In this document: in pieces, positions 1 through 64,000 of the stretch
How the letters are laid out: each line of letters begins with the position of its first letter
How positions within the stretch are numbered: position 1 is the stretch's first letter
Source of the DNA: Halomicrobium zhouii
GTDB lineage: Archaea > Halobacteriota > Halobacteria > Halobacteriales > Haloarculaceae
DNA: 64,000 bases
Assembly: GCF_900114435.1 (NCBI RefSeq)
Contig: NZ_FOZK01000002.1
Coordinates: 992,001 to 1,056,000, forward strand
Direction of reading: 5' to 3'
Position numbers and translations under genes: made by a program
The notes under the pieces: generated by a model
The model's database searches: none
What the model was told of the DNA's origin: nothing
What the model saw: only the letters and a program-made list of their open reading frames with translations

Positions 1-1149
1 CGACTCACCCTCCGGGACTACCAGGCCGACTGGGTCCAGCGCTTCGTCGAGCAGGGCTCGGGCGTCTTCGTTGGCCCGCCCGGCAGTGGCAAGACCGTCG
101 CCGCGATGGGCGCCATGGAAGCGGTTGGGGGAGAGACGCTCATCCTCGTCCCATCGCGTGAACTCGCCAGCCAGTGGCACGACGAGTTGATCCTCCACAC
201 CGACCTGGAGGAGTCCCACATCGGCGAGTACCACGGCGGCACCAAGGAGATCCGTCCGGTCACCATCGCGACGTACCGGACGGCCGGGATGGACCGCCAC
301 CGCAAGCTCTTCGACGAGCGCCGGTGGGGACTCATCGTCTACGACGAGGTCCACCACGTCCCCGCCGACGTCTACCGGCGTAGCGCCGACCTGCAGGGGA
401 AACACCGGCTGGGACTCACCGCGACGCCGACCCGCGAGTCCGACGACGAGGAGGAGATATTCACCCTCGTCGGCCCGCCCATCGGCACCGACTGGTCGGC
501 GCTGTTCGAGGCCGGCTTCGTCCAGGAACCCGAAGTCAACATCCGACTCGTCCCCTGGGGCGACGATTCAGAGGCCGACGAGTACGTCTCCGCCGTCGGC
601 CACGGTCGGCGGCAAGCGGCAGCGGACAACTCCGCGAAGATAGACGAGATCAGATTCCTGCTGGAGGAACACCCCGCCGCGAAGGCGTTGGTCTTCGTCG
701 AGTACCTCGACCAGGGCGAGGCCATCTCCGAAGCACTGGACGTGCCGTTCATCAGCGGCGAGATGCCACACGCCCGCCGCGAGAAGCTCTTCGACGAGTT
801 CCGCCGCAGCGAACGGGACGCACTGGTGGTGTCCAGGGTGGGTGACGAGGGCATCGACCTGCCGGACGCGGAACTGGCGATCATCGCCTCCGGTCTCGGT
901 GGGTCGCGACGGCAGGGTGCGCAACGTGCCGGCCGGACGATGCGTCCCGTCGGCGACGCGCTGCTGTACGTGCTCGCTACCCGGGGGACCGAGGAGGAGG
1001 ACTTCGTCCGCCGGCAGATGCGTCACCTCGCGTCGAAGGGGATTCGCGTGACCGAGAGCGAGAGCGAGGTTGGCGACGTTCGGGAGTCGACGCTGGAAGA
1101 CGGCGACGCTGATTCCGACACGTCCGGTGGGTCCGGGACTGTGGACTGA
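1..1149 (+). CDS. XPB/Rad25-like DEAD/DEAH helicase (5' truncated by window edge)
   Basis: ATP-dependent superfamily 2 helicase, probably acting in DNA repair. The reading frame is open from base 1, so the N-terminus lies outside the window. Visible residues include a Q-motif-like RDYQ, Walker A GPPGSGKT (nt 73-96), a DEVHH box in the DEAH position (about nt 343), then the second RecA lobe with SRVGDEGIDLP (motif V) and QRAGRTMRP (motif VI). The DEVHH form and lobe arrangement fit the archaeal XPB/Rad25 family. The C-terminal 35 residues are acidic and probably disordered. Family assignment is firm; the exact role is inferred. Confidence 0.85.
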   Translation, partial: RLTLRDYQADWVQRFVEQGSGVFVGPPGSGKTVAAMGAMEAVGGETLILVPSRELASQWHDELILHTDLEESHIGEYHGGTKEIRPVTIATYRTAGMDRHRKLFDERRWGLIVYDEVHHVPADVYRRSADLQGKHRLGLTATPTRESDDEEEIFTLVGPPIGTDWSALFEAGFVQEPEVNIRLVPWGDDSEADEYVSAVGHGRRQAAADNSAKIDEIRFLLEEHPAAKALVFVEYLDQGEAISEALDVPFISGEMPHARREKLFDEFRRSERDALVVSRVGDEGIDLPDAELAIIASGLGGSRRQGAQRAGRTMRPVGDALLYVLATRGTEEEDFVRRQMRHLASKGIRVTESESEVGDVRESTLEDGDADSDTSGGSGTVD

Positions 1150-1231
1150 ACGTAGCAGGACGTCCTCTAGATCTGGTTACTCTCCACACCCGAGATGCAG
1201 AGTACACAGCCTAATCAACACGGTAACCCAC

Positions 1232-1840
1232 CTACGCTCGCGCACGGAAGAACTCGAAGGTGCCGCCGAGTTCGTCGTCGACTTCCTCGACGTCCGCTAT
1301 CTCGAAGCCCGCCTCCGCCACCAGTTTGCGGTTCTTCTCGGGGCCGTAGAAACTCCAGGACATCGTCTCGCCGGTGTCGAGCCAGTCGTCGTTTTCATCC
1401 TCGAACTCTGCGGTACCCATCGTCACCACGAGCCGACCATCGGGCCGGAGCACCCGCTGGAACTCCGAGAGGACGTCGGCGTGCTCCTCCTTCGGGACGT
1501 GGATAATAGCGTGGTACGAGACGAGTGCGTCGAAGCTGTCGGCGGCGAACGGCAGCGTCGCCAGGTCACCCATCGTCAGGTCGGCGTCGGGAACTCGCTC
1601 GCCGGCCAGGGATAGCTGTTCGCGGGAGATGTCGAGGCCGACAACGTCGTGGGCCGCGGCTAGCGTCTCCGTCGCCGGCCGACCCGCGCCGCACCCGGCG
1701 TCCAGGACGCGCGATCCGTCTGGCAGTGACGCAGCGAGTTCCGCGGCGATCTCCCGCTCCCGGCCTTCGCCGCGACGCTCTTGGACGTAGGTCTCCGCGA
1801 TGGCGTCGTACCCTTCGCGAACGACGTCGCGCTGGTCCAT
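1232..1840 (-). CDS. Class I SAM-dependent methyltransferase
   Basis: 202-residue Rossmann-type methyltransferase. Motif I VLDAGCGAGRP near residue 45 binds SAM, followed by the acidic VVGLDIS strand and a YHAIIHVP segment typical of Methyltransf_11/25 enzymes. The start is placed at MDQRDVVREGYD, where similarity-like sequence begins; 24 further codons upstream are open but look non-coding. The substrate cannot be told from sequence. It converges with the helicase gene, 82 nt apart, and is divergent from the GNAT gene. Confidence 0.85.
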   Translation of the reverse strand: MDQRDVVREGYDAIAETYVQERRGEGREREIAAELAASLPDGSRVLDAGCGAGRPATETLAAAHDVVGLDISREQLSLAGERVPDADLTMGDLATLPFAADSFDALVSYHAIIHVPKEEHADVLSEFQRVLRPDGRLVVTMGTAEFEDENDDWLDTGETMSWSFYGPEKNRKLVAEAGFEIADVEEVDDELGGTFEFFRARA

Positions 1841-1941
1841 AGTCCAAACCTGCGAGCATCCGGGAATGAGTTTTCCGGTCCTATGGGGCCGTCTCCCACG
1901 CGGGAGCAGCACTTTTAGTCCCGCGAGGGGTCAACTCGCCC

Positions 1942-2394
1942 ATGCCGGAGCCGACGGTCGAGCAGGTGACCACCGACGAGCAGTGGGACGAGGCGGTCCC
2001 CATCCTCCGACAGCTCTGGTCCCACGAGAGTGAAGATTTCGTGCGGTCGTGGCGAGAAGAAGAAGACTACGAACTGTATGGCTACTACGCCGAAGACGGG
2101 AGCGGCGAGAGCGACGACGCCGACCGCGACCTCGTCGCCGTCGCGGGCCTCTCGGTCCAGCGCGTCCTCCACCACCGGCGCCACGCCTGGGTCCACGACT
2201 TCGTCGTTGACGAGGCGTATCGAGGTGAGGGCCACGGCGCGGCCCTGCTGGAATGGATCGAACAGTGGGCAGCGGAACGGGACTGCGAGTACGTCGCGCT
2301 GGCGAACGTTCTAGATAACGACGAGGCCAGGGAGTTCTACGAGGCCAACGGGATGGAGACGTGGGGCTACGTGGTGGAGACAGAACTGGAGTGA
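1942..2394 (+). CDS. GNAT family N-acetyltransferase
   Basis: 150-residue GNAT-fold protein. The acetyl-CoA binding region is the VVDEAYRGEGHGAALL segment (R-G-x-G-H-G), preceded by a beta-strand HDF and followed by ALANVLDNDEAREFYEANGM, a standard motif B with the FYxxxGM end. The middle carries an acidic insertion (about residues 50-62) that fits halophilic adaptation. Substrate unknown. Stands alone, transcribed divergently from the methyltransferase with 101 nt between them. Confidence 0.85.
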   Translation: MPEPTVEQVTTDEQWDEAVPILRQLWSHESEDFVRSWREEEDYELYGYYAEDGSGESDDADRDLVAVAGLSVQRVLHHRRHAWVHDFVVDEAYRGEGHGAALLEWIEQWAAERDCEYVALANVLDNDEAREFYEANGMETWGYVVETELE

Positions 2395-2409
2395 GACTGC
2401 GAGGAGCGC

Positions 2410-3171
2410 CTACCGGACTGCCGCTCGCTCCCGTTCTATCGTTTCGGCGTAGGCCTCGGTGACGGCGTCTAGGATGGCTTCGCCGGCCTCGGGCGTCGCT
2501 TTCCGCGGGTCGCCGAGCACGCCGGACTCCGTAATTGCCCGGAATCCCTCGCTTAGCAGACGGGCGGTCGATAGCTCGCCGTCGTGTCCGGCGGCGAGTT
2601 CGTCGGTCCTGACGAGGTTCTCCCGGACCGCCATGACGACGGCCGTCTCGGCGGCCCCCGCGTGGATGACCGGCTCGCGGTAGTCGACGCCGCCCGCTTC
2701 GAGCCCGTCGTTCTGTAACTCCATCAGTTCGTCCAGGTCCGCCACTGCGATCACGTTGGCGTCGAGCTCGCGACCGAGTTCGGGCGCGACCGTGTTGACC
2801 GGCGCGAAGTTACCGCCGTGGGTCGGCACGAGCGCGACGTGGTCGAACCCGTGTTCGTCGAGCGACCGACAGTAACCCCGGATCACGTCCATCAGTGTCT
2901 CGGGCGGGACGGTGATGGTCCCGGGGAACTCCATGTGGTGGCCCGAACAGCCGGGCCGGATCGTCGGTGCGGCCAGCGCGTCGCCGAGTTGCTCGGCGAT
3001 CCGTCTCGCGAGTTCGTCGCCGGCGAGGGCGTCCACGACCAGCGGGAGGTGCGGGCCGTGCTGTTCGACCGCGCCGACGGCGACGACGGCGGTGTCGGTC
3101 CCGGCGTCGAGCGCTGCTTCGACGTCTGGCCACGCTAGCTCTTCGAGGAGAACGGTGTCGGGAGAAGTCAT
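2410..3171 (-). CDS. Creatininase-family amidohydrolase
   Basis: 253 residues, the usual length for the creatininase family, which includes creatinine amidohydrolase and the archaeal FAPy-type deformylase ArfB used in riboflavin/F420 synthesis. Probable metal ligands are visible: E and H in VGAVEQHGPHLPL, D in VVDALAG, H in VPTHGGNFAP and E in HAGAAET. In haloarchaea an F420/flavin role is plausible because this family supplies ArfB, but nothing in the neighbourhood confirms it. Ends 16 nt after the convergent GNAT gene. Confidence 0.8.
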   Translation of the reverse strand: MTSPDTVLLEELAWPDVEAALDAGTDTAVVAVGAVEQHGPHLPLVVDALAGDELARRIAEQLGDALAAPTIRPGCSGHHMEFPGTITVPPETLMDVIRGYCRSLDEHGFDHVALVPTHGGNFAPVNTVAPELGRELDANVIAVADLDELMELQNDGLEAGGVDYREPVIHAGAAETAVVMAVRENLVRTDELAAGHDGELSTARLLSEGFRAITESGVLGDPRKATPEAGEAILDAVTEAYAETIERERAAVR

Positions 3172-3235
3172 CGCTACGGACGGGCACCAGGACGGCGATA
3201 AATCTGGGGTGGCACCGTCATCGGTTCACATGGGA

Positions 3236-5734
3236 TCAGGAATCGAGCGATTCGGGATCGTCCGCCGCCTGCACCACCTTCACCGCCGTCGCGTTCTCGT
3301 GGACGTCGTGAACGCGGACGATGTCCGCGCCACGCTCGGCGGCCAGCGCCGTCGCTGCGACGGTAGCGTTCGGCGCGTCGCCGCCGCCCTCGCCGACGTG
3401 GCCGAACATCGACTTGTGGGAGTGGCCGACCAGCACCGGACAGCCGAACGTCTCGAACTCGCCCAGCCGGCCCAGCAACTCGAAGTTCTCGGTGCGAGTC
3501 TTGCCGAAGCCGAGGCCGGGGTCGACGATTATCTGCTCGCGGTCCAGCCCCGCTTTCTCGGCCAGGAGGACTTTCTCGGTCAACTGGTCGACGACGTCCT
3601 CGACGACGTCGTCGTACTCGACGTCGTTGTCGGGGTCGACGGGCACCGCCTCGCTGTGCATCACGACGAGGGGGACGTCGTACTCGGCGGCGAGGAAGCG
3701 CATCTCCGGGTCCTCCAGTCCCGACACGTCGTTCAGAATATCTGCGCCCGCCTCCAGCGCGGCGCGGGCGACGGTCGCCTTCCGCGTGTCGATGGAGACC
3801 AGCGCGTCCATGTCGGCGAGTTCCTCGATCACCGGGACGACGCGGTCTCGCTCCTCCTCGACGGGGACGACGTCGGCCCCGGGGCGGGTGGACTCACCGC
3901 CGACGTCGATGATATCGACGCCGGCCGCGACCATCTCCTCGGCCCGCGCGACGGCGTCGTCGACGGCGTCGTACTCGCCGCCGTCGTGGAACGAGTCTGG
4001 CGTGACGTTCAGTATGCCCATGACGGCGGTGCCGTCCTCCCAGGGATAGTCCCAGGAGCTGTCGGGTTGCTGGATATCCAGCGCGGCCCGGAGCTCTCTG
4101 GCCAGCGTGGACAGGCCGTAGGGCTGGCCGTCGAGCTTGTCGCAGAGGCGCCTGTACTGGGCCATCGTGGCCATGAGCACCACGTCGAGGTTCTCCTGGT
4201 CCTGATTGTTGAGCCCCGACACCGCGCACTCGCCGCCGAGCGACAGCAGTTCCTCCTTGAGGTACTGGGCCTGGCGGGGCTGGACGCGGGACTTCAGGAC
4301 GCGGTGGACTGCCTTGCCGCGCATCCGCCAGGCGCCAGCGTCGGTGACGTGGGCTCCCTCGATGGTCTCCCGGGCCGACTCGATCGAGTCGACGCGCTTG
4401 GGTATCTTCGGGCGGATCCACCGCGATCGGGCCTCGCCGACGGCGTACAGCGACCCCGCGACGAGCACGCAGTCGTCCTCGCCGGCGGCGTCGAGGGCGA
4501 TGTCGAACGCGCCCGCGACGTCGCTACGGGTCTCGATTTCGGCGTCGGTCTCCTCCTCGAAGGCCGCGGCGACGACGGACTCGTCCTCGGCGCGGTCGAC
4601 GTCGGGCTGGCAGGCGACGACGTGGTCGACCGAATCGATTGCCCGGGCGACGCTACGCAGGTCCTTGTCCACCATCGCACCGACGACGAGGTGGAGGTCG
4701 TCGTAGTCGAACTCGCTCAGCGTCTCGGCGACGCGCAGGACGCCGCCGGGGTTGTGGGCGCCGTCGAGGACGACGAGCGGGTCCTCGTCCATCACCTCGA
4801 AGCGGCCGGGCCAGTGGGCGTTCCGCAGGCCACGGGCGATAGTGGCCTCGTCGACGTCGGCGACCTGTCGGGCGAGAGTCGCCGCGATGCCGGCGTTCCG
4901 GGCCTGGTGGGCCCCGATCAGCGGAAGCTTCGTCTCGAGTGCCCAGTCGGGGCCCGACAGGGATATTTCGCCTTCCAGCCCCGCCCGCCCGTGGTAGGCG
5001 ACTTCGACGTCTGGGTCCTCGGAATCGTCGCCGTCGTCGGCCCCGGAATCGTCGGTCTGCGCCACATCGCCGACGGTCACGACGTCGTCGACGGTCACGA
5101 CGTCGCCGGCCACGTCCTCGACCGCTGCCAGCGCCTCACCGGTCGTCGCCGTGACGAGTGGCGCGTCGTCGGGCGCGACGTGGGCCTTGTCGCGAGCTAT
5201 CTCGTCGATCGTGTCTCCGAGGATCCCGGTGTGTTCGAGCGTGACCTCAGTGACGGCGCTGGCAACCGGGTCGACGACGCTCGTGGCGTCTTTCTTGCCG
5301 CCGATGCCCACTTCGAGTATCGCGACGTCGACGTCCTGCCGGTCGAACTCCCAGAGGGCCAGTGCCGTCAGCGTCTCGAAGAAGGTCGGCGAGTCGCCAG
5401 CGGCGGCCCGGTCGATGACGTACGGTCGAATCTCCTCGGCGAACTCGACGATGGCGCTCTCGGTGATCTTGTGGCCACCGACGGTGACCCGTTCGCGCAC
5501 GTCGTCGAGGTGAGGCGAGGTGTAGAGGCCGACGTCGAGGCCGGCCTCACGGAGGGTGCGCTCGAGCATTCGCGCCGTGCTCCCCTTCCCGTTCGAGCCG
5601 GCGATCTGCACGCACGGCAGGTCGACGTGGGGGTCGTCCAGGTGAGCGAGCAGGTCCCGTGTTGCCTCGGTGCCGGGCCGTAAAGCGAAACGCCGCAGAT
5701 CGAAGAGAAAGTTCGCCGCCTCGTGGAACTCCAT
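3236..5734 (-). CDS. folCP: Bifunctional dihydrofolate/folylpolyglutamate synthase - dihydropteroate synthase
   Basis: 832-residue fusion for folate synthesis. N-terminal about 430 residues are a Mur-ligase-type FolC: GSNGKGSTARM is the ATP P-loop and VVLDGAHNPGG the Mur C-domain signature. An acidic loop rich in D/V/T (about residues 210-245) interrupts the FolC core. A connecting segment of roughly 100 residues precedes a complete FolP (about 565-832) starting MGILNVTPDSFHDGG and containing DVGGESTRPGA and a VGHSHKS end. This fusion is known in haloarchaea, where pteroate is made first and glutamylated by the same polypeptide. The GC-rich 923-codon frame on the opposite strand is an artefact. 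Confidence 0.95.
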   Translation of the reverse strand: MEFHEAANFLFDLRRFALRPGTEATRDLLAHLDDPHVDLPCVQIAGSNGKGSTARMLERTLREAGLDVGLYTSPHLDDVRERVTVGGHKITESAIVEFAEEIRPYVIDRAAAGDSPTFFETLTALALWEFDRQDVDVAILEVGIGGKKDATSVVDPVASAVTEVTLEHTGILGDTIDEIARDKAHVAPDDAPLVTATTGEALAAVEDVAGDVVTVDDVVTVGDVAQTDDSGADDGDDSEDPDVEVAYHGRAGLEGEISLSGPDWALETKLPLIGAHQARNAGIAATLARQVADVDEATIARGLRNAHWPGRFEVMDEDPLVVLDGAHNPGGVLRVAETLSEFDYDDLHLVVGAMVDKDLRSVARAIDSVDHVVACQPDVDRAEDESVVAAAFEEETDAEIETRSDVAGAFDIALDAAGEDDCVLVAGSLYAVGEARSRWIRPKIPKRVDSIESARETIEGAHVTDAGAWRMRGKAVHRVLKSRVQPRQAQYLKEELLSLGGECAVSGLNNQDQENLDVVLMATMAQYRRLCDKLDGQPYGLSTLARELRAALDIQQPDSSWDYPWEDGTAVMGILNVTPDSFHDGGEYDAVDDAVARAEEMVAAGVDIIDVGGESTRPGADVVPVEEERDRVVPVIEELADMDALVSIDTRKATVARAALEAGADILNDVSGLEDPEMRFLAAEYDVPLVVMHSEAVPVDPDNDVEYDDVVEDVVDQLTEKVLLAEKAGLDREQIIVDPGLGFGKTRTENFELLGRLGEFETFGCPVLVGHSHKSMFGHVGEGGGDAPNATVAATALAAERGADIVRVHDVHENATAVKVVQAADDPESLDS

Positions 5735-5847
5735 GCTCGTGTGTTCCCCGCCGCGCGCTTTAGACTGACGATTACACCGACGACAGCGACGACGGGGACG
5801 ACACCGTCGACGCCCCAGCGCCCGGAATTCCGGCCCGCGGTGGCCCG

Positions 5848-6516
5848 TCAGTCCTCGCGGTCGGCGTCGAATCTCCGGAGGATGACTGTCGCGACGGCGA
5901 GAAACGCCATCCCGACGACGGGCGCGACGTCGACCGGGTAGTCCCGGGAGTCCTCGTCGTCGGCGTGGGGGTCGTCTGGGGTGGGGTCCTGGCCAGTGGC
6001 TCCGCGCCTGTCGCTCGTGAACTCGTCCGCTCCGCCGCTGTCCCGAAATTTCAGGAACCAGACGGCGACGGCACCGACGACGCCGAGCGCGGTGGCGACG
6101 CCGCCGATCAGGAGCTTCTTCTCCAGCATCCGGGCCACGGTTCCCCCGTCCTCGTCGTCAGGTTCGTCGGTGGGCGCGCCGGGCCACGGCGTCGACGGGC
6201 GCGTCCACGTCGACGCCGTCGCTCGACTCTCTCTGGGCGTGTCGTCCAGGTGTGCCTCCACGCCTGCAGATCTCGCGGATGGTTCGCCGGTCGGGCCGAC
6301 GTCGGCGCCGGTCGGGCCGACGTCGGCGCCGGTCGAACTCGCGTCGTCGCCGCCGGTCGTGGACGGGCCAGCCTCGGCGTCGCTCGCCGGTCTCGCCGTC
6401 TCGGCCTGATCCCGTTCGTCGACCTGGACCGGCTCCACACCCGGAATCGACGCGAGGATCCGGCGAATAGCGTCCTCGTCGACGTCGAACTGGAAGAACG
6501 TGAACTCTCTGCTCAT
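5848..6516 (-). CDS. Haloarchaeal membrane protein of unknown function, two C-terminal TM segments
   Basis: 222 residues from MSREFTFFQFDVDEDAI. Residues 1-40 form a small folded-looking domain, followed by a long acidic, Ser/Thr/Gly-rich linker (about 45-125) containing a perfect 21-nt duplication (6287-6328). Then come a TM helix (LLIGGVATALGVVGAVAVWF), an acidic loop and a second TM helix near the C-terminus (VVGMAFLAVATVILRRF). The start is chosen because the 22 upstream codons are not coding-like. No family recognised. Downstream of the SHOCT-like gene on the same strand, 62 nt away. Confidence 0.65.
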   Translation of the reverse strand: MSREFTFFQFDVDEDAIRRILASIPGVEPVQVDERDQAETARPASDAEAGPSTTGGDDASSTGADVGPTGADVGPTGEPSARSAGVEAHLDDTPRESRATASTWTRPSTPWPGAPTDEPDDEDGGTVARMLEKKLLIGGVATALGVVGAVAVWFLKFRDSGGADEFTSDRRGATGQDPTPDDPHADDEDSRDYPVDVAPVVGMAFLAVATVILRRFDADRED

Positions 6517-6578
6517 GTGGGTTCCAACGGGCGCCGCCACCAAAAACACCACCGACGCTGACAGCTCTCGGCGGGCGC

Positions 6579-7154
6579 TCACTCGGTCTCGCGCCGTCGC
6601 TTACGGTTCAACAGGTCCGGGGCCGGCGAATCCCCGCCCCGGTCGTCGCTCCCGCGCGTCGATTCGTGAGGGTCGAGCGGGTCGGTGTGGTCGGCGAGCG
6701 GGGACTCCGGTTCGGCCTCGGCGAGGAGGTCGAGCATCTCGCGTTCGAAGTCCCTCTCCGACAGGTCCCCCTCGACGTAGCGGCGCTTGATCGCTCGCTC
6801 CCGTTCTTCGAGGCTCGGTGCGAACCGCTCGGAGAGGCCGAGCCCGCGAATCGGCGGCAGGACGGTTTCGAGGAGCGAGAACACCCAAGCGGCGCGGTCG
6901 CTGGTGGGGAAGGAGAGCCGCCGGACCACGCTCACGACGAACGCGACGGTCAGCGTCACCTCGGCGAGGATCAACAGCCCAGCCACGCCGACGACGACGG
7001 CCGCGTCGGCGAGCAACGCGCCGGGACTCGCCCCACCGAACGCGCCGGCCAGTAACGCGAGCGCGCTCACGCCGAGGAACCCCACGATGACGTACCCGAC
7101 GACGAGCGAGAGCGCGAGTGTCACCCAGTGGGCGTTGCGCGAGAACCAACTCAC
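6579..7154 (-). CDS. Membrane protein with SHOCT-like C-terminal domain
   Basis: 191 residues starting at GTG 7154, with three to four TM helices in the first 90 residues (for example WVTLALSLVVGYVIVGFLGV and VVVGVAGLLILAEVTLTVAF). It then has a cytoplasmic SHOCT-like motif (AIKRRYVEGDLSERDFE) that mediates oligomerisation in many prokaryotic proteins, and an acidic/basic tail ending RKRRRETE. An AT-rich GTTTTTGC box lies 25-34 nt upstream of this GTG (7179-7188), which supports a leaderless start here over the alternative GTG at 7205. Function unknown. Confidence 0.7.
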   Translation of the reverse strand: MSWFSRNAHWVTLALSLVVGYVIVGFLGVSALALLAGAFGGASPGALLADAAVVVGVAGLLILAEVTLTVAFVVSVVRRLSFPTSDRAAWVFSLLETVLPPIRGLGLSERFAPSLEERERAIKRRYVEGDLSERDFEREMLDLLAEAEPESPLADHTDPLDPHESTRGSDDRGGDSPAPDLLNRKRRRETE

Positions 7155-7241
7155 GGCGAACAGTTCGCAGTGAGGGGGCAAAAACACGGCGAAACCGCAA
7201 GACACAAGCGGGACGAACGGATGCCGCCGCGCGCGGAAGGA

Positions 7242-8378
7242 TCAGCCGTCGAGAGCGGCGCGCGCGTCGGCGAGTAGTTCCTGGACCGCGACCGGTTCGC
7301 CCGTCTCGCTGCTCTCGATGGCTGCCTCGACGAGCGCCACCGACTGGAGGTTGTCGTGCACGTTCGTCTCCATCGGTTCGCCGCCGTCGGAGCTTCGCTC
7401 CGAGGAGGCTCGCGTTCCGTCGGAACGCTCACCGCCGTCCAGCCACTCGAGGAACTGCCCGACGAGCCAGGTGTTCGACCAGTGCTCGCGTTCGTCCAGT
7501 GGGACCGCTTCGCCCCGCTCTCGGCCCGTCGTTCCGACGACTCCCTCTGCGTCGGCGTCGTAGGGATAGCGCGTCAGTTCCCGGCCGTCGAGTTCGAGGG
7601 TGGCGTCGCGACACTCCGCGCGGACGTAGTCGTTCCCCCAGCCGTTGAGCGTCGTCGCGTTGGCTTTCGCGCCCTCCCACGTCGCCCGGACGCCGTTCTC
7701 GAAGCGCAGCTGGACGGTGGCCTGAACGTCGCCGGCGTACTCGGCCCACTCGGGCTGCCAGGTGTCGGCGTAGAGGCGTTCGCAGGGCGCTCCGGCCATG
7801 TCCGCGAGGAAATCCAGTTGATGGACGGCACCTTCGACCATGAGCGGGTGGTCCATGTCGTGGCGGAACGCGCCCCACGTCCCGTAGGTCCTGGCGTTAC
7901 AGGTGAATCGGCCGACGAGGTAGTCGAGCGGGCCGCTCGATTCGGCGCCGATCTGCCGACGCAGCGTCGTCTTGTCCCGGTCGAACCGGTGGCTCATCGT
8001 CACCCCCATCTTCGCGCCGGCGCGCTCGACTTTCTCGGCGATGCGGACGGACGCCTCCAGCGTGTCGGCGATGGGCTTCTCCGAGAGGATATCGAGGTCG
8101 TGGGCGAGGGCCGCGTCGACGACCTCCTCGTGAACCCACGGCGGGACGACGACGATACAGAAGTCGGCGTCGTGTTCGGCGACCGCCGCTTCGACGTCGG
8201 TGTAGCAGGCCTCTGCGGGCACGTCGAGGTGCTCGCGGGCGTTCGCGTGGGCCGACTCGTCCACGTCGACGGCGGCGACGACGTCGACCCGGCCGGCTTC
8301 GACGTGGGGCTGCAGGAAGGTGTCACACCAGCGAGCGCCCTGGCCACCGGTCCCGACCTGAATCGCGCGGTATGTCAT
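7242..8378 (-). CDS. Gfo/Idh/MocA family NAD(P)-dependent oxidoreductase
   Basis: 378 residues. The N-terminal Rossmann fold begins MTYRAIQVGTGGQGARW (GTGGQG nucleotide loop); SEKPIADTLEA carries the conserved E-K-P catalytic lysine motif. The C-terminal half is the usual alpha/beta substrate domain. Probably oxidises a sugar or inositol derivative; substrate not predictable. Start taken at 8378; nine upstream codons are open. Near the C-terminus (about residues 325-345) a Ser/Arg/Asp/Gly-rich stretch is encoded by two short palindromes (nt 7389-7430) and looks like an in-frame repeat insertion. Confidence 0.88.
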   Translation of the reverse strand: MTYRAIQVGTGGQGARWCDTFLQPHVEAGRVDVVAAVDVDESAHANAREHLDVPAEACYTDVEAAVAEHDADFCIVVVPPWVHEEVVDAALAHDLDILSEKPIADTLEASVRIAEKVERAGAKMGVTMSHRFDRDKTTLRRQIGAESSGPLDYLVGRFTCNARTYGTWGAFRHDMDHPLMVEGAVHQLDFLADMAGAPCERLYADTWQPEWAEYAGDVQATVQLRFENGVRATWEGAKANATTLNGWGNDYVRAECRDATLELDGRELTRYPYDADAEGVVGTTGRERGEAVPLDEREHWSNTWLVGQFLEWLDGGERSDGTRASSERSSDGGEPMETNVHDNLQSVALVEAAIESSETGEPVAVQELLADARAALDG

Positions 8379-8439
8379 ACCACGCACCCGACGCCGCGCG
8401 CACAAAGCCGTGTCGGCACGTCGGCGTCACCCCGGTTCG

Positions 8440-9399
8440 TCACTCGCCCTCGTCGTTCTCGCCGCGGATGGGGACGTACGCGCGACCGCTGATACCGCCG
8501 AGCAGCGACTCGCGGAGCGAGAGCTGGCGTTTGAAGTCCTCGCTCCGGGCCTCCTCCACCCGACGCTCGGTCGTCTGGAAGTAGTTCACCACGGTGACGA
8601 GGGCGACGCCGCCGACGGAGTTGCCGAGCAACACCGGCAGGACGAACTCCCAGATGCCGACGGCGAGGGCGAGTTCGCCCTGGAAGACGAGGTAGACCAT
8701 CTCCGTGGACGAGACGACGACGTGGTAGAGGTTGCCGAAGGGGATGGCGAGGAAGGCGACGTAGACCAGCACGAGCCGGGAGATGGTGTCCCGGGAGGCG
8801 TAGTCGACCCAGACGACGCCGGCGACGATCAGCCCGGCGAAGACGGCCTTGGCGAACAGCGTCCACCAGGCCGTGTCGATGGCCTTCTCGGCGAATCCTT
8901 CGGCCGCAGCCGCTGCCTCGGGCGTGAACACACCCGTCGAGGAGAGGAAGAACGCCCCGGCGACGCCGCCGACGAGGTTGGCGGCGAGCACGATGGCCCA
9001 GATGCCCAGCAGTGCAGGCACGCTCGCGAGACGTTCCAGGACGAGCGCGACGGGCGGCAAGGTGTTCTCGGTGAACAGCTGATAGTCACCGAGGATGATG
9101 TAGACGAAGCCGAGCGGGTAGAGGATGGCGCTCAACACGGGGTCACCGCCCGTCTTGGCCGTCATCGACGTGTACAGCAGGAAGGTGATGGTGATGGCAA
9201 AGCCCGCGGCGAGGCCGCTGAAGAACAGTTCCCGGTTGCCGACGCGAATCTCCTCGTCGGCAGCGGCGAGGATCCGCTGGAATATCTCGTCGGAGGAAAA
9301 GCGGTCGCGGACGACCGCCCCCGCGGCGGGTGCGCCGTGGCGCGACCGCTCGACTGCGTCGCGGACCTGGTTCCCCTCGGATTCGTCGGGATCAGCCAT
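8440..9399 (-). CDS. Formate/nitrite transporter (FNT) family channel
   Basis: 319-residue integral membrane protein with six TM helices, starting after an approximately 60-residue acidic N-terminal tail. FNT signatures: LGDYQLFTENTLPP in the first half-repeat and FGNLYHVVVSS in the second, whose histidine corresponds to the central pore His of FocA/NirC-type channels. Members carry formate, nitrite, hydrosulfide or lactate as small monovalent anions or their acids. The long hydrophilic N-terminus is characteristic of the haloarchaeal/YfdC-like branch. The C-terminus has a charged approximately 40-residue cytoplasmic tail. Confidence 0.88.
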   Translation of the reverse strand: MADPDESEGNQVRDAVERSRHGAPAAGAVVRDRFSSDEIFQRILAAADEEIRVGNRELFFSGLAAGFAITITFLLYTSMTAKTGGDPVLSAILYPLGFVYIILGDYQLFTENTLPPVALVLERLASVPALLGIWAIVLAANLVGGVAGAFFLSSTGVFTPEAAAAAEGFAEKAIDTAWWTLFAKAVFAGLIVAGVVWVDYASRDTISRLVLVYVAFLAIPFGNLYHVVVSSTEMVYLVFQGELALAVGIWEFVLPVLLGNSVGGVALVTVVNYFQTTERRVEEARSEDFKRQLSLRESLLGGISGRAYVPIRGENDEGE

Positions 9400-9471
9400 T
9401 ACAGGGTTGGTATGACGAACTCCCGGAAAGGAACTTCGTTCGAGGGTGGCGAGCGAGGCAGTCGCTGGCGC

Positions 9472-11052
9472 TCAGTCGTGCCTGAAGGAGCGCTGGCCGG
9501 TGAAGACCATCGCCACGTCGTGTTCGTTCGCGGCCTCGACGACGGCGTCGTCGTTCTTCGACCCGCCGGGCTGGATGACGGCCTCGATGCCGGCGTCGAC
9601 CGCTTCCTCGATGCCGTCCGGGAACGGGAAGAAGGCGTCAGAGGCCATGACGGCGCCCGCCGAATCCTTCCCCTCGGCGTGCTCGTCGGCCTTCATCGCG
9701 GCGAGGCGGACGGCGTCGACGCGGGAGACCTGTCCCATCCCGATGCCGACCGTCTCCGTGCCCTTGGCGAAGAGGATGCCGTTGGACTTGACGTGTTTGA
9801 GCGTGTGCCAGGCGAACAGCATCGACTCGACCTGCTCGTCGGTCGGTTCGCGCTCGGTGACGACCTCCAGGTCGTCGGCGGTGAGGTGCTGGCGGTCCCG
9901 CTCCTGGACGAGTCGCCCGCCGACGAGGGGCTTCTCGGTCAGGGTCTCCGTGGCCTCGAACTCGCCGTCGCAGTCCAGAACTCGCAGGTTCTCCTTCTCG
10001 AAGAGGACGTCCAGCGCCGCGTCGGTGTACCCCGGCGCGACGACGACTTCCTTGAACGAGTCGATTATCTGCTCGGCGGTGTCGGCGTCGCACTCCCGAT
10101 TGAGCGCGACGATGCCGCCGAAGGCGCTCATCGGGTCCGTCGAGAGGGCCTTCTCGTAGGCCTCGGCGACTGTCTCGGCGGTCGCACACCCGGCCGGGTT
10201 CGTGTGTTTGATGACCGCGGCGGCGGGCTCGTCGAACTCCTTGATGAGGTTGAGCGCGCCGTCGGCGTCGTTGTAGTTGTTGTAGGACAGGGCCTTCGCG
10301 CCCTCGTTCAGCTGGTCCGCGTGGACGACGCTGGCCTCGGTCGTGGTGGGGTCGGCGTACAGCGCGGCGTCCTGGTGGGGGTTCTCCCCGTAGCGCAGGT
10401 CCGCGGCGCGGTCGTCGCTGACGAGGCGGCGCGTCGGGAACGCCCCGCCGTCGTCACCGTCGACGTCGACGGTCCCGGCCTCGAAGTCGACGTCGACGCG
10501 GCCCTCCGCGAACCACTTGACCGCTCGCGGGTAGGCGGCGAATTCGCCCTCGTAGAGCACGCGCTCCTTCAGGTCGTCTTCGTCGTCGCCCTGGTAGACG
10601 GGGATGGGTTCCTGGGTGACGACCGGGCCGCCGTCGACCGTCTCGTCGACGACGTGGACGGTACAGCCCGTGAGCTTGACGCCCGACTCGACGACCTGCT
10701 CGTGGGCGTCCATCCCGGCGAAGGAGGGGAGCAGCGAGGGGTGGACGTTCAGCGTCGTCGGCGTCGCGTCGAGGAACGTCTCGGTGAGGACGCGCATGTA
10801 GCCGTCGAGGCAGACGAGGTCGACGTCGTAGTCGGCGAGCGCGTCGACCACGCGCTCCTCGTGGGCCTCGCGTTCCTCGTCGTTCTCGCGTTCGACCACT
10901 TCGGTCGGGATGCCACGTTCGGCTGCGGCGTCGAGCACCGGTGCGTCGGCGTCGTTCGTGAGGACGACGGCGAAGGACGCGCCGCCCGGCGCGCGGTCCG
11001 CGATGTTCATCAGGTTCCGGCCGCGGTTGCTGGCCATGCCGGCGAGTTTCAT
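9472..11052 (-). CDS. purNH: PurN-AICAR transformylase fusion (GAR formyltransferase / AICAR formyltransferase)
   Basis: 526-residue purine enzyme. Residues 1-190 are PurN-like: MKLAGMASNRGRN opens the formyltransferase Rossmann fold; LNVHPSLLPSFAG carries the catalytic N-x-H-P. Residues 200-526 match the AICAR transformylase half of PurH (DLRYGENPHQDAA, IKHTNPAGCA, SMLFAWHTLKHVKSNG, AVIQPGGSKND). The MGS-like IMP cyclohydrolase domain of bacterial PurH is absent, as expected in archaea that use PurO for ring closure. Start at ATG 11052; nine upstream in-frame codons are not conserved-looking. Confidence 0.93.
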   Translation of the reverse strand: MKLAGMASNRGRNLMNIADRAPGGASFAVVLTNDADAPVLDAAAERGIPTEVVERENDEEREAHEERVVDALADYDVDLVCLDGYMRVLTETFLDATPTTLNVHPSLLPSFAGMDAHEQVVESGVKLTGCTVHVVDETVDGGPVVTQEPIPVYQGDDEDDLKERVLYEGEFAAYPRAVKWFAEGRVDVDFEAGTVDVDGDDGGAFPTRRLVSDDRAADLRYGENPHQDAALYADPTTTEASVVHADQLNEGAKALSYNNYNDADGALNLIKEFDEPAAAVIKHTNPAGCATAETVAEAYEKALSTDPMSAFGGIVALNRECDADTAEQIIDSFKEVVVAPGYTDAALDVLFEKENLRVLDCDGEFEATETLTEKPLVGGRLVQERDRQHLTADDLEVVTEREPTDEQVESMLFAWHTLKHVKSNGILFAKGTETVGIGMGQVSRVDAVRLAAMKADEHAEGKDSAGAVMASDAFFPFPDGIEEAVDAGIEAVIQPGGSKNDDAVVEAANEHDVAMVFTGQRSFRHD

Positions 11053-11221
11053 GTGCGAGGACGCGGAGCGGGCGCGCAAAGTAGTTGCGAATCCACCCTC
11101 GACACAGTCGACACAGTCGGCGCACCCGGTGCAGTCGTACGGCCGAAGCCATCGCCGCGGCGTGGCACTTCGACACTGTCGACACCCGAACCATTTGACG
11201 GTGGCGGGCGTAGTCGCCCCT

Positions 11222-11773
11222 GTGAACGGAACTCGTCGTCACTGGGCCGCGCTCCCCGTCGTCGCGGCCGGACTCACCTGGGCTGGCTGGGCCGCCGTCG
11301 CGGCAGCCGCCGGGACGGTCGCCGACGGCGTCGCGCTCTGGCTCGTCGCGACCTCCGGCCTGTTGCTTGCCGTCGGTCTCGCCGGCGTCGTCCTCGCGTT
11401 CGACTGGGCCTACCAGTTCCCCGGTGGCGAGGGAGCCGCCCTCGCGGCCGTCGGGGCGCTCTCGTTCGCCGTCGGCCAGGCGCTCCGTCTGGTCCGCGGC
11501 GAGGGCGGGCTGACGACGTCCTTCCTCGCGCCGGGGGTCCTCGCGCTCGTGGCCGGGTCGCTCCTCCTTGCCGCCGGCCTCGTGCGCGCCCGCCGTCTCC
11601 CGCCGTGGATCGGTGTCAGCCTGTTCGTCGGGACCGTCCTGTTCCTGGGGTTCAACCGGGTCCCGGCGCTGGCACTGCCCGTCGGACTGGCCTGGGTCGC
11701 GGTCGGGAGCCACCTCTGGCGTCATCCCGACCGCCCGGCCGACCACCTCGAACCGAGCGCCGTCGGGCGGTAG
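11222..11773 (+). CDS. Haloarchaeal integral membrane protein, about six TM helices
   Basis: 183 residues from GTG 11222 (VNGTRRHWAAL). The protein is almost entirely hydrophobic with six predicted helices (for example ALPVVAAGLTWAGWAAVAAA and VALWLVATSGLLLAVGLAGV) and a short charged C-terminus. The open frame extends much further upstream, but that part covers the 5' end of the opposite-strand purNH gene and is antisense noise. No family recognised; likely a small haloarchaeal DUF. Divergent from purNH with 169 nt between starts. Confidence 0.7.
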   Translation: MNGTRRHWAALPVVAAGLTWAGWAAVAAAAGTVADGVALWLVATSGLLLAVGLAGVVLAFDWAYQFPGGEGAALAAVGALSFAVGQALRLVRGEGGLTTSFLAPGVLALVAGSLLLAAGLVRARRLPPWIGVSLFVGTVLFLGFNRVPALALPVGLAWVAVGSHLWRHPDRPADHLEPSAVGR

Positions 11774-11866
11774 CCACCCCGCTCGTCACCGCGACGACCG
11801 GTCTGTGGCGGTCAGGGACGGTCTCTCGCCGAAAATCACTACGGTGTGGCGGCCCTGTTCCAAGGT

Positions 11867-12841
11867 ATGCGTGATCGAGATCCGGTTGCGATCGTCCTCG
11901 GCGACACCGAGGACCTGTACGACGTCGCCGAGTGGGATGCCCGGTCGATCATCGACAGGCTCTCGGTCGTCATATACGCCGTCCTGCACGGGATCAAGCG
12001 GTTCGGCCTCATCGCGCTCGCGCTGCTCCTCTTCGTGGCCCAGCTCGCGTTCGCGGGGCTGCTCGTCGTCGAGGAACCGAGGCTCGGCTTCCTGGCGGCG
12101 CTGTCCGCAGTCCCGGCGCTCTTGCTCGTCGCCTACGTCTGGTACGACGACCCCACGCGCCGGGAGCCCATCGACGCGCTCGCCATCACGTTCGTGCTCG
12201 CGGTCCTGTTCGCCAGCTTCGCCGCCGCGGTCAACTCGGTGTTCCAGGTCGTCTTCAGCTACGTCCCGGTGATCGGGATGGCGCTCTTTTTCTTCCTCGT
12301 CGTCGGCCCCATCGAGGAGACGGTGAAGTGGCTCGCCATCCGAAGCCACGCCTACGGCCGGGACGACTTCGACGCCGTCATCGACGGCGCGGTGTACGGC
12401 GCCGTCGCCGGCCTCGGCTTCGCCACTATCGAGAACGCTCTCTACATCACCCAGGGGTACCAGGCCGCAGCGGAGATGGCCGGCGTCACCCAGATCGAGC
12501 GTGCGATCGGCACGGCCACCAGCCGGGCGTTCGTCGGCCCGGGCCACGTGCTCTACTCCGCCTTCGCGGGCTACTACCTGGGGCTCGCCAAGTTCAACCG
12601 TGAGAACGCCGGCCCCATCGTCGTCAAGGGCATCCTCATCGCCGCGCTCATCCACGCCACCTACAACACGCTCGTGACGTACCTGCCGATCGATAACCTG
12701 TTCCTCTCCCTCGGCGTCATCCTCGGCTTCGACCTCATCGTCGGCTACTTCCTCTACCGGAAGCTCTCCCGGTACACGAAATACTACCACCGCGCCGAGG
12801 ACGAATCGGACGCGATGGGTGCGACTGCCGAGGACGACTGA
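11867..12841 (+). CDS. PrsW-family intramembrane metalloprotease
   Basis: 324-residue polytopic membrane protein. PrsW signatures are visible: the EETVKWLAIR segment (E-E-x-x-K), GLGFATIENALYI and a histidine-containing GPGHVLYSAFAGYYLG, and a late HATYNT. PrsW in bacteria cleaves the anti-sigma factor RsiW; archaeal members are glutamic-type CAAX-like intramembrane proteases with unknown substrates. The N-terminal about 40 residues are acidic and cytoplasmic. Start taken at ATG 11867; a GTG at 11846 is also in frame. Ends with an acidic cytoplasmic tail. Confidence 0.87.
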   Translation: MRDRDPVAIVLGDTEDLYDVAEWDARSIIDRLSVVIYAVLHGIKRFGLIALALLLFVAQLAFAGLLVVEEPRLGFLAALSAVPALLLVAYVWYDDPTRREPIDALAITFVLAVLFASFAAAVNSVFQVVFSYVPVIGMALFFFLVVGPIEETVKWLAIRSHAYGRDDFDAVIDGAVYGAVAGLGFATIENALYITQGYQAAAEMAGVTQIERAIGTATSRAFVGPGHVLYSAFAGYYLGLAKFNRENAGPIVVKGILIAALIHATYNTLVTYLPIDNLFLSLGVILGFDLIVGYFLYRKLSRYTKYYHRAEDESDAMGATAEDD

Positions 12842-12937
12842 TCTCTCCGGGTCTCCACGCTCGTTTCTTCTGTGAGCTGCGTCTCAGCCGCCGTCGAAGC
12901 CGGAAGATACTATGGGCACATCAGGGAAAGAGAGGGC

Positions 12938-13375
12938 ATGGGCCGGTCCGTTTCACGCCGCCAGATTCTCTCTGCTGTCAGCCTGACGGGGCTGGGTGGC
13001 CTCTCTGGGTGTCGTCAGCTCTCTGGGACGCGAACCGAACTAGCCGGTGTTCAGCTAGTGAATCCGTATTACGGGACCGAACGCATCGACGTCCGGATCG
13101 AACAGGCCGACGAGATAGTCACAGAGGAGACTCTGCCGGTCGTTCAGGAGGAAGGTGCCGAAACGTTACCGTGTTCGTGGAAAGGTGACGGCGAAGAACC
13201 GGTCGTCGAGGCGCGACTCGCAGGTGACGGTGACTGGCAGCGGCTGGATCTGGCCGAGACTGACGAAGAGAAGGCCTTCCTCCTGGGAATCGTGAGACCT
13301 GAGTCTGGGGTTTCGTTCGTCGTCTATGGTGAAGACGATGACTTCTTCGTCGATACGTGCGCCCAGGAGGAGTAA
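12938..13375 (+). CDS. Tat-exported lipoprotein, unknown function
   Basis: 145 residues from MGRSVSRRQILSAVSLTG. The twin-arginine motif SRRQI is followed by a short hydrophobic stretch and the lipobox LSGC, so the mature protein probably starts at Cys near residue 25 and is lipid-anchored after Tat export, the standard haloarchaeal route. The rest is acidic beta-rich sequence with two later cysteines (PCSW, DTCAQ) that may form a disulfide. No family recognised. Slightly less GC-rich than its neighbours. Confidence 0.75.
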   Translation: MGRSVSRRQILSAVSLTGLGGLSGCRQLSGTRTELAGVQLVNPYYGTERIDVRIEQADEIVTEETLPVVQEEGAETLPCSWKGDGEEPVVEARLAGDGDWQRLDLAETDEEKAFLLGIVRPESGVSFVVYGEDDDFFVDTCAQEE

Positions 13376-13566
13376 TTCCGCCGATTCGTCGTCGACGGAC
13401 ACGAGTTCGGAGAGCGCTGCCACAGAGTCTCTTTCGATGGATCGGTGCGTATCACACCGGTGCTCACCACCGACCGAATCCGGTCCGGGACGGGTCTTCG
13501 ATGACTCGACGAACCATCCACACGGGATTCGATACGCTTTTTCGGCGGCCCGGCCCACCCTTGCGC

Positions 13567-14952
13567 ATGACAGAACGCGGCGCGCTCGACGCCGTCTCGC
13601 CACTCGACGGGCGGTACGCCCGGTATACCGAACCGCTCGTGCCCTACGCCAGCGAACGCGCGCTGATGCGGGCGCGCGTGGAGGTCGAAGTGGAGTATCT
13701 GATCGCTCTCGCGGACCTCGACGCGACCCCGCTGGCCGTCGACGCCGACCAGCGCGAGCACCTCCGCGGGCTCTACGAGTCCTTCGACAAGGACGACGCC
13801 AGCGTCGTCAAGCAACTCGAAACCGAGGGGTACGGCGAGTACACCGCGACGAACCACGACGTCAAGGCCGTCGAGTACTTCGTCCGCCTGAACCTGCCCG
13901 AGGACCTCGACGCGGGCAACTGGATCCACTTCGGGCTCACCAGCGAGGACGTGAACAACCTCGCCCACCGCCTGCTCGTCAAGCCCGCCGTCGAGGAGGT
14001 GCTGGTGCCCGAACTGCGCGAGACCCGCGACGCGCTGGCCGAGATGGCCCGCCGGTACCGTGACGTCCCGATGCTCGCGCGCACCCACGGCCAGCCCGCG
14101 ACGCCGACGACCTTCGGCAAGGAGATGGCCGTCTACGCCTCGCGGCTGGGCCGCGCACTCGTGCGAATCGAGCAGGCTGCAGACGCCCTCTCCGGAAAGC
14201 TCGCCGGCGCGTCGGGCACCTACGCCGCCCACCACGCCGCCTATCCCGACGTCGACTGGCCCGCGTTCGCCCGCGAGTTCGTCGACGGCCTCGGCCTCGA
14301 TCACGAACCGCTCACGACGCAGGTCAACCCCTGTGACGACCTGGCCGCGCTCTTCGACGCGCTGCGGGGCGCCAACAACGTCCTGCTCGACCTGGACCTC
14401 GACGTCTGGCTCTACGTCTCCGACCGCTACCTCGGCCAGGAGGCCGTCGAGGGCGAGACCGGGTCGTCGACGATGCCCCACAAGGTCAATCCCATCGACT
14501 TCGAGAACAGCGAGGGGAACCTCTCGAAGGCGAACTCCGACCTGACCTTCCTCGGCGACTACGTCACGAAGTCGCGACTCCAGCGCGACCTCTCCGATTC
14601 GACCGTCAAGCGCAACATCGGGGCCGCCTTCTCGCACTGCCTGATCGGCTACCGGAAGTGTCAGAACGGCCTGGCGAAGGTCGTCCCGAACGAGCAGGTG
14701 ATGGCCGACGACCTCGAAGGGACCCCCGAGATAATCGGCGAGGCCGTCCAGACGATCCTCCGCCGGGAGGGCCACGAGGACGCCTACGAACAGGTGAAGA
14801 AGGCGACCCGCGGCCAGCACGTGACGATGGAGGACTTCACCGCGATGATCGACGACCTCGACGTGAGCGAGGCCGTCCGCGAGGAGTTGCACGCTCTGAC
14901 GCCGGCGGGTTACACGGGCGTCGCGGACGAGATGGTGGACGCGCTCGACTGA
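13567..14952 (+). CDS. purB: Adenylosuccinate lyase
   Basis: 461 residues. Catalyses two purine steps: SAICAR to AICAR and adenylosuccinate to AMP. Fumarase/aspartase superfamily signature SSTMPHKVNPIDFEN is present at about residue 300, with the catalytic H in ARTHGQPATP and the TSEDVNN segment. Length is normal. Start at ATG 13567, about 22 nt downstream of a CGCTTTTTCGG box that could serve as TATA. The product AICAR is the substrate of the AICAR transformylase fusion encoded 2.5 kb upstream on the other strand. Confidence 0.95.
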   Translation: MTERGALDAVSPLDGRYARYTEPLVPYASERALMRARVEVEVEYLIALADLDATPLAVDADQREHLRGLYESFDKDDASVVKQLETEGYGEYTATNHDVKAVEYFVRLNLPEDLDAGNWIHFGLTSEDVNNLAHRLLVKPAVEEVLVPELRETRDALAEMARRYRDVPMLARTHGQPATPTTFGKEMAVYASRLGRALVRIEQAADALSGKLAGASGTYAAHHAAYPDVDWPAFAREFVDGLGLDHEPLTTQVNPCDDLAALFDALRGANNVLLDLDLDVWLYVSDRYLGQEAVEGETGSSTMPHKVNPIDFENSEGNLSKANSDLTFLGDYVTKSRLQRDLSDSTVKRNIGAAFSHCLIGYRKCQNGLAKVVPNEQVMADDLEGTPEIIGEAVQTILRREGHEDAYEQVKKATRGQHVTMEDFTAMIDDLDVSEAVREELHALTPAGYTGVADEMVDALD

Positions 14953-15060
14953 CCGTCCGTCGAGGTTCTGCAACGACAGTTTCCCGATACGTGGCTGGCT
15001 GATTGGAATGTTAGCCACTCCATCCCGTCTTCATACTATCTGTATTCTGGTTAAATTTAC

Positions 15061-15076
15061 AACAGCGCGAGCTGTT
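15061..15076. repeat. Small inverted repeat upstream of the beta-helix gene
   Basis: AACAGC-GCGA-GCTGTT, 6-bp arms around a 4-nt centre, ending 16 nt before the start codon at 15093 and just downstream of the AT-rich GGTTAAATTTAC box (about 15048-15060) that is the likely TATA element. Position between TATA and start suits an operator or a leader hairpin. Confidence 0.4.
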
Positions 15077-15092
15077 CGGTCAGTTGCATATT

Positions 15093-16370
15093 ATGACTGA
15101 CGAATCCGAACGCATCCAGCAACTCGAACAGCGGATCGAACAGCTCGAACAGGAAGCAACGCGGGGTTCGTCCGCAGGCAGTTCGCCGACGAGTTCCACG
15201 CGTCGTCAGATGCTCGGCGCGCTCAGCGTGGGCGGGCTCCTCCTCGGTGGCGCCGGAACTGCCGCGGCAGCGCCGTACGACGACGACCTCGGCAGTGCAC
15301 GGTTCGTCGGGGAAGGTGAGTCCCTGCAGGACGCGGTCAACAAGTCGAACCTCGTGTTCGTCACCTCGGCGTACGATAGTAGCGTCGAGGAGGTAGATAC
15401 GATTGAGATCGACCGCGAAATTACCGTGATGGGTGACGGAAATACCTACATCGACAACCCCGGAGGAAGTGGACCGGCGGTCGAGATCGTGAGCAAGAGC
15501 GAGCGTCCGAACGCCGTGAGTCTCCAGAACCTGTCGATCAGAGGTGGCGACCCCGGTTTGCTCATCGAGGACACGAAATTCTGTGAACTCTCGAATGTCC
15601 ACGTGAGAGAGACCAGTGGGCACGGGATCGCCGTGAGAAATCCGTCACTCTCGACGAATTCCATGGATCTCTACCACACCTCAGTCCAGGACAGTTCTGA
15701 CGATGGTATCTACATCGAAGGCGGCGCCCATTCGACGAATCTGTTCGGTGTCAGGACTCTCTTCGCTGGCGGGCACGGCGTGAACATAAATGGAAGTCAT
15801 GCGGTGAATATGATGGGGTGCCAGGTCGAGGATTCTCAGGGGTATGGGCTCCGCATGGAGGGGCTCAGCGCTGCGAACGTCTACGGTGCCTACGTGGAGG
15901 GGAACAAGCAGGATACTGGCCTTGGATCCGAGAGTGCTGAGATATACGCGGAAAGCTGCTACGGACTATCGATAGATAGCGCGTACGGTAACCCGTTGAA
16001 CAATTCTCTCAGGAGCTTCATATACCTCAAGGGATGCCGGACTGCGACTGTGCATGGGACTCGTATCAAGGGCGGCTATAGTTATCTGGTCGACGGACCG
16101 ACCCAGAGCGGCGATCAGAACCGACGCCTAGACGTCTATCGGGGAACGCACTATCCCGGGTACAGTGATGGCGTGGTCTCGGACCCAGATATCGCAAAGC
16201 GTCTTCGTAGCAATGGAGTAGTCGTTGCGAAGAATATTGGTGATGCGAACGGCCAGCATCCCGGCGAAATCGGCGTTCATAACGCATATACTAACGATAC
16301 GCCGGAATTCTACGTCTGGGATGACAGCGGGGAGAACTGGGTCAGTTACGACGGCACAACGACGAGGTGA
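15093..16370 (+). CDS. Tat-exported parallel beta-helix (pectate-lyase-like) protein
   Basis: 425 residues. The N-terminus is a short coiled coil (ERIQQLEQRIEQLEQE), then a Ser-rich spacer, then TRRQMLGALSVGGLLLGG followed by AAAA-P, a Tat signal unusually displaced to about residue 40. The mature part has the short repeating strands of a right-handed beta-helix (for example NLSIRGGDPGLLIEDTKF, VHVRETSGHGIAVRN, VQDSSDDGIYIEGG), as in pectate lyase/phage tailspike folds acting on polysaccharides. Catalytic residues are not evident. Base composition is less GC-rich than neighbouring genes, suggesting transfer or a cell-surface accessory role. Confidence 0.75.
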   Translation: MTDESERIQQLEQRIEQLEQEATRGSSAGSSPTSSTRRQMLGALSVGGLLLGGAGTAAAAPYDDDLGSARFVGEGESLQDAVNKSNLVFVTSAYDSSVEEVDTIEIDREITVMGDGNTYIDNPGGSGPAVEIVSKSERPNAVSLQNLSIRGGDPGLLIEDTKFCELSNVHVRETSGHGIAVRNPSLSTNSMDLYHTSVQDSSDDGIYIEGGAHSTNLFGVRTLFAGGHGVNINGSHAVNMMGCQVEDSQGYGLRMEGLSAANVYGAYVEGNKQDTGLGSESAEIYAESCYGLSIDSAYGNPLNNSLRSFIYLKGCRTATVHGTRIKGGYSYLVDGPTQSGDQNRRLDVYRGTHYPGYSDGVVSDPDIAKRLRSNGVVVAKNIGDANGQHPGEIGVHNAYTNDTPEFYVWDDSGENWVSYDGTTTR

Positions 16371-16546
16371 ATCCATGGACACCGGGTTCCGAGGGTCAAT
16401 TGGACGTCCGCGCGAGAACTGACATCATCCGGGGCCCAATCAACCATCTACTTGTCGACTACGCACCCGAAACGGGTGGCGAGTCGATAGGGCACTTCTC
16501 TCGTGGTGTCTTGACCAGATCGGCCGAAATCATCTCGGCGAACTGA
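16367..16546 (+). CDS. Possible small protein coupled to the beta-helix gene (or remnant)
   Basis: 59 codons from a GTG that overlaps the preceding stop in the GTGA arrangement used repeatedly in this genome for translational coupling. The frame reads VNPWTPGSEGQLDV and later RGPINHLLVDYAPE, with no family recognised. It could be a real small protein, a frameshifted continuation of the beta-helix gene, or a decayed fragment. The following 79 nt to the gshA-type gene show nothing clear. Confidence 0.3.
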   Translation: MNPWTPGSEGQLDVRARTDIIRGPINHLLVDYAPETGGESIGHFSRGVLTRSAEIISAN

Positions 16547-16625
16547 ACGTTGGCGACCACGAAAGACCGCCCGAACTGCGCGTCTAGAACGAGAGCAGGC
16601 GGAGGGGAGATCATTCCAACTCCAG

Positions 16626-17738
16626 TCAGTCGCCTCTGATCGGGTCGGCCTGCAGCACGTCCCGTTCGAGCCGTTCGGCCTGTTCGAGCCGTAGCTGGCG
16701 TGCCGCCTCCGGCGAGATGGTCCGGCCGCTATCGATCGCTGGCGACACCGGTTCGTACGCGTCGACGTCGAAGCCCATCCGTTCGAGGTACGCCTGGAGG
16801 TCGGGGTCGGCCAGGCCGTCCCTGATCGCGGCGTTGACGTACCCGATGACGGCGTCGAACTCCGGGAGGACGATGTCTTCTCCGTCCACGCGACCGCCGT
16901 CGCCCTGGATGCGGACCTCGGCGTCGCGCATGCGCTCGACGACGCCGGCCAGGTCGTCGGCCAGTCGGACGACCTGGCCGGGGAGCGCCGTATCCGGCGA
17001 GCGCCACTCGACGGTGCCGAACTCTTCGCGGAGCTGGACCGGCGTCCAGACGGCGCTCTCGGGATCGAAACTCGACGCGATGGCTCGTCTGTCGACGCCG
17101 GCGTCGGTCGCGGCGGTCAGGAACTCCTCGTAACGGCGTTCCAGCCGGCGGGTCCACTCGTCGGTGTCGTCCGCGTAAGTCCAGAGCCGGCCCTGGTGGG
17201 GGACGTCGTCGTAGGCCATCCAGCGGTAGAGTTTCGACCGCGCGCCGGCCGCAAGGCGACGGCCCTGGAAGTACGGTGATGAGTTGACCAGCGCCAGCGC
17301 GGGGTCCAGCGCGATGAACGCGTTCAACTGGTCGATGGCGCGGCCGGGCTGTTGCTCGACGTGGATATGCGTGCCCGCGCAGTGGCGGACGTACTCGAAG
17401 TCCTCGCCGACGACCGCGTTCTGGATGTGCGTGCGCTCGCTCTCCCGCTCGGGTATCTCGTCCTGATACACGGGCGTCGCCAGCGGAACGAGACCCCGGT
17501 CGAGTTCGTCGGCGCGCCGGAGAACTGCACCGACGCGCTCGAACAGTTCCGCGCGCAGTTCCGCCGTCGTCTCGCAGGGTGTCGTCTTGATCTCGATCAG
17601 TGGTTCGACGAACTCCTCCTCGGCGCCCGCCGACGCGTCCAGGAGTTCGCCCGGTTCGACGAGTCGCCCCTCGTCGTCTATCACCCAGTACTCGACCTCG
17701 ATGCTCCGCCGTATCGGTTCTGATTGATGTGATGACAC
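16626..17738 (-). CDS. gshA: GCS2-type glutamate-cysteine ligase family protein
   Basis: 370 residues. Carboxylate-amine ligase of the GCS2/YbdK family. The N-terminal SIEVEYWVIDDEGR matches the G(x)E(x)E(x) ATP/metal motif and CAGTHIHVE the conserved H-I-H-V motif, with NSSPYFQGR and VEWRSPD also typical. Haloarchaea use gamma-glutamylcysteine as their main thiol and make it with a GCS2-type GshA, so that role is likely. The start is set at GTG 17738 (SSHQSEPIRRSIEVE), giving a normal N-terminus; upstream codons are atypical. Only family level is certain. Confidence 0.8.
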   Translation of the reverse strand: MSSHQSEPIRRSIEVEYWVIDDEGRLVEPGELLDASAGAEEEFVEPLIEIKTTPCETTAELRAELFERVGAVLRRADELDRGLVPLATPVYQDEIPERESERTHIQNAVVGEDFEYVRHCAGTHIHVEQQPGRAIDQLNAFIALDPALALVNSSPYFQGRRLAAGARSKLYRWMAYDDVPHQGRLWTYADDTDEWTRRLERRYEEFLTAATDAGVDRRAIASSFDPESAVWTPVQLREEFGTVEWRSPDTALPGQVVRLADDLAGVVERMRDAEVRIQGDGGRVDGEDIVLPEFDAVIGYVNAAIRDGLADPDLQAYLERMGFDVDAYEPVSPAIDSGRTISPEAARQLRLEQAERLERDVLQADPIRGD

Positions 17739-17926
17739 GGTGACCTCGCCACAGCCGCGGTCAGTTGGTCCACACGCAACGACTCTAGCGTCCGGAGAGG
17801 GGGAACCTATATGCCATACGTTACCGTGCAACACGGCAATACAAGAATTTTTCCCGAGCGGAAATATTTCCTCGCTACCGGCGTACCGGCGGTCGACCTA
17901 ACTGTTAGCGGATCGAACACTCGAGT

Positions 17927-18544
17927 ATGTTCCGCGATCGCACCGACGCCGGCGACCGACTGGCCGATGCGCTTCGCGAGCGTGGCGTCGAAGCCGACGT
18001 CGTCCTCGCCATCCCACGCGGTGGACTCCCCCTCGGTCGCGCCGTCGCAGATCGGCTGGACGCTCCGCTCGACGTCGTCGTGGCAAAGAAGATCGGCGCC
18101 CCGCACAACCCGGAACTGGCTATCGGCGCTGTCGCCGAGAACGGGGCGCTGTGGCTGAATCAGTCGCTAATCGACGACGTCGGCGTCCGCGAGGACTACG
18201 TCGATGACGAGCGAGTCGCAGTCAGCGAGGCCGCGAGCGAGAAGGCCCGACGGTATCGGCAGGGACCGCCACCGGATCTATCCGGCAAGCGCGTCGTCGT
18301 CGTCGACGACGGCGTCGCGACGGGAGCGACGATGCGGGCCTGCCTCAAGCACGTTCGCGACGAAGGACCGGCGAGCGTCGTGGTCGCGGTGCCGGTCGGG
18401 CCACGGGACAGTATCGAGGAACTGCGGGCGTTCGCGGACGAGGTGGTGGTCCTCGAGATCCCGGCGGCCTTCCGCGCGGTGGGCGCCTACTTCAGGAACT
18501 TCGACCAGGTGAGCGACGCCGAGGCGCAGTCGTACCTACACTAG
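17927..18544 (+). CDS. Phosphoribosyltransferase family protein
   Basis: 205 residues. Type I PRTase fold with the PRPP-binding motif VVVVDDGVATGATM at about residues 124-137 and a VVAKKIGAPHNPELAIGAV segment typical of the haloarchaeal/actinobacterial stand-alone PRTase group often fused to or near dienelactone hydrolases. Substrate base unknown. Divergent from the GCS2 gene. Its 3' end overlaps the convergent dapE gene by 9 nt (18536-18544). Confidence 0.85.
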   Translation: MFRDRTDAGDRLADALRERGVEADVVLAIPRGGLPLGRAVADRLDAPLDVVVAKKIGAPHNPELAIGAVAENGALWLNQSLIDDVGVREDYVDDERVAVSEAASEKARRYRQGPPPDLSGKRVVVVDDGVATGATMRACLKHVRDEGPASVVVAVPVGPRDSIEELRAFADEVVVLEIPAAFRAVGAYFRNFDQVSDAEAQSYLH

Positions 18545-19660
18545 CTCCTCGAGGGCAGTCCGGACCGCCGCCGCGGCCGCCTCGACCTCCGAGAGGTGGA
18601 CGTACTCCCGTTCGCTGTGGGCGATTGCACCCTCGTCGTCGGCGAGATCGCCGGGGCCGAACACGACGGTTGGCGCGTGCTCGGCGAAGAAGGAAGCCTC
18701 CGTGGCGGCGCCGAACGGGCGAACGTCGCCGCCGCTGGCGTCGACGAGTTGCCGGACCAGCAGGTCGTCGCGGTCGGTGGCGAACGCACCGAGGAAGGGT
18801 GACTCTCTGGGAGTGAGTTCGACGCGGAGGTCCATCCCGGTCGGCATCCACTGGTACAGGTGCTCCTCCAGGTCGGCCCGGAACTCCTCGGCGCTCTCGG
18901 GCGGGACCGGCCGTCGGTCGAAGGTGATTTCGCAGGTTTCGGGGACCTGGTTCGACGTCTCCCCGCCCTCGACGACCGTCGGCGTGAGCGTGGGTTGACC
19001 GAGTGACTCGTGGTTACCCGGGCCGCGTTCTTCGTCGAACGTCTCCATGGCCTGCAGGACGGGGGCGGCGGCGCGAATCGCGTTCGCACCGCTCTCGGGG
19101 GTCGCCGCGTGGGCGGCCGTGCCGGTGATAGTGATCGTTCCCTCGTACTGCCCGCGCGCGGCTGTACAGACGTCGAGGCCCGTCGGCTCTCCGACGACGA
19201 AGCCGTCGACCGACAGGTCTCCGTCGGCCATCCGCTTTGCCAGGTGGGCTGCACCCGACTGGACCGTCTCCTCGTCGGGCGTGATGGCGATGGTCAGTTT
19301 CCCGTCGGTGGGCTCGACGGCGAGGAAGCCGGACAGCAATGCGGCGAGTGGCCCCTTCGCGTCGCAGGCGCCTCGACCCCTGACCACGTCGCCGTCGCGA
19401 CCGTAGGGGACGTGCGGCGGCACGGTGTCGATGTGGGTGTTGAGGACGAGGTGGCGGCCGCCCGTGCTGTCATCATCACCGTCTGCGGTGCTGTCGTCGG
19501 CACCGCCACGAGTTGCGAGGACGTTCCCCGCCTCGTCGACCGTCGGCTCGTGGCCGGCGGCTTCGAGCGTCTCGACCAGGAGATCCCGCATCTCCCCGAC
19601 GTCCTCGTGGGACGCCGTCTCGACGGCCTTCCGGTGGAAGGTCTCGACGTCGAAGCTCAT
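18536..19660 (-). CDS. dapE: Succinyl-diaminopimelate desuccinylase (M20 peptidase family)
   Basis: 374 residues. Removes succinate from N-succinyl-LL-DAP to give LL-DAP. M20 metal-ligand motifs: NTHIDTVPPH, GRGACDAKGPLA and ITPDEETVQSG, with a dimerisation lid domain in the middle (AAHAATPESGANAIRA). The lysine-pathway assignment rests on the ATGA overlap with lysA and the upstream dapA-dapB-dapD genes; taken alone, ArgE/LysK-type deacylase would be equally possible. A short acidic D/S/T insertion after residue 50 is halophilic in character. Confidence 0.87.
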   Translation of the reverse strand: MSFDVETFHRKAVETASHEDVGEMRDLLVETLEAAGHEPTVDEAGNVLATRGGADDSTADGDDDSTGGRHLVLNTHIDTVPPHVPYGRDGDVVRGRGACDAKGPLAALLSGFLAVEPTDGKLTIAITPDEETVQSGAAHLAKRMADGDLSVDGFVVGEPTGLDVCTAARGQYEGTITITGTAAHAATPESGANAIRAAAPVLQAMETFDEERGPGNHESLGQPTLTPTVVEGGETSNQVPETCEITFDRRPVPPESAEEFRADLEEHLYQWMPTGMDLRVELTPRESPFLGAFATDRDDLLVRQLVDASGGDVRPFGAATEASFFAEHAPTVVFGPGDLADDEGAIAHSEREYVHLSEVEAAAAAVRTALEELV

Positions 19661-20931
19661 CGGTCGGACTCCGCGCTGGCCGACCCGATTTCCGCTTCGT
19701 CTTCCACTCTGGTCACGTCGGCCATCGTCTCCCGGCGACGGACCACGCGCACGTCGTCCCCGTCGATGGCGACCTCGGCGGGCCGGGGCTGGGAGTGGAA
19801 CTGGTTGGCGAGTTCGTACCCGTACGCGCCGCAGTTCCCGATGGCGAGGACGTCCTCGCGCTCAGGGCGGGCGACCGGCCGGTCAGTGGCGAAGACGTCC
19901 GCACTCGTGCAGCATGGCCCGCCGATAGCGACGGGGTAGTCCTCGCGCTCGGGCGCCGTGATATTTCTGATGGGGTGGTAGGAGTCGAACATCGCCGGGC
20001 GGATCATCGTCGCGAGCGAGGCGTCGACGCCGACGACGGTGGCGGCGGGCGTCTCCTTGACGGTGTTGACGGTCGTGAGGATCAACTCGGCGTCGGCGAC
20101 GACGTAGCGGCCGGGCTCCAGTTTGATCTGTGCGTCCAGGTCGCCGACGGCCTCGCGGACCTTCTCGCCGACGACGTCCATGTCGAGGGGCTCCTCGTCC
20201 TCGCGGTATGGGACGCCGAAGCCGCCGCCGAAGTCGACGAACTCCAGGCCCTCGCCCGCCCCGGCGACTTCGCGGCCCATCTCCGCGACCTTCGCGATGG
20301 CGCGGCAGTGGTCGTCCAGGTCGTCGTGGAGGACGCCGCTGCCGGCGTGGGCGTGGATGCCCACTAGGTCGAAGCGCTCGCGGACGTCGTCTGCGACTTC
20401 CGGTACCTCGTCGTACGGAATCCCGAACTTGGCGTCCTTGCCAGTGGCGACCTTCTCGTGGTGGCCGGTACCGATGCCGGGGTTGATCCGGATGGCCACG
20501 CGACCGTCGTAGCCCCGCGATTCGAGGCGGTCGAAGGTGTCCCGCGCGCCCGCGGTGATGGTGAACCCCGGGTGGTCCGACGCAAGGTCGACGGCGTAGT
20601 CGAGGTCGCGGTCCGGCGGGTTGACCGCGGTGTACTGGAGCGTGTCCGGGTCGGCGCCGGCCTGGATGGCCCGCTGGAGTTCGCCCGCGGCAGCGCACTC
20701 GATGTCCGCCCCCGCTTCGAGCAGGGCAGAGAGAACTGCCTGGCCGGTGTGGGCCTTCGCGGCGTACATCACGTGGGCGTCGAGGAACGCGGCGGAGAAC
20801 CGGCGGTAGTTCTCCTGGACGCGCGACGGATCGAGGACGTACAGCGGCGTGTCGTACTCCGCGGCGATGTCGAGTAACTGGTCGTGGTCCCAGTCCGCGA
20901 GTCGGCGGATCGGCGGCGAGGCGTCGGTCAT
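19657..20931 (-). CDS. lysA: Diaminopimelate decarboxylase
   Basis: 424 residues. PLP-dependent fold III enzyme making L-lysine from meso-DAP. The PLP lysine lies in VMYAAKAHTGQ; GIHAHAGSGV, the glycine-rich FGGGFGVPY phosphate loop and EPGRYVVADAE are all present, and the second-subunit motif GGPCCTSADVF supplies the active-site cysteine. The start ATG 20931 follows a ten-codon non-conserved extension. Its stop overlaps the dapE start by 4 nt (ATGA), so the two are translationally coupled. The gap before it (20932-21387) holds two repeat elements. Confidence 0.93.
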   Translation of the reverse strand: MTDASPPIRRLADWDHDQLLDIAAEYDTPLYVLDPSRVQENYRRFSAAFLDAHVMYAAKAHTGQAVLSALLEAGADIECAAAGELQRAIQAGADPDTLQYTAVNPPDRDLDYAVDLASDHPGFTITAGARDTFDRLESRGYDGRVAIRINPGIGTGHHEKVATGKDAKFGIPYDEVPEVADDVRERFDLVGIHAHAGSGVLHDDLDDHCRAIAKVAEMGREVAGAGEGLEFVDFGGGFGVPYREDEEPLDMDVVGEKVREAVGDLDAQIKLEPGRYVVADAELILTTVNTVKETPAATVVGVDASLATMIRPAMFDSYHPIRNITAPEREDYPVAIGGPCCTSADVFATDRPVARPEREDVLAIGNCGAYGYELANQFHSQPRPAEVAIDGDDVRVVRRRETMADVTRVEDEAEIGSASAESDR

Positions 20932-21057
20932 TGGCGAACACACGGCAGCGCCCGCTAACAAGGGTTCCGTTTCTACGAGTTCGGGTGGGAGTAGTGGCGA
21001 CTTTTCACACCAGTAGCTGGGATCTTTGCAGCTACGGCAAGGACATTGTTACTGCAA

Positions 21058-21173
21058 ACACCTCGAAAGCCCCGACGCGCTCCGGTCCCGCGGACGCACT
21101 GCGCTCCTCGGCTTCGCCTGCGGTGCTTGCGCGTCCGGGGTTCCCGGACCGCGTCGCCCCTTTCAGTCCACCC
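21058..21173 (-). repeat. Dispersed hairpin element, copy 1
   Basis: Read on the minus strand it begins GGGTGGACTGAAAGGGGC and ends GGGGCTTTCGAGGTG. These are the two conserved ends shared with four other copies in this window. The centre is GC-rich with short imperfect palindromes. Lies head to head with copy 2 in the gap between the Nmad3-like gene and lysA. No ORF of note inside. Confidence 0.65.
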
Positions 21174-21198
21174 GTCTCTCCCGACCAATCAGCCGACC

Positions 21199-21376
21199 CG
21201 GGTGGGAATGAAAGGGGCCGTGCTCTGCGGGAACCCCGGCGTTCGCAAGAGCGAAGCTCTTGCGCAGCCCATCAGAAATCTTCGATTTCTGAGGACGACG
21301 TAAGGACCGCAGCGAACGCAGTGAGCGAGGACCACAGCGAGCCGCGGGACCGCAGAGCACGGGGGCTTTCGAGATG
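21199..21376 (+). repeat. Dispersed hairpin element, copy 2
   Basis: Begins GGGTGGGAATGAAAGGGGC and ends GGGGGCTTTCGAGATG. The centre carries two perfect hairpins: GCAAGAGC-GAA-GCTCTTGC (21245-21263) and CAGAAATC-TTC-GATTTCTG (21273-21291). It then has a run of GAGCGA-type half palindromes. The 178-nt length and hairpins would suit a structured RNA or a non-autonomous mobile repeat. Confidence 0.65.
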
Positions 21377-21387
21377 CTCGCGGTAAC

Positions 21388-22212
21388 TCACCCGACGGTA
21401 GTGCGCACTCGGGAAACATCGTCGGTCGCACTCTGGACGAATTCCAGAAAGGCCTCCGAATCCACGTCACACCGGACGGCGGGCTTGAATCCGCCGAGGT
21501 GGCAGCCATCGGCGCCACTCCGGCAGGGGCTCAGTTCCGATTCGACGCCGTCGTCCATGTAGTAGTTCGGGCCGCGACGGCTGTCGCTGAGTCGAATCGC
21601 CCTTTCGAGCAGCCCACCCGGTTCTTCCCCGGGGACGATAACCACCGGATCCATTCGGTCAGTAAACTCCGGGTCGTGGTAGTACAGGTCGCCGTGGGCG
21701 GCGAAGCGCTTGGCGTGGGCGTTCTCCGGATGATTCTCCAGCACGGCGCGCTTGGCGTCGAGGTCGTCGTCTGGTTCCAGAACCACGGGCCGCTCCGCGA
21801 CGGTGAAGTAGCCGAACAGGTAGCGGTGTTTGTACTCGCTTTCGGGCCCCGGAAAACCGGCGTAGAACGCGACGACGTCGCCCGGGTCGAGGTCGCGGAG
21901 CGCGGCGACGTAGGCCGGCCGGTGTTCGCCGTAGGTCAGTGCGTCGAGGTTCGGGTCGCGGTGGACGGGTTGACTCGCGATGGCGTCCGGATCGGTCACC
22001 CAGTCGCCGTCGCTCCCCGGTCGGACGCCGTCGAGAATCGCGGCGAGCGGACCGTCGCTGAATCGACTGTCGAGCGACCCGTAGGTCGCCGCCTCCGTGG
22101 TCGGGCCTTTCTCCGGAATCGGGACGTACTCGAATCGCCCGTCACTGTCGACTTTCGGGACTGGCCGGACGTTGCCGGTGTCGGCGCCGACGCCGCAGAG
22201 AACGACGGTCAA
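21388..22212 (-). CDS. Nmad3-like protein (nucleotide modification associated domain 3)
   Basis: 274 residues. The N-terminus reads VLCGVGADTGNVRP...DGRFEYVPIPE, then TYGSLDSRF, later HRDPNLDALTYG and DLDPGDVVAFYAGF, an arrangement I associate with the Nmad3 family. That family was predicted from gene neighbourhoods to act with modified nucleotides; its biochemical activity is not established to my knowledge. The C-terminal third is haloarchaeal and has a Cys/His pair (PCRSGADGCHLGG). It starts 10 nt downstream of dapD on the same strand, so it is probably cotranscribed with the lysine genes, to which it has no obvious link. Confidence 0.65.
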   Translation of the reverse strand: MTVVLCGVGADTGNVRPVPKVDSDGRFEYVPIPEKGPTTEAATYGSLDSRFSDGPLAAILDGVRPGSDGDWVTDPDAIASQPVHRDPNLDALTYGEHRPAYVAALRDLDPGDVVAFYAGFPGPESEYKHRYLFGYFTVAERPVVLEPDDDLDAKRAVLENHPENAHAKRFAAHGDLYYHDPEFTDRMDPVVIVPGEEPGGLLERAIRLSDSRRGPNYYMDDGVESELSPCRSGADGCHLGGFKPAVRCDVDSEAFLEFVQSATDDVSRVRTTVG

Positions 22213-22222
22213 TTGCGGGAGA

Positions 22223-23053
22223 CTACTCCCGGAGCGCGTCCTCGCGCTCGGTCGCTTCCAGCGTCTGTTCCTCGACGTCCGTCGCGACCACGGCGGGCTT
22301 GTAGGCGCCGCCGTCGAACAGGTCGTGGTCCGAGACGCTGGACTCGACGAAGCGGGTGAACGCGCGGCGCTCCGGCGGCAGTTCGCCGTAGATCACTTCC
22401 TCTTCGACGAGGTCGTAGATGGGGATGCGGGGCGTGAGGAGGGTGTTCTCGCCGACGACGGAGTTCTCGCCGACGACGAAGCCCGAAGTGACCCGGCAGC
22501 CCGCGCCGAGCGAGACGCCGTCCTCGACGATGACCGGGGCGTCCTCGACCGGTTCGAGGACGCCGCCGATGAGCGTGTTGGCGCCGAGTTTGACGTCGTC
22601 GCCGATCTGGGCGCAGGAACCCACGGTGTCGCAGGAGTCGACGAGTGTGCCATCGCCGACGTAGGCGCCGATGTTGACGAAGGCGGGGGACATGAGGATG
22701 GCGTCACTACCCACGTAGGCGCCCCGGCGGATGACGGTCCCGTCCGGCGTGTTTCGCGTCCCGCGCTCGTTCAGGTCCGCCGTCTCGCGGAGCGGGAGGA
22801 CGTCGTGGTAGGTGACGTCGCCGTAGGTCCGGGCCTCGGTCTCGCGCAGGCCGAAGTTGAGCAGGATACCCTGCTTGACCCACTCGTTGGCCTCCCAGCC
22901 GTCGCTTCCCTTCTCCGCGGCGCGGACCTCGCCCGCTTCGAGGGCTTCGAGGAACTCGTCGAGGACCGCGAGGTGGTCGTCGGTCGCGTCGGCGGCGGTC
23001 AGGCCGTCCTGTTTGCGCTGCCAGAGGTCGCTGACGTCTGCTTCGAGGCTCAT
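22223..23053 (-). CDS. dapD: Tetrahydrodipicolinate N-succinyltransferase
   Basis: 276 residues. Transfers succinyl from succinyl-CoA to tetrahydrodipicolinate in the succinylase branch of lysine/DAP synthesis. The C-terminal two thirds are a left-handed beta-helix of hexapeptide repeats (for example IRRGAYVGSDAILMSPAFV and VGSCAQIGDDVKLGANTLI), preceded by an alpha-helical N-domain. Start at ATG 23053, overlapping the dapB stop by 4 nt (ATGA). The usual length and position after dapB make the assignment firm. Confidence 0.93.
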   Translation of the reverse strand: MSLEADVSDLWQRKQDGLTAADATDDHLAVLDEFLEALEAGEVRAAEKGSDGWEANEWVKQGILLNFGLRETEARTYGDVTYHDVLPLRETADLNERGTRNTPDGTVIRRGAYVGSDAILMSPAFVNIGAYVGDGTLVDSCDTVGSCAQIGDDVKLGANTLIGGVLEPVEDAPVIVEDGVSLGAGCRVTSGFVVGENSVVGENTLLTPRIPIYDLVEEEVIYGELPPERRAFTRFVESSVSDHDLFDGGAYKPAVVATDVEEQTLEATEREDALRE

Positions 23054-23811
23054 GTGTCGTCGATGACTTCCCCGAATGAATACCATTCCGGATCCTTCCC
23101 GGCGAGCCAGGTGGCGGCGTCGAGCGCACCGGCGGCGAACACCCCTCTATCCTCCGCCCGGTGGGACAGCGAGACCACCTCGTCGTTGCCTGCCAGGACG
23201 AGTTCGTGTTCGCCGCGGATATCCCCCGCACGCCGCGCGAACACGCCGATCTCGTCCTCCTGACGGGGGGCGTGACCCTCGCGACCGTAGACGGGTTCGA
23301 CGTCGCGTTCTTCCTGAATCGTCTCGAGGATGGTGTTGGCAGTCCCCGAGGGCGCGTCGATCTTCTGGTTGTGGTGAGTCTCCATCAGTTCGAGGTCGTA
23401 GTCCGGGAGCGCGGAGACGGCCTCGCCGATGGTCCTGAGGAGCACCTGGATGCCGCGGGAGAAGTTGGTCGCCTTGAGCACCGGGACGTCCTGGCTGGCC
23501 GACCGGAGCGAGGCCATCCCGCCGGAGTCGAAGCCCGTCGTCCCGACGACCATGCCGACGCCGGCGTCGACGCAGGCGTCCGCGAGCGCGAGCGTCGACT
23601 CGGGAACGGTGAAGTCGATCACGACCTGCGGTTCGTGCTCGGCGAGGCCGTCCGCGAGGTCGTCGGCGTGGAAGATGGGGACCCCCTGGATGTCGTCGAC
23701 GTCGTCGACGTGGAACCCAACGACGACGTCGAAGTCGTCACGCGCGCTCGCGGCCTCGATGACGGCCCGGCCCATCCGGCCGGCCGCGCCGTTGACCGCG
23801 ATGCGCGTCAT
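23050..23811 (-). CDS. dapB: 4-hydroxy-tetrahydrodipicolinate reductase
   Basis: 253 residues. NAD(P)H-dependent second committed step of lysine synthesis. Rossmann loop VNGAAGRMGRAVIE at the N-terminus; VVGTTGF cofactor motif; catalytic ETHHNQKIDAPSGTA at about residue 145. Overlaps dapA upstream and dapD downstream by 4 nt each (ATGA), so dapA-dapB-dapD are translationally coupled. Confidence 0.95.
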   Translation of the reverse strand: MTRIAVNGAAGRMGRAVIEAASARDDFDVVVGFHVDDVDDIQGVPIFHADDLADGLAEHEPQVVIDFTVPESTLALADACVDAGVGMVVGTTGFDSGGMASLRSASQDVPVLKATNFSRGIQVLLRTIGEAVSALPDYDLELMETHHNQKIDAPSGTANTILETIQEERDVEPVYGREGHAPRQEDEIGVFARRAGDIRGEHELVLAGNDEVVSLSHRAEDRGVFAAGALDAATWLAGKDPEWYSFGEVIDDT

Positions 23812-24734
23812 CGCTCGACCTCCGCGAAGGCGTCCTCACCGTCCGGGTTTTCGAGTTCCGCGAGGATCGATTCGAGGTCGTCGAGGTACTCATCGCTCAG
23901 GCGGGAGAGCGGCTGGCGGACGTGCGCGGGGCCGTAGCCGCGGATCCGCATCGCCTCCTTCACCGGGATGGGGTTGGTCTCGACGAAGAGCCCGCGGAAC
24001 AGCGGCCCGAGCTCGTGGTGCAGGTTCCGGGCGCGCTCGTAGTCCTCGGAGAGGGCGGCACCGACCATCGCGCAGGTGCGTTCCGGCTCGACGTTGGCGG
24101 CGACGCTGATACAGCCGTGGGCGCCAACCGAGAGCATCGGGAGGGTCATCCCGTCATCGCCGGAGAGGACCGAGAAGTCTGCCTCGCGCGTGCGTTCGAT
24201 GATCTCCGATATCTGGTTCATGTCGCCACTGGCGGCCTTGTAGCCCAGAATACTGGGGTGGCTCGCGAGTTCGACGGCCGTGTCGGGTTCGATATTCTGA
24301 CCCGTGCGCGAGGGAACGTTGTAGACGATCTGTGGGCAGTCTACCTCGTCTGCGATGGTCTCGAAGTGATCGACGAGGCCGCGCTGTTCGGGCCTGTTGT
24401 AGTACGGCGAGATGAGGAGCAGGGCGTCGGCACCGGCGTCGGCGGCGCGCTGGGAGAGCGAGAGCGCTTCGCGAGTGTTGTTCGATCCGGTGCCGGCGAC
24501 GACGGGTACGTCGTCGACCGAATCGACGACTGCCTCGACGACCTCGACGTGCTCGTCGTGGGTCAGCGTCGCCGACTCGCCGGTGGAGCCGACGGGGACG
24601 AGGCCGTCGACGCCCGCGGCTTCGAGGCGCTGGGCGTCCTCTCGGAGGGTTTCGAAGTCGATGCTGCGGTCCGCGTCGTCGTGGAACGGCGTGCACATCG
24701 CGGGGAACACGCCGGTGAGGTCGATTGCTGTCAT
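23808..24734 (-). CDS. dapA: 4-hydroxy-tetrahydrodipicolinate synthase
   Basis: 308 residues. Condenses pyruvate with aspartate semialdehyde, the first step towards DAP/lysine. TIM-barrel with VGSTGESATL (GxTGE motif), the YYNRP catalytic tyrosine segment, RTGQNI and the Schiff-base lysine in ILGYKAASGD. Promoter-proximal gene of the lysine cluster. The 410-nt region upstream (24735-25145) contains only a possible 28-codon ORF. Confidence 0.95.
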   Translation of the reverse strand: MTAIDLTGVFPAMCTPFHDDADRSIDFETLREDAQRLEAAGVDGLVPVGSTGESATLTHDEHVEVVEAVVDSVDDVPVVAGTGSNNTREALSLSQRAADAGADALLLISPYYNRPEQRGLVDHFETIADEVDCPQIVYNVPSRTGQNIEPDTAVELASHPSILGYKAASGDMNQISEIIERTREADFSVLSGDDGMTLPMLSVGAHGCISVAANVEPERTCAMVGAALSEDYERARNLHHELGPLFRGLFVETNPIPVKEAMRIRGYGPAHVRQPLSRLSDEYLDDLESILAELENPDGEDAFAEVER

Positions 24735-24875
24735 GTGAGTGGTCGCTGGTCTGTTGTGGGTGAGTCTGCGCGCGATGCAAAAATGACTGCCGTTCGGCCG
24801 GCGGGAGACGGCTCCGTCACTCGAACGGCAGGATTCCGGGCCCGTGACGGGGTCGCTACGCCCGCCGCGAGCCGC

Positions 24876-24962
24876 TCAGAATGGAAGTTTCGGCTTGGCC
24901 TTGGTGGCCGCTACGGACGCACCGCTCGTCGAATCGCGACGGGTGGGTGCGTTCCGGGTCAT
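24876..24962 (-). CDS. Possible 28-residue leader peptide upstream of dapA
   Basis: ATG at 24962 opens 28 codons ending TKAKPKLPF. The peptide is basic with three lysines among its last eight residues, which is unusual in an acidic haloarchaeal proteome. It lies 141 nt upstream of dapA on the same strand. It may be a real microprotein, a leader peptide, or chance; no Shine-Dalgarno or convincing TATA decides it. The remainder of 24735-25145 shows no other feature I can support, apart from the TTAACC-containing AT patch near 25115, just upstream of the divergent NYN gene. Confidence 0.25.
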   Translation of the reverse strand: MTRNAPTRRDSTSGASVAATKAKPKLPF

Positions 24963-25145
24963 TGCACGAAATAGATCAGTGGAGCGTCTTAGTGCTTGCG
25001 TTCCACGGGGAGTGGCGTTCACGCCTGTCGCCGCGGACGTGCGCACCCCTGGGGATGCGCTGACGCCTCCGTGCTGACAGTTTCGTCGGCGCTGGGCGGC
25101 GCTGGACCCCGAAAAATTAACCGGACAGGGGTCACACGAACGTGC

Positions 25146-25643
25146 ATGCCTGTTACGCACCCGACCCAACGGGTGGGCGTCCTCGCGGACGCGCAGAACC
25201 TCTATCACACGGCTCGGAGTCTCTACTCTCGCAATATCGACTACAGCTCGCTTCTGGAGGGCGCCCTCGACGGCCGGGAACTCACGCGCGCGATCGCCTA
25301 CGTCATCCGGGCGAACTCGCCGGAGGAAGAGAGCTTCTTCGAGGCGCTCGTCGACATCGGCTTCGAGACGCGCGTCAAGGACATCAAGACGTTCGAGGAC
25401 GGCTCGAAGAAGGCCGACTGGGACGTCGGGATGAGCCTCGACGCCGTCTCGCTGGCGCCCCACGTCGACACGATCATCCTCTGTACGGGCGACGGCGACT
25501 TCGCCCGCCTCTGTCGCTACCTGCGCCACGAGGGCTGTCGCGTCGAGGCGATGAGCTTCGCCGAGTCCACCTCCGAGGAACTCGTCGAGGCGGCCGACAG
25601 CTTCGAGAACCTCAGCGAGAACGAAGACACGTACCTGCTGTAG
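25146..25643 (+). CDS. NYN-domain (LabA/DUF88-type) protein
   Basis: 165 residues from MPVTHPTQRVG. NYN/PIN-like nuclease fold: LADAQNLYHTAR contains the first conserved Asp and Asn, KKADWDVGMSLDAVS the central Asp cluster, and LCTGDGDFARLCRYLR the third acidic motif. Such proteins are predicted Mg-dependent RNases; the family member LabA acts in cyanobacterial regulation. An AAAAATTAACC box lies about 25-32 nt upstream, so a leaderless mRNA is likely. Divergent from the lysine cluster. Confidence 0.87.
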   Translation: MPVTHPTQRVGVLADAQNLYHTARSLYSRNIDYSSLLEGALDGRELTRAIAYVIRANSPEEESFFEALVDIGFETRVKDIKTFEDGSKKADWDVGMSLDAVSLAPHVDTIILCTGDGDFARLCRYLRHEGCRVEAMSFAESTSEELVEAADSFENLSENEDTYLL

Positions 25644-25683
25644 CCACTCGCGAAATCGGGCTCGAAAGAACGAAGAGACGGTT

Positions 25684-25866
25684 TCAGACCGGGCGAGCGT
25701 CTTCGGACGTGCCGACGAGCAGCGCGCCGGCGGCAAGTCCGAGCGCGGCGAGCGATCCGAGAACCGGCGGCAATCCGCTCCCGAGCTGTCCCGTACCGAG
25801 GATGATGGCCGTACTCGCGACGAGCAGGAGGACGCCGACTGCGACTTTTCGCGTATCCGTTGCCAT
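25684..25866 (-). CDS. Small membrane protein, two TM helices
   Basis: 60 residues from MATDTRKVAVGVLLLVAS. Two hydrophobic helices (VAVGVLLLVASTAIILG and PVLGSLAALGLAAGALLVG) separated by a Gly/Pro turn, then a short acidic tail. An AAATTTATACC box on the minus strand (about 25890-25900) lies 24-34 nt before the ATG, supporting this start over the in-frame ATG 16 codons upstream. No family recognised. Confidence 0.6.
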   Translation of the reverse strand: MATDTRKVAVGVLLLVASTAIILGTGQLGSGLPPVLGSLAALGLAAGALLVGTSEDARPV

Positions 25867-26017
25867 GTCGGCCAAAGGTAATCGGTCGTCCGGTATAAAT
25901 TTCTCCAAATCCAACGGGGATAAACGCGATCGATCGTTATCGTTTTCGACCGAGGGGTTTCTGCGAGTCCGTCCGCGGTTGGTGACGCTTTTGGTTCCGG
26001 GTCGTCAGCATCAGTTG

Positions 26018-26494
26018 ATGACCGACGCCGAGGCCACGCTGTTACGCCGCGCCGCCGACTACCAGTTCGGCCGCGGCGGCGGCGCGGCCCTGTTTGACGA
26101 CCTCGAATCGCTGTCCGTGACCCGGACCAGCTCCGGCCGACCGCGACAGGTCACGGCCGAGGACGGCCGCCTGGTCAGCTACGGCAACGACGGCCGCTTC
26201 ACGCTCGGTATCGACGGCGGTCGGCGGCTCCACGAGGCCTTCGAGGCGCCGCGCAACCGCGTCGTCGTCGGCGACGAGAGCGAGCCGTTCGTTCGCGACG
26301 GGCGCAACGTCTTCGCGAAGTTCGTCGACGAGGCCGACGACGAGATACGGCCGGGTGACGAGGTGCTCGTCGTCCACGAGGACGGCCGCCTCCTCGCAGT
26401 GGGCAGGACGGAACTGTCCGGGGACGGCATGCGAGCGTTCGAGACGGGGATGGCCGTGAAAGTCCGGGATACCGTCGGCGAAGACGGCGAGTAA
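26018..26494 (+). CDS. PUA-domain protein (first gene of NAC operon)
   Basis: 158 residues. The C-terminal about 80 residues form a PUA RNA-binding domain ([28 protein letters not shown], then [24 protein letters not shown]). The N-terminal part is the conserved archaeal pre-PUA region. Followed after 73 nt by NAC and the tRNA m1A methyltransferase, an arrangement frequently seen in archaea and suggesting a role in tRNA or ribosome maturation. Start ATG 26018 avoids a long spurious upstream frame. Confidence 0.85.
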
Positions 26495-26567
26495 CTGGGA
26501 CGAGACTGGTCTGTGCGGTACACGGCAAAGGGGAGAGCTTTTTGGGACGGAAGGCCCAGGTTGGGCT

Positions 26568-26972
26568 ATGTTTGGAGGAGGCGGCGGCGGACTCAATCCG
26601 CGCAAGATGAAGCAGATGATGGAACAGATGGGCATCGATATGGAGGATATCGACGCCGAGGAAGTGATCATCCGGACCCCCGACGAGGAGCTGTACTTCA
26701 CCGACGCGGAGGTCCAGCTCATGGAGGCCCAGGGCCAGAAGACCTACCAGGTCGTCGGCGACCCGGAGAGCCGCGAACGCGGCGCCGACTCGGGCGGCGA
26801 GTCAGCGTCGGGCGACGCCGGGAGCGCTGAGGCCGGTGGCGACGCCGGCGGCATTCCCGACGACGACGTCGAACTCGTCGCGATGCGGGCCGGCGTCGGC
26901 GAAGACGCGGCGCGCGAAGCCCTCGAGGAGGCCGACGGTGACCTCGCGGCCGCCGTCGAGCGGCTAGAGTGA
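26568..26972 (+). CDS. nac: Nascent polypeptide-associated complex protein
   Basis: 134 residues. Archaeal NAC homodimer binds nascent chains at the ribosome exit tunnel. Glycine-rich start [24 protein letters not shown] beta-barrel ([20 protein letters not shown]), an acidic Ser/Gly/Asp linker (about 65-95), and a C-terminal UBA domain ([20 protein letters not shown]). A GAGAGCTTTTTGGG box about 30 nt upstream fits a promoter of its own. Stop overlaps the next start (GTGA). Confidence 0.95.
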
Positions 26973-27700
26973 GCTACCTGTTCGTCCGCGAGGACCGCGA
27001 GTACCTGCTAGCCCCGGGCGACACGCTGGAGTCTGACCTGGGCATCCTGGAGGTGCCCGAGGACGTCGAACCCGGCGACACCGTCGAGACGCATCTCGAC
27101 ACCGAGTTCCGGGTCCGGAAGCTCCGCGGCCCGGACCTTTTCAACCACCTGGAGCGGACGGGCGCGCCGATGATGCCACGCGACATCGGCCTCGTCGTCG
27201 GCCAGACTGGCCTGCAATCGGGCGACCGGGTCCTCGACGCGGGGACCGGCACCGGCGTCCTGTCGGCGTACCTCGGGCGCATCGGCGCGCGCGTGACGAC
27301 GTACGAAGCCGATGCGGACTTCGCCGACGTCGCTCGCGAGAACATGGCGCTGGCCGGCGTCGAGGAGGCCGTCGAGGTGCGCCACGGCGACGTAACCGAC
27401 GAACTCCCGACGCTGACCGAGGGCGAGCGCTTCGACGTCCTGACCCTCGACACCGCCGACGCGGCGGCCGTGGTCGAACGCGCGCCCGACCTGCTGGTCT
27501 CGGGCGGCTACGTCGCCGTCTACTCGCCGTTCGTCGAACAGGCCCGAGAAGCAGTCGAGGCGGCGCGGGCGGCCGGCCTCGAAGACCCAGAGACGCTGGA
27601 GACCATCCAGCGCGAGATGGACGTCGGTGACCGCGGCACACGGCCCTCGACCCGCGGCGTCGGCCACACCGGTTATCTCACGTTCGCTCGGCGGGAGTGA
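26969..27700 (+). CDS. trmI: tRNA (adenine-N1)-methyltransferase, TrmI type
   Basis: 243 residues from GTG 26969, overlapping the nac stop by 4 nt. An N-terminal beta domain (ships with [13 protein letters not shown]) is followed by the SAM-binding domain: [32 protein letters not shown] and [17 protein letters not shown]. Archaeal TrmI methylates A57/A58 of tRNA. The G-T-G-T-G motif and size are typical. Coupling to nac and the PUA gene indicates one operon. Confidence 0.88.
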
Positions 27701-27739
27701 GGCCTTCTTCGGTCTCCCGGCCCCTTCGTAGTCGGACAG

Positions 27740-28357
27740 TTAAGAGACGTCTCTCATCAGTTCTAGCAGTTCGCGTCTGTACGTCACGACGTCGCGCTGG
27801 AGTACCGGTGGCGGGTCGTCGAGTCCGAGCACCGCCCCTATCGGTCGTTCGGGGTAGGCGCCGCCACTGACGAGAAACCCGTCGTCGTACCAGACCCCGA
27901 GCCACCCTCCGAGCGGGACCGTCACGGCCGGCGTCTCGAGTTCCAGCGCGGCCTCGAACCGGCTCAGCGGCACTCGCTTCTCGTACCCAATCCGCCGCCG
28001 TTCCGTCCGGACTCGCTCGACGTCGGTGAGGCCGCTCTCCTGAAGCGTCGACCGGAAGCGATCTGTGGCTCGCGCGCGGACGACCGGCAGGAGAAACGCA
28101 CGACTCGCGGTGGGTGGGACTTCCGGCTCGAACGAGAGTGCGGTCGCGAAGAAGAAGCGCCACGTCGCCTCGACGGCTGCGGTCTCGGCAATTGCTGTCG
28201 ACGTGGCGTCGTCCCGATACTGCAGCGTCGCCCCTCGAACGCTGACGCCCGGGAGTTCGAACACGGTTTCGACCGTTTTCCCGGACTGGACCCAGCCGCC
28301 AGCGTCGAGTCTATCGCGCGGCACTGTCGGGAACGAGACCGACTCGCTCCCCGTCAC
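27740..28357 (-). CDS. Conserved haloarchaeal protein downstream of tfs
   Basis: 205 residues from GTG 28357, six nt after the tfs stop, so probably cotranscribed with the RNA cleavage factor gene. Mostly beta-strand-like sequence with paired Trp/Tyr (WLGVWYDDGFLVSGGAYP) and an Arg-rich centre (VERVRTERRRIGYEKRVP). No TM helices, no recognisable family or active-site motif. Confidence 0.65.
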   Translation of the reverse strand: MTGSESVSFPTVPRDRLDAGGWVQSGKTVETVFELPGVSVRGATLQYRDDATSTAIAETAAVEATWRFFFATALSFEPEVPPTASRAFLLPVVRARATDRFRSTLQESGLTDVERVRTERRRIGYEKRVPLSRFEAALELETPAVTVPLGGWLGVWYDDGFLVSGGAYPERPIGAVLGLDDPPPVLQRDVVTYRRELLELMRDVS

Positions 28358-28363
28358 GACCGG

Positions 28364-28687
28364 TCAGTGGTCGTCTTCGCGCCACTTGTGCTCGCACTCG
28401 GTACAGGTGAGAAACCGCGTCTCTGACTCGTCGGCCGACCGGATCTGTTTCATCTCCCAGAACGCCTGGTCGTTGTCGCACTGGGGACACTGCGCCGTCG
28501 TCGTCGGCCCCATGTCTTCGGCGTCGACCTCGGAGGTGTCGACGATCTCGCTCTCTTCTTGCCCCTGGGTCGTGACCATCGCGCTCTCGGACCCGGAGTC
28601 GCGGGCCTTCTCGTACCCACAGCTCCCGCAGACCCACGTGCCGTCTTCCGTCTTCATCATCGAGCCGCACTCGTCGCAGAATTCCAT
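28364..28687 (-). CDS. tfs: Transcription elongation/cleavage factor TFS
   Basis: 107 residues. RPB9/TFIIS-like archaeal factor that stimulates RNA polymerase transcript cleavage. Two zinc ribbons: CDECG...CGSCG at the N-terminus and CPQC...CTEC at the C-terminus. The catalytic hairpin RSADESETRF retains the D-E pair needed for cleavage. Promoter: an AATTTAAAG box (28715-28722, minus) 28 nt upstream of the ATG, giving a leaderless mRNA. Confidence 0.94.
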   Translation of the reverse strand: MEFCDECGSMMKTEDGTWVCGSCGYEKARDSGSESAMVTTQGQEESEIVDTSEVDAEDMGPTTTAQCPQCDNDQAFWEMKQIRSADESETRFLTCTECEHKWREDDH

Positions 28688-28714
28688 GTTGTCACTCGTA
28701 TACGCCGCCGGTGT

Positions 28715-28722
28715 AATTTAAA
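28715..28722 (-). promoter_or_regulatory. TATA box of tfs
   Basis: AT-rich octamer reading CTTTAAAT on the minus strand, 28-35 nt before the tfs ATG, the normal distance for a haloarchaeal leaderless promoter. Confidence 0.6.
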
Positions 28723-28731
28723 GACAGGGAT

Positions 28732-29655
28732 TCACCGCGACTGCTCGCGCCAGGACGAACACGCGTCCATGTCGTCGAGTTCGGCGCCGTGATACTCGCA
28801 GTATGGCTCCGGCTCGCCGTCGAGCGTGACGTACTCGAAGTGCCGGCAGTTCCCGCAGTACGAGTCGGGCTGGGTCTTCGGCGCCGTCGAGTCGCTCATC
28901 CGGTCAGTGGACCCGCCGGCCGTCGTCGACCGAGAGCCAGCGTCGGTCGTCGACTGGGTCCCCTGCGTCGTGCTCGTTCCAACTTCGTCGAGGCCGTCCG
29001 TCGCCGCCGAGCCACCGTCGCTGACTGCCGCCGACGGGCCGACGCCACCACCGGAGTGGCCCGACGAGCCGTTCGTCTGCGTCTCGACCGATCCGTCGGG
29101 CTCCGTGCCGAACAGGCCGATACCGCCGAGCCCGCCGGTCGACTGGGCCTCCTCGACGAGGCGGATAGTCCCCTCCTGGGTGACCTCCATCCGGGCCGTG
29201 CCGCCCGGGTCGTTCCGCGTCTTGAACGTCGCGAGCCCGACGAACAGGCACCAGAACGTCGTGACGACGCCGAAGAAGTAGACGGTCGTCGTCGCGAGCG
29301 CGAACAGCGGGGCCGACTCGACCCACTGGTACGGATAGACGTGCTGGAACAGCGCCACGCCGAGCAGCGCGACGCCGGTGCCGATGACCGCCGCGCCGCG
29401 TACCCGGCGCGATGCCGGGAGCAACGCGAACACGCCGAGCAGCACCGTCTGCAGTCCGATTCCGGCCAGGATGCCGCCGACTTCCCTGGCCCCGTACTCG
29501 CTCAGTGCCGCCGTCCCGATTCCCGTGGTGGCGACGCCGATGGCACCGACCAGCATCGCCGCGCCGGCGAGAAACAGCCCCGAGCCGAAGAGCTGCTGGC
29601 GCCGGCTGGCGACCCGGCCGACGCGTCCCTCGTAGACGTCGGTGAGGCTCGTCAT
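28732..29655 (-). CDS. Membrane protein with C-terminal Cys-rich zinc-binding motif
   Basis: 307 residues from MTSLTDVYEGRVG. Four TM helices in the first 150 residues (for example LFLAGAAMLVGAIGVATTGI and LFALATTTVYFFGVVTTFW), then an approximately 120-residue Ser/Thr/Gly-rich disordered stretch. It ends in a compact C-terminal module YCGNCRHFEY...PYCEYHGAELDDMDACSSW with a C-x2-C...C-x3-H...C pattern that probably binds a metal. It matches a conserved haloarchaeal family of unknown function. Confidence 0.7.
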   Translation of the reverse strand: MTSLTDVYEGRVGRVASRRQQLFGSGLFLAGAAMLVGAIGVATTGIGTAALSEYGAREVGGILAGIGLQTVLLGVFALLPASRRVRGAAVIGTGVALLGVALFQHVYPYQWVESAPLFALATTTVYFFGVVTTFWCLFVGLATFKTRNDPGGTARMEVTQEGTIRLVEEAQSTGGLGGIGLFGTEPDGSVETQTNGSSGHSGGGVGPSAAVSDGGSAATDGLDEVGTSTTQGTQSTTDAGSRSTTAGGSTDRMSDSTAPKTQPDSYCGNCRHFEYVTLDGEPEPYCEYHGAELDDMDACSSWREQSR

Positions 29656-29791
29656 GGGCGCGTCTTTCGGTTCGACACCCAAAACAATGCGTCAGACGAC
29701 CGTCGGACGGGGAGGCGATCCAGTGGCGACGACGACTGGCCAGGGCTACGGTCGGCCAGTCATCGTGATAATCAGCTAATGGACCATCCAA

Positions 29792-29828
29792 GCGGGTGGG
29801 AATGAAAGGGCCGGGGCTTTCGAAGTGT
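29792..29828 (+). repeat. Dispersed hairpin element, copy 3 (ends only)
   Basis: A 37-nt minimal version: GCGGGTGGGAATGAAAGGG joined directly to CCGGGGCTTTCGAAGTG, with the whole hairpin centre missing. It shows that the two conserved ends belong to one unit. Located 84 nt before the DUF5789-like gene. Confidence 0.65.
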
Positions 29829-29911
29829 TGTTGTTTCTTCCTCCGTTCGGAGCCAATTCCCCGTCACGTCGTACCGAAAGCACTAATCACGGCCGCTCGC
29901 AACCGCAGGGT

Positions 29912-30202
29912 ATGAGCGAGGACGAGAGCGAGGACGAGGGACCGGCCGTCGAACTCGGTGACGGCGAACCGGTCGAGGGCGCGCCGCTGGCTCGCGTGAG
30001 CTCCCGGCTCACCTGGGGCATCAAACACAGCACCGTCGTCGAGCGCGAGGGCGAGACGCTCGTCCGGACGCCGGACGGCCCGCAGGAACTCGCGACGCTG
30101 CTGGAGGACGTCGACGTCCCCTACTTCCAGCACCGCCGCGAGTTCGAGAGCGCGGTGCGCGAGGTCATCGGCGACGGCCCGATTCCAACGGCGAACGAGT
30201 AG
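29912..30202 (+). CDS. DUF5789-like haloarchaeal protein
   Basis: 96 residues from MSEDESEDEGPAVELGDGEP. An acidic N-terminal tail leads to VEGAPLARVSSRLTWGIKHSTVV and TPDGPQELATLLEDVDVPYF, which matches my memory of the haloarchaeal DUF5789 family. Function unknown; the small folded part may bind nucleic acid or be a regulator. Start at ATG 29912, with in-frame upstream codons rejected because they overlap repeat copy 3. Confidence 0.7.
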   Translation: MSEDESEDEGPAVELGDGEPVEGAPLARVSSRLTWGIKHSTVVEREGETLVRTPDGPQELATLLEDVDVPYFQHRREFESAVREVIGDGPIPTANE

Positions 30203-30277
30203 GACACGGAACCCGACCATCGACCGGCGACCGCCCCACCGACCAGCTTTTTCTCGCGCGGCACTGTATCGTCAGTC

Positions 30278-30718
30278 ATGACGCTCCCGTTCGACCCGGA
30301 AGCCGTGCGGTCAGAGGACATCGGCGAGGAACGAGCGACGCTGGAGATGGACCACGAGGCCGCCGTCGAGCACGTCCGCGAGGTGTTCACGGACGCCGGC
30401 TTCGGCGTCCCCGTCGAGTTCTCGCCGTCTGACTTGCTAAACGAGAAGGTCGACGCGGACCGTGACCCGTACTACGTGCTCGGCGCGTGCAACCCGGCGA
30501 TGGCGGACCGTGCGCTCGACGCCAGCGACAAACAGATCGGCGCGCTGTTCCCGTGCAACGTCGTCGTTTGGGAGGAAGAGCCGGGCGTCCAGACCGTCTA
30601 CCACGTCAGTATCATGCGAATCGCCCGTCTGGTGGGGATGGCCCCCGACGACGAGGCGTGGGCGGACATCGTCGCAGAGACCGGCGAGATGGTCGACGAG
30701 GCCTTCGGCGCGCTATAG
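30278..30718 (+). CDS. DUF302-domain protein
   Basis: 146 residues. DUF302 fold: VEHVREVFTDAGFGVPVEFSPSDLL, YYVLGACNPAMADRALDA and GALFPCNVVVWEE include the conserved CNP and P-C-N-V-V segments. Members are implicated in metal/redox or sulfur metabolism in other prokaryotes, without a settled activity. A GCTTTTTCTCGCG box lies 25-35 nt upstream of the ATG. Confidence 0.85.
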   Translation: MTLPFDPEAVRSEDIGEERATLEMDHEAAVEHVREVFTDAGFGVPVEFSPSDLLNEKVDADRDPYYVLGACNPAMADRALDASDKQIGALFPCNVVVWEEEPGVQTVYHVSIMRIARLVGMAPDDEAWADIVAETGEMVDEAFGAL

Positions 30719-30741
30719 ACAATCGTTCTGAAACAGGCGCG

Positions 30742-30864
30742 CTAGGCCAGCGCGTCCTCGATTGCGTCGAGGATCCGGGTCGCGACGTACACCGGGAGCG
30801 CGACGAGTCCGAACAGCACGATGACGAGTAACTCCATGGTAAACGGGAAGATGATAGCGGCCAT
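30742..30864 (-). CDS. 40-residue membrane microprotein (fourth of a tandem set)
   Basis: ATG 30864 to TAG 30742. The sequence MAAIIFPFTMELLVIVLFG continues LVALPVYVATRILDAIEDALA. It is a single TM helix whose xELLVIVLFGLVALPV core matches the QELLIILMIFGMLAIPV core of the gene at 31214-31444, so it looks like a shortened paralogue lacking the C-terminal coiled coil. Same strand as, and 33 nt after, the 30897 gene. Confidence 0.55.
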   Translation of the reverse strand: MAAIIFPFTMELLVIVLFGLVALPVYVATRILDAIEDALA

Positions 30865-30896
30865 ACTCACCTGATCCCGATACCTGTTGGTAAAGA

Positions 30897-31142
30897 TTAC
30901 TCCAGTTCGTCGTCAGGTTTGGTCGTCGCCGTCCCGCGTTCTTCGCGGAGTTCCTCGACTTCCCGTTCGAGTTCCGCGATGCGTTCCTCGTCGCTGGTCG
31001 AGTCACCTCGCCACAGACGGAGAACACCCAGGGCAACGAGAACGACGACCACAGCCGGGGCCACGAGTACGATCAGTATGAGAAAAATGATCAGTATCTC
31101 TTGCGTGCCGGGTATTCCTACTTGGAGGGCGGTTTGGTACAT
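30897..31142 (-). CDS. Small single-TM coiled-coil protein, paralogue A
   Basis: 81 residues. The N-terminus MYQTALQVGIPGTQEILIIF begins a GIPG-x-QE segment leading into a TM helix (about residues 14-43). A short basic stretch RLWRG and a coiled coil ERIAELEREVEELREERG follow, then an acidic tail. The same architecture is seen in the next gene upstream (31214-31444). Resembles TatA superficially but lacks the FG hinge and amphipathic helix, so I do not call it Tat. Confidence 0.65.
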   Translation of the reverse strand: MYQTALQVGIPGTQEILIIFLILIVLVAPAVVVVLVALGVLRLWRGDSTSDEERIAELEREVEELREERGTATTKPDDELE

Positions 31143-31213
31143 TGGCGATGACTTCTCGGAATGACTCGGTAAATAGTTGCTTCTACAGACGGTTCCAGGC
31201 TGTCCCTGACTCG

Positions 31214-31444
31214 TTAGCGATCATCGCCGGACGCCCGGTCGCTCTTGGAGTCTGCCGCCCGTAGCTCCTCGACTTCGCGTTCGAGTTCCGCGATGCGTTC
31301 GTCAGTCTCCGAGTCGTTCCCGGTCAGGTACTTGATGACCAGCGCGATACCGACGACTGGTATCGCCAGCATCCCGAAGATCATGAGGATGATGAGGAGT
31401 TCCTGCGCGCCGGGGATTCCGAACTGGGCGATTGGAGGGTACAC
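31214..31444 (-). CDS. Small single-TM coiled-coil protein, paralogue B
   Basis: 76 residues: MYPPIAQFGIPGAQELLIIL starts the shared GIPG-x-QE-LLIIL segment, then a TM helix, KYLTGNDSET and the coiled coil DERIAELEREVEELRAADS, nearly identical to paralogue A over the coil. Sits between paralogues A and C on the minus strand with 50-70 nt spacers. Confidence 0.65.
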   Translation of the reverse strand: MYPPIAQFGIPGAQELLIILMIFGMLAIPVVGIALVIKYLTGNDSETDERIAELEREVEELRAADSKSDRASGDDR

Positions 31445-31497
31445 GGCTGCTAGTTCCCCATGGGGCCAAATAAAACGAGGTCCTCTCGTCGCTCACC

Positions 31498-31707
31498 TCA
31501 GTCTCGCGGCGACTCGGCCGACGACGCGTCTCCATCCAGTTCCGCAACCTCGTGTTCCAGCAGCGCGACGCGCTGGCGGAGTTCTCTCGTCCGGCGATCC
31601 ACGATCCAGCCGATCAACTTGACGACGCCGCCGATGACGACGGCCCAGTAGAGGACGACGAAGACCAGCATGGCGACGTCGCCACCGGCGGGGAGACCAA
31701 TCTGCAT
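31498..31707 (-). CDS. Small single-TM coiled-coil protein, paralogue C
   Basis: 69 residues from MQIGLPAGGDVAMLVFVVLY. Same plan as paralogues A and B but more diverged: a GLPAGGD start, one TM helix, then RTRELRQRVALLEHEVAELDG coiled coil and acidic tail. The ATG at 31707 is preferred over an upstream in-frame start at 31734. It begins 39 nt after the nreA stop, so the set may be transcribed with nreA. Confidence 0.6.
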   Translation of the reverse strand: MQIGLPAGGDVAMLVFVVLYWAVVIGGVVKLIGWIVDRRTRELRQRVALLEHEVAELDGDASSAESPRD

Positions 31708-31746
31708 ACCCTCGCCTGCCGCGGCACTCGTCAAAGCACTGTCGAA

Positions 31747-33033
31747 TCAGAAGTCCGTGATCTGCGACTGCAACCCGGCGACCATGTCGGATTTGCGGCG
31801 GAGCGTGTTGAGCGACACCGGAAGCTGCTGGGCGACGGCGTTGACCGCGTCGCGGAACGTCTCGGCCTCGGCCGGCTGATCGGCGAGTCGGGGGTTGCTC
31901 GCGTCGCCGGCGTCCTGCTCGAAGGCGTTGCGGACCCCCTCGCGGACCTGCCAGACGCCGACGGGGGCCCAGTACTCGTCGGTCACCTCGCGGAGGACCA
32001 GACACTTCGCCTGCCGGTCGCGCTCCTGGAGGTGTTCGAGGACACCGAGTCGGGAGGCGTAGTATGCGCCGGCGGTCTCCTCGACGTAGCCGGTGCGGCC
32101 CTCGTACCCCTCGCTGGCGCTGGAGAGGTAGTAGGACTCGGCGACGGGGTTCCAGACGCTCTCGGGCGCCTTCATCTCGACGAGTTCGAACTCCCAGCGA
32201 CCCGGCGTGAGGACGACCCAGTACCGGTTGCCCATGTACTCGTTGTACCAGACCTCGGTCGTGTCGATGGTGTCGCGGTTCAGGAGCCCGCCGCGGAGGT
32301 ACTTGCCGACGGTGTCGTCGACGGCGGTGATGGACCAGCGCGTCGGGACGAGTTTGCGCTCGTGGTTCTGGCCCATCGCGCCCGCCGAGAGGATGGTGTT
32401 GACCTCGTAGACGTCGAAGCCGCGGTTGTACAGGTACGTCATCGCGCCCTCGGCGCGCCAGTCGTCGTCCTCCAGGGTCTTCTCGACGGAGCGGGGGACG
32501 TGGGGGTTCTCCGCGAGTTCGGCGCTGTTGGCCCGCGCCCGCGGACCGGTCGGCGTGGAGATATCGTCCAGACCGATGTCGAGGTTCGAGGCGTCGTCCA
32601 GGCCGACTTCGACGTCGACTGGTCGGTCGGCGATGGCCACTTCGCGCTGGGTGCCGACGAAGCCGTCCCAGACGTCGTCGACGTTGACCTTCGCCGAGCG
32701 CGTGGAGTTGAGCAGGCCGGTCCGGCGCTGGAGCACGTCGTCGATGCCCAGACCGCGCTGGTACCACTCGCCGCTCGTGGCGAAGTCGGCGGCGTCGGCG
32801 TCCGGCGCCATCGGGGAGAGCACGCCCGTGGAGATGTTCGGGTAGCCCGACCGGCCGACGAAAATCTCGGGCGCGGTCGAGCCGAACAGCGAGTCGCCCT
32901 GGACCGTCTCCTTGAACTGCTGTTCGACGTCGTCCAGGTAGTTGGTGATCTCGTAGGACTTCTCCTCGGCGAGGCGCCGTCGCTCGGCCGCTTCGTCCCG
33001 CTCGAACCCCGCGACGAACTCGTCGAGACGCAT
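31747..33033 (-). CDS. nreA: NreA-type DNA repair protein
   Basis: 428 residues, the usual size for archaeal Nre proteins. NreA is reported to act in mitomycin C and other DNA-damage resistance in Haloferax. Conserved features include EIFVGRSGYPNISTGVLSP near residue 60, LSAGAMGQNHERKLVPTRWS in the middle, and a C-terminal LQSQITDF, which matches the PCNA-interacting PIP motif (Q-x-x-I-x-x-F) described for this family. No zinc finger seen at the N-terminus, unlike some Nre proteins. Confidence 0.92.
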   Translation of the reverse strand: MRLDEFVAGFERDEAAERRRLAEEKSYEITNYLDDVEQQFKETVQGDSLFGSTAPEIFVGRSGYPNISTGVLSPMAPDADAADFATSGEWYQRGLGIDDVLQRRTGLLNSTRSAKVNVDDVWDGFVGTQREVAIADRPVDVEVGLDDASNLDIGLDDISTPTGPRARANSAELAENPHVPRSVEKTLEDDDWRAEGAMTYLYNRGFDVYEVNTILSAGAMGQNHERKLVPTRWSITAVDDTVGKYLRGGLLNRDTIDTTEVWYNEYMGNRYWVVLTPGRWEFELVEMKAPESVWNPVAESYYLSSASEGYEGRTGYVEETAGAYYASRLGVLEHLQERDRQAKCLVLREVTDEYWAPVGVWQVREGVRNAFEQDAGDASNPRLADQPAEAETFRDAVNAVAQQLPVSLNTLRRKSDMVAGLQSQITDF

Positions 33034-33195
33034 CTATCTCCCCTTGGACGCAGGGGGGTAAGAATCTGTCCCGGCGGGCTCGGAGTCTCACGCCGCAGCG
33101 GCGGTGGCGACTTTCCCGACACCCGATCCGCTGGCGCCGCACCTCTCGCTGAGGCTAACAGTTAGGGATGTCCAGTCCGTACGTTTACACCAGGC

Positions 33196-33603
33196 ATGTC
33201 CCGCGTTCTCAAACTGGCGGCGGTTGTCGCCACGGTCGCCGCGCTCTGTACCATCTTCGCCCCGGCCCTCTGGCGCGTGAGCCACGGACAGGCACTGACC
33301 AACGTCCTGGTGGGCGAGTTCGCGACCCTCGCGATGGGATACACCGCGTACCGAATCGCCTACGGCAAGGACGCGTCCCGTTCGGTCGCGCTCGCCGCGG
33401 CCGTGTTCGGGGCGGTCCTCGCCGTCTCCCCCATCGTCTTCGGCCTCGTCCCCGTGTTCACGTCCGTCACCATGATCGGCGGCGGCCTCGTCGCCGTCGT
33501 GAGTCTCGTGGCGTTCGTGACGACGTTCACCGGCGACGACCGGTCTGTCCGCGGCGTCTCGCGTGGCCGGGACGCGAGCGAGGACCAGCCAAAAGCGGCG
33601 TGA
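33196..33603 (+). CDS. Small integral membrane protein, four TM helices
   Basis: 135 residues. Four TM helices, beginning LKLAAVVATVAALCTIFAPA, with a W-x-V-S-H-G turn in the first loop that is reminiscent of SPW-repeat proteins, and a charged C-terminal tail of about 25 residues. Function unknown. Downstream lies a three-unit repeat array (33628-33825) that runs up to the convergent tfb gene. Confidence 0.65.
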   Translation: MSRVLKLAAVVATVAALCTIFAPALWRVSHGQALTNVLVGEFATLAMGYTAYRIAYGKDASRSVALAAAVFGAVLAVSPIVFGLVPVFTSVTMIGGGLVAVVSLVAFVTTFTGDDRSVRGVSRGRDASEDQPKAA

Positions 33604-33627
33604 ACAGCTCGTCTCACGGCCCGCCAG

Positions 33628-33825
33628 CCTGCTCACGGGTCGTTCCTCCCCGTTCGCGGTTCGTTGGTACCTCGCTTCGCTCGGTACCAACCTGCTCGCG
33701 TGTCGCTCCCTTCGGTCGCTCCCGTTCGCGTATAGCTGGTGCCTCCCTGCGGTCGGCACCAGCCTGCTCACGGGTCGTTCCTCCCCGTTCGCGATTCGTT
33801 GGTACCTCGCTTCGCTCGGTACCAA
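33628..33825. repeat. Three-unit direct repeat with embedded hairpins
   Basis: Units at 33628-33690 and 33763-33825 are 63 nt and differ at one base; the middle unit (33691-33762, 72 nt) is a diverged version. Each starts CCTGCTC and contains an inverted repeat (TTGGTACC ... GGTACCAA in the outer units, CTGGTGCC ... GGCACCAG in the middle). The array ends one base before the tfb stop codon, between two convergent genes, a place where terminator hairpins are expected. Confidence 0.8.
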
Positions 33826-33826
33826 C

Positions 33827-34792
33827 CTAACTGTGAATCCCCATCGCTTCGATCTGTTCCTGGTACCGATTCCGGATCGTCACTTCCGTGACCTGGGCGA
33901 CGTCGGCGACTTCGCGCTGGGTCTTCTTCTCGTTACAGAGCAGTGAGGCGGCGTAGATGGCCGCCGCGGCGTACCCAGTCGGTGATTTCCCGGAGAGCAG
34001 TCCCTGATCGGCCGTTGCCTGGATTATCTCCTTGGCCTTCGACTGGACCTCTTCGGTGAGGTCCAGTTCCGAACAGAACCGGGGGACGTACTGTTTGGGG
34101 TCCACCGGTTCCATCTCCAGGGAGAGTTCGTGTGAGACGTACCGATACGTCCGGCCGATCTCTTTGCGGTCGACGCGTGAGACGTCCGCGATCTCTTCGA
34201 GGCTTCGCGGGATCCCCTCCTGTCGGCAGGCGGCGTACAGACACGAGGTGGCGACGCCTTCGATCGACCGGCCGCGGATGAGGTCTTCCTTGAGCGCGCG
34301 CCGGTAGATGACGGAGGCCACTTCGCGGACCGAGCGCGGGACACCGAGCGCACTCGCCATCCGGTCGACTTCGGAGAGGGCGAACTGCAGGTTCCGCTCG
34401 CCCGCGTCCTTGGTCCGGATTCGCTCCTGCCACTTGCGCAGGCGATGCATCTGGCTGCGTTTCTTCGAGGAGATCGACCGACCGTAGGCGTCCTTGTCCT
34501 TCCAGTCGATGGTGGTCGTCAGCCCCTTGTCGTGCATCGTCTGCGTCGTCGGCGCTCCCACCCGCGACTTCTCCTGCCGCTCGGAGTGGTTGAACGCGCG
34601 CCACTCCGGCCCCGGGTCGACGTTGCCCTCTTCCACGACGAGCCCGCACCCCTCGCATATCACCTCTCCCCTGTCGGCGTCTTTGACCAGGTCCACGGAC
34701 TCGCACTCCGGACACTGCTTGGCCCGTTCAGACTCGTCTCGTTCGTTCTCCTCCTGTAGCTGCCGCTCACGGTGACGGGTGGACCGTTTCAT
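33827..34792 (-). CDS. tfb: Transcription initiation factor B
   Basis: 321 residues. Recruits RNA polymerase to TBP-bound TATA boxes. N-terminal zinc ribbon CPEC...CEGCG (residues 27-50), B-finger/linker around [17 protein letters not shown], then two cyclin-like repeats ([21 protein letters not shown]... and [21 protein letters not shown]...). The C-terminal [20 protein letters not shown] contacts BRE. Haloarchaea carry several TFBs; which one this is cannot be told. TATA-like box at 34819-34826. Confidence 0.95.
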
Positions 34793-34818
34793 CGCAATTA
34801 CACGTTAAGAGCAGTAGG

Positions 34819-34826
34819 ATATTTAA
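34819..34826 (-). promoter_or_regulatory. TATA box of tfb
   Basis: TTAAATAT on the minus strand, 27-34 nt before the tfb ATG. Between it and the start lies CTTAACGTG, another AT-containing patch. Fits a leaderless promoter. Confidence 0.6.
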
Positions 34827-34964
34827 CACCTTGGGAAGGGCTACCGTCTCGGGCCGCAAGAAGCGGCCGGTGGCGACCGGTCGGCGACGATCACTGGCCG
34901 GATTCGCTGCCGGTGTCTTTGTGAAGAGGAACGCCTTTACTCTCAGGTCGGCCATCTTCAGGCG

Positions 34965-35558
34965 ATGCCGACCATCGAGTGCGACGAGACCACCGCACGC
35001 GAACGGCTCGAAGCGGCGGGGGTCGACGTCGAACCGGGAAACACCGAATACGAACGCTGGCGAGCGATCCACGCCGGCGCGACAGCCGTGGCGTACGACG
35101 GGAAAGTCGTCGTCCAGGGCGGGTCCACCGCACAGCTCGAGGCGGTGCTCCGCGACGGCGGCGGGCGCGTCGAGGCGTACTTCGACGGGGCCTCGCGCGG
35201 CAACCCTGGCCCGGCGGCGGTGGGATGGGTACTCGTCACGAACGACGGCATCGTCGCCGAGGGCGGCGAGACCGTCGGCCGGATGACGAACAATCGCGCC
35301 GAGTTCGAGGCACTGATCACGGTGCTGGACGTCGCACGGGGCTACGGGTTCGACGAAATCGTCTTGCGAGGCGACTCGGAACTCGTGGTCAAACAGGTCC
35401 GCGGGGAGTGGAACGCCGACGACCCCGAACTGCGAGAGCGTCGCGTCACCGCCCACGAACTACTCCGCTCGTTCGACGACTGGTCCATCGAGCACGTCCC
35501 GCGCGAGGTCAACGACCGCGCGGACGAACTGGCGAACGAGGCGCTCGACGATGACTGA
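34965..35558 (+). CDS. rnhA: Ribonuclease HI with N-terminal extension
   Basis: 197 residues. C-terminal RNase HI core (about 68-197): YFDGASRGNPGPAAVG with the first Asp, MTNNRAEFEALI with Glu, LRGDSELVVKQV with the second Asp, and VPREVNDRADELAN with the last. These are the four metal ligands, so it is expected to be active on RNA in RNA/DNA hybrids. The N-terminal about 65 residues (EYERWRAIHAGATAVAYDGK, VVVQGG) are a separate small domain known from haloarchaeal RNase HI. Overlaps the next gene by 8 nt. Confidence 0.94.
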   Translation: MPTIECDETTARERLEAAGVDVEPGNTEYERWRAIHAGATAVAYDGKVVVQGGSTAQLEAVLRDGGGRVEAYFDGASRGNPGPAAVGWVLVTNDGIVAEGGETVGRMTNNRAEFEALITVLDVARGYGFDEIVLRGDSELVVKQVRGEWNADDPELRERRVTAHELLRSFDDWSIEHVPREVNDRADELANEALDDD

Positions 35559-36105
35559 GCTTCCCGACGACGTCGTCGCGGAGGCCGAACGGCTGACGCG
35601 CCTCGCGCGACAGGCCGTCGATTCCGCCGAAAGCAATGCTTACCGTACGGAACGCGACGAACTGATCGGCGAGTACGACTACACGGTCCGGATCCGCGAA
35701 GACGACGACGCCGACGTCCTCGTCTGCTATCCCTCGGAGTGGATGGACGACGGGACCGTCCGGACGGACCGCATCGAGGACGTGGACCGCGGCGTCGAAC
35801 GTCGACTCTCCGGCGCGGGCGACCCCGACGACTGGGAGGCGGTCGCGGAGACGAACGACGAACTCGTCGACGCGGTCGCGGCTGACCACGAGGACGTCCA
35901 CGCTGCCAACGCCCGTGCGCTGGCCGACTTCGCGAGTAACCACTACGCGAAGCCGGTCACGGAGTTGACGCGGTCCGAACTCCGCGAATTTATCGAGGAG
36001 TACCTCCCGCGGAACGCCTGGCCGACGGACCGGCAGCTGGCGCGCGTGGAAGACTCTGTGGAGGTAGCGTTCGAAAAAACGGATGTCAGCTGTCCGCTGG
36101 AGTAA
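35551..36105 (+). CDS. Haloarchaeal rnhA-operon protein
   Basis: 184 residues, starting inside the last codons of rnhA (ATGACTGAG overlap), so translationally coupled to RNase HI. Acidic and soluble, with helices at the ends (LPDDVVAEAERLTRLARQAV and a C-terminal ELTRSELREFIEEYLPRN) and a beta-like centre (YDYTVRIREDDDADVLVCYP). The same pair is conserved in haloarchaea, where this protein is usually labelled only as rnhA operon protein. Biochemical role unknown. Confidence 0.75.
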   Translation: MTELPDDVVAEAERLTRLARQAVDSAESNAYRTERDELIGEYDYTVRIREDDDADVLVCYPSEWMDDGTVRTDRIEDVDRGVERRLSGAGDPDDWEAVAETNDELVDAVAADHEDVHAANARALADFASNHYAKPVTELTRSELREFIEEYLPRNAWPTDRQLARVEDSVEVAFEKTDVSCPLE

Positions 36106-36108
36106 ATT

Positions 36109-36471
36109 CTACTGCTGCTCGGCGTCGACGAGGTCGTGGAGCGCGTCCGCGCGCTCGTCGTCGGCCGCGAACTTCCCGAAGACCCACGCGAGCTGGTCGA
36201 GGACCGCTTCCTCGCCCTCCTCGGTGAGCGCGTACTGGTTCGTCCGCTTGTCGAGTTCGCTCTTCTCGACGAGGTCGAGTTCGACGAGGTCGTCGAGGTT
36301 CGGGTAGAGGCGCCCGTGGTTCACTTCGCTGTCGTAGTAGGTCTCGAGTTCTCGCTTGATAGCCAGACCGTACCGTGGCTCCTCGGAGAGGATGACCAGA
36401 ATGTTCTGCTGGAAGGCCGTGAGTTCTCGTGCGATTCCCGGAGTGCCGTCGATGGCTTGTGCCTCTGACAT
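36109..36471 (-). CDS. PadR-family transcriptional regulator
   Basis: 120 residues. Winged-helix PadR: LTAFQQNILVILSEEPRYGL (first helices), AIKRELETYYDSEVNHGRLYPNLDDLVE with the recognition helix and R-L-Y-x-N-L wing start, and a C-terminal dimerisation helix. It is convergent with the rnhA-operon protein gene, 4 nt apart. Its promoter region contains an inverted repeat at 36497-36510 that may be its own operator. Confidence 0.88.
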   Translation of the reverse strand: MSEAQAIDGTPGIARELTAFQQNILVILSEEPRYGLAIKRELETYYDSEVNHGRLYPNLDDLVELDLVEKSELDKRTNQYALTEEGEEAVLDQLAWVFGKFAADDERADALHDLVDAEQQ

Positions 36472-36493
36472 GGTTAGCGAAATGTCAGCAAAC

Positions 36494-36510
36494 TATTTAA
36501 CGCTTGTTAA
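36494..36510. promoter_or_regulatory. PadR promoter with overlapping inverted repeat
   Basis: On the minus strand TTAAATA (36494-36500) is a TATA box 23-29 nt before the padR ATG. The perfect inverted repeat TTAAC-GCTT-GTTAA (36497-36510) overlaps its upstream side and the BRE position, the usual place for a repressor site, which suggests autoregulation. Confidence 0.5.
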
Positions 36511-36712
36511 CTCCAGTGAGCTGTCCCGAAAATCCACTTGACGGCGGGCCTATAGCCTCTATTCCCCAATCTTAGTTCAATTCAGAATAACAGTTGTTGT
36601 AATTGATTAGGAAACCAATAGCTGGCGGTACGAACCGATTACCCCGCGTCTCACGTGGTGATGAGAATGGATTACGAAAGTACTTTTTGGCCACCTCACG
36701 GACTGAGTCGTG

Positions 36713-37246
36713 ATGACGAACCTGTGGCAAGACCTCGAAACCGGCCCGAACCCGCCCGAATCGATCTACGCCGTCGTCGAGTGCCTGAAGGGAGAGCGTA
36801 ACAAGTACGAGTACGACAAGGACGTCCCCGGCGTCGTCCTCGACCGCGTGCTCCACTCGAACGTCCACTATCCCTCGGACTACGGCTTCATCCCGCAGTC
36901 GTACTACGACGACGAGGACCCCTTCGACGTGCTCGTCCTCGTCGAGGACCAGACGTTCCCCGGCTGCGTCATCGAGGCTCGCCCCATCGCGCTCATGAAG
37001 ATGGACGACGACGGCGAGCAGGACGACAAGGTCATCGCGGTCCCCGAGGAGGACCCGCGCTACGACCACCTGCAGGACCTCGAGGACATTCCCCAGCAGC
37101 AACTCGACGAGATCGACGAGTTCTTCGCGACCTACAAGAACCTCGAGGAAGGCAAGGAAGTCGAGACCCAGGGCTGGGAGGACAAGGCTGCCGCGAAAGA
37201 GGCCATCGAACACGCGATGGATCTGTACGAACAGAACTTCGCGTAA
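36713..37246 (+). CDS. ppa: Inorganic pyrophosphatase
   Basis: 177 residues. Family I soluble PPase hydrolysing pyrophosphate to phosphate. Signature residues: ERNKYEYDKD, VLHSNVHYPSDYGFIPQSY, the catalytic DEDPFDVLVLV cluster and DDDGEQDDKVIAV. The start ATG 36713 is preceded by a second possible GTG codon (36710); a CGAAAGTACTTTTTGG element 22-35 nt upstream is the likely BRE/TATA, fitting a leaderless mRNA. The 240-nt stretch before it holds only this promoter and that of padR. Confidence 0.95.
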   Translation: MTNLWQDLETGPNPPESIYAVVECLKGERNKYEYDKDVPGVVLDRVLHSNVHYPSDYGFIPQSYYDDEDPFDVLVLVEDQTFPGCVIEARPIALMKMDDDGEQDDKVIAVPEEDPRYDHLQDLEDIPQQQLDEIDEFFATYKNLEEGKEVETQGWEDKAAAKEAIEHAMDLYEQNFA

Positions 37247-37426
37247 GCTAACCGTCCGTTTCGCTTCTCCGAACGACGTCTCTCTATTTCGCGCCGTCGC
37301 CAGTGACGCCCGCCAGTGTCGTCGACGGCGAGGGGACCAATACCCGACGGTAATACCGGACGGCGCTGCCGATAAATTATGAGCATGGGTAATTACTTGT
37401 GGCGAGAGCGGCTAGGCGGAGACGTG

Positions 37427-37591
37427 ATGGCAACGAAGCAACCGAGGGTCGCCGTGGACCACCCGACAGTCGTTCCGGAGAACTACGACGCCGCGGACGA
37501 CGCCGACGAGGACACCGAAGGTGATGAGTCGGTGGCCGGTGAGCCCGTGACCGGTGAGTCGGTGGCCGGCCAGACGTCCCACCAGGAGTAG
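37427..37591 (+). CDS. Small acidic protein with Gly/Val/Glu repeats
   Basis: 54 residues from MATKQPRVAVDHPTVVPENY. After residue 20 it is almost all Asp/Glu, then a repeated ESVAGEPVTGESVAG tail. An AT-rich GATAAATTATG box at 37371-37381 lies about 50 nt upstream, so the mRNA would have a short leader; an ATG at 37379 in the same frame is the alternative start. No family recognised. Confidence 0.45.
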   Translation: MATKQPRVAVDHPTVVPENYDAADDADEDTEGDESVAGEPVTGESVAGQTSHQE

Positions 37592-37670
37592 GTATTGCCG
37601 ATACCGGCGACGTGCGTGAATTCGGGCCGCGAAAAGAAGTTTCTTGTTCCCGTCCGCTGAAAGGACGCGT

Positions 37671-39014
37671 ATGGGCCTGTTCGACCGTCTCCGCGGCGAC
37701 GAGGGACCCCGTGTTGCCTTCTTCGGCATCGACGGCGTCCCGTATAGCCTCGTCTCGGACCACCCCGACCAGTTCGAGAATCTCACTGCATTGGCCGAGG
37801 AAGGCAGCGCGGGGCCGATCGACAGCATCGTTCCCCCGGAATCCAGCGCCTGCTGGCCGTCGCTCACGACCGGCGTCAACCCCGGCGAAACCGGCGTCTA
37901 CGGCTTCCAGGACCGGGAGGTCGGCTCCTACGACACCTACGTCCCGATGGGCCGGGACGTCCAGGCCACGCGCGTCTGGGACCGCGTCGCCGACGACGGG
38001 CGCGACGCCACCGTGCTGAACGTCCCCGTCACCTTCCCGCCCCAGCGCAACGTCCAGCGCATGGTGTCGGGCTTCCTCTCCCCGAGCGTCGGCGACGCCT
38101 CCTTCCCCGACGAACTCGGCGACTACCTCGACGGCATCGACTACCGCATCGACGTCAACGCCAAACTCGGCCACGACGAGGACAAGACCGACTTCATCGA
38201 GGACGCCCACGAGACCCTCGACAAGCGTTTCGAGGCGTTCAAACACTACGTCCAGGAGGACGACTGGGACCTCTTCTTCGGCGTCTTCATGACCACCGAC
38301 CGGGTCAACCACTTCCTGTTCAAACACTACGAGGAGGACGGCAAGTACCAGGAGGAGTTCTTCGAGTTCTACCGCAAGGTCGACGACTACCTCGGCCAGC
38401 TGCGCGAGATGCTCCCCGAGGACGTCACCATGATGGTCGCCTCCGACCACGGCTTCACCAGCCTCGACCACGAGGTCCACTTCAACGAGTGGCTCCAGCA
38501 GGAGGGGTGGCTCTCCTACGAGGACGACGACCACGACAGCCTCGGCGACATCGCCGACGACACGCGCGCGTACTCGCTCATCCCTGGGCGCTTCTACATC
38601 AACCTCGAGGACCGCGAACCCCGCGGGTCGGTCCCCCAGGACGAGTACGAGGCCGTCCGCGACGAACTCCAGGCCGAACTCGAAGCCCTCGAAGGCCCGG
38701 ACGGCGAGAAGGTCGCCGACCGCGTCGTCACGAAGGAGGAGGCCTTCCGCGGCGACCACGACGACATCGCCCCGGACCTCGTCGTCATCCCGAACCACGG
38801 CTACGACCTGAAAGCCGGGTTCAAGGGCAGCGACGAGGTGTTCGGCCTCGGTCCGCGCAACGGCATGCACAGCTTCGACAACGCCTCCCTGTTCGTCGAC
38901 GACCCCGACGTCCGCGTGTCGGACGTCGACCTGTTCGACATCGCACCGACGATGCTGGACCTGATGGACGTCGACTACGAGCGGGGCGAGTTCGACGGTA
39001 GCAGTCTGGTCTGA
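37671..39014 (+). CDS. Alkaline-phosphatase-superfamily phosphodiesterase/phosphatase
   Basis: 447 residues. Type I phosphodiesterase/nucleotide pyrophosphatase fold: AFFGIDGVPYSL carries the first metal-binding Asp, SSACWPSLTTGVNPGETGVYGF the nucleophile region, MTTDRVNHFLFKHY and MVASDHGFTSLDHEVHFNEWL the second metal site (D-H). The C-terminus has GMHSFDNASLFV with the final His. Substrate unknown. No signal peptide, so cytoplasmic. Confidence 0.85.
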   Translation: MGLFDRLRGDEGPRVAFFGIDGVPYSLVSDHPDQFENLTALAEEGSAGPIDSIVPPESSACWPSLTTGVNPGETGVYGFQDREVGSYDTYVPMGRDVQATRVWDRVADDGRDATVLNVPVTFPPQRNVQRMVSGFLSPSVGDASFPDELGDYLDGIDYRIDVNAKLGHDEDKTDFIEDAHETLDKRFEAFKHYVQEDDWDLFFGVFMTTDRVNHFLFKHYEEDGKYQEEFFEFYRKVDDYLGQLREMLPEDVTMMVASDHGFTSLDHEVHFNEWLQQEGWLSYEDDDHDSLGDIADDTRAYSLIPGRFYINLEDREPRGSVPQDEYEAVRDELQAELEALEGPDGEKVADRVVTKEEAFRGDHDDIAPDLVVIPNHGYDLKAGFKGSDEVFGLGPRNGMHSFDNASLFVDDPDVRVSDVDLFDIAPTMLDLMDVDYERGEFDGSSLV

Positions 39015-39038
39015 GGGCGGTTCGCCCACCGGCTATTC

Positions 39039-39926
39039 TCAGTAGTCGCTCAGCACGTCAGTTCTACATTCCAGCAGCGCGTTCAGGTGGTCGGCGTCTT
39101 CCAGTATCGTCAGTTCCGCGTTCGGGAGCGCGTCTGCCAGCCGATGCGCACTGTCGAGGGGGACGTTCGCGTCGGCGTCGCCGTGCCAGATTCGAACCGG
39201 TGCGTCGACGTCGCCCGGCGAGACGTCCCACTCGCCGTGTAGCAACCGGCTCTCGGTGACGAGTCCCTCGCCGCGACCCGCGACCGCTGCGACGAAGTCG
39301 CGCCGTACCACTTCGGCGACCGGGCCAGGGACGTCGGCCCCGCCATTCGACGTGTACTGGGAGACGACGAGAGCGGGCGAGGTCCTGGCTGCGAGCCACG
39401 CCTGGGCGCGAACGGATCCCCGAAGGAGCCACGGTACCCTGTTCGCGAGGATCTCGAGAACGCGCACCGTCCGGGGGGTGCCCTCGACCAGCGACGGCGG
39501 GGGCGAGGCCGAGACGAGGTCCACGGCCTCGACTCGCTCGGGAGAGGTCGCCGCGAGTGCGAGCGCGTGTGGGCCACCGCCGGAGAAACCGACGACCTTC
39601 GCGGAGGCGACGCCGGCATCGTCGAGCACCGGGAGCACGAATCGTTCGGTATCCGCCAGCGTCCGGCCCGACCACCCGTCCGAGCGGCCGTAGCCCGGTC
39701 GATCGATGGCCAGGACGCGGACGTCGCTCTCGCGCGCGGCGGAGTGGAACAGTTCTCCGAGGACGCCGGATCCGGGGGTGCCGTGGAAGAAGACGACGGG
39801 CGCACCGCCTGGCGTTCCGTACTCGGCGTAAGCGATAGTCCGTCCCTCGTCGGTCCTGACGGTACTGCACTCGTCCTCGACTTCGACGACCCGACGCTGG
39901 TCGTCCGTTGCCGCCGTCTCGCTCAT
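39039..39926 (-). CDS. Alpha/beta hydrolase
   Basis: 295 residues from MSETAATDDQRRVVE. Catalytic triad candidates: nucleophile Ser in VVGFSGGGPHALALA (G-x-S-x-G), Asp in RIWHGDADANVP and His in EDADHLNAL. The oxyanion-hole strand VVFFHGTPGSG is present. Substrate unknown. Start chosen at 39926; 58 upstream open codons overlap the divergent regulator gene and look non-coding. Shares an 86-nt divergent promoter region with the HTH-10 gene. Confidence 0.88.
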   Translation of the reverse strand: MSETAATDDQRRVVEVEDECSTVRTDEGRTIAYAEYGTPGGAPVVFFHGTPGSGVLGELFHSAARESDVRVLAIDRPGYGRSDGWSGRTLADTERFVLPVLDDAGVASAKVVGFSGGGPHALALAATSPERVEAVDLVSASPPPSLVEGTPRTVRVLEILANRVPWLLRGSVRAQAWLAARTSPALVVSQYTSNGGADVPGPVAEVVRRDFVAAVAGRGEGLVTESRLLHGEWDVSPGDVDAPVRIWHGDADANVPLDSAHRLADALPNAELTILEDADHLNALLECRTDVLSDY

Positions 39927-39981
39927 CGATCGGTAGTCGCGGGCCGAACCGCCTGGCAGTTCTCCCGGATGGATGCGGTTC

Positions 39982-39990
39982 TTTTTATAA
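39982..39990 (+). promoter_or_regulatory. TATA box of the HTH-10 regulator gene
   Basis: TTTTTATAA, 23-31 nt upstream of ATG 40013. It fits a leaderless transcript and fixes the start codon against an upstream in-frame one. Confidence 0.6.
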
Positions 39991-40012
39991 CATCGCCGGA
40001 AGAGACGATGGC

Positions 40013-40657
40013 ATGGAGCGCGTCGCGTTCCGGGCGCGGTACCCCGACGACCTGCTACATCCGTTCCACCGTCGGCTCGCGGCGACGGACGACGTGTCAC
40101 GCGCCGACCTCCTGGTCTGGGGACCGCTGTCGACCGTCTCCACGCTCACGTGGTTCGACGGACCGACCGAGGCCGTGGCAGCGGTGTTCGAGGCCGTCGA
40201 CTCGGCGACCGGTACCGAACTCGTCCCCGGTGACGGCGGAACGTACGCGTTCGTCCACCAGACCGACTACGAGTTCCCGGACGTACTGCTGGATCTGGTG
40301 GCCGAATCGCCGGTGGTCTACGTGCCGCCGATAACGTTCTTCGACGACGGCCACGTCGCGTTCGAGGCCGTCGGCCAATCGGAGAACCTCGCTACGTTCC
40401 ACGCCGAACTCGCCGGTCTCGCCGACGTGACCGTCGAACGGGTGGGGGAGTTCGACCGATGGGGATCGCCGGCGACGATCACAGAGCGCCAAACCGCGGC
40501 ACTGGACGCAGCCGTCGCCGTCGGCTACTACGACGTTCCGCGGTCCGGTGGCGTCGGGGACGTGGCCGAGCGACTCGACTGTGCAACGAGCACTGCCGGT
40601 GAACTACTCAGAAAGGCGGAATCGAGCGTGATTCGCGAGTTCACAGAGAGTCGCTGA
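40013..40657 (+). CDS. HTH-10 (bacterio-opsin activator-like) transcriptional regulator
   Basis: 214 residues. The C-terminal about 55 residues form the HTH_10 domain found only in haloarchaea (TERQTAALDAAVAVGYYDVP, GGVGDVAERLDCATSTAGEL). It follows an N-terminal approximately 150-residue sensor-like domain of the same family with beta strands and an LVWGPLSTVSTLTWFDGP segment. Signal unknown. Divergent from the alpha/beta hydrolase gene, which is a plausible target. Confidence 0.85.
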   Translation: MERVAFRARYPDDLLHPFHRRLAATDDVSRADLLVWGPLSTVSTLTWFDGPTEAVAAVFEAVDSATGTELVPGDGGTYAFVHQTDYEFPDVLLDLVAESPVVYVPPITFFDDGHVAFEAVGQSENLATFHAELAGLADVTVERVGEFDRWGSPATITERQTAALDAAVAVGYYDVPRSGGVGDVAERLDCATSTAGELLRKAESSVIREFTESR

Positions 40658-40711
40658 CGGACCGACCCGAATCAGGAGACGTCAGCGACGGGCTTCCACC
40701 GGCCCCACATC

Positions 40712-40906
40712 TTACATCCGAGAGGCGTTCTTCGCGTCCTCTGCGTGGTCGAGCGCGAACTCCAGTTGTCGCCGGTGGACCTCCTCCAGCTCCTCGGCGT
40801 CGGCGTCCGCGAGCCGCGTCGTCACCGTGACGCCCGGAATCGACGTCTTCAGTTCGTTGTCCGCGCCGTCGAGGAACTCGCTGGGATCGAAGTCTGACTC
40901 CGACAT
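40712..40906 (-). CDS. Small conserved haloarchaeal protein
   Basis: 64 residues from MSESDFDPSEFLDGADNELK. Acidic, helical C-terminal half (DADAEELEEVHRRQLEFALD) with no TM helix or metal motif. Likely a haloarchaeal DUF of unknown role. It is convergent with the HTH-10 gene and lies downstream of the cetZ terminator hairpins. Confidence 0.5.
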   Translation of the reverse strand: MSESDFDPSEFLDGADNELKTSIPGVTVTTRLADADAEELEEVHRRQLEFALDHAEDAKNASRM

Positions 40907-40988
40907 AGCTGTCAAGAGGAGTCCGAGCCCGAAAACGGCTGGCCCGCGTGGCGTGAGGAGGTGCGGTTCTGCGGTACGTTACAAGCAT

Positions 40989-41051
40989 ACCGCGGCGCAC
41001 CGCGCCGCGGTTTCACCGGATTCGAGCGAAGCGAGAATCCGGCCTTTTTTT
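40989..41051 (+). terminator. Two consecutive hairpins with a T7 tract
   Basis: Hairpin one has 9-bp arms ACCGCGGCG / CGCCGCGGT (40989-41011). Hairpin two has arms CCGGATTC / GAATCCGG (41016-41042) and is followed by TTTTTTT (41045-41051). The arrangement looks like an intrinsic-type terminator on the plus strand, although no plus-strand gene ends immediately before it. Confidence 0.5.
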
Positions 41052-41055
41052 CGCC

Positions 41056-41121
41056 GACGTTTTTTGTGGGGGGTTGAGCGCTCGCCGGAGGGGAGCGCGA
41101 TTCCCCCCACGAAAAAAGGTC
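41056..41121 (-). terminator. Long inverted repeat after cetZ
   Basis: TTTTTTGTGGGGGG (41060-41073) pairs with CCCCCCAC-G-AAAAAA (41103-41116), leaving one bulged base, and an inner GCGCTC/GAGCGC pair extends the structure. It begins seven bases after the cetZ stop codon; read from cetZ, a T6 tract comes first. Archaeal polymerase terminates at T tracts, so this is the likely cetZ terminator. Confidence 0.6.
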
Positions 41122-41127
41122 GTTGTG

Positions 41128-42204
41128 TTACATCAGGTCGTTCAGGTCGTCGTTCGTCATGCCTTCCATCGGGTCCCGGTCTTCGGCCATGCCCTCGCTT
41201 GCCTCACGGGCCCGATCCATGAACTCCTGGATTCGGGCCGAGCGTTCGACGCCACCGAGCAGGACGAGCGAGGCGATCTTCTCGCTGCCGATGGGGAAGT
41301 CCCCGCCCCGGACTTCGAGGCTGCCGGTCTCGTCTTCCATCCACTTGCGCGCGCGTTCGACGCCTTTGCGCGAGATGCGTTCGGGGTGGCCGGCGACGAC
41401 GAGGAGGCCGGCGTCGGCCTCCGTCGCGTCCGGGAGGCTCATGCTGGTCATCAGCGCGTTGCGGGTGACGCTGGTGATGACGGAGATGTTCTCGCCGGCG
41501 TCCTCGCTGGCGGGGGCGGCGGCGTAGCCCACGGAGGCGATGCCGCCGTTCTTGAGCGTGTTGATGATCTCGGAGGAGTCGACGACGCTCTCGCCGACGC
41601 CCTCGACGGCCTCGCCGGCGGCGAACAGCAGGCCGACGCGCTGGGCGATGGCGTCGTTGATGCGGTCGAAGCCGGCTTCGAGGCTGTCGTCGGCGGCCTT
41701 CCAGGCGTCGTTGTCGATGAGGATCAGCGAGTCGGCCTCGCGGACGCACGTCTTCAGTGATCGGCCGGCGTTGGCCTGGTAGATGCCCCCCTCGTCGCGC
41801 CCGGGGAGGACGCCGAGCACGTAGACGGGGACGTCGTAGATGCGCTGGAGTTCGCGGGTGAGCATCGGTGCGCCACCGGAGCCGGTGCCGCCGCCGAGGC
41901 CGGCGACGACGACGACGGCCTCGGCCTGGGAGGTGATGCGCCCGTCGAGGTCGCCCATCACTTCGGTGGCGTTCTCCTGCATGATCTCGGCGCCGAGTTC
42001 GTTGTCGCCGCCGACGCCGTGGCCCTTGACCCGGTCCTGGCCGATGAGGGACGTGTCGATGTCGAGTTCACGGAGGTCCGCCTCGGCGGTGTTGACCGCG
42101 AGTGCGCCCTTCACTGCCTCGAATCCCATGTCGTAATCGAACTCCGCCAGGGCCTGGGTGACCTTCCCCCCGGCCTGTCCAACCCCTATCAGGACGACTT
42201 TCAT
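41128..42204 (-). CDS. cetZ: Tubulin/FtsZ-superfamily GTPase CetZ
   Basis: 358 residues from MKVVLIGVGQAGGKVTQ. GTPase motifs: VGQAGG at the N-terminus, ALAVNTAEADL, RVKGHGVGGDNELGAE, the tubulin signature GLGGGTGSGGAP and NDAWKAADDSLEAG. CetZ proteins control haloarchaeal cell shape and motility; CetZ1 shapes rods and supports swimming in Haloferax. This protein lacks the approximately 25-residue Gly-rich insertion I recall near the middle of CetZ1 and may be another paralogue. C-terminus is acidic (DPMEGMTNDDLNDLM). Divergent from the pilus-like locus, 79 nt between starts. Confidence 0.92.
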   Translation of the reverse strand: MKVVLIGVGQAGGKVTQALAEFDYDMGFEAVKGALAVNTAEADLRELDIDTSLIGQDRVKGHGVGGDNELGAEIMQENATEVMGDLDGRITSQAEAVVVVAGLGGGTGSGGAPMLTRELQRIYDVPVYVLGVLPGRDEGGIYQANAGRSLKTCVREADSLILIDNDAWKAADDSLEAGFDRINDAIAQRVGLLFAAGEAVEGVGESVVDSSEIINTLKNGGIASVGYAAAPASEDAGENISVITSVTRNALMTSMSLPDATEADAGLLVVAGHPERISRKGVERARKWMEDETGSLEVRGGDFPIGSEKIASLVLLGGVERSARIQEFMDRAREASEGMAEDRDPMEGMTNDDLNDLM

Positions 42205-42252
42205 ACCACATGGCTCTACAGGGCGACTAATCAACGTTGCCCCGCTCCGGAG

Positions 42253-42276
42253 GTTCAAGTACCGGGACGGGACCAG
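42253..42276 (+). promoter_or_regulatory. Promoter and shared box of gene 42284
   Basis: GTTCAAGT (42253-42260) sits at the TATA distance from ATG 42284. GACGGGACCAG (42266-42276) ends 7 nt before the start and recurs at 43279 and 46873 in the same locus. Confidence 0.5.
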
Positions 42277-42283
42277 ACGGTCC

Positions 42284-42829
42284 ATGTCCGACGACGAAGC
42301 GCTGCAGCGTCGATTGCGCGCGGTCGAGCGATCACTGACCGACGGCGACCACGACGTCGATTCCCTCCGAGCCGCAGGCGACCAGGCGAACCGGATCGAC
42401 GAACTGGCGGCCCGACTCGACGAAGCGGAGGATAGAATCGCCGAACTCGAGGCCTCGACGCAGGCGCTTCGCGGCTACGTCGGCAACGTTCGCTCGGTCA
42501 ACGAAGACGTCGAACAGCGCGCCGACGCTGCGCTGGCCGCCGTCGAGCGCCTCGAAGCGCGGTTCGACGACGCGGCGGAACCGGAGGCTGAATCTATCGA
42601 ATTCCCCGATGTGCCCCGGTCGTCAGGTCCCCATCGAGACTCTCAACAGCTCCGTGCCAGTTCTCGGGACCGACGGCGAGCGGACGGCAGGACGGGGGCA
42701 AACGGCCCCGTCGGTAGCCACAGCGACGGTGGAAACGACGGCACCGACTCCGACGACGCCACCGATTCCGACGACGGCACCGACGGTGGCGACGGCCTGG
42801 TAGCGCGAATCCGGCGCACGCTCGGATGA
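42284..42829 (+). CDS. Coiled-coil protein, first gene of Tad-like locus
   Basis: 181 residues. Residues 1-100 are a long amphipathic helix with heptads (RLRAVERSLTDGDHD, ELAARLDEAEDRIAELEAS, VEQRADAALAAVERLEARF). After that comes a hydrophilic Ser/Asp/Gly/Thr tail with DGTDSDDATDSDDGTDG repeats and a short helix LVARIRRTLG at the end. No TM. It matches the coiled-coil family that precedes the ATPase in haloarchaeal Tad-like clusters (DUF7310, from memory). Its stop overlaps the next start (ATGA). Confidence 0.7.
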   Translation: MSDDEALQRRLRAVERSLTDGDHDVDSLRAAGDQANRIDELAARLDEAEDRIAELEASTQALRGYVGNVRSVNEDVEQRADAALAAVERLEARFDDAAEPEAESIEFPDVPRSSGPHRDSQQLRASSRDRRRADGRTGANGPVGSHSDGGNDGTDSDDATDSDDGTDGGDGLVARIRRTLG

Positions 42830-51700: not shown

Positions 51701-52129
51701 ATGATACGAGGGGAGTTCCCGGACGCAGGCGAGCGGACGCCCGAAGAGCTACGGCGCGGGTACGAGGCCCTGCTCGCCGAGACGATAGAGAAGGTCGGCA
51801 TCGAGACGGTCGCCGAGGAGACTGCGCTGGACAGCGAAACCGTCGAGTCGCTCGAGGCGGGGGACTCCCCCGAGGTCACACTCGAGGGGGCGGCGGCCGT
51901 GCTCGCGCTCGCCGAGGACCGGCCGCCGGCCGACGCCGTCGCGGCGGAGGCCCGTGACATCCTCCTCATGGGGATGACGACGGCGGTGCTCGACGTTGAG
52001 ACGCTCGCCTCCGGGGTCGACGGCGCCCTCGAACCCAAGGAGATCCAGCAGAAGGTCGAGGGTCGGTTTCCGATGACGCTGGCGGAGTACGCCCTGCTTC
52101 ACCAGTACATCGAGCAGCGGAAGGGCTGA
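51701..52129 (+). CDS. DUF5791-like haloarchaeal protein
   Basis: 142 residues from MIRGEFPDAGERTPEELRRG. Helical and acidic, with ETVAEETALDSETVESLEAGDSPE looking like a short helix-turn-helix and a C-terminal helical bundle (LAEYALLHQYIEQR). Matches the haloarchaeal DUF5791 family from memory; possibly DNA-binding. Two nt before the SDR gene, so probably cotranscribed. Confidence 0.75.
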   Translation: MIRGEFPDAGERTPEELRRGYEALLAETIEKVGIETVAEETALDSETVESLEAGDSPEVTLEGAAAVLALAEDRPPADAVAAEARDILLMGMTTAVLDVETLASGVDGALEPKEIQQKVEGRFPMTLAEYALLHQYIEQRKG

Positions 52130-52131
52130 TC

Positions 52132-53025
52132 ATGCGCGTCGCGATACTGGGCTGTGGCTACGTCGGGCTCGAACTGTGCCGCCAGCTCGCGGACCGAGGC
52201 CACGACGTCGTCGGCGTGCGACGTTCGGCGACGGGCGTCGAGGCCGTCGAGGACGCCGGTGGCGTGGGCGTCCAGGCCGACGTCACCGAACCTGACTCGC
52301 TGGAATCGGTGCCCGACGCCGACGCGCTCGTCTTCGCCGCGAGTTCGGGTGGCCGCGGGGCCGAGGCGGCCCGCGAAATCTACGTCGAGGGGCTGCGGAC
52401 CACTATCGACCACTTCGGCGCGCGTGACGGCGCCCCGGACCGACTGGTGTACACGTCGAGTACGGGCGTCTACGGCGACCACGACGGCGACTGGGTCGAC
52501 GAGGAGACGCCGCTCGATCCGACCACCGAGAAGACCCGCGTCCTCGCGGAGGCCGAACGGGTGGCACGAGAGGGGGCTGCGGAGTGGGGCATCGACGGAA
52601 CTGTCGCCCGCTATGCCGGGCTCTACGGGCCCGACAGGTATCGCCTCGACCGGTATCTGGACGGGCCGGTTACGGAGGGGTACCTCAACATGGTCCACCG
52701 CGACGACGCCGCCGGGGCGGTCCGGTACCTGCTGACCGAGGACCTGGCGCGCGACGACGTCGTCCTCGTGGTGGACGACGAACCCGTCGAGAAGTGGGCC
52801 TTCGCCGACTGGCTGGCCGACGAGTGCGGCGTGGACCGTCCCCCGAAACGGACGAAGGCAGCGCGACTCGCGGACGGTGACCTCTCGGACGCGGCGCGCC
52901 GTCGCATCGAGACGAGCAAGCGGTGTTCGAACGAGCGACTCCGTGATCTGGGGTACGAGTACCGCTTCCCGACGTTTCGCGAGGGATACCGGGCGGCGAT
53001 CGATGCCTACGTCGCTGGCGGATAA
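52132..53025 (+). CDS. NAD(P)-dependent epimerase/dehydratase (extended SDR)
   Basis: 297 residues. Rossmann loop AILGCGYVGLELCRQLADRG at the N-terminus, catalytic YTSSTGVYGDHDGDWV. The expected Y-x3-K is replaced by TTEKTRVLAEAE, so the catalytic tyrosine/lysine pair is unclear and the enzyme may be an atypical (YeeZ-like) SDR. Substrate unknown, possibly a sugar nucleotide. Confidence 0.82.
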   Translation: MRVAILGCGYVGLELCRQLADRGHDVVGVRRSATGVEAVEDAGGVGVQADVTEPDSLESVPDADALVFAASSGGRGAEAAREIYVEGLRTTIDHFGARDGAPDRLVYTSSTGVYGDHDGDWVDEETPLDPTTEKTRVLAEAERVAREGAAEWGIDGTVARYAGLYGPDRYRLDRYLDGPVTEGYLNMVHRDDAAGAVRYLLTEDLARDDVVLVVDDEPVEKWAFADWLADECGVDRPPKRTKAARLADGDLSDAARRRIETSKRCSNERLRDLGYEYRFPTFREGYRAAIDAYVAGG

Positions 53026-53201
53026 CCGGATTCGACCGGGCGAACAGCTACGACGCGAACCAGTGTCGGTTCCGGCGCAGTCCCGTATCCATTCTGACCC
53101 GACGGACCTGAAACCGCACGAGGGGAAGTCGGTCGAGGGGAGATCGTTCCGTTCGACTGAGTGGGGAACCTTCATGGTCGTCGGGGTCAACTCTCTCGCG
53201 T

Positions 53202-54395
53202 ATGTCGCCTAGGGCTGTGGGGTCCCTCCAGGACGTGATCGACGCACTCGCGCCGGTCATCCCCGAGTCACCGCTGGAAGTCGCGGCCATCTTCGTCGCG
53301 CTGGTACTCGTACTGGCGGGACTCCGCTGGCTCGTCGATTACCTGCGTTCGACGCCTGCCGAGCTCCTCCGCGAGACACTCGCCGGGCACGACCGGGTCT
53401 CCGTGCTGATGCATCCGAACCCGGATCCGGACGCGATGTCGTCGGCGCTGGCCGTCGGCGAACTCGCCGAGACCGTCGACACGGAGGCGACGCTCAACTA
53501 TCCCGGCCAGATCCGTCATCAGGAGAACCGCGCGTTCGAGACCGTCCTCGACGTCGACTTCGAACAGATCGACAGCGCCGGCGAACTCGACGGCGACGCC
53601 GTCGTTCTGGTCGACCACAACGAGGCTCGCGGATTCCCCGGCGCCGAGGGTGTCGATCCGGTCGCCGTCATCGACCACCACCCTGGTGACGGCGAAGGCG
53701 CCGAGTTCACGGACGTCAGGGCCGACCACGGCGCCTGTGCCACCATCTTCGCCGAGTACTTCGAGACGCTCGGCTGGGAACCGGAGAAGCCCGGTGCCGA
53801 CGAGAACGGCGACGACTCGGGCGAGGACGACGGGGACGGACTCCCCACCCAGCTGGCGACCGGGCTCCTCTACGGCATCCAGTCAGACACCAAACAGCTC
53901 ACCAAGGGCTGTTCGCCCGCGGAGTTCCACGCCGCAGAGTACCTGTACGCGGGAATCGACGAGGACCGCCTCGACCGCATCGCCAACCCGCAGGTCGACG
54001 CCGAAGTGCTCGACGTGAAGGCCCGCGCCATCACCAGCCGGACGGTCCGCAACGCCTTCGCGGTCAGCGACGTCGGCGAGGTGTCGAACGTCGACGCCAT
54101 CCCGCAGGCCGCCGACGAACTGATGAAACTCGAGGGCGTCACCGCCGTGGTCGTCCTCGGCGAGAAGGACGGGACGCTCCACCTCTCCGGGCGCTCCCGG
54201 GACGACCGCGTTCACATGGGGAAGGTCCTCGACAGCGTCGTCGACGACATCCCGATGGGGACCGCCGGCGGCCACGCCCGCATGGGCGGCGGTCAGCTCT
54301 CCATCGAGCACATGGAAGGCATCGGCCCGAGCGAGGGTGTCCTCCGGCAGGACTTCACCGAGCGACTCTTCGACGCCATGTCGGGCGACATCTAG
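53202..54395 (+). CDS. Membrane-anchored DHH/DHHA1 phosphoesterase
   Basis: 397 residues. One N-terminal TM helix (about 25-45, VAAIFVALVLVLAGLRWLVD) and then a DHH phosphoesterase: HPNPDPDAMSSALA (first metal motif), VVLVDHNEARG (D-H-N in place of the D-H-H in one motif), VAVIDHHPGDGEG (the DHH motif). The C-terminal DHHA1 substrate domain ends GGHARMGGGQLSIEHM. Family includes NrnA oligoribonuclease and c-di-AMP phosphodiesterases such as GdpP. Substrate not predictable, but the membrane anchor fits a signalling enzyme. Confidence 0.87.
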   Translation: MSPRAVGSLQDVIDALAPVIPESPLEVAAIFVALVLVLAGLRWLVDYLRSTPAELLRETLAGHDRVSVLMHPNPDPDAMSSALAVGELAETVDTEATLNYPGQIRHQENRAFETVLDVDFEQIDSAGELDGDAVVLVDHNEARGFPGAEGVDPVAVIDHHPGDGEGAEFTDVRADHGACATIFAEYFETLGWEPEKPGADENGDDSGEDDGDGLPTQLATGLLYGIQSDTKQLTKGCSPAEFHAAEYLYAGIDEDRLDRIANPQVDAEVLDVKARAITSRTVRNAFAVSDVGEVSNVDAIPQAADELMKLEGVTAVVVLGEKDGTLHLSGRSRDDRVHMGKVLDSVVDDIPMGTAGGHARMGGGQLSIEHMEGIGPSEGVLRQDFTERLFDAMSGDI

Positions 54396-54462
54396 ACGCT
54401 CGTTCGGTCCGGCGTCGCTCCGAGTACCAGCAGTTTTCAGGTCGAGCGTCCAAGCCTCCGGT

Positions 54463-55548
54463 ATGGCCACGCAGACGGCGACCTGGGCGTACCGCGACGA
54501 CCACGACGGGTTCGCCCGCACCTTCTTCCGCCGGTACGCCGATTGCGTCGTCTCCAGCATCGGCGTCGGCACGTACCTCGGCGACCCGACCGACGAACAG
54601 GACGAGCGTTACCACGACGCCATCGTCGAGGCGCTGGAATCCGGTATCAACGTCGTCGACACGGCGATAAACTACCGGAACCAGCGCTCCGAACGCGTCG
54701 TCGGCGACGCCGTCCGGGACGCCGATATCGACCGGGAGGTGGCGCTCGTCGCGACGAAGGGCGGGTTCGTTCCCTTCGACGGCGATCGGCCGGCTGATCC
54801 CGGTCGGTACGTCCTGGAGGAGTACGTCGAGCCGGGTATCGTCGACCGCGAGGACCTGGCGCGCGGGCAACACGCAATCGCGCCGGGGTTCGTCGACGAC
54901 CAGCTGGACCGGTCGCTGTCGAACCTCGAACTGGAGACGATCGACCTCTACTACGTCCACAACCCCGAGACGCAACTCGCCGAGCGGTCGGCCGAGGCGG
55001 TGTACGACCAGCTCGAAGCGACCTTCGAGCGACTGGAGGAACGCGTCTCCGAGGGTGATATCCGCCACTACGGCGTCGCGACGTGGGAGGCATTCCGGGT
55101 CCCCGAGGACCACGACAGCTACCTCTCCCTGCCGGAGGTCGTCCGGCGCGCTCGCTCGGCGGCCGATGCGGCCGGCGCCGACGCGACCCACTTCCGGGCG
55201 ATTCAGCTCCCCTTCAACGTGCAGATGGCCGACGCGTTCACCGTCGAAGCCCACCAGGGACCGGACGGCCCGCAGTCGGCCCTCGAGTTCGCCCACGAGG
55301 CGGGCATCGACGTGTTCACCAGCGCGTCGATGCTGCAGGGACGACTCGCCGACGGACTTCCCCAGGACGTCGCGGCGAAGCTCTCGGGCGAGACGAGCGC
55401 CCAGCGGGCGATCAACTTCGCCCGGAGCGCACCGGGGGTCACCTCGTCGCTCGTCGGGATGGGGTCGCCAGAACACGTCGCCGAGAACGTCGCGGCGGGG
55501 ACCTACGAGCCCCTGGGCGCCGGTGCGTTCGACTCGGTGTTCGAGTGA
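54463..55548 (+). CDS. Aldo/keto reductase
   Basis: 361 residues. (beta/alpha)8 NADPH-dependent oxidoreductase. Catalytic tetrad candidates: Asp and Tyr in NVVDTAINYRNQRSERVVG, Lys in LVATKGGFVPF, His in LYYVHNPETQL. GMGSPEHVAENVAAG near the C-terminus is the cofactor-phosphate loop. Substrate unknown. Start ATG 54463 follows a long spurious upstream frame that overlaps the DHH gene. Confidence 0.88.
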   Translation: MATQTATWAYRDDHDGFARTFFRRYADCVVSSIGVGTYLGDPTDEQDERYHDAIVEALESGINVVDTAINYRNQRSERVVGDAVRDADIDREVALVATKGGFVPFDGDRPADPGRYVLEEYVEPGIVDREDLARGQHAIAPGFVDDQLDRSLSNLELETIDLYYVHNPETQLAERSAEAVYDQLEATFERLEERVSEGDIRHYGVATWEAFRVPEDHDSYLSLPEVVRRARSAADAAGADATHFRAIQLPFNVQMADAFTVEAHQGPDGPQSALEFAHEAGIDVFTSASMLQGRLADGLPQDVAAKLSGETSAQRAINFARSAPGVTSSLVGMGSPEHVAENVAAGTYEPLGAGAFDSVFE

Positions 55549-55639
55549 GGACGTGAAGAGCGGGAGGGGAAAATCCGGGGCGGACCGTTCGGCAGCACAG
55601 TCGGTTCGATGGGACGGAAGGAGGGCGTCGACGGGCCAG

Positions 55640-55810
55640 TCAGCCGACTTCCTTCCACTCCGTGCCGCACTCGGGACAGACGCGGACCTTGCCAACCTGG
55701 TCCGGGTCGTTCTCCGTTGCGAGCGCCTCCTCGCAGTCGGCGCAGGCCAGGCGCTCGTAGGTGTCCTTCTCGATATCCCCTGCCCGGAGCCCCTTGCGCA
55801 CAGATTTCAT
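55640..55810 (-). CDS. Zinc-finger microprotein (HVO_0758 family)
   Basis: 56 residues, MKSVRKGLRAGDIEKDTYER followed by LACADCEEAL and VCPECGTEWKEVG, a C-x2-C...C-x2-C zinc ribbon. The pattern matches the small haloarchaeal HVO_0758-type zinc-finger proteins, several of which are important for growth or biofilm in Haloferax. It is too short for most gene finders and is hidden in a longer reading frame that extends upstream. Confidence 0.8.
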   Translation of the reverse strand: MKSVRKGLRAGDIEKDTYERLACADCEEALATENDPDQVGKVRVCPECGTEWKEVG

Positions 55811-55964
55811 AGCCAAGCTTGCGAGACCATCGCATAAAAAGGTCGCGGCGATCTGGTCGGTCAGGAAGCACGTCGTCGGACTGCCGTCTGCCGGGCCGCG
55901 AGCCCGTCCGCGCACCGTGGTCGGAACGGGAGGTTTTTGCCCGCGCTCGCGCAACCCGCGGCCG

Positions 55965-57080
55965 ATGGAGTACGTCCAGGAGCGGATCGCGACGCTCCAC
56001 GACTTCGACGGGACCGTGCCGGCCGCCCCCACCGACCGGGCCGCCGTCGTCGTCCCCCTCACGGAGCGGGACCACGCCAGCCTCGCCGCCGAACGCGTCT
56101 TCTCGCGGCTCGAACGGGTCGACCCCGCGCGCGTGTACGTCGCCCTGCGGGCCGCGCCGGGCCAGCTCCGCGACGTCGTCCGGTGGGTCGACAGCTTCGA
56201 CCTCGAGGGGGAGGTGCTGTGGTGCAACGCGCCGGCGGTCGAGTCCCGCCTCGACGAGCGCGGACTGGGCGGGGACGCGGGGAAGGGGCGAGACCCAGGA
56301 AAGGGACGGGACGTCTGGCTGGCGCTGGGCGTCGCCGCGCGCCACGACTACGTCGTCGTCCACGACGCGGACGCGACGACGTACTCCGTGGCCCACGTGC
56401 CGAAACTCCTCTTCCCGCTGGCCAACGGCTTCCAGTTCTCCAAGGGGTACTACGCCCGCGTGGAGAACGGGCGACTCTACGGCCGCCTCTTCCGGCTGTT
56501 CGTCCGGCCGCTGCTCCGGGCGCTCGACGCGGAGACCGACCACCTGCTCGTCGACTACCTGCTGGCGTTTCGCTACGCGCTGGCCGGCGAGTTCGCCGCG
56601 ACGAGCGAGGTGGTCCGCTCGCTCCGCGTCCAGCCCGGCTGGGGCCTGGAGATCGGGACGCTCGGTGACGCCTTCGACGCGGCGGGCTTCGAGGGTTCTG
56701 CGCAGGTCGACCTCGGGACCCACGAGCACGACCACCGCGCCGTCGGCGGGCCGGAGGGGCTGGGCGACATGTGCGCCGAGGTCGGCGCGGCGCTGTTCCG
56801 CGCCCTCGCCGAGCGCGGCGTCGACCTGGACTACGACGCGCTGTCGGCCGCATACCGCGACGTCGCCCGGGCGACTATCGACCAGTACGCCGCCGACGCG
56901 GCGTTCAACGGCCTGGCGTACGATCCGTCTGGCGAGCGCGACCAGGTCGACCAGTACGCCGCCGCGGTCCGGGCGCCGGGCGAGGACCGACGCCTGCCCG
57001 CCTGGAACGACTGCGAACTCGACCCGGAGACCGTTCGCGAGTTGTCGAATGGAGCCATCGACGAGGCGACGGCCGACTAG
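55965..57080 (+). CDS. Glycosyltransferase, glucosyl-3-phosphoglycerate synthase-like
   Basis: 371 residues from MEYVQERIATLHDFDG. GT-A fold: AVVVPLTERDHASLAAERVF at the start binds the nucleotide sugar, VVVHDADATTYSVAHV carries the D-x-D metal site, and the later GWGLEIGTLGDAFDAAGF and HDHRAVGGPEGLGDM are typical of the glucosyl/mannosyl-3-phosphoglycerate synthase group. These make charged compatible solutes. Substrate pair not proven by sequence. Confidence 0.8.
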   Translation: MEYVQERIATLHDFDGTVPAAPTDRAAVVVPLTERDHASLAAERVFSRLERVDPARVYVALRAAPGQLRDVVRWVDSFDLEGEVLWCNAPAVESRLDERGLGGDAGKGRDPGKGRDVWLALGVAARHDYVVVHDADATTYSVAHVPKLLFPLANGFQFSKGYYARVENGRLYGRLFRLFVRPLLRALDAETDHLLVDYLLAFRYALAGEFAATSEVVRSLRVQPGWGLEIGTLGDAFDAAGFEGSAQVDLGTHEHDHRAVGGPEGLGDMCAEVGAALFRALAERGVDLDYDALSAAYRDVARATIDQYAADAAFNGLAYDPSGERDQVDQYAAAVRAPGEDRRLPAWNDCELDPETVRELSNGAIDEATAD

Positions 57081-57097
57081 CCGGTGGCGGTCGACTG

Positions 57098-57127
57098 GCA
57101 CTATTCACTGTTGCACTATTCACTGTT
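57098..57127. repeat. Perfect 15-bp tandem duplication
   Basis: GCACTATTCACTGTT twice in a row, 17 nt after the glycosyltransferase stop. AT-richer than the surroundings and otherwise unexplained. Confidence 0.7.
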
Positions 57128-57265
57128 GGTAACAGGTTCGCGAGCCGAACGGCCCGGAGGAACGCTGTGGGAGGAATTCACGGGAGAAATTGCAGCACGC
57201 GAACGGTTTTCACGGGACGCCGACTCACGCAACCTTCATAATCTCCCCGCGACCATATGCTGGTA

Positions 57266-57379
57266 ATGAAACAAGACCACTACACGTGTGCGAACTGCGG
57301 CCAGCAGCTGAGCTACCAGACCACCAAGCACAACGGCTGCGCCAACTGCGGCTTCCTGCCCCTCCACGGCGCCGACTGA
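57266..57379 (+). CDS. 37-residue zinc-finger microprotein
   Basis: ATG 57266 opens MKQDHYTCANCGQQLSYQTT and continues KHNGCANCGFLPLHGAD. Two CANCG knuckles make a C-x2-C...C-x2-C zinc site like other haloarchaeal CPxCG-type microproteins. A CTTCATAAT box (about 57233-57241) lies 24-32 nt upstream, consistent with a leaderless mRNA. An in-frame ATG three codons earlier is possible. Too short for standard annotation. Confidence 0.7.
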   Translation: MKQDHYTCANCGQQLSYQTTKHNGCANCGFLPLHGAD

Positions 57380-57529
57380 CGCGCCCGACACCCGCAGTTT
57401 CGAACAGTGCGTCACTCCTCCGGTGCTCACACCGGATCCCGTTTTTCGCGATGCTGGGTCGCTTCGAACACCCCGTCGTCCCGCGAGCCAGACAGAATCC
57501 TCAAGTCCCTCGCCACGAGCCCACTATCC

Positions 57530-58012
57530 ATGGAGGTCACGGCGGACGAACTCGCGGGGGTCGTCGACGTCTTCGGCACGTTGACGCGGTCCGAGCTATC
57601 TGAGGCGCTGTCGGAACTGGCGTTCAAGCGCGCCGACGAACTGGAGCGTCCGGACGACGCCATCGACGACGCCGTCGCCTCGTACCACCTCGTCGGGTAC
57701 GACCACCCCGAGAGCGGTGACGGCGGCGACGCCGAGCGACTGCTCGTCCCGGGTCCGACGGCGTTCCCGGAGATTCCCGAGGGCGGTGCGGACCTGCCCC
57801 ACATCATGGACGTCCCCGAGCGCGACGTCGACCGCGAGGCCCTGACCGCCGCCGTCGCCGACCGCTTCCGGGAGGAGAGCGTCGTCGCGATTCGTAGCGA
57901 CAATCCCGAGTTTATCGACCGCCTGCTCGACGTGAGCTACGAACTGGAGGTGTGGGGTGACGTGGACGTCTCCGGTGCTCGTGATCAGCTGGTCGAGGCG
58001 CAAGAGGAGTAG
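57530..58012 (+). CDS. Conserved haloarchaeal protein (DUF7109-like)
   Basis: 160 residues from MEVTADELAGVVDVFGTLTR. An N-terminal helical segment resembles a winged helix (LTRSELSEALSELAFKRADEL), followed by an acidic middle and a C-terminal domain with ALTAAVADRFREESVVAIRSD. I recall a haloarchaeal DUF of this appearance but do not know a function. Confidence 0.6.
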   Translation: MEVTADELAGVVDVFGTLTRSELSEALSELAFKRADELERPDDAIDDAVASYHLVGYDHPESGDGGDAERLLVPGPTAFPEIPEGGADLPHIMDVPERDVDREALTAAVADRFREESVVAIRSDNPEFIDRLLDVSYELEVWGDVDVSGARDQLVEAQEE

Positions 58013-58060
58013 CCTGCAGGTGAATTTCCGGGGCACTAACGGTAGCTACCGTTCTGACCC

Positions 58061-58180
58061 CCTGGCGGAATGAAAGGGCGAGGGCCGCTCGTCGGCTCCC
58101 GGGCGACGGAAGCACGCGAACGGAGTGAGCGCGCACAGCGAGCCCCGGAGTCACGAGCGACCCGAGGGCTTTCTTCGTCT
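58061..58180 (+). repeat. Dispersed hairpin element, copy 4
   Basis: Left end CCTGGCGGAATGAAAGGGCG, right end CCCGAGGGCTTTCTTCG. The centre has the GAACGGAGTGAGCGCGC type of half palindromes seen in copies 2 and 5. It ends 94 nt before the Nudix gene; copy 5 lies on the far side of that gene in the opposite orientation. Confidence 0.6.
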
Positions 58181-58273
58181 TGCTGTTATTGCTGGCAACC
58201 AATCCGTAGACAGAAGATCCTCCCCCAGAGAGTCCCCGAGCGAATTAAGGCCGTGCCCACCCACGCACTTCGC

Positions 58274-58900
58274 ATGGACTTCGACCGGGTCGCCGACTTC
58301 GACGCGGAGGCGGTCACCGGCGAGGACCGCGAGGCCGCGGTCGTGGTCCCGGTGATCGAACGCGAACCCGGCGAGTACTACGTGCTGTTCACGAAGCGGG
58401 CCGACCACCTGTCGGACCACCCCGGCCAGATGAGCTTCCCCGGCGGCGGCCACGAACCGGAGGACGACGACCTGCTCCGGACCGCGCTCCGGGAGGCGAA
58501 CGAGGAGGTCGGCCTCGACCCCCAGGCCGCCCACGTCGTCGGCCGGCTGGACGACATCCGCACTGTCTCCAACTACTCCGTCCGCCCGTTCGTGGTCCGC
58601 ATTCCTGACCGGGAGTACGTGCCGACTGACGTGGACGAAGTCGCCGAAGTGGTCGTCCTTCCCGTCCGGGAACTGATCGACCACGGGAACTACGAGTCCG
58701 AGCGCCGGGACCACCCCTACTACGGCGACATCCGCCTGCACTTCTTCTACGTCGACGGCTACACCGTCTGGGGCGCGACGGCCCGGATGCTCGTGCAGTT
58801 TCTGGAGCTCGCGACGGACTGGGAGATGCCCCCGGAGCCCGATCGTGTGGCAGGTCCTGACGACGACCTGCCCGAGAGCGTCCGTGATCAGGTCCGCTAG
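58274..58900 (+). CDS. CoA-type Nudix hydrolase
   Basis: 208 residues. Nudix box GGGHEPEDDDLLRTALREAN continues EEVGL; the acidic residue before the TALREAxEE helix is Asp in place of Glu, as in CoA pyrophosphatases of the NudL/PCD1 group. HPGQMSFPGG is the group's UPF0035-like signature. Would hydrolyse CoA or acyl-CoA diphosphate bonds. Bracketed by repeat copies 4 and 5. Confidence 0.88.
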   Translation: MDFDRVADFDAEAVTGEDREAAVVVPVIEREPGEYYVLFTKRADHLSDHPGQMSFPGGGHEPEDDDLLRTALREANEEVGLDPQAAHVVGRLDDIRTVSNYSVRPFVVRIPDREYVPTDVDEVAEVVVLPVRELIDHGNYESERRDHPYYGDIRLHFFYVDGYTVWGATARMLVQFLELATDWEMPPEPDRVAGPDDDLPESVRDQVR

Positions 58901-58946
58901 GAGATTTTGTTACTGGGGAGTGGAGCAGTGAGTCCGCGGTGAGGGG

Positions 58947-59000
58947 CGACGACTGAGAGACGACCACCGACGGAGAGACGACCGACGAAAGAGAGACGAC
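58947..59000. repeat. Three 18-nt tandem units
   Basis: Imperfect units each ending GAGAGACGAC: 58947-58964, 58965-58982 and 58983-59000. They immediately precede repeat copy 5 and lie in the 494-nt gap between the Nudix gene and 59395. Confidence 0.65.
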
Positions 59001-59004
59001 TAAC

Positions 59005-59177
59005 AAGAAAGGGAAGCCCTCGGCCCGCTCGTACTGCCGCGACTCGTTGCGGTCCTCGCCTGGCGGCTGCGGTCCTTACTTCGTCGGGGCGGCGACGAGC
59101 GGAAGGCCGGCTGCGCCGGCCTTCTCTAACTTCGCGGCTCCGCCGCGAAGCGCGCCTCGCCCTTCCAGTCCGCCAGG
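59005..59177 (-). repeat. Dispersed hairpin element, copy 5
   Basis: Read on the minus strand: CCTGGCGGACTGGAAGGGCG at its left end, GCCGAGGGCTTCCCTTTC at its right. Central hairpins GAAGGCCGGC-TGC-GCCGGCCTTC (59102-59124) and CTTCGCGGC-TCC-GCCGCGAAG (59130-59150). Beyond it, 59248-59275 has another GTCGCTCGCC/GGCGAGCGAC hairpin; the rest of the gap to 59394 shows nothing else. Confidence 0.6.
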
Positions 59178-59394
59178 AACTACATCGCTCGTGCGGCCTC
59201 CGCGTTCGCTCCGGCACGCGCTAACGAATACCTCCACCACTCCTCCCCGGTCGCTCGCCGTCCGGCGAGCGACACGCTTCCTACCGCCTCGCAACCGCCA
59301 CCGTTTCCCTGGCGTTCACGGTACTCCGACAGGACTTTGGGCGGCGGAGCGGTACGGGAGCGCAACCAATCGGGCGGATTCGCCCGGACAAACC

Positions 59395-60174
59395 ATGCTC
59401 ACAGGGACGACGCTGACGGCGGCGGGGATCGACGCGGTCGCGCTGAAACCCAGCGAGGTCGACGTCTCGCGAGCGTCGGCGCTGGACGTCGACGTCGTGA
59501 CGGTCGACTACGAGGGCGTCGAGCACCTGCCGGACCCGGACGTTCTCGATGCGCTCGCCGGCGACCGCGAGGTTCGGCTCACGACGCCGGTGCGGGCCGA
59601 CGGGTTCGACCCGCTGGGCGACGACTCGCGGCTGGCGGCGCTTCCCGAATCCGTCGGCTCGGTCCTCGTCGCAGGCCACCCCGCGTACCTCTCCGAGGCC
59701 GAGGCGTCGCGACCCGTTGCGCCGCGACTCCGTGAGGCAGCGGCGCGGACGGCCGACCCCTGGGTCGGCACCGAGGGCGTCGAGCGCATCGCGATGGCCG
59801 TCGGGGGCACGCAGTTCGAACTGCTCGGGCCGTCGGCCGAGCGCGACATCGAGGCCGTCCGGAGCGCCGGCTTCGAGGACCAGATCGCGGTCTACGCGCC
59901 CACGGTGCTCACCGACGACGAGGACGCCATCCTCGACGCCGTCGGGGAGTACGCCGCTCGCCGGAAGCCCGTTCGCGACGCGCTGCCGAACGACGCGGCG
60001 ACTGGCGCGAACGCCAGCGGACGGGCGCGCGAGGTGCTGAGCCAGGCCGTCCGCGACTACGCGCTGGTCGGCGACGTGGAGACGGTCGCAGCGCGCGTCT
60101 CCCGGCTCGAAGCGGCGGGCGCCGACACCGTGGTCGCGTACCCCGCTCGCGGGCTCGACCCGGTGCTCTCCTGA
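59395..60174 (+). CDS. Conserved haloarchaeal protein with luciferase-like C-terminus
   Basis: 259 residues from MLTGTTLTAAGIDAVALKPS. The C-terminal DYALVGDVETVAARVSRLEA segment, continuing GADTVVAYPARG, resembles the final helix-strand of F420/FMN luciferase-like monooxygenases, so a diverged TIM-barrel is possible. No cofactor motif is clear. Thirteen nt before the FAD oxidoreductase gene, so probably cotranscribed. The gene frame extends far upstream through repeat-rich non-coding DNA. Confidence 0.6.
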   Translation: MLTGTTLTAAGIDAVALKPSEVDVSRASALDVDVVTVDYEGVEHLPDPDVLDALAGDREVRLTTPVRADGFDPLGDDSRLAALPESVGSVLVAGHPAYLSEAEASRPVAPRLREAAARTADPWVGTEGVERIAMAVGGTQFELLGPSAERDIEAVRSAGFEDQIAVYAPTVLTDDEDAILDAVGEYAARRKPVRDALPNDAATGANASGRAREVLSQAVRDYALVGDVETVAARVSRLEAAGADTVVAYPARGLDPVLS

Positions 60175-60187
60175 TGGGGGTGATCGA

Positions 60188-61288
60188 GTGACCCGCGTCG
60201 CCGTCGTCGGCGGGGGCGCAGTCGGACTCGCCGCCGCACGTCACCTCGCAGATGCGGGCGCCGACGTCGTCCTCTACGAGCGCGGGGGCATCGCCAGCGG
60301 GAGCACCGGCCGCGCGGCGGGCATCTGCTACGACGCCTTCGCCGAGGACCTGGATGCGGCAATCGGCGCCGAGTCCCTCCGTCGCTTCCGCGAACTCGGC
60401 GTGCTCACGGAGTGTCCGTACGTCTGGCTCGCGCGCGAGGGCGACGACGCGAACGCCGACGCCATCCGCGAGCAGGTGCCACGGATGCAGGCCCACGGAC
60501 GGAACGTCGAACTGGTTGACCCGGAGGCGCTGGCCGACCGCTATCCGCAACTGCGGACCGACGACGTGGCCGTCGCCGCCATCGCCCACGAGGCGGGCCA
60601 CGTCGACCCCGGAGCGTACGCCGCGCTCGTCGCCGACGAACTCGATTCTGCTGCCGCCGTCGACGTCCGAACGGACGCACCCGTCGCTCTCGACGACCCG
60701 ACGACCGTCGACTCGCCCACCGGAGCCGAGTCGTTCGACGCCGTCCTCGTCGCGGCCGGACCGGAGACGAAGCCGATCGTCGCCGACGTCGGCGTCTCGC
60801 TGGCGCTGAAGGCCTACCGGGCGCAGGCACTCGTCACCGAGTCGCTCCACGCGACGCTCCCGATGACCTACGACGCGACCCAGCACGTCTACTGGCGACC
60901 GCGGGACGGCGGGCTGTTCGTCGGCGACGGCGCCCACCCGGTGGACCCGGGCGACTGGGACCGCCAGGCCGACGACTCGTTCCTGGAGAGCGCGCTGGAG
61001 CGCCTTCGCGCGGCGACGACGCTCGCCCCCCGGGTCGACCGGTCGTGGGCCGGGCTCTGTACCGCGACGCCGGACCGAGACCCGCTGCTGGGCGAAGTCG
61101 CCGACGGCCTCTTCGTCGCCTCGGGATGGCACGGCCACGGGTTCATGCGGTCGCCAGCGATGGGCGAGCGCGTCGCCGCGCAGATGCTCGGCGACGGCGA
61201 CGGTTCGGTGGCCCACTACGATCCGGACCGGTTCGACGGCGACGAGGAGTTCGCCGTGGTAGAAGGGATGACGCTCGACGAAGACTGA
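60188..61288 (+). CDS. FAD-dependent oxidoreductase (DAO family)
   Basis: 366 residues from GTG 60188. FAD-binding Rossmann VAVVGGGAVGLAAARHLADA, VVLYERGGIASGSTGRAAGI and the C-terminal DGLFVASGWHGHGFMRSPAM are characteristic of D-amino acid oxidase/sarcosine oxidase relatives. A deaminating or demethylating amine substrate is likely; the identity is unknown. Confidence 0.88.
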   Translation: MTRVAVVGGGAVGLAAARHLADAGADVVLYERGGIASGSTGRAAGICYDAFAEDLDAAIGAESLRRFRELGVLTECPYVWLAREGDDANADAIREQVPRMQAHGRNVELVDPEALADRYPQLRTDDVAVAAIAHEAGHVDPGAYAALVADELDSAAAVDVRTDAPVALDDPTTVDSPTGAESFDAVLVAAGPETKPIVADVGVSLALKAYRAQALVTESLHATLPMTYDATQHVYWRPRDGGLFVGDGAHPVDPGDWDRQADDSFLESALERLRAATTLAPRVDRSWAGLCTATPDRDPLLGEVADGLFVASGWHGHGFMRSPAMGERVAAQMLGDGDGSVAHYDPDRFDGDEEFAVVEGMTLDED

Positions 61289-61309
61289 GCGGACTCTGCT
61301 CCCGGAGAC

Positions 61310-61948
61310 TTACTCTTCCAGGTCGGTCTCTTCCTGCCGCGGGTCGTCGCGGGCCTCGGACTGTTCGGTCACGTCGTCGTCCGCGTCCTCGCCCCGGTCG
61401 TCGGCTTCCGCGTCTGTCTCGTCCTGGCGGCCGCCGTCCGCGGCGGCGTCTTCGTCGGAGTCCCCGTCTTCGTGCTCGTCGTCGCCGACGTCGGTACCGG
61501 CGTCCTCTCGTTCGTCGGCCTCCTCGACCGTGTCGTCTATCTCGTCGTCCAGGTCATCGTCGGCGCTGCCGGGTTCGCTCTTGCCTTTGGGGATGCGAAC
61601 CTGGAGCGTCCCGTCGTCGCGGAGCGTCGCGGTCGCCGAGTCAGTGTCCACCGTCGCGCCCTCGGGGAGCGTGGCGCTGCCGGCGAGCGAGAGGCCGCGG
61701 CCGGGATACACCATCTCGAAGCCGTCGTGGAACTCCCGGAAGCGGTCGATGCGGACCTCGACGCGGTCCTCGACGTAGCGGACCTGGACGTCCGTCGCAG
61801 TGACGCCGGGGGCGTCGAAGACGACGAGGTAAGCGGCCTCGCTCTCCAGCACGTCGGCGGGGAGCGGGCGGTTCTCCTGGAAGCGGCCCGCCGCCCGGCC
61901 GAGGTTCTCGAAGATGGTGTCGCCGATGGATCGGGTGAGCTGTCGCAT
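61310..61948 (-). CDS. Hsp20-type protein with long acidic tail
   Basis: 212 residues from MRQLTRSIGDTIFENLGRAA. Residues 45-130 form an alpha-crystallin-like domain (AAYLVVFDAPGVTATDVQVR, with a RIDRFREFHDGFEMVYPGRG centre and DDGTLQVRIPKG close). The final approximately 80 residues are almost pure Asp/Glu with D/E/T repeats. Probably a holdase chaperone tuned to high salt. The start overlaps the stop of the upstream Zn-binding gene (ATGA). Confidence 0.85.
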   Translation of the reverse strand: MRQLTRSIGDTIFENLGRAAGRFQENRPLPADVLESEAAYLVVFDAPGVTATDVQVRYVEDRVEVRIDRFREFHDGFEMVYPGRGLSLAGSATLPEGATVDTDSATATLRDDGTLQVRIPKGKSEPGSADDDLDDEIDDTVEEADEREDAGTDVGDDEHEDGDSDEDAAADGGRQDETDAEADDRGEDADDDVTEQSEARDDPRQEETDLEE

Positions 61949-62106
61949 CACAGCTCGACCTCCCGGAGTTCCTCGGTCGTGTCGCAGTAGGGACACTCGA
62001 AGTCGGACACGCCGACGTCGTCGGGCATGTCGTAGGTGTAGTGGAGTTCGAACATGTCGAGCGTACAGTCCTCGTTCTCGCAGACGACCTCGAGCGTGGC
62101 TGGCAT
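61948..62106 (-). CDS. Zinc-binding microprotein (DUF7559-like)
   Basis: 52 residues from MPATLEVVCENEDCTLDMFE. Cys pairs CENEDC and CPYC form a probable zinc ribbon (C-x4-C...C-x2-C) with an acidic middle, HYTYDMPDDVGVSD. ATGA overlap couples it to the Hsp20 gene. I recall it as DUF7559; function unknown. The in-frame ATG nine codons upstream is rejected because the family begins at MPATLE. Confidence 0.7.
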   Translation of the reverse strand: MPATLEVVCENEDCTLDMFELHYTYDMPDDVGVSDFECPYCDTTEELREVEL

Positions 62107-62205
62107 ACCGACACGTAGGCCCGGCCGAGACAAACAGCTTTCGGGAGCGGGGGTCGCGAGGACGGACCAGACACGGTTTTACGCCTCCGGCGACTACCCG
62201 CGTCC

Positions 62206-63924
62206 ATGACTGTCGACCCCGCCGACCTCTCGGTCACCGTCGTCGACGGCTACGTCGACGAGCCGGCCCACTTCGGGGTCCCGCCGTACGTCTCGACGTA
62301 CCCGCGCTACACCGCCGGCGCCCTCGTCGACGCCGGCGTGCCCGAATCCCAGATCACCTACCACACTATCGACGGCCTGCGCGACGACGGCTCCCGCTGG
62401 CAGGACGTCGAAGAGGCCGACCTGCTGATCTACGTCGGGGGGATGACCGTCCCCGGCAAGTACGTCGGCGGGACGCCCGCCGAACCCGACGAGGTGCGCC
62501 GGATGGCCTGGACCGCCGACGGCGTCTCGATGATGGGCGGCCCGGTCCGCTTCGGCGTGGGCGAGGCCAACGAGGGGGCGAGCGAGACCGCCCGCGACGA
62601 CCTCGACTTCGACTTCCTGGCGATGGCCGACGTCGAGGCGGCGGCCTACGACCTCGTTGCCAACGGACTGGAAGGGTTCGAGGACCGCTACCGCGGCGTC
62701 CCCGAGGAGACCCGCTGGGCGCGGAAGGGCGCCTTCGTCGTGGAGCAGCACCCCAACCACCCCGACTACCTCATCGCGGAACTGGAGACGTCCCGGGGCT
62801 GTGCCTACCGCTGCTCGTTCTGCACCGAACCGATGTACGGCGACCCGGACTTCCGCCCGCCCGAGAGCGTCGTCGACGAGGTGGACGCGCTGTCGGACCG
62901 CGGCGTGAAGCACTTCCGCATCGGCCGCCAGGCGGACATCCTCGCCTACGGCGGCGACGGCGAGGCGCCGAACCCCGAGGCCCTGCGGGAGCTGTACGGC
63001 GGCATCCGCGAGGTGGCCCCCGACCTCGAGACGCTGCACCTCGACAACATGAACCCCATCACGGTCGTGAAGTGGCCCGAGAAAGCGCGGGAGGGGATTC
63101 GGATCATCGCCGAGCACAACACGCCCGGCGACACCGCGGCGTTCGGGCTCGAATCGGCCGACCCGCTCGTCCAGGAGGAGAACAACCTCAACGTCACGGC
63201 CGAGCAGTGTTTCGAAGCGGTCAGGATCGTCAACGAAGAGGCCGGCTGGCGGCCCGGAGAAGAGCCCGGAAGCGGTCCGAGCTTCGGCGACGACGCTCCA
63301 CGCCGCCTCCCCAAACTCCTCCCCGGCATCAACCTGCTCCACGGGCTCAAGGGCGAGCGCCGGGAGACCTTCGAGCACAACAGGGAGTTCCTCCAGCGCG
63401 TGCTCGACGAGGGGTACATGCTCCGGCGGATCAACATCCGGCAGGTGATGGCCTTCGAGGGCACCGACATGGCCGAGACGGGCGCGGACATCGCCAACGA
63501 CCACAAGCAGCTGTTCAAGCAGTACAAGAAGGAGGTCCGCGAGACCATCGACAACCCGATGCTCAAGCGCGTCGCGCCGCCCGGGACTATCCTCCCCGAC
63601 GTCCACCTGGAGTACCACCAGGACGGGAAGACCTTCGGCCGACAGCTCGGGACCTACCCCCTGCTCGTCGCGATTCCGGGCGAGCGCGAACTCGGTCAGG
63701 TGCTCGACGTCGCCATCACGGACCACGGCTACCGCTCCGTGGGCGGCGTCCCCCACCCGCTGGACCTCAACTCGGCGTCGATGGACGAACTGACGGCGAT
63801 TCCGGGCATCGGCAAGAGCACGGCCGGCGACGTCGTGGTGAACCGGCCCTACGACTCCGTCAGCGAGTTCGACGCGACCGTCGAACAGTTCGTGACGGTG
63901 GGGTCACCGGAAGGCGCCGACTAG
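62206..63924 (+). CDS. Radical SAM protein with C-terminal helix-hairpin-helix
   Basis: 572 residues. The SAM-cluster motif CAYRCSFC (C-x3-C-x2-C) lies at about residue 201, within ELETSRGCAYRCSFCTEPMY. N-terminal region (1-180) includes an LLIYVGGMTVPGKYVGGTPA segment that may be a B12-like or substrate-binding domain. After the radical SAM barrel, residues 525-560 form a helix-hairpin-helix (SASMDELTAIPGIGKSTAGD) like those of DNA/RNA-binding proteins. Resembles the archaeal radical SAM group with HhH (MJ1487-like). Substrate unknown. Confidence 0.85.
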   Translation: MTVDPADLSVTVVDGYVDEPAHFGVPPYVSTYPRYTAGALVDAGVPESQITYHTIDGLRDDGSRWQDVEEADLLIYVGGMTVPGKYVGGTPAEPDEVRRMAWTADGVSMMGGPVRFGVGEANEGASETARDDLDFDFLAMADVEAAAYDLVANGLEGFEDRYRGVPEETRWARKGAFVVEQHPNHPDYLIAELETSRGCAYRCSFCTEPMYGDPDFRPPESVVDEVDALSDRGVKHFRIGRQADILAYGGDGEAPNPEALRELYGGIREVAPDLETLHLDNMNPITVVKWPEKAREGIRIIAEHNTPGDTAAFGLESADPLVQEENNLNVTAEQCFEAVRIVNEEAGWRPGEEPGSGPSFGDDAPRRLPKLLPGINLLHGLKGERRETFEHNREFLQRVLDEGYMLRRINIRQVMAFEGTDMAETGADIANDHKQLFKQYKKEVRETIDNPMLKRVAPPGTILPDVHLEYHQDGKTFGRQLGTYPLLVAIPGERELGQVLDVAITDHGYRSVGGVPHPLDLNSASMDELTAIPGIGKSTAGDVVVNRPYDSVSEFDATVEQFVTVGSPEGAD

Positions 63925-64000
63925 TACCCGTAGCGTTTGTGGGCCTCGTCTATCGGGAGAATTTCGACCACGCGGACCTCGTTCGCCCCTTCCGCCACGA
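63921..64000 (-). CDS. C-terminus of an unknown gene (truncated by window edge)
   Basis: The last 25 codons before a TAG at 63921-63923 read VAEGANEVRVVEILPIDEAH and end KRYGY. It overlaps the radical SAM stop codon by 3 nt in the opposite orientation. Too little for family assignment. Confidence 0.55.
   Translation of the reverse strand, partial: VAEGANEVRVVEILPIDEAHKRYGY

Follow-up and report, generated by a model that had tools for sequence, protein, structure and literature searches.

A widespread family of hairpin-forming intergenic repeats in haloarchaea as candidate mobile DNA comparable to bacterial REPINs

Five short, dispersed, non-coding elements with conserved ends lie in the 64-kb window analysed here (a stretch of 64,000 nt from the 4.25-Mb genome of Halomicrobium zhouii), and the question that they raise is whether they are structured RNAs or non-autonomous mobile repeats, the two options offered by the initial annotation. 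All five copies were recovered by a covariance model (R1), the shortest only weakly (E 0.021); the model gave five matches in the window at E values up to 1, and no others. R1 was built from 26 copies, all of type B and out of 58 selected cores, comprising 25 from elsewhere and the window copy at 21065-21169, which, as part of the training set, matches by construction. The copies first annotated are real; the bounds first given for them reach a few bases beyond the paired core. The features of the window are as follows.

21065-21169, minus strand: left-hand partner of a head-to-head pair, full length (R1 84.9 bits; R1 training sequence)
21170-21204, no strand: linker of 35 nt between the two head-to-head copies (from the sequence)
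21205-21370, plus strand: right-hand partner in the pair, made longer by a nested double hairpin (R1 77.7 bits)
21242-21297, plus strand: insert in the form of a nested double hairpin (approximate bounds, judged by eye from insert-free copies)
29799-29821, plus strand: collapsed copy with both feet present, stem and core gone (R1 20.8 bits, E 0.021, a weak match)
58067-58173, plus strand: full-length single element, upstream type CCTGG (R1 55.6 bits)
59012-59171, minus strand: full-length element whose foot helix, GGAAG/CTTCC, is compensated (read by its ends; R1 match at 59013-59117)
59098-59148, minus strand: nested double-hairpin insert of 51 nt, missing in the G076 ortholog (from the alignment; ends ambiguous by a few bases)
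59172-59298, minus strand: remnant of a type-A linker, which normally lies between two head-to-head copies (BLAST matches at many places elsewhere in G000 and G076)

The copies have in common the ends GGAMTGAAAGGG ... GGGCTTTC, relative to which the GGAAG/CTTCC of the copy at 59012-59171 is a compensated change; the ortholog of this copy in the relative G076 matches it at 105 of the 109 bases aligned. G076 has no element at the site of 58067-58173, where about 1.4 kb of other DNA is found instead. At the site of the 37-nt copy (R1 match at 29799-29821) G076 carries a full 103-nt element with matching flanks; thus the 37-nt copy, listed initially as the shortest family member, is an internal-deletion derivative. 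A second collapsed copy, in this case a partner copy, occurs at A239277.

A full copy can form a rod-like hairpin, usually of 94-118 nt. Its parts are a foot helix of 5 bp, an internal loop rich in G, a helix of 13 bp that varies freely and an apical core that is conserved; the 5' tail (GGACT/GGAAT) is short and unpaired, and a conserved T-rich tail, GAGGTGTT, follows the foot. The middles, described at first as different, do differ in their letters but have one architecture common to all. Covariation in the hairpins, proposed at the outset as a test, is very strong: for the 26 copies, whose alignment used no structure, it is 0.515 against 0.143 after shuffling, and for 115 matches fitted to R1 it is 0.596 against 0.142 (0/500 shuffles in each case; slid controls 0.028-0.071), where the shuffle counts, like the binomial p-values, are not probabilities because the copies are related by descent. 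As judged from these alignments, full elements have demonstrably retained their pairing through compensatory change. The foot helix varies between lineages with compensation, as GAAAG/CTTTC (102 of 115 rows), CAAAG/CTTTG (7), GGAAG/CTTCC (4) and CGAAG/CTTCG (2), proportions that are uninformative because the search pattern that retrieved most of the loci has GAAAG fixed; within one lineage there is hardly any variation in foot, 5' tail or loop. In the apical core, a C-G/U-G pair is C-G in 65 and U-G in 33 of 110 copies and A-C in none, and for the core pair of column 57/61 the counts are 39 and 33 for U-G and zero for A-C. G-U pairs exceed A-C pairs by 95 to 27 and 96 to 29 in alignments A3 and A4, which were fitted to R1 and include a few palindromic copies with inverted interiors on both strands (L011, L020, L150, L216 and L217); when the three richest columns are removed, the counts are 27 to 24 (A3) and 41 to 26 (A4), and selection of one particular strand, weakly suggested by such wobbles, depends on few columns. 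The interior is inverted relative to the feet in at least 5 of 319 cores, a count from a strict regular expression, under which 123 of the 319 fell into the class 'other'.

The family is abundant and confined in distribution. In the genome of H. zhouii there are 186 occurrences of the left-end pattern, against a single one of the reversed pattern, and the left and right ends together also give 186 copies, against 0 for the control; exact-pattern copies number 186 and 224 in two species, and reach about 200 per genome. Further copies in other haloarchaea, another of the tests proposed initially, are plentiful: the family was found in 88 of 116 genomes of the host's taxonomic family (Haloarculaceae) and in 68 of 117 genomes of its order (Halobacteriales), and in none of 85 genomes sampled outside the order. 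Neither this test nor that of covariation refuted the initial reading. With only 32-150 candidates scored per genome, the R1 counts are minimum values. Rfam gave 0 matches in the 64-kb window, and a relaxed Rfam search of four loci returned mir-4433 alone, on both strands of L096, with scores of 42.9 and 38.8 bits where the gathering score is 77. A literature search by the end sequences found no haloarchaeal paper by title among those listed; the literature searches made gave one directly relevant paper, which describes PATEs and SMRs (PMC3119063), and no match to the family. BLAST searches of plasmids (one element as query) and of phages (one element pair as query) gave no match, BLAST being a weak probe of such carriage because the element stems drift.

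The placement of the copies bears directly on the choice between RNA and mobile DNA. The absence of gene overlap noted in the window holds in a larger set, with 0 of 80 copies that have both neighbours in view overlapping ORFs of a home-made codon-usage caller. There is no orientation preference relative to co-directional genes (28 same, 26 opposite), and element sites fall in co-directional, divergent and convergent gaps in the ratio 33/11/8, compared with 312/159/69 for all gaps. A role as transcription terminator or promoter element is disfavoured by this placement, and for type B also by the lack of TATA-like boxes (see below). Among the first 100 listed copies of the genome, 72 form 36 pairs less than 400 bp apart, of which 35 are head-to-head; so are 11 of 12 pairs in two unselected stretches, 27 of 29 in loci partly chosen for being pairs (a biased sample), and the two window copies at 21 kb.

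Larger units have also been copied. Two loci of the H. zhouii genome, separated by about 177 kb, can be aligned over 523 columns with 90.6% identity, showing that a doublet was duplicated together with its linker and tails, in a unit of 523 bp or more whose ends recur. The right end of the duplicated type-A unit occurs 14 times (control 0); the 10 occurrences that were read comprise nine element units and one collapsed unit, and no autonomous version. Target-site duplications, as expected of MITEs of the DDE type, were not seen by eye at nine type-A unit copies, whose ends are known only to within a few bases. Comparison of G000 with G076 yielded no clean empty site, the candidates being blurred by divergence; identity to the nearest relative is about 90%. 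Eight element pairs were compared at seven sites: four pairs (three sites) hold different elements, and the other four are 92-100% identical, with seven of their eight flanks at 64-83%.

We consider it about an even chance (probability about 0.5) that this is a widespread haloarchaeal family of non-autonomous, hairpin-forming mobile DNA repeats, the archaeal counterpart of REPINs/BIMEs. Of the two options offered initially, a well-chosen pair, the evidence leans to mobile hairpin DNA because the copies are dispersed, intergenic and mostly head-to-head, a larger unit has been duplicated, there is no orientation to genes, and type B, the commoner type, is without a TATA-like box. REPINs/BIMEs are likewise extragenic and present in hundreds of copies, occur as inverted pairs (93% of doublets in SBW25), combine a hairpin and conserved feet with a variable spacer and compensatory changes, and have a 5' single-stranded tail, with singles being decayed pairs (PMC3116915). 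They differ in that the present family is restricted to one archaeal order among the sampled genomes, has a larger rod with a conserved apical core, has a foot sequence that differs between lineages, and, unlike REP-RAYT systems, is without association to a Y1 transposase (RAYT). The conserved apical core exceeds what a REPIN spacer needs, and counts against this reading. SMR-A of Haloquadratum walsbyi, with up to 54 copies, no target duplications and a mobiliser that is not known, resembles the present elements in its length of about 110 bp and prominent terminal inverted repeats, but inserts into PATE/IS605 palindromes (PMC3119063), a preference not seen here, where placement relative to genes is ordinary and insertion points are not exactly placed; SMR-A and PATEs were compared with our elements by description rather than by sequence.

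In mechanistic terms, a protein would recognise the folded single strand through its foot, tail and loop when that strand is exposed, for example in replication, and would move or exchange the hairpins; which strand it would recognise is weakly supported. Singles and short forms would arise by deletion of the palindrome, and recombination would swap or invert hairpin tips and interiors, which may be why the letters drift while pairing is kept.

Y1_Tnp is the class of transposase that moves REPINs. Across 117 genomes the element and Y1_Tnp are not associated (both 38, element only 30, Y1_Tnp only 23, neither 26; Fisher p 0.36), nor were they in a test of seven genomes, and eight genomes with at least 28 scored elements (G118, G122, G139, G146, G151, G156, G177 and G208) have no Y1_Tnp match; a Y1_Tnp (IS200/RAYT) mobiliser was rejected on this basis. 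Y2_Tnp (IS91 type) gave no match in the 117 genomes, a void search because the control genomes gave nothing either. The searches made tied no transposase to the family. Descent from IS200/IS605 elements, with the hairpins as near-terminal palindromes in the manner of PATEs, is very unlikely. A lone right-end octamer GGGCTTYC is present at four of eight Y1_Tnp loci, in G076 beside a small hairpin; the left end, however, is not within 1.5 kb of any of the eight Y1_Tnp loci examined (15 matches in the genus). GAAT and AAAG may be akin to the guide tetranucleotides of IS608. PATEs of Haloquadratum walsbyi, where they are common and have no target duplications, are likewise haloarchaeal, non-coding and palindrome-bearing and suffer core deletions, but no IS605 link was found for our elements, and the palindromes of the PATE HqIRS46 are direct repeats whereas our doublets are inverted (PMC3119063).

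The elements might instead act as RNA, as a structured motif in longer transcripts (such as a processing or protein-binding site) that spreads by duplication and is kept by RNA selection. The C-G/U-G pair of the apical core and the T-rich tail conserved past the foot speak for this, and the four element pairs that are better conserved than most of their own flanks also fit selection on a functional RNA. Against it, a TATA-like box, defined by our own regular expression, is present at -50 to -10 in 0 of 222 type-B copies, compared with 10 of 222 in the downstream control, and in 8 of 80 type-A copies, compared with 3 of 80; copies are sense as often as antisense to co-directional genes and also occupy divergent and convergent gaps, and some interiors are inverted relative to the feet. 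We regard an RNA role as unlikely, though plausible. Rather unlikely, in our estimation, are passive palindromic mosaics, in which hairpins are duplicated, traded and made perfect again through recombination, slippage during replication and template switching, with neither a dedicated enzyme nor a function. The wholesale exchange of a hairpin tip and linker hairpin between two otherwise near-identical units would be expected of such mosaics, as would the linker at A256459 that appears by eye to be inverted relative to its tails, the different elements at three of seven sites, and the wobbles outside three columns that have no clear strand bias; the near-invariance of foot, 5' tail and loop within a lineage, the far from random head-to-head order and the U-G without A-C at column 57/61 are at odds with them. 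The hint of crRNA-like or mini-CRISPR RNAs, which came from a superficial resemblance, noted in the initial annotation, between GGAATGAAAG and the ends of type I repeats, can practically be set aside: the copies are dispersed, with no repeat-spacer array of invariant repeats, and GAAAG is one arm of the foot helix, changing to CAAAG, CGAAG or GGAAG as its partner changes too.

More speculatively, and on balance improbably, haloarchaea may have their own system for moving and exchanging hairpin DNA, one that does not depend on Y1 HUH transposases. A hypothetical enzyme would read the folded single strand by shape, move head-to-head doublets and swap or invert whole hairpin cassettes, with the foot helix co-evolving with the enzyme between lineages.

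One structured family is present in the intergenic DNA of many haloarchaea and matches no Rfam model. Such repeats would pass as conserved non-coding RNAs in RNA searches and comparative genomics, which calls for caution. The family is also a rich natural collection of covarying hairpins and an archaeal test case for the spread of hairpin repeats without the known REP transposase.

The initial annotation had reported five dispersed copies with conserved ends in the window. Direct inspection of the sequences bears this out, and R1, a covariance model of the element, recovers the same five places and no sixth up to E = 1; four matches are clear, and the collapsed copy at 29799-29821 is weak (E 0.021). 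R1 was built on alignment A2, whose 26 sequences are all of type B; one is from the window (21065-21169) and the other 25 come from different places and genomes. The window spans contig C2, bases 992001-1056000, in the 4.25-Mb genome of Halomicrobium zhouii. That genome has 186 occurrences of the left-end pattern GGRMTGAAAGGG (reversed pattern, 1), and likewise 186 of the left end followed by GGGCTTTC within 220 nt (control, 0).

Elements fetched first are mostly 94-118 nt at full length; others are longer through nested inserts, and some have collapsed to 23-34 nt. From the outside inward, the element comprises an unpaired tail (GGACT or GGAAT), the foot helix P1 (GAAAG/CTTTC), a loop (GGG/GGG in type B, the longer GGCGA/GAGGG in type A), a 13-bp helix, P2, of almost free sequence, a small bulge, helix P3, and an apical region in which the conserved strands AAGCAC ... 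GAGCGCAGCGAG surround internal loops. Directly upstream, GGGTG is conserved in type B and CCTGG in type A; GAGGTGTT is conserved directly downstream. Among 319 distinct cores, as sorted by a crude classifier that left 123 in no class, 26 have an alternative apical domain, 10 are shorter than 60 nt, and at least five carry an interior inverted relative to the conserved feet (loci L011:764, L020:688, L200:2917, L216:284, and L217:7314). Some elements contain a nested double-hairpin insert of 50-60 nt; the ortholog of window copy 59012-59171 lacks that copy's nested insert. At loci L114:2324-2487 and L107:14879-15040, nested double-hairpin modules have constant joints (TCGTTCGA, TCGTGATGACGA, TCGAACCA) and freely varying arms; such constant-joint modules, detected by regular expression in 8/319 cores, are perhaps a second dispersed family. 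The window insert at 59098-59148, also a double hairpin, has different joints.

The element keeps its structure, not its letters. In A2, whose alignment used no structure, base pairing holds in 94.8% of cells (34-50% with partners slid), covariation is 0.515 (0.143 shuffled), and 19/29 pairs show both-sided change. Alignment A4 (115 matches, 90 loci picked by us among those fetched), which was fitted to R1 and so leans towards it, gives 96.8%, 0.596 (against 0.142), and 23/29, respectively. The hairpins noted in the initial annotation thus covary. P1 is nearly fixed within the taxonomic family of the window's genome, with compensated changes elsewhere.

Variants of the foot helix P1
CAAAG/CTTTG, genome G146 (another family of the order)
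CGAAG/CTTCG, genome G118
GGAAG/CTTCC, genomes G139 and G218
GGAAG/CTTCC, window copy 59012-59171

The further copies expected in other haloarchaeal genomes were found. Left and right ends at most 220 nt apart occur in 88/116 genomes and 21/22 genera of the taxonomic family, with a control of 0 in every genome among the matches listed, and R1 (E <= 1e-6) matched 68/117 genomes and 30/48 genera of the order. In a sample of the phylum, R1 matched 13/15 genomes inside the order and 0/85 outside. A pattern scan of named species genomes returned 110 stretches; 79 of the 80 listed bear haloarchaeal names, the remaining one being 'uncultured archaeon A07HN63', and genera among the matches listed include Haloarcula, Haloferax, Halobacterium, Natrinema, Halonotius, Halomarina, Halogeometricum, and Halobellus. 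In some genomes of the order the exact ends are missing, yet R1 matches are numerous and have different foot sequences.

Of the first 100 own-genome copies listed, 72 form pairs less than 400 bp apart, 35/36 of them head-to-head, as are 6/6 pairs in an unselected stretch of this genome (440 kb) and 5/6 in one of the relative G076 (448 kb). Between head-to-head copies the linker measures 26-36 nt in type B; in type A it measures 176-341 nt and itself contains hairpins. At locus A256459 a type-A linker appears by eye inverted relative to its tails; at L266-L272 (G146) the linker before the element starts, by eye, near GGTCAGTACAG, which is the type-A right end of the window's genome in reverse complement. 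No copy of 80 overlaps an ORF predicted by a home-made caller. The 52 intergenic sites of both genomes comprise 33 co-directional, 11 divergent, and 8 convergent gaps (background, all gaps >60 bp: 312, 159, and 69), and relative to co-directional genes the element lies on the same strand 28 times and on the opposite strand 26 times. None of the 222 type-B copies has a TATA-like box upstream, against 10 with one in the downstream control; in type A the numbers are 8/80 and 3.

Eight pairs of elements, from seven sites, were compared between the window's genome and G076 (~90% identical). In four, identity is 92-100% (98/98, 100/104, 105/109, 144/157), against 64-83% in seven of their eight 60-nt flanks and 100% in the eighth; the other four pairs are 74-83% alike, the level of unrelated members. 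At locus A239277 one partner of a pair has collapsed, and window copy 29799-29821 is the collapsed form of an element that is full-length in G076. G076 lacks both the 58067 copy and the + member of the 21 kb pair and has other DNA at these sites. At the latter site (L059, ~6500-7940) one element is kept and ~1.2 kb of DNA that looks coding, by eye a phosphotransferase-like gene, takes the place of the second; at the former (L057, ~7830-9290) lies ~1.4 kb with internal repeats, by eye resembling a PQQ/beta-propeller protein gene. One type-A unit occurs at two own-genome loci ~177 kb apart. The two versions agree fully in one element, in one tail, and over most of the linker; a linker hairpin and the tip of the second element have been swapped wholesale. 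The unit's right end GATACGTAGCTNANCTGTACTGACC, with <=3 mismatches allowed, is found at 14 places (control, 0), and flanking duplications were not apparent by eye. Some intact elements, at L008:799-1040 and at the G076 counterpart of A256754, are followed by tandem copies of the 3' end and tail only (~55 bp per unit). In genome G208 an identical 27-nt collapsed form lies at nine sites of one chromosome among the matches listed (e.g., C1:527503-527529), which suggests either that deletions between palindromic stem bases recur or that the short form is mobile.

In A3, another alignment fitted to R1, there are 95 G-U pairs to 27 A-C mismatches, and in A4 there are 96 to 29. Mutation alone should yield both at equal frequency, so the surplus of G-U points to preservation of the + strand fold, whether as RNA or as single-stranded DNA. 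G-U is ahead in 12 (A3) and 15 (A4) columns, A-C in 5 and 5, and the clearest single case is a core pair (column 57 of A3, 61 of A4) with 39 and 33 U-G and 0 A-C. Without the three G-U-richest columns the counts become 27 to 24 (A3) and 41 to 26 (A4, p 0.09), which speaks against a strong claim; selection on the + strand fold is nevertheless likely.

The best-supported reading, with a probability of about 0.5, is a REPIN-like family of non-autonomous DNA that would be recognised as a folded single strand. Of REPINs, the bacterial REP doublets with a RAYT transposase, the published account states that 93% of doublets are inverted, that spacers form hairpins with compensatory changes, that the excised form carries a 5' tail, and that singles are decayed doublets (PMC3116915). 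The haloarchaeal elements behave similarly but do not qualify as REPINs by association with a RAYT; Y1_Tnp and elements occur together in 38 genomes, elements alone in 30, Y1_Tnp alone in 23, and neither in 26 (p = 0.36). Several genomes that are rich in elements and 99% complete had no Y1_Tnp match. That the element acts as an RNA is unlikely, and this reading is kept because element pairs can exceed their flanks in conservation and the apical core is conserved in sequence. No Rfam family matched the element in the window or in a relaxed search of four loci, and we found no description of the family in the open-licence papers searched. The nearest described haloarchaeal elements are the PATEs and SMRs of Haloquadratum. 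SMR-A elements match the present family in size and in bearing terminal inverted repeats; they are described as free of target duplications, of which none was evident by eye here either, and, as here, have no known mobiliser (PMC3119063). SMR-A elements could be relatives of this family.
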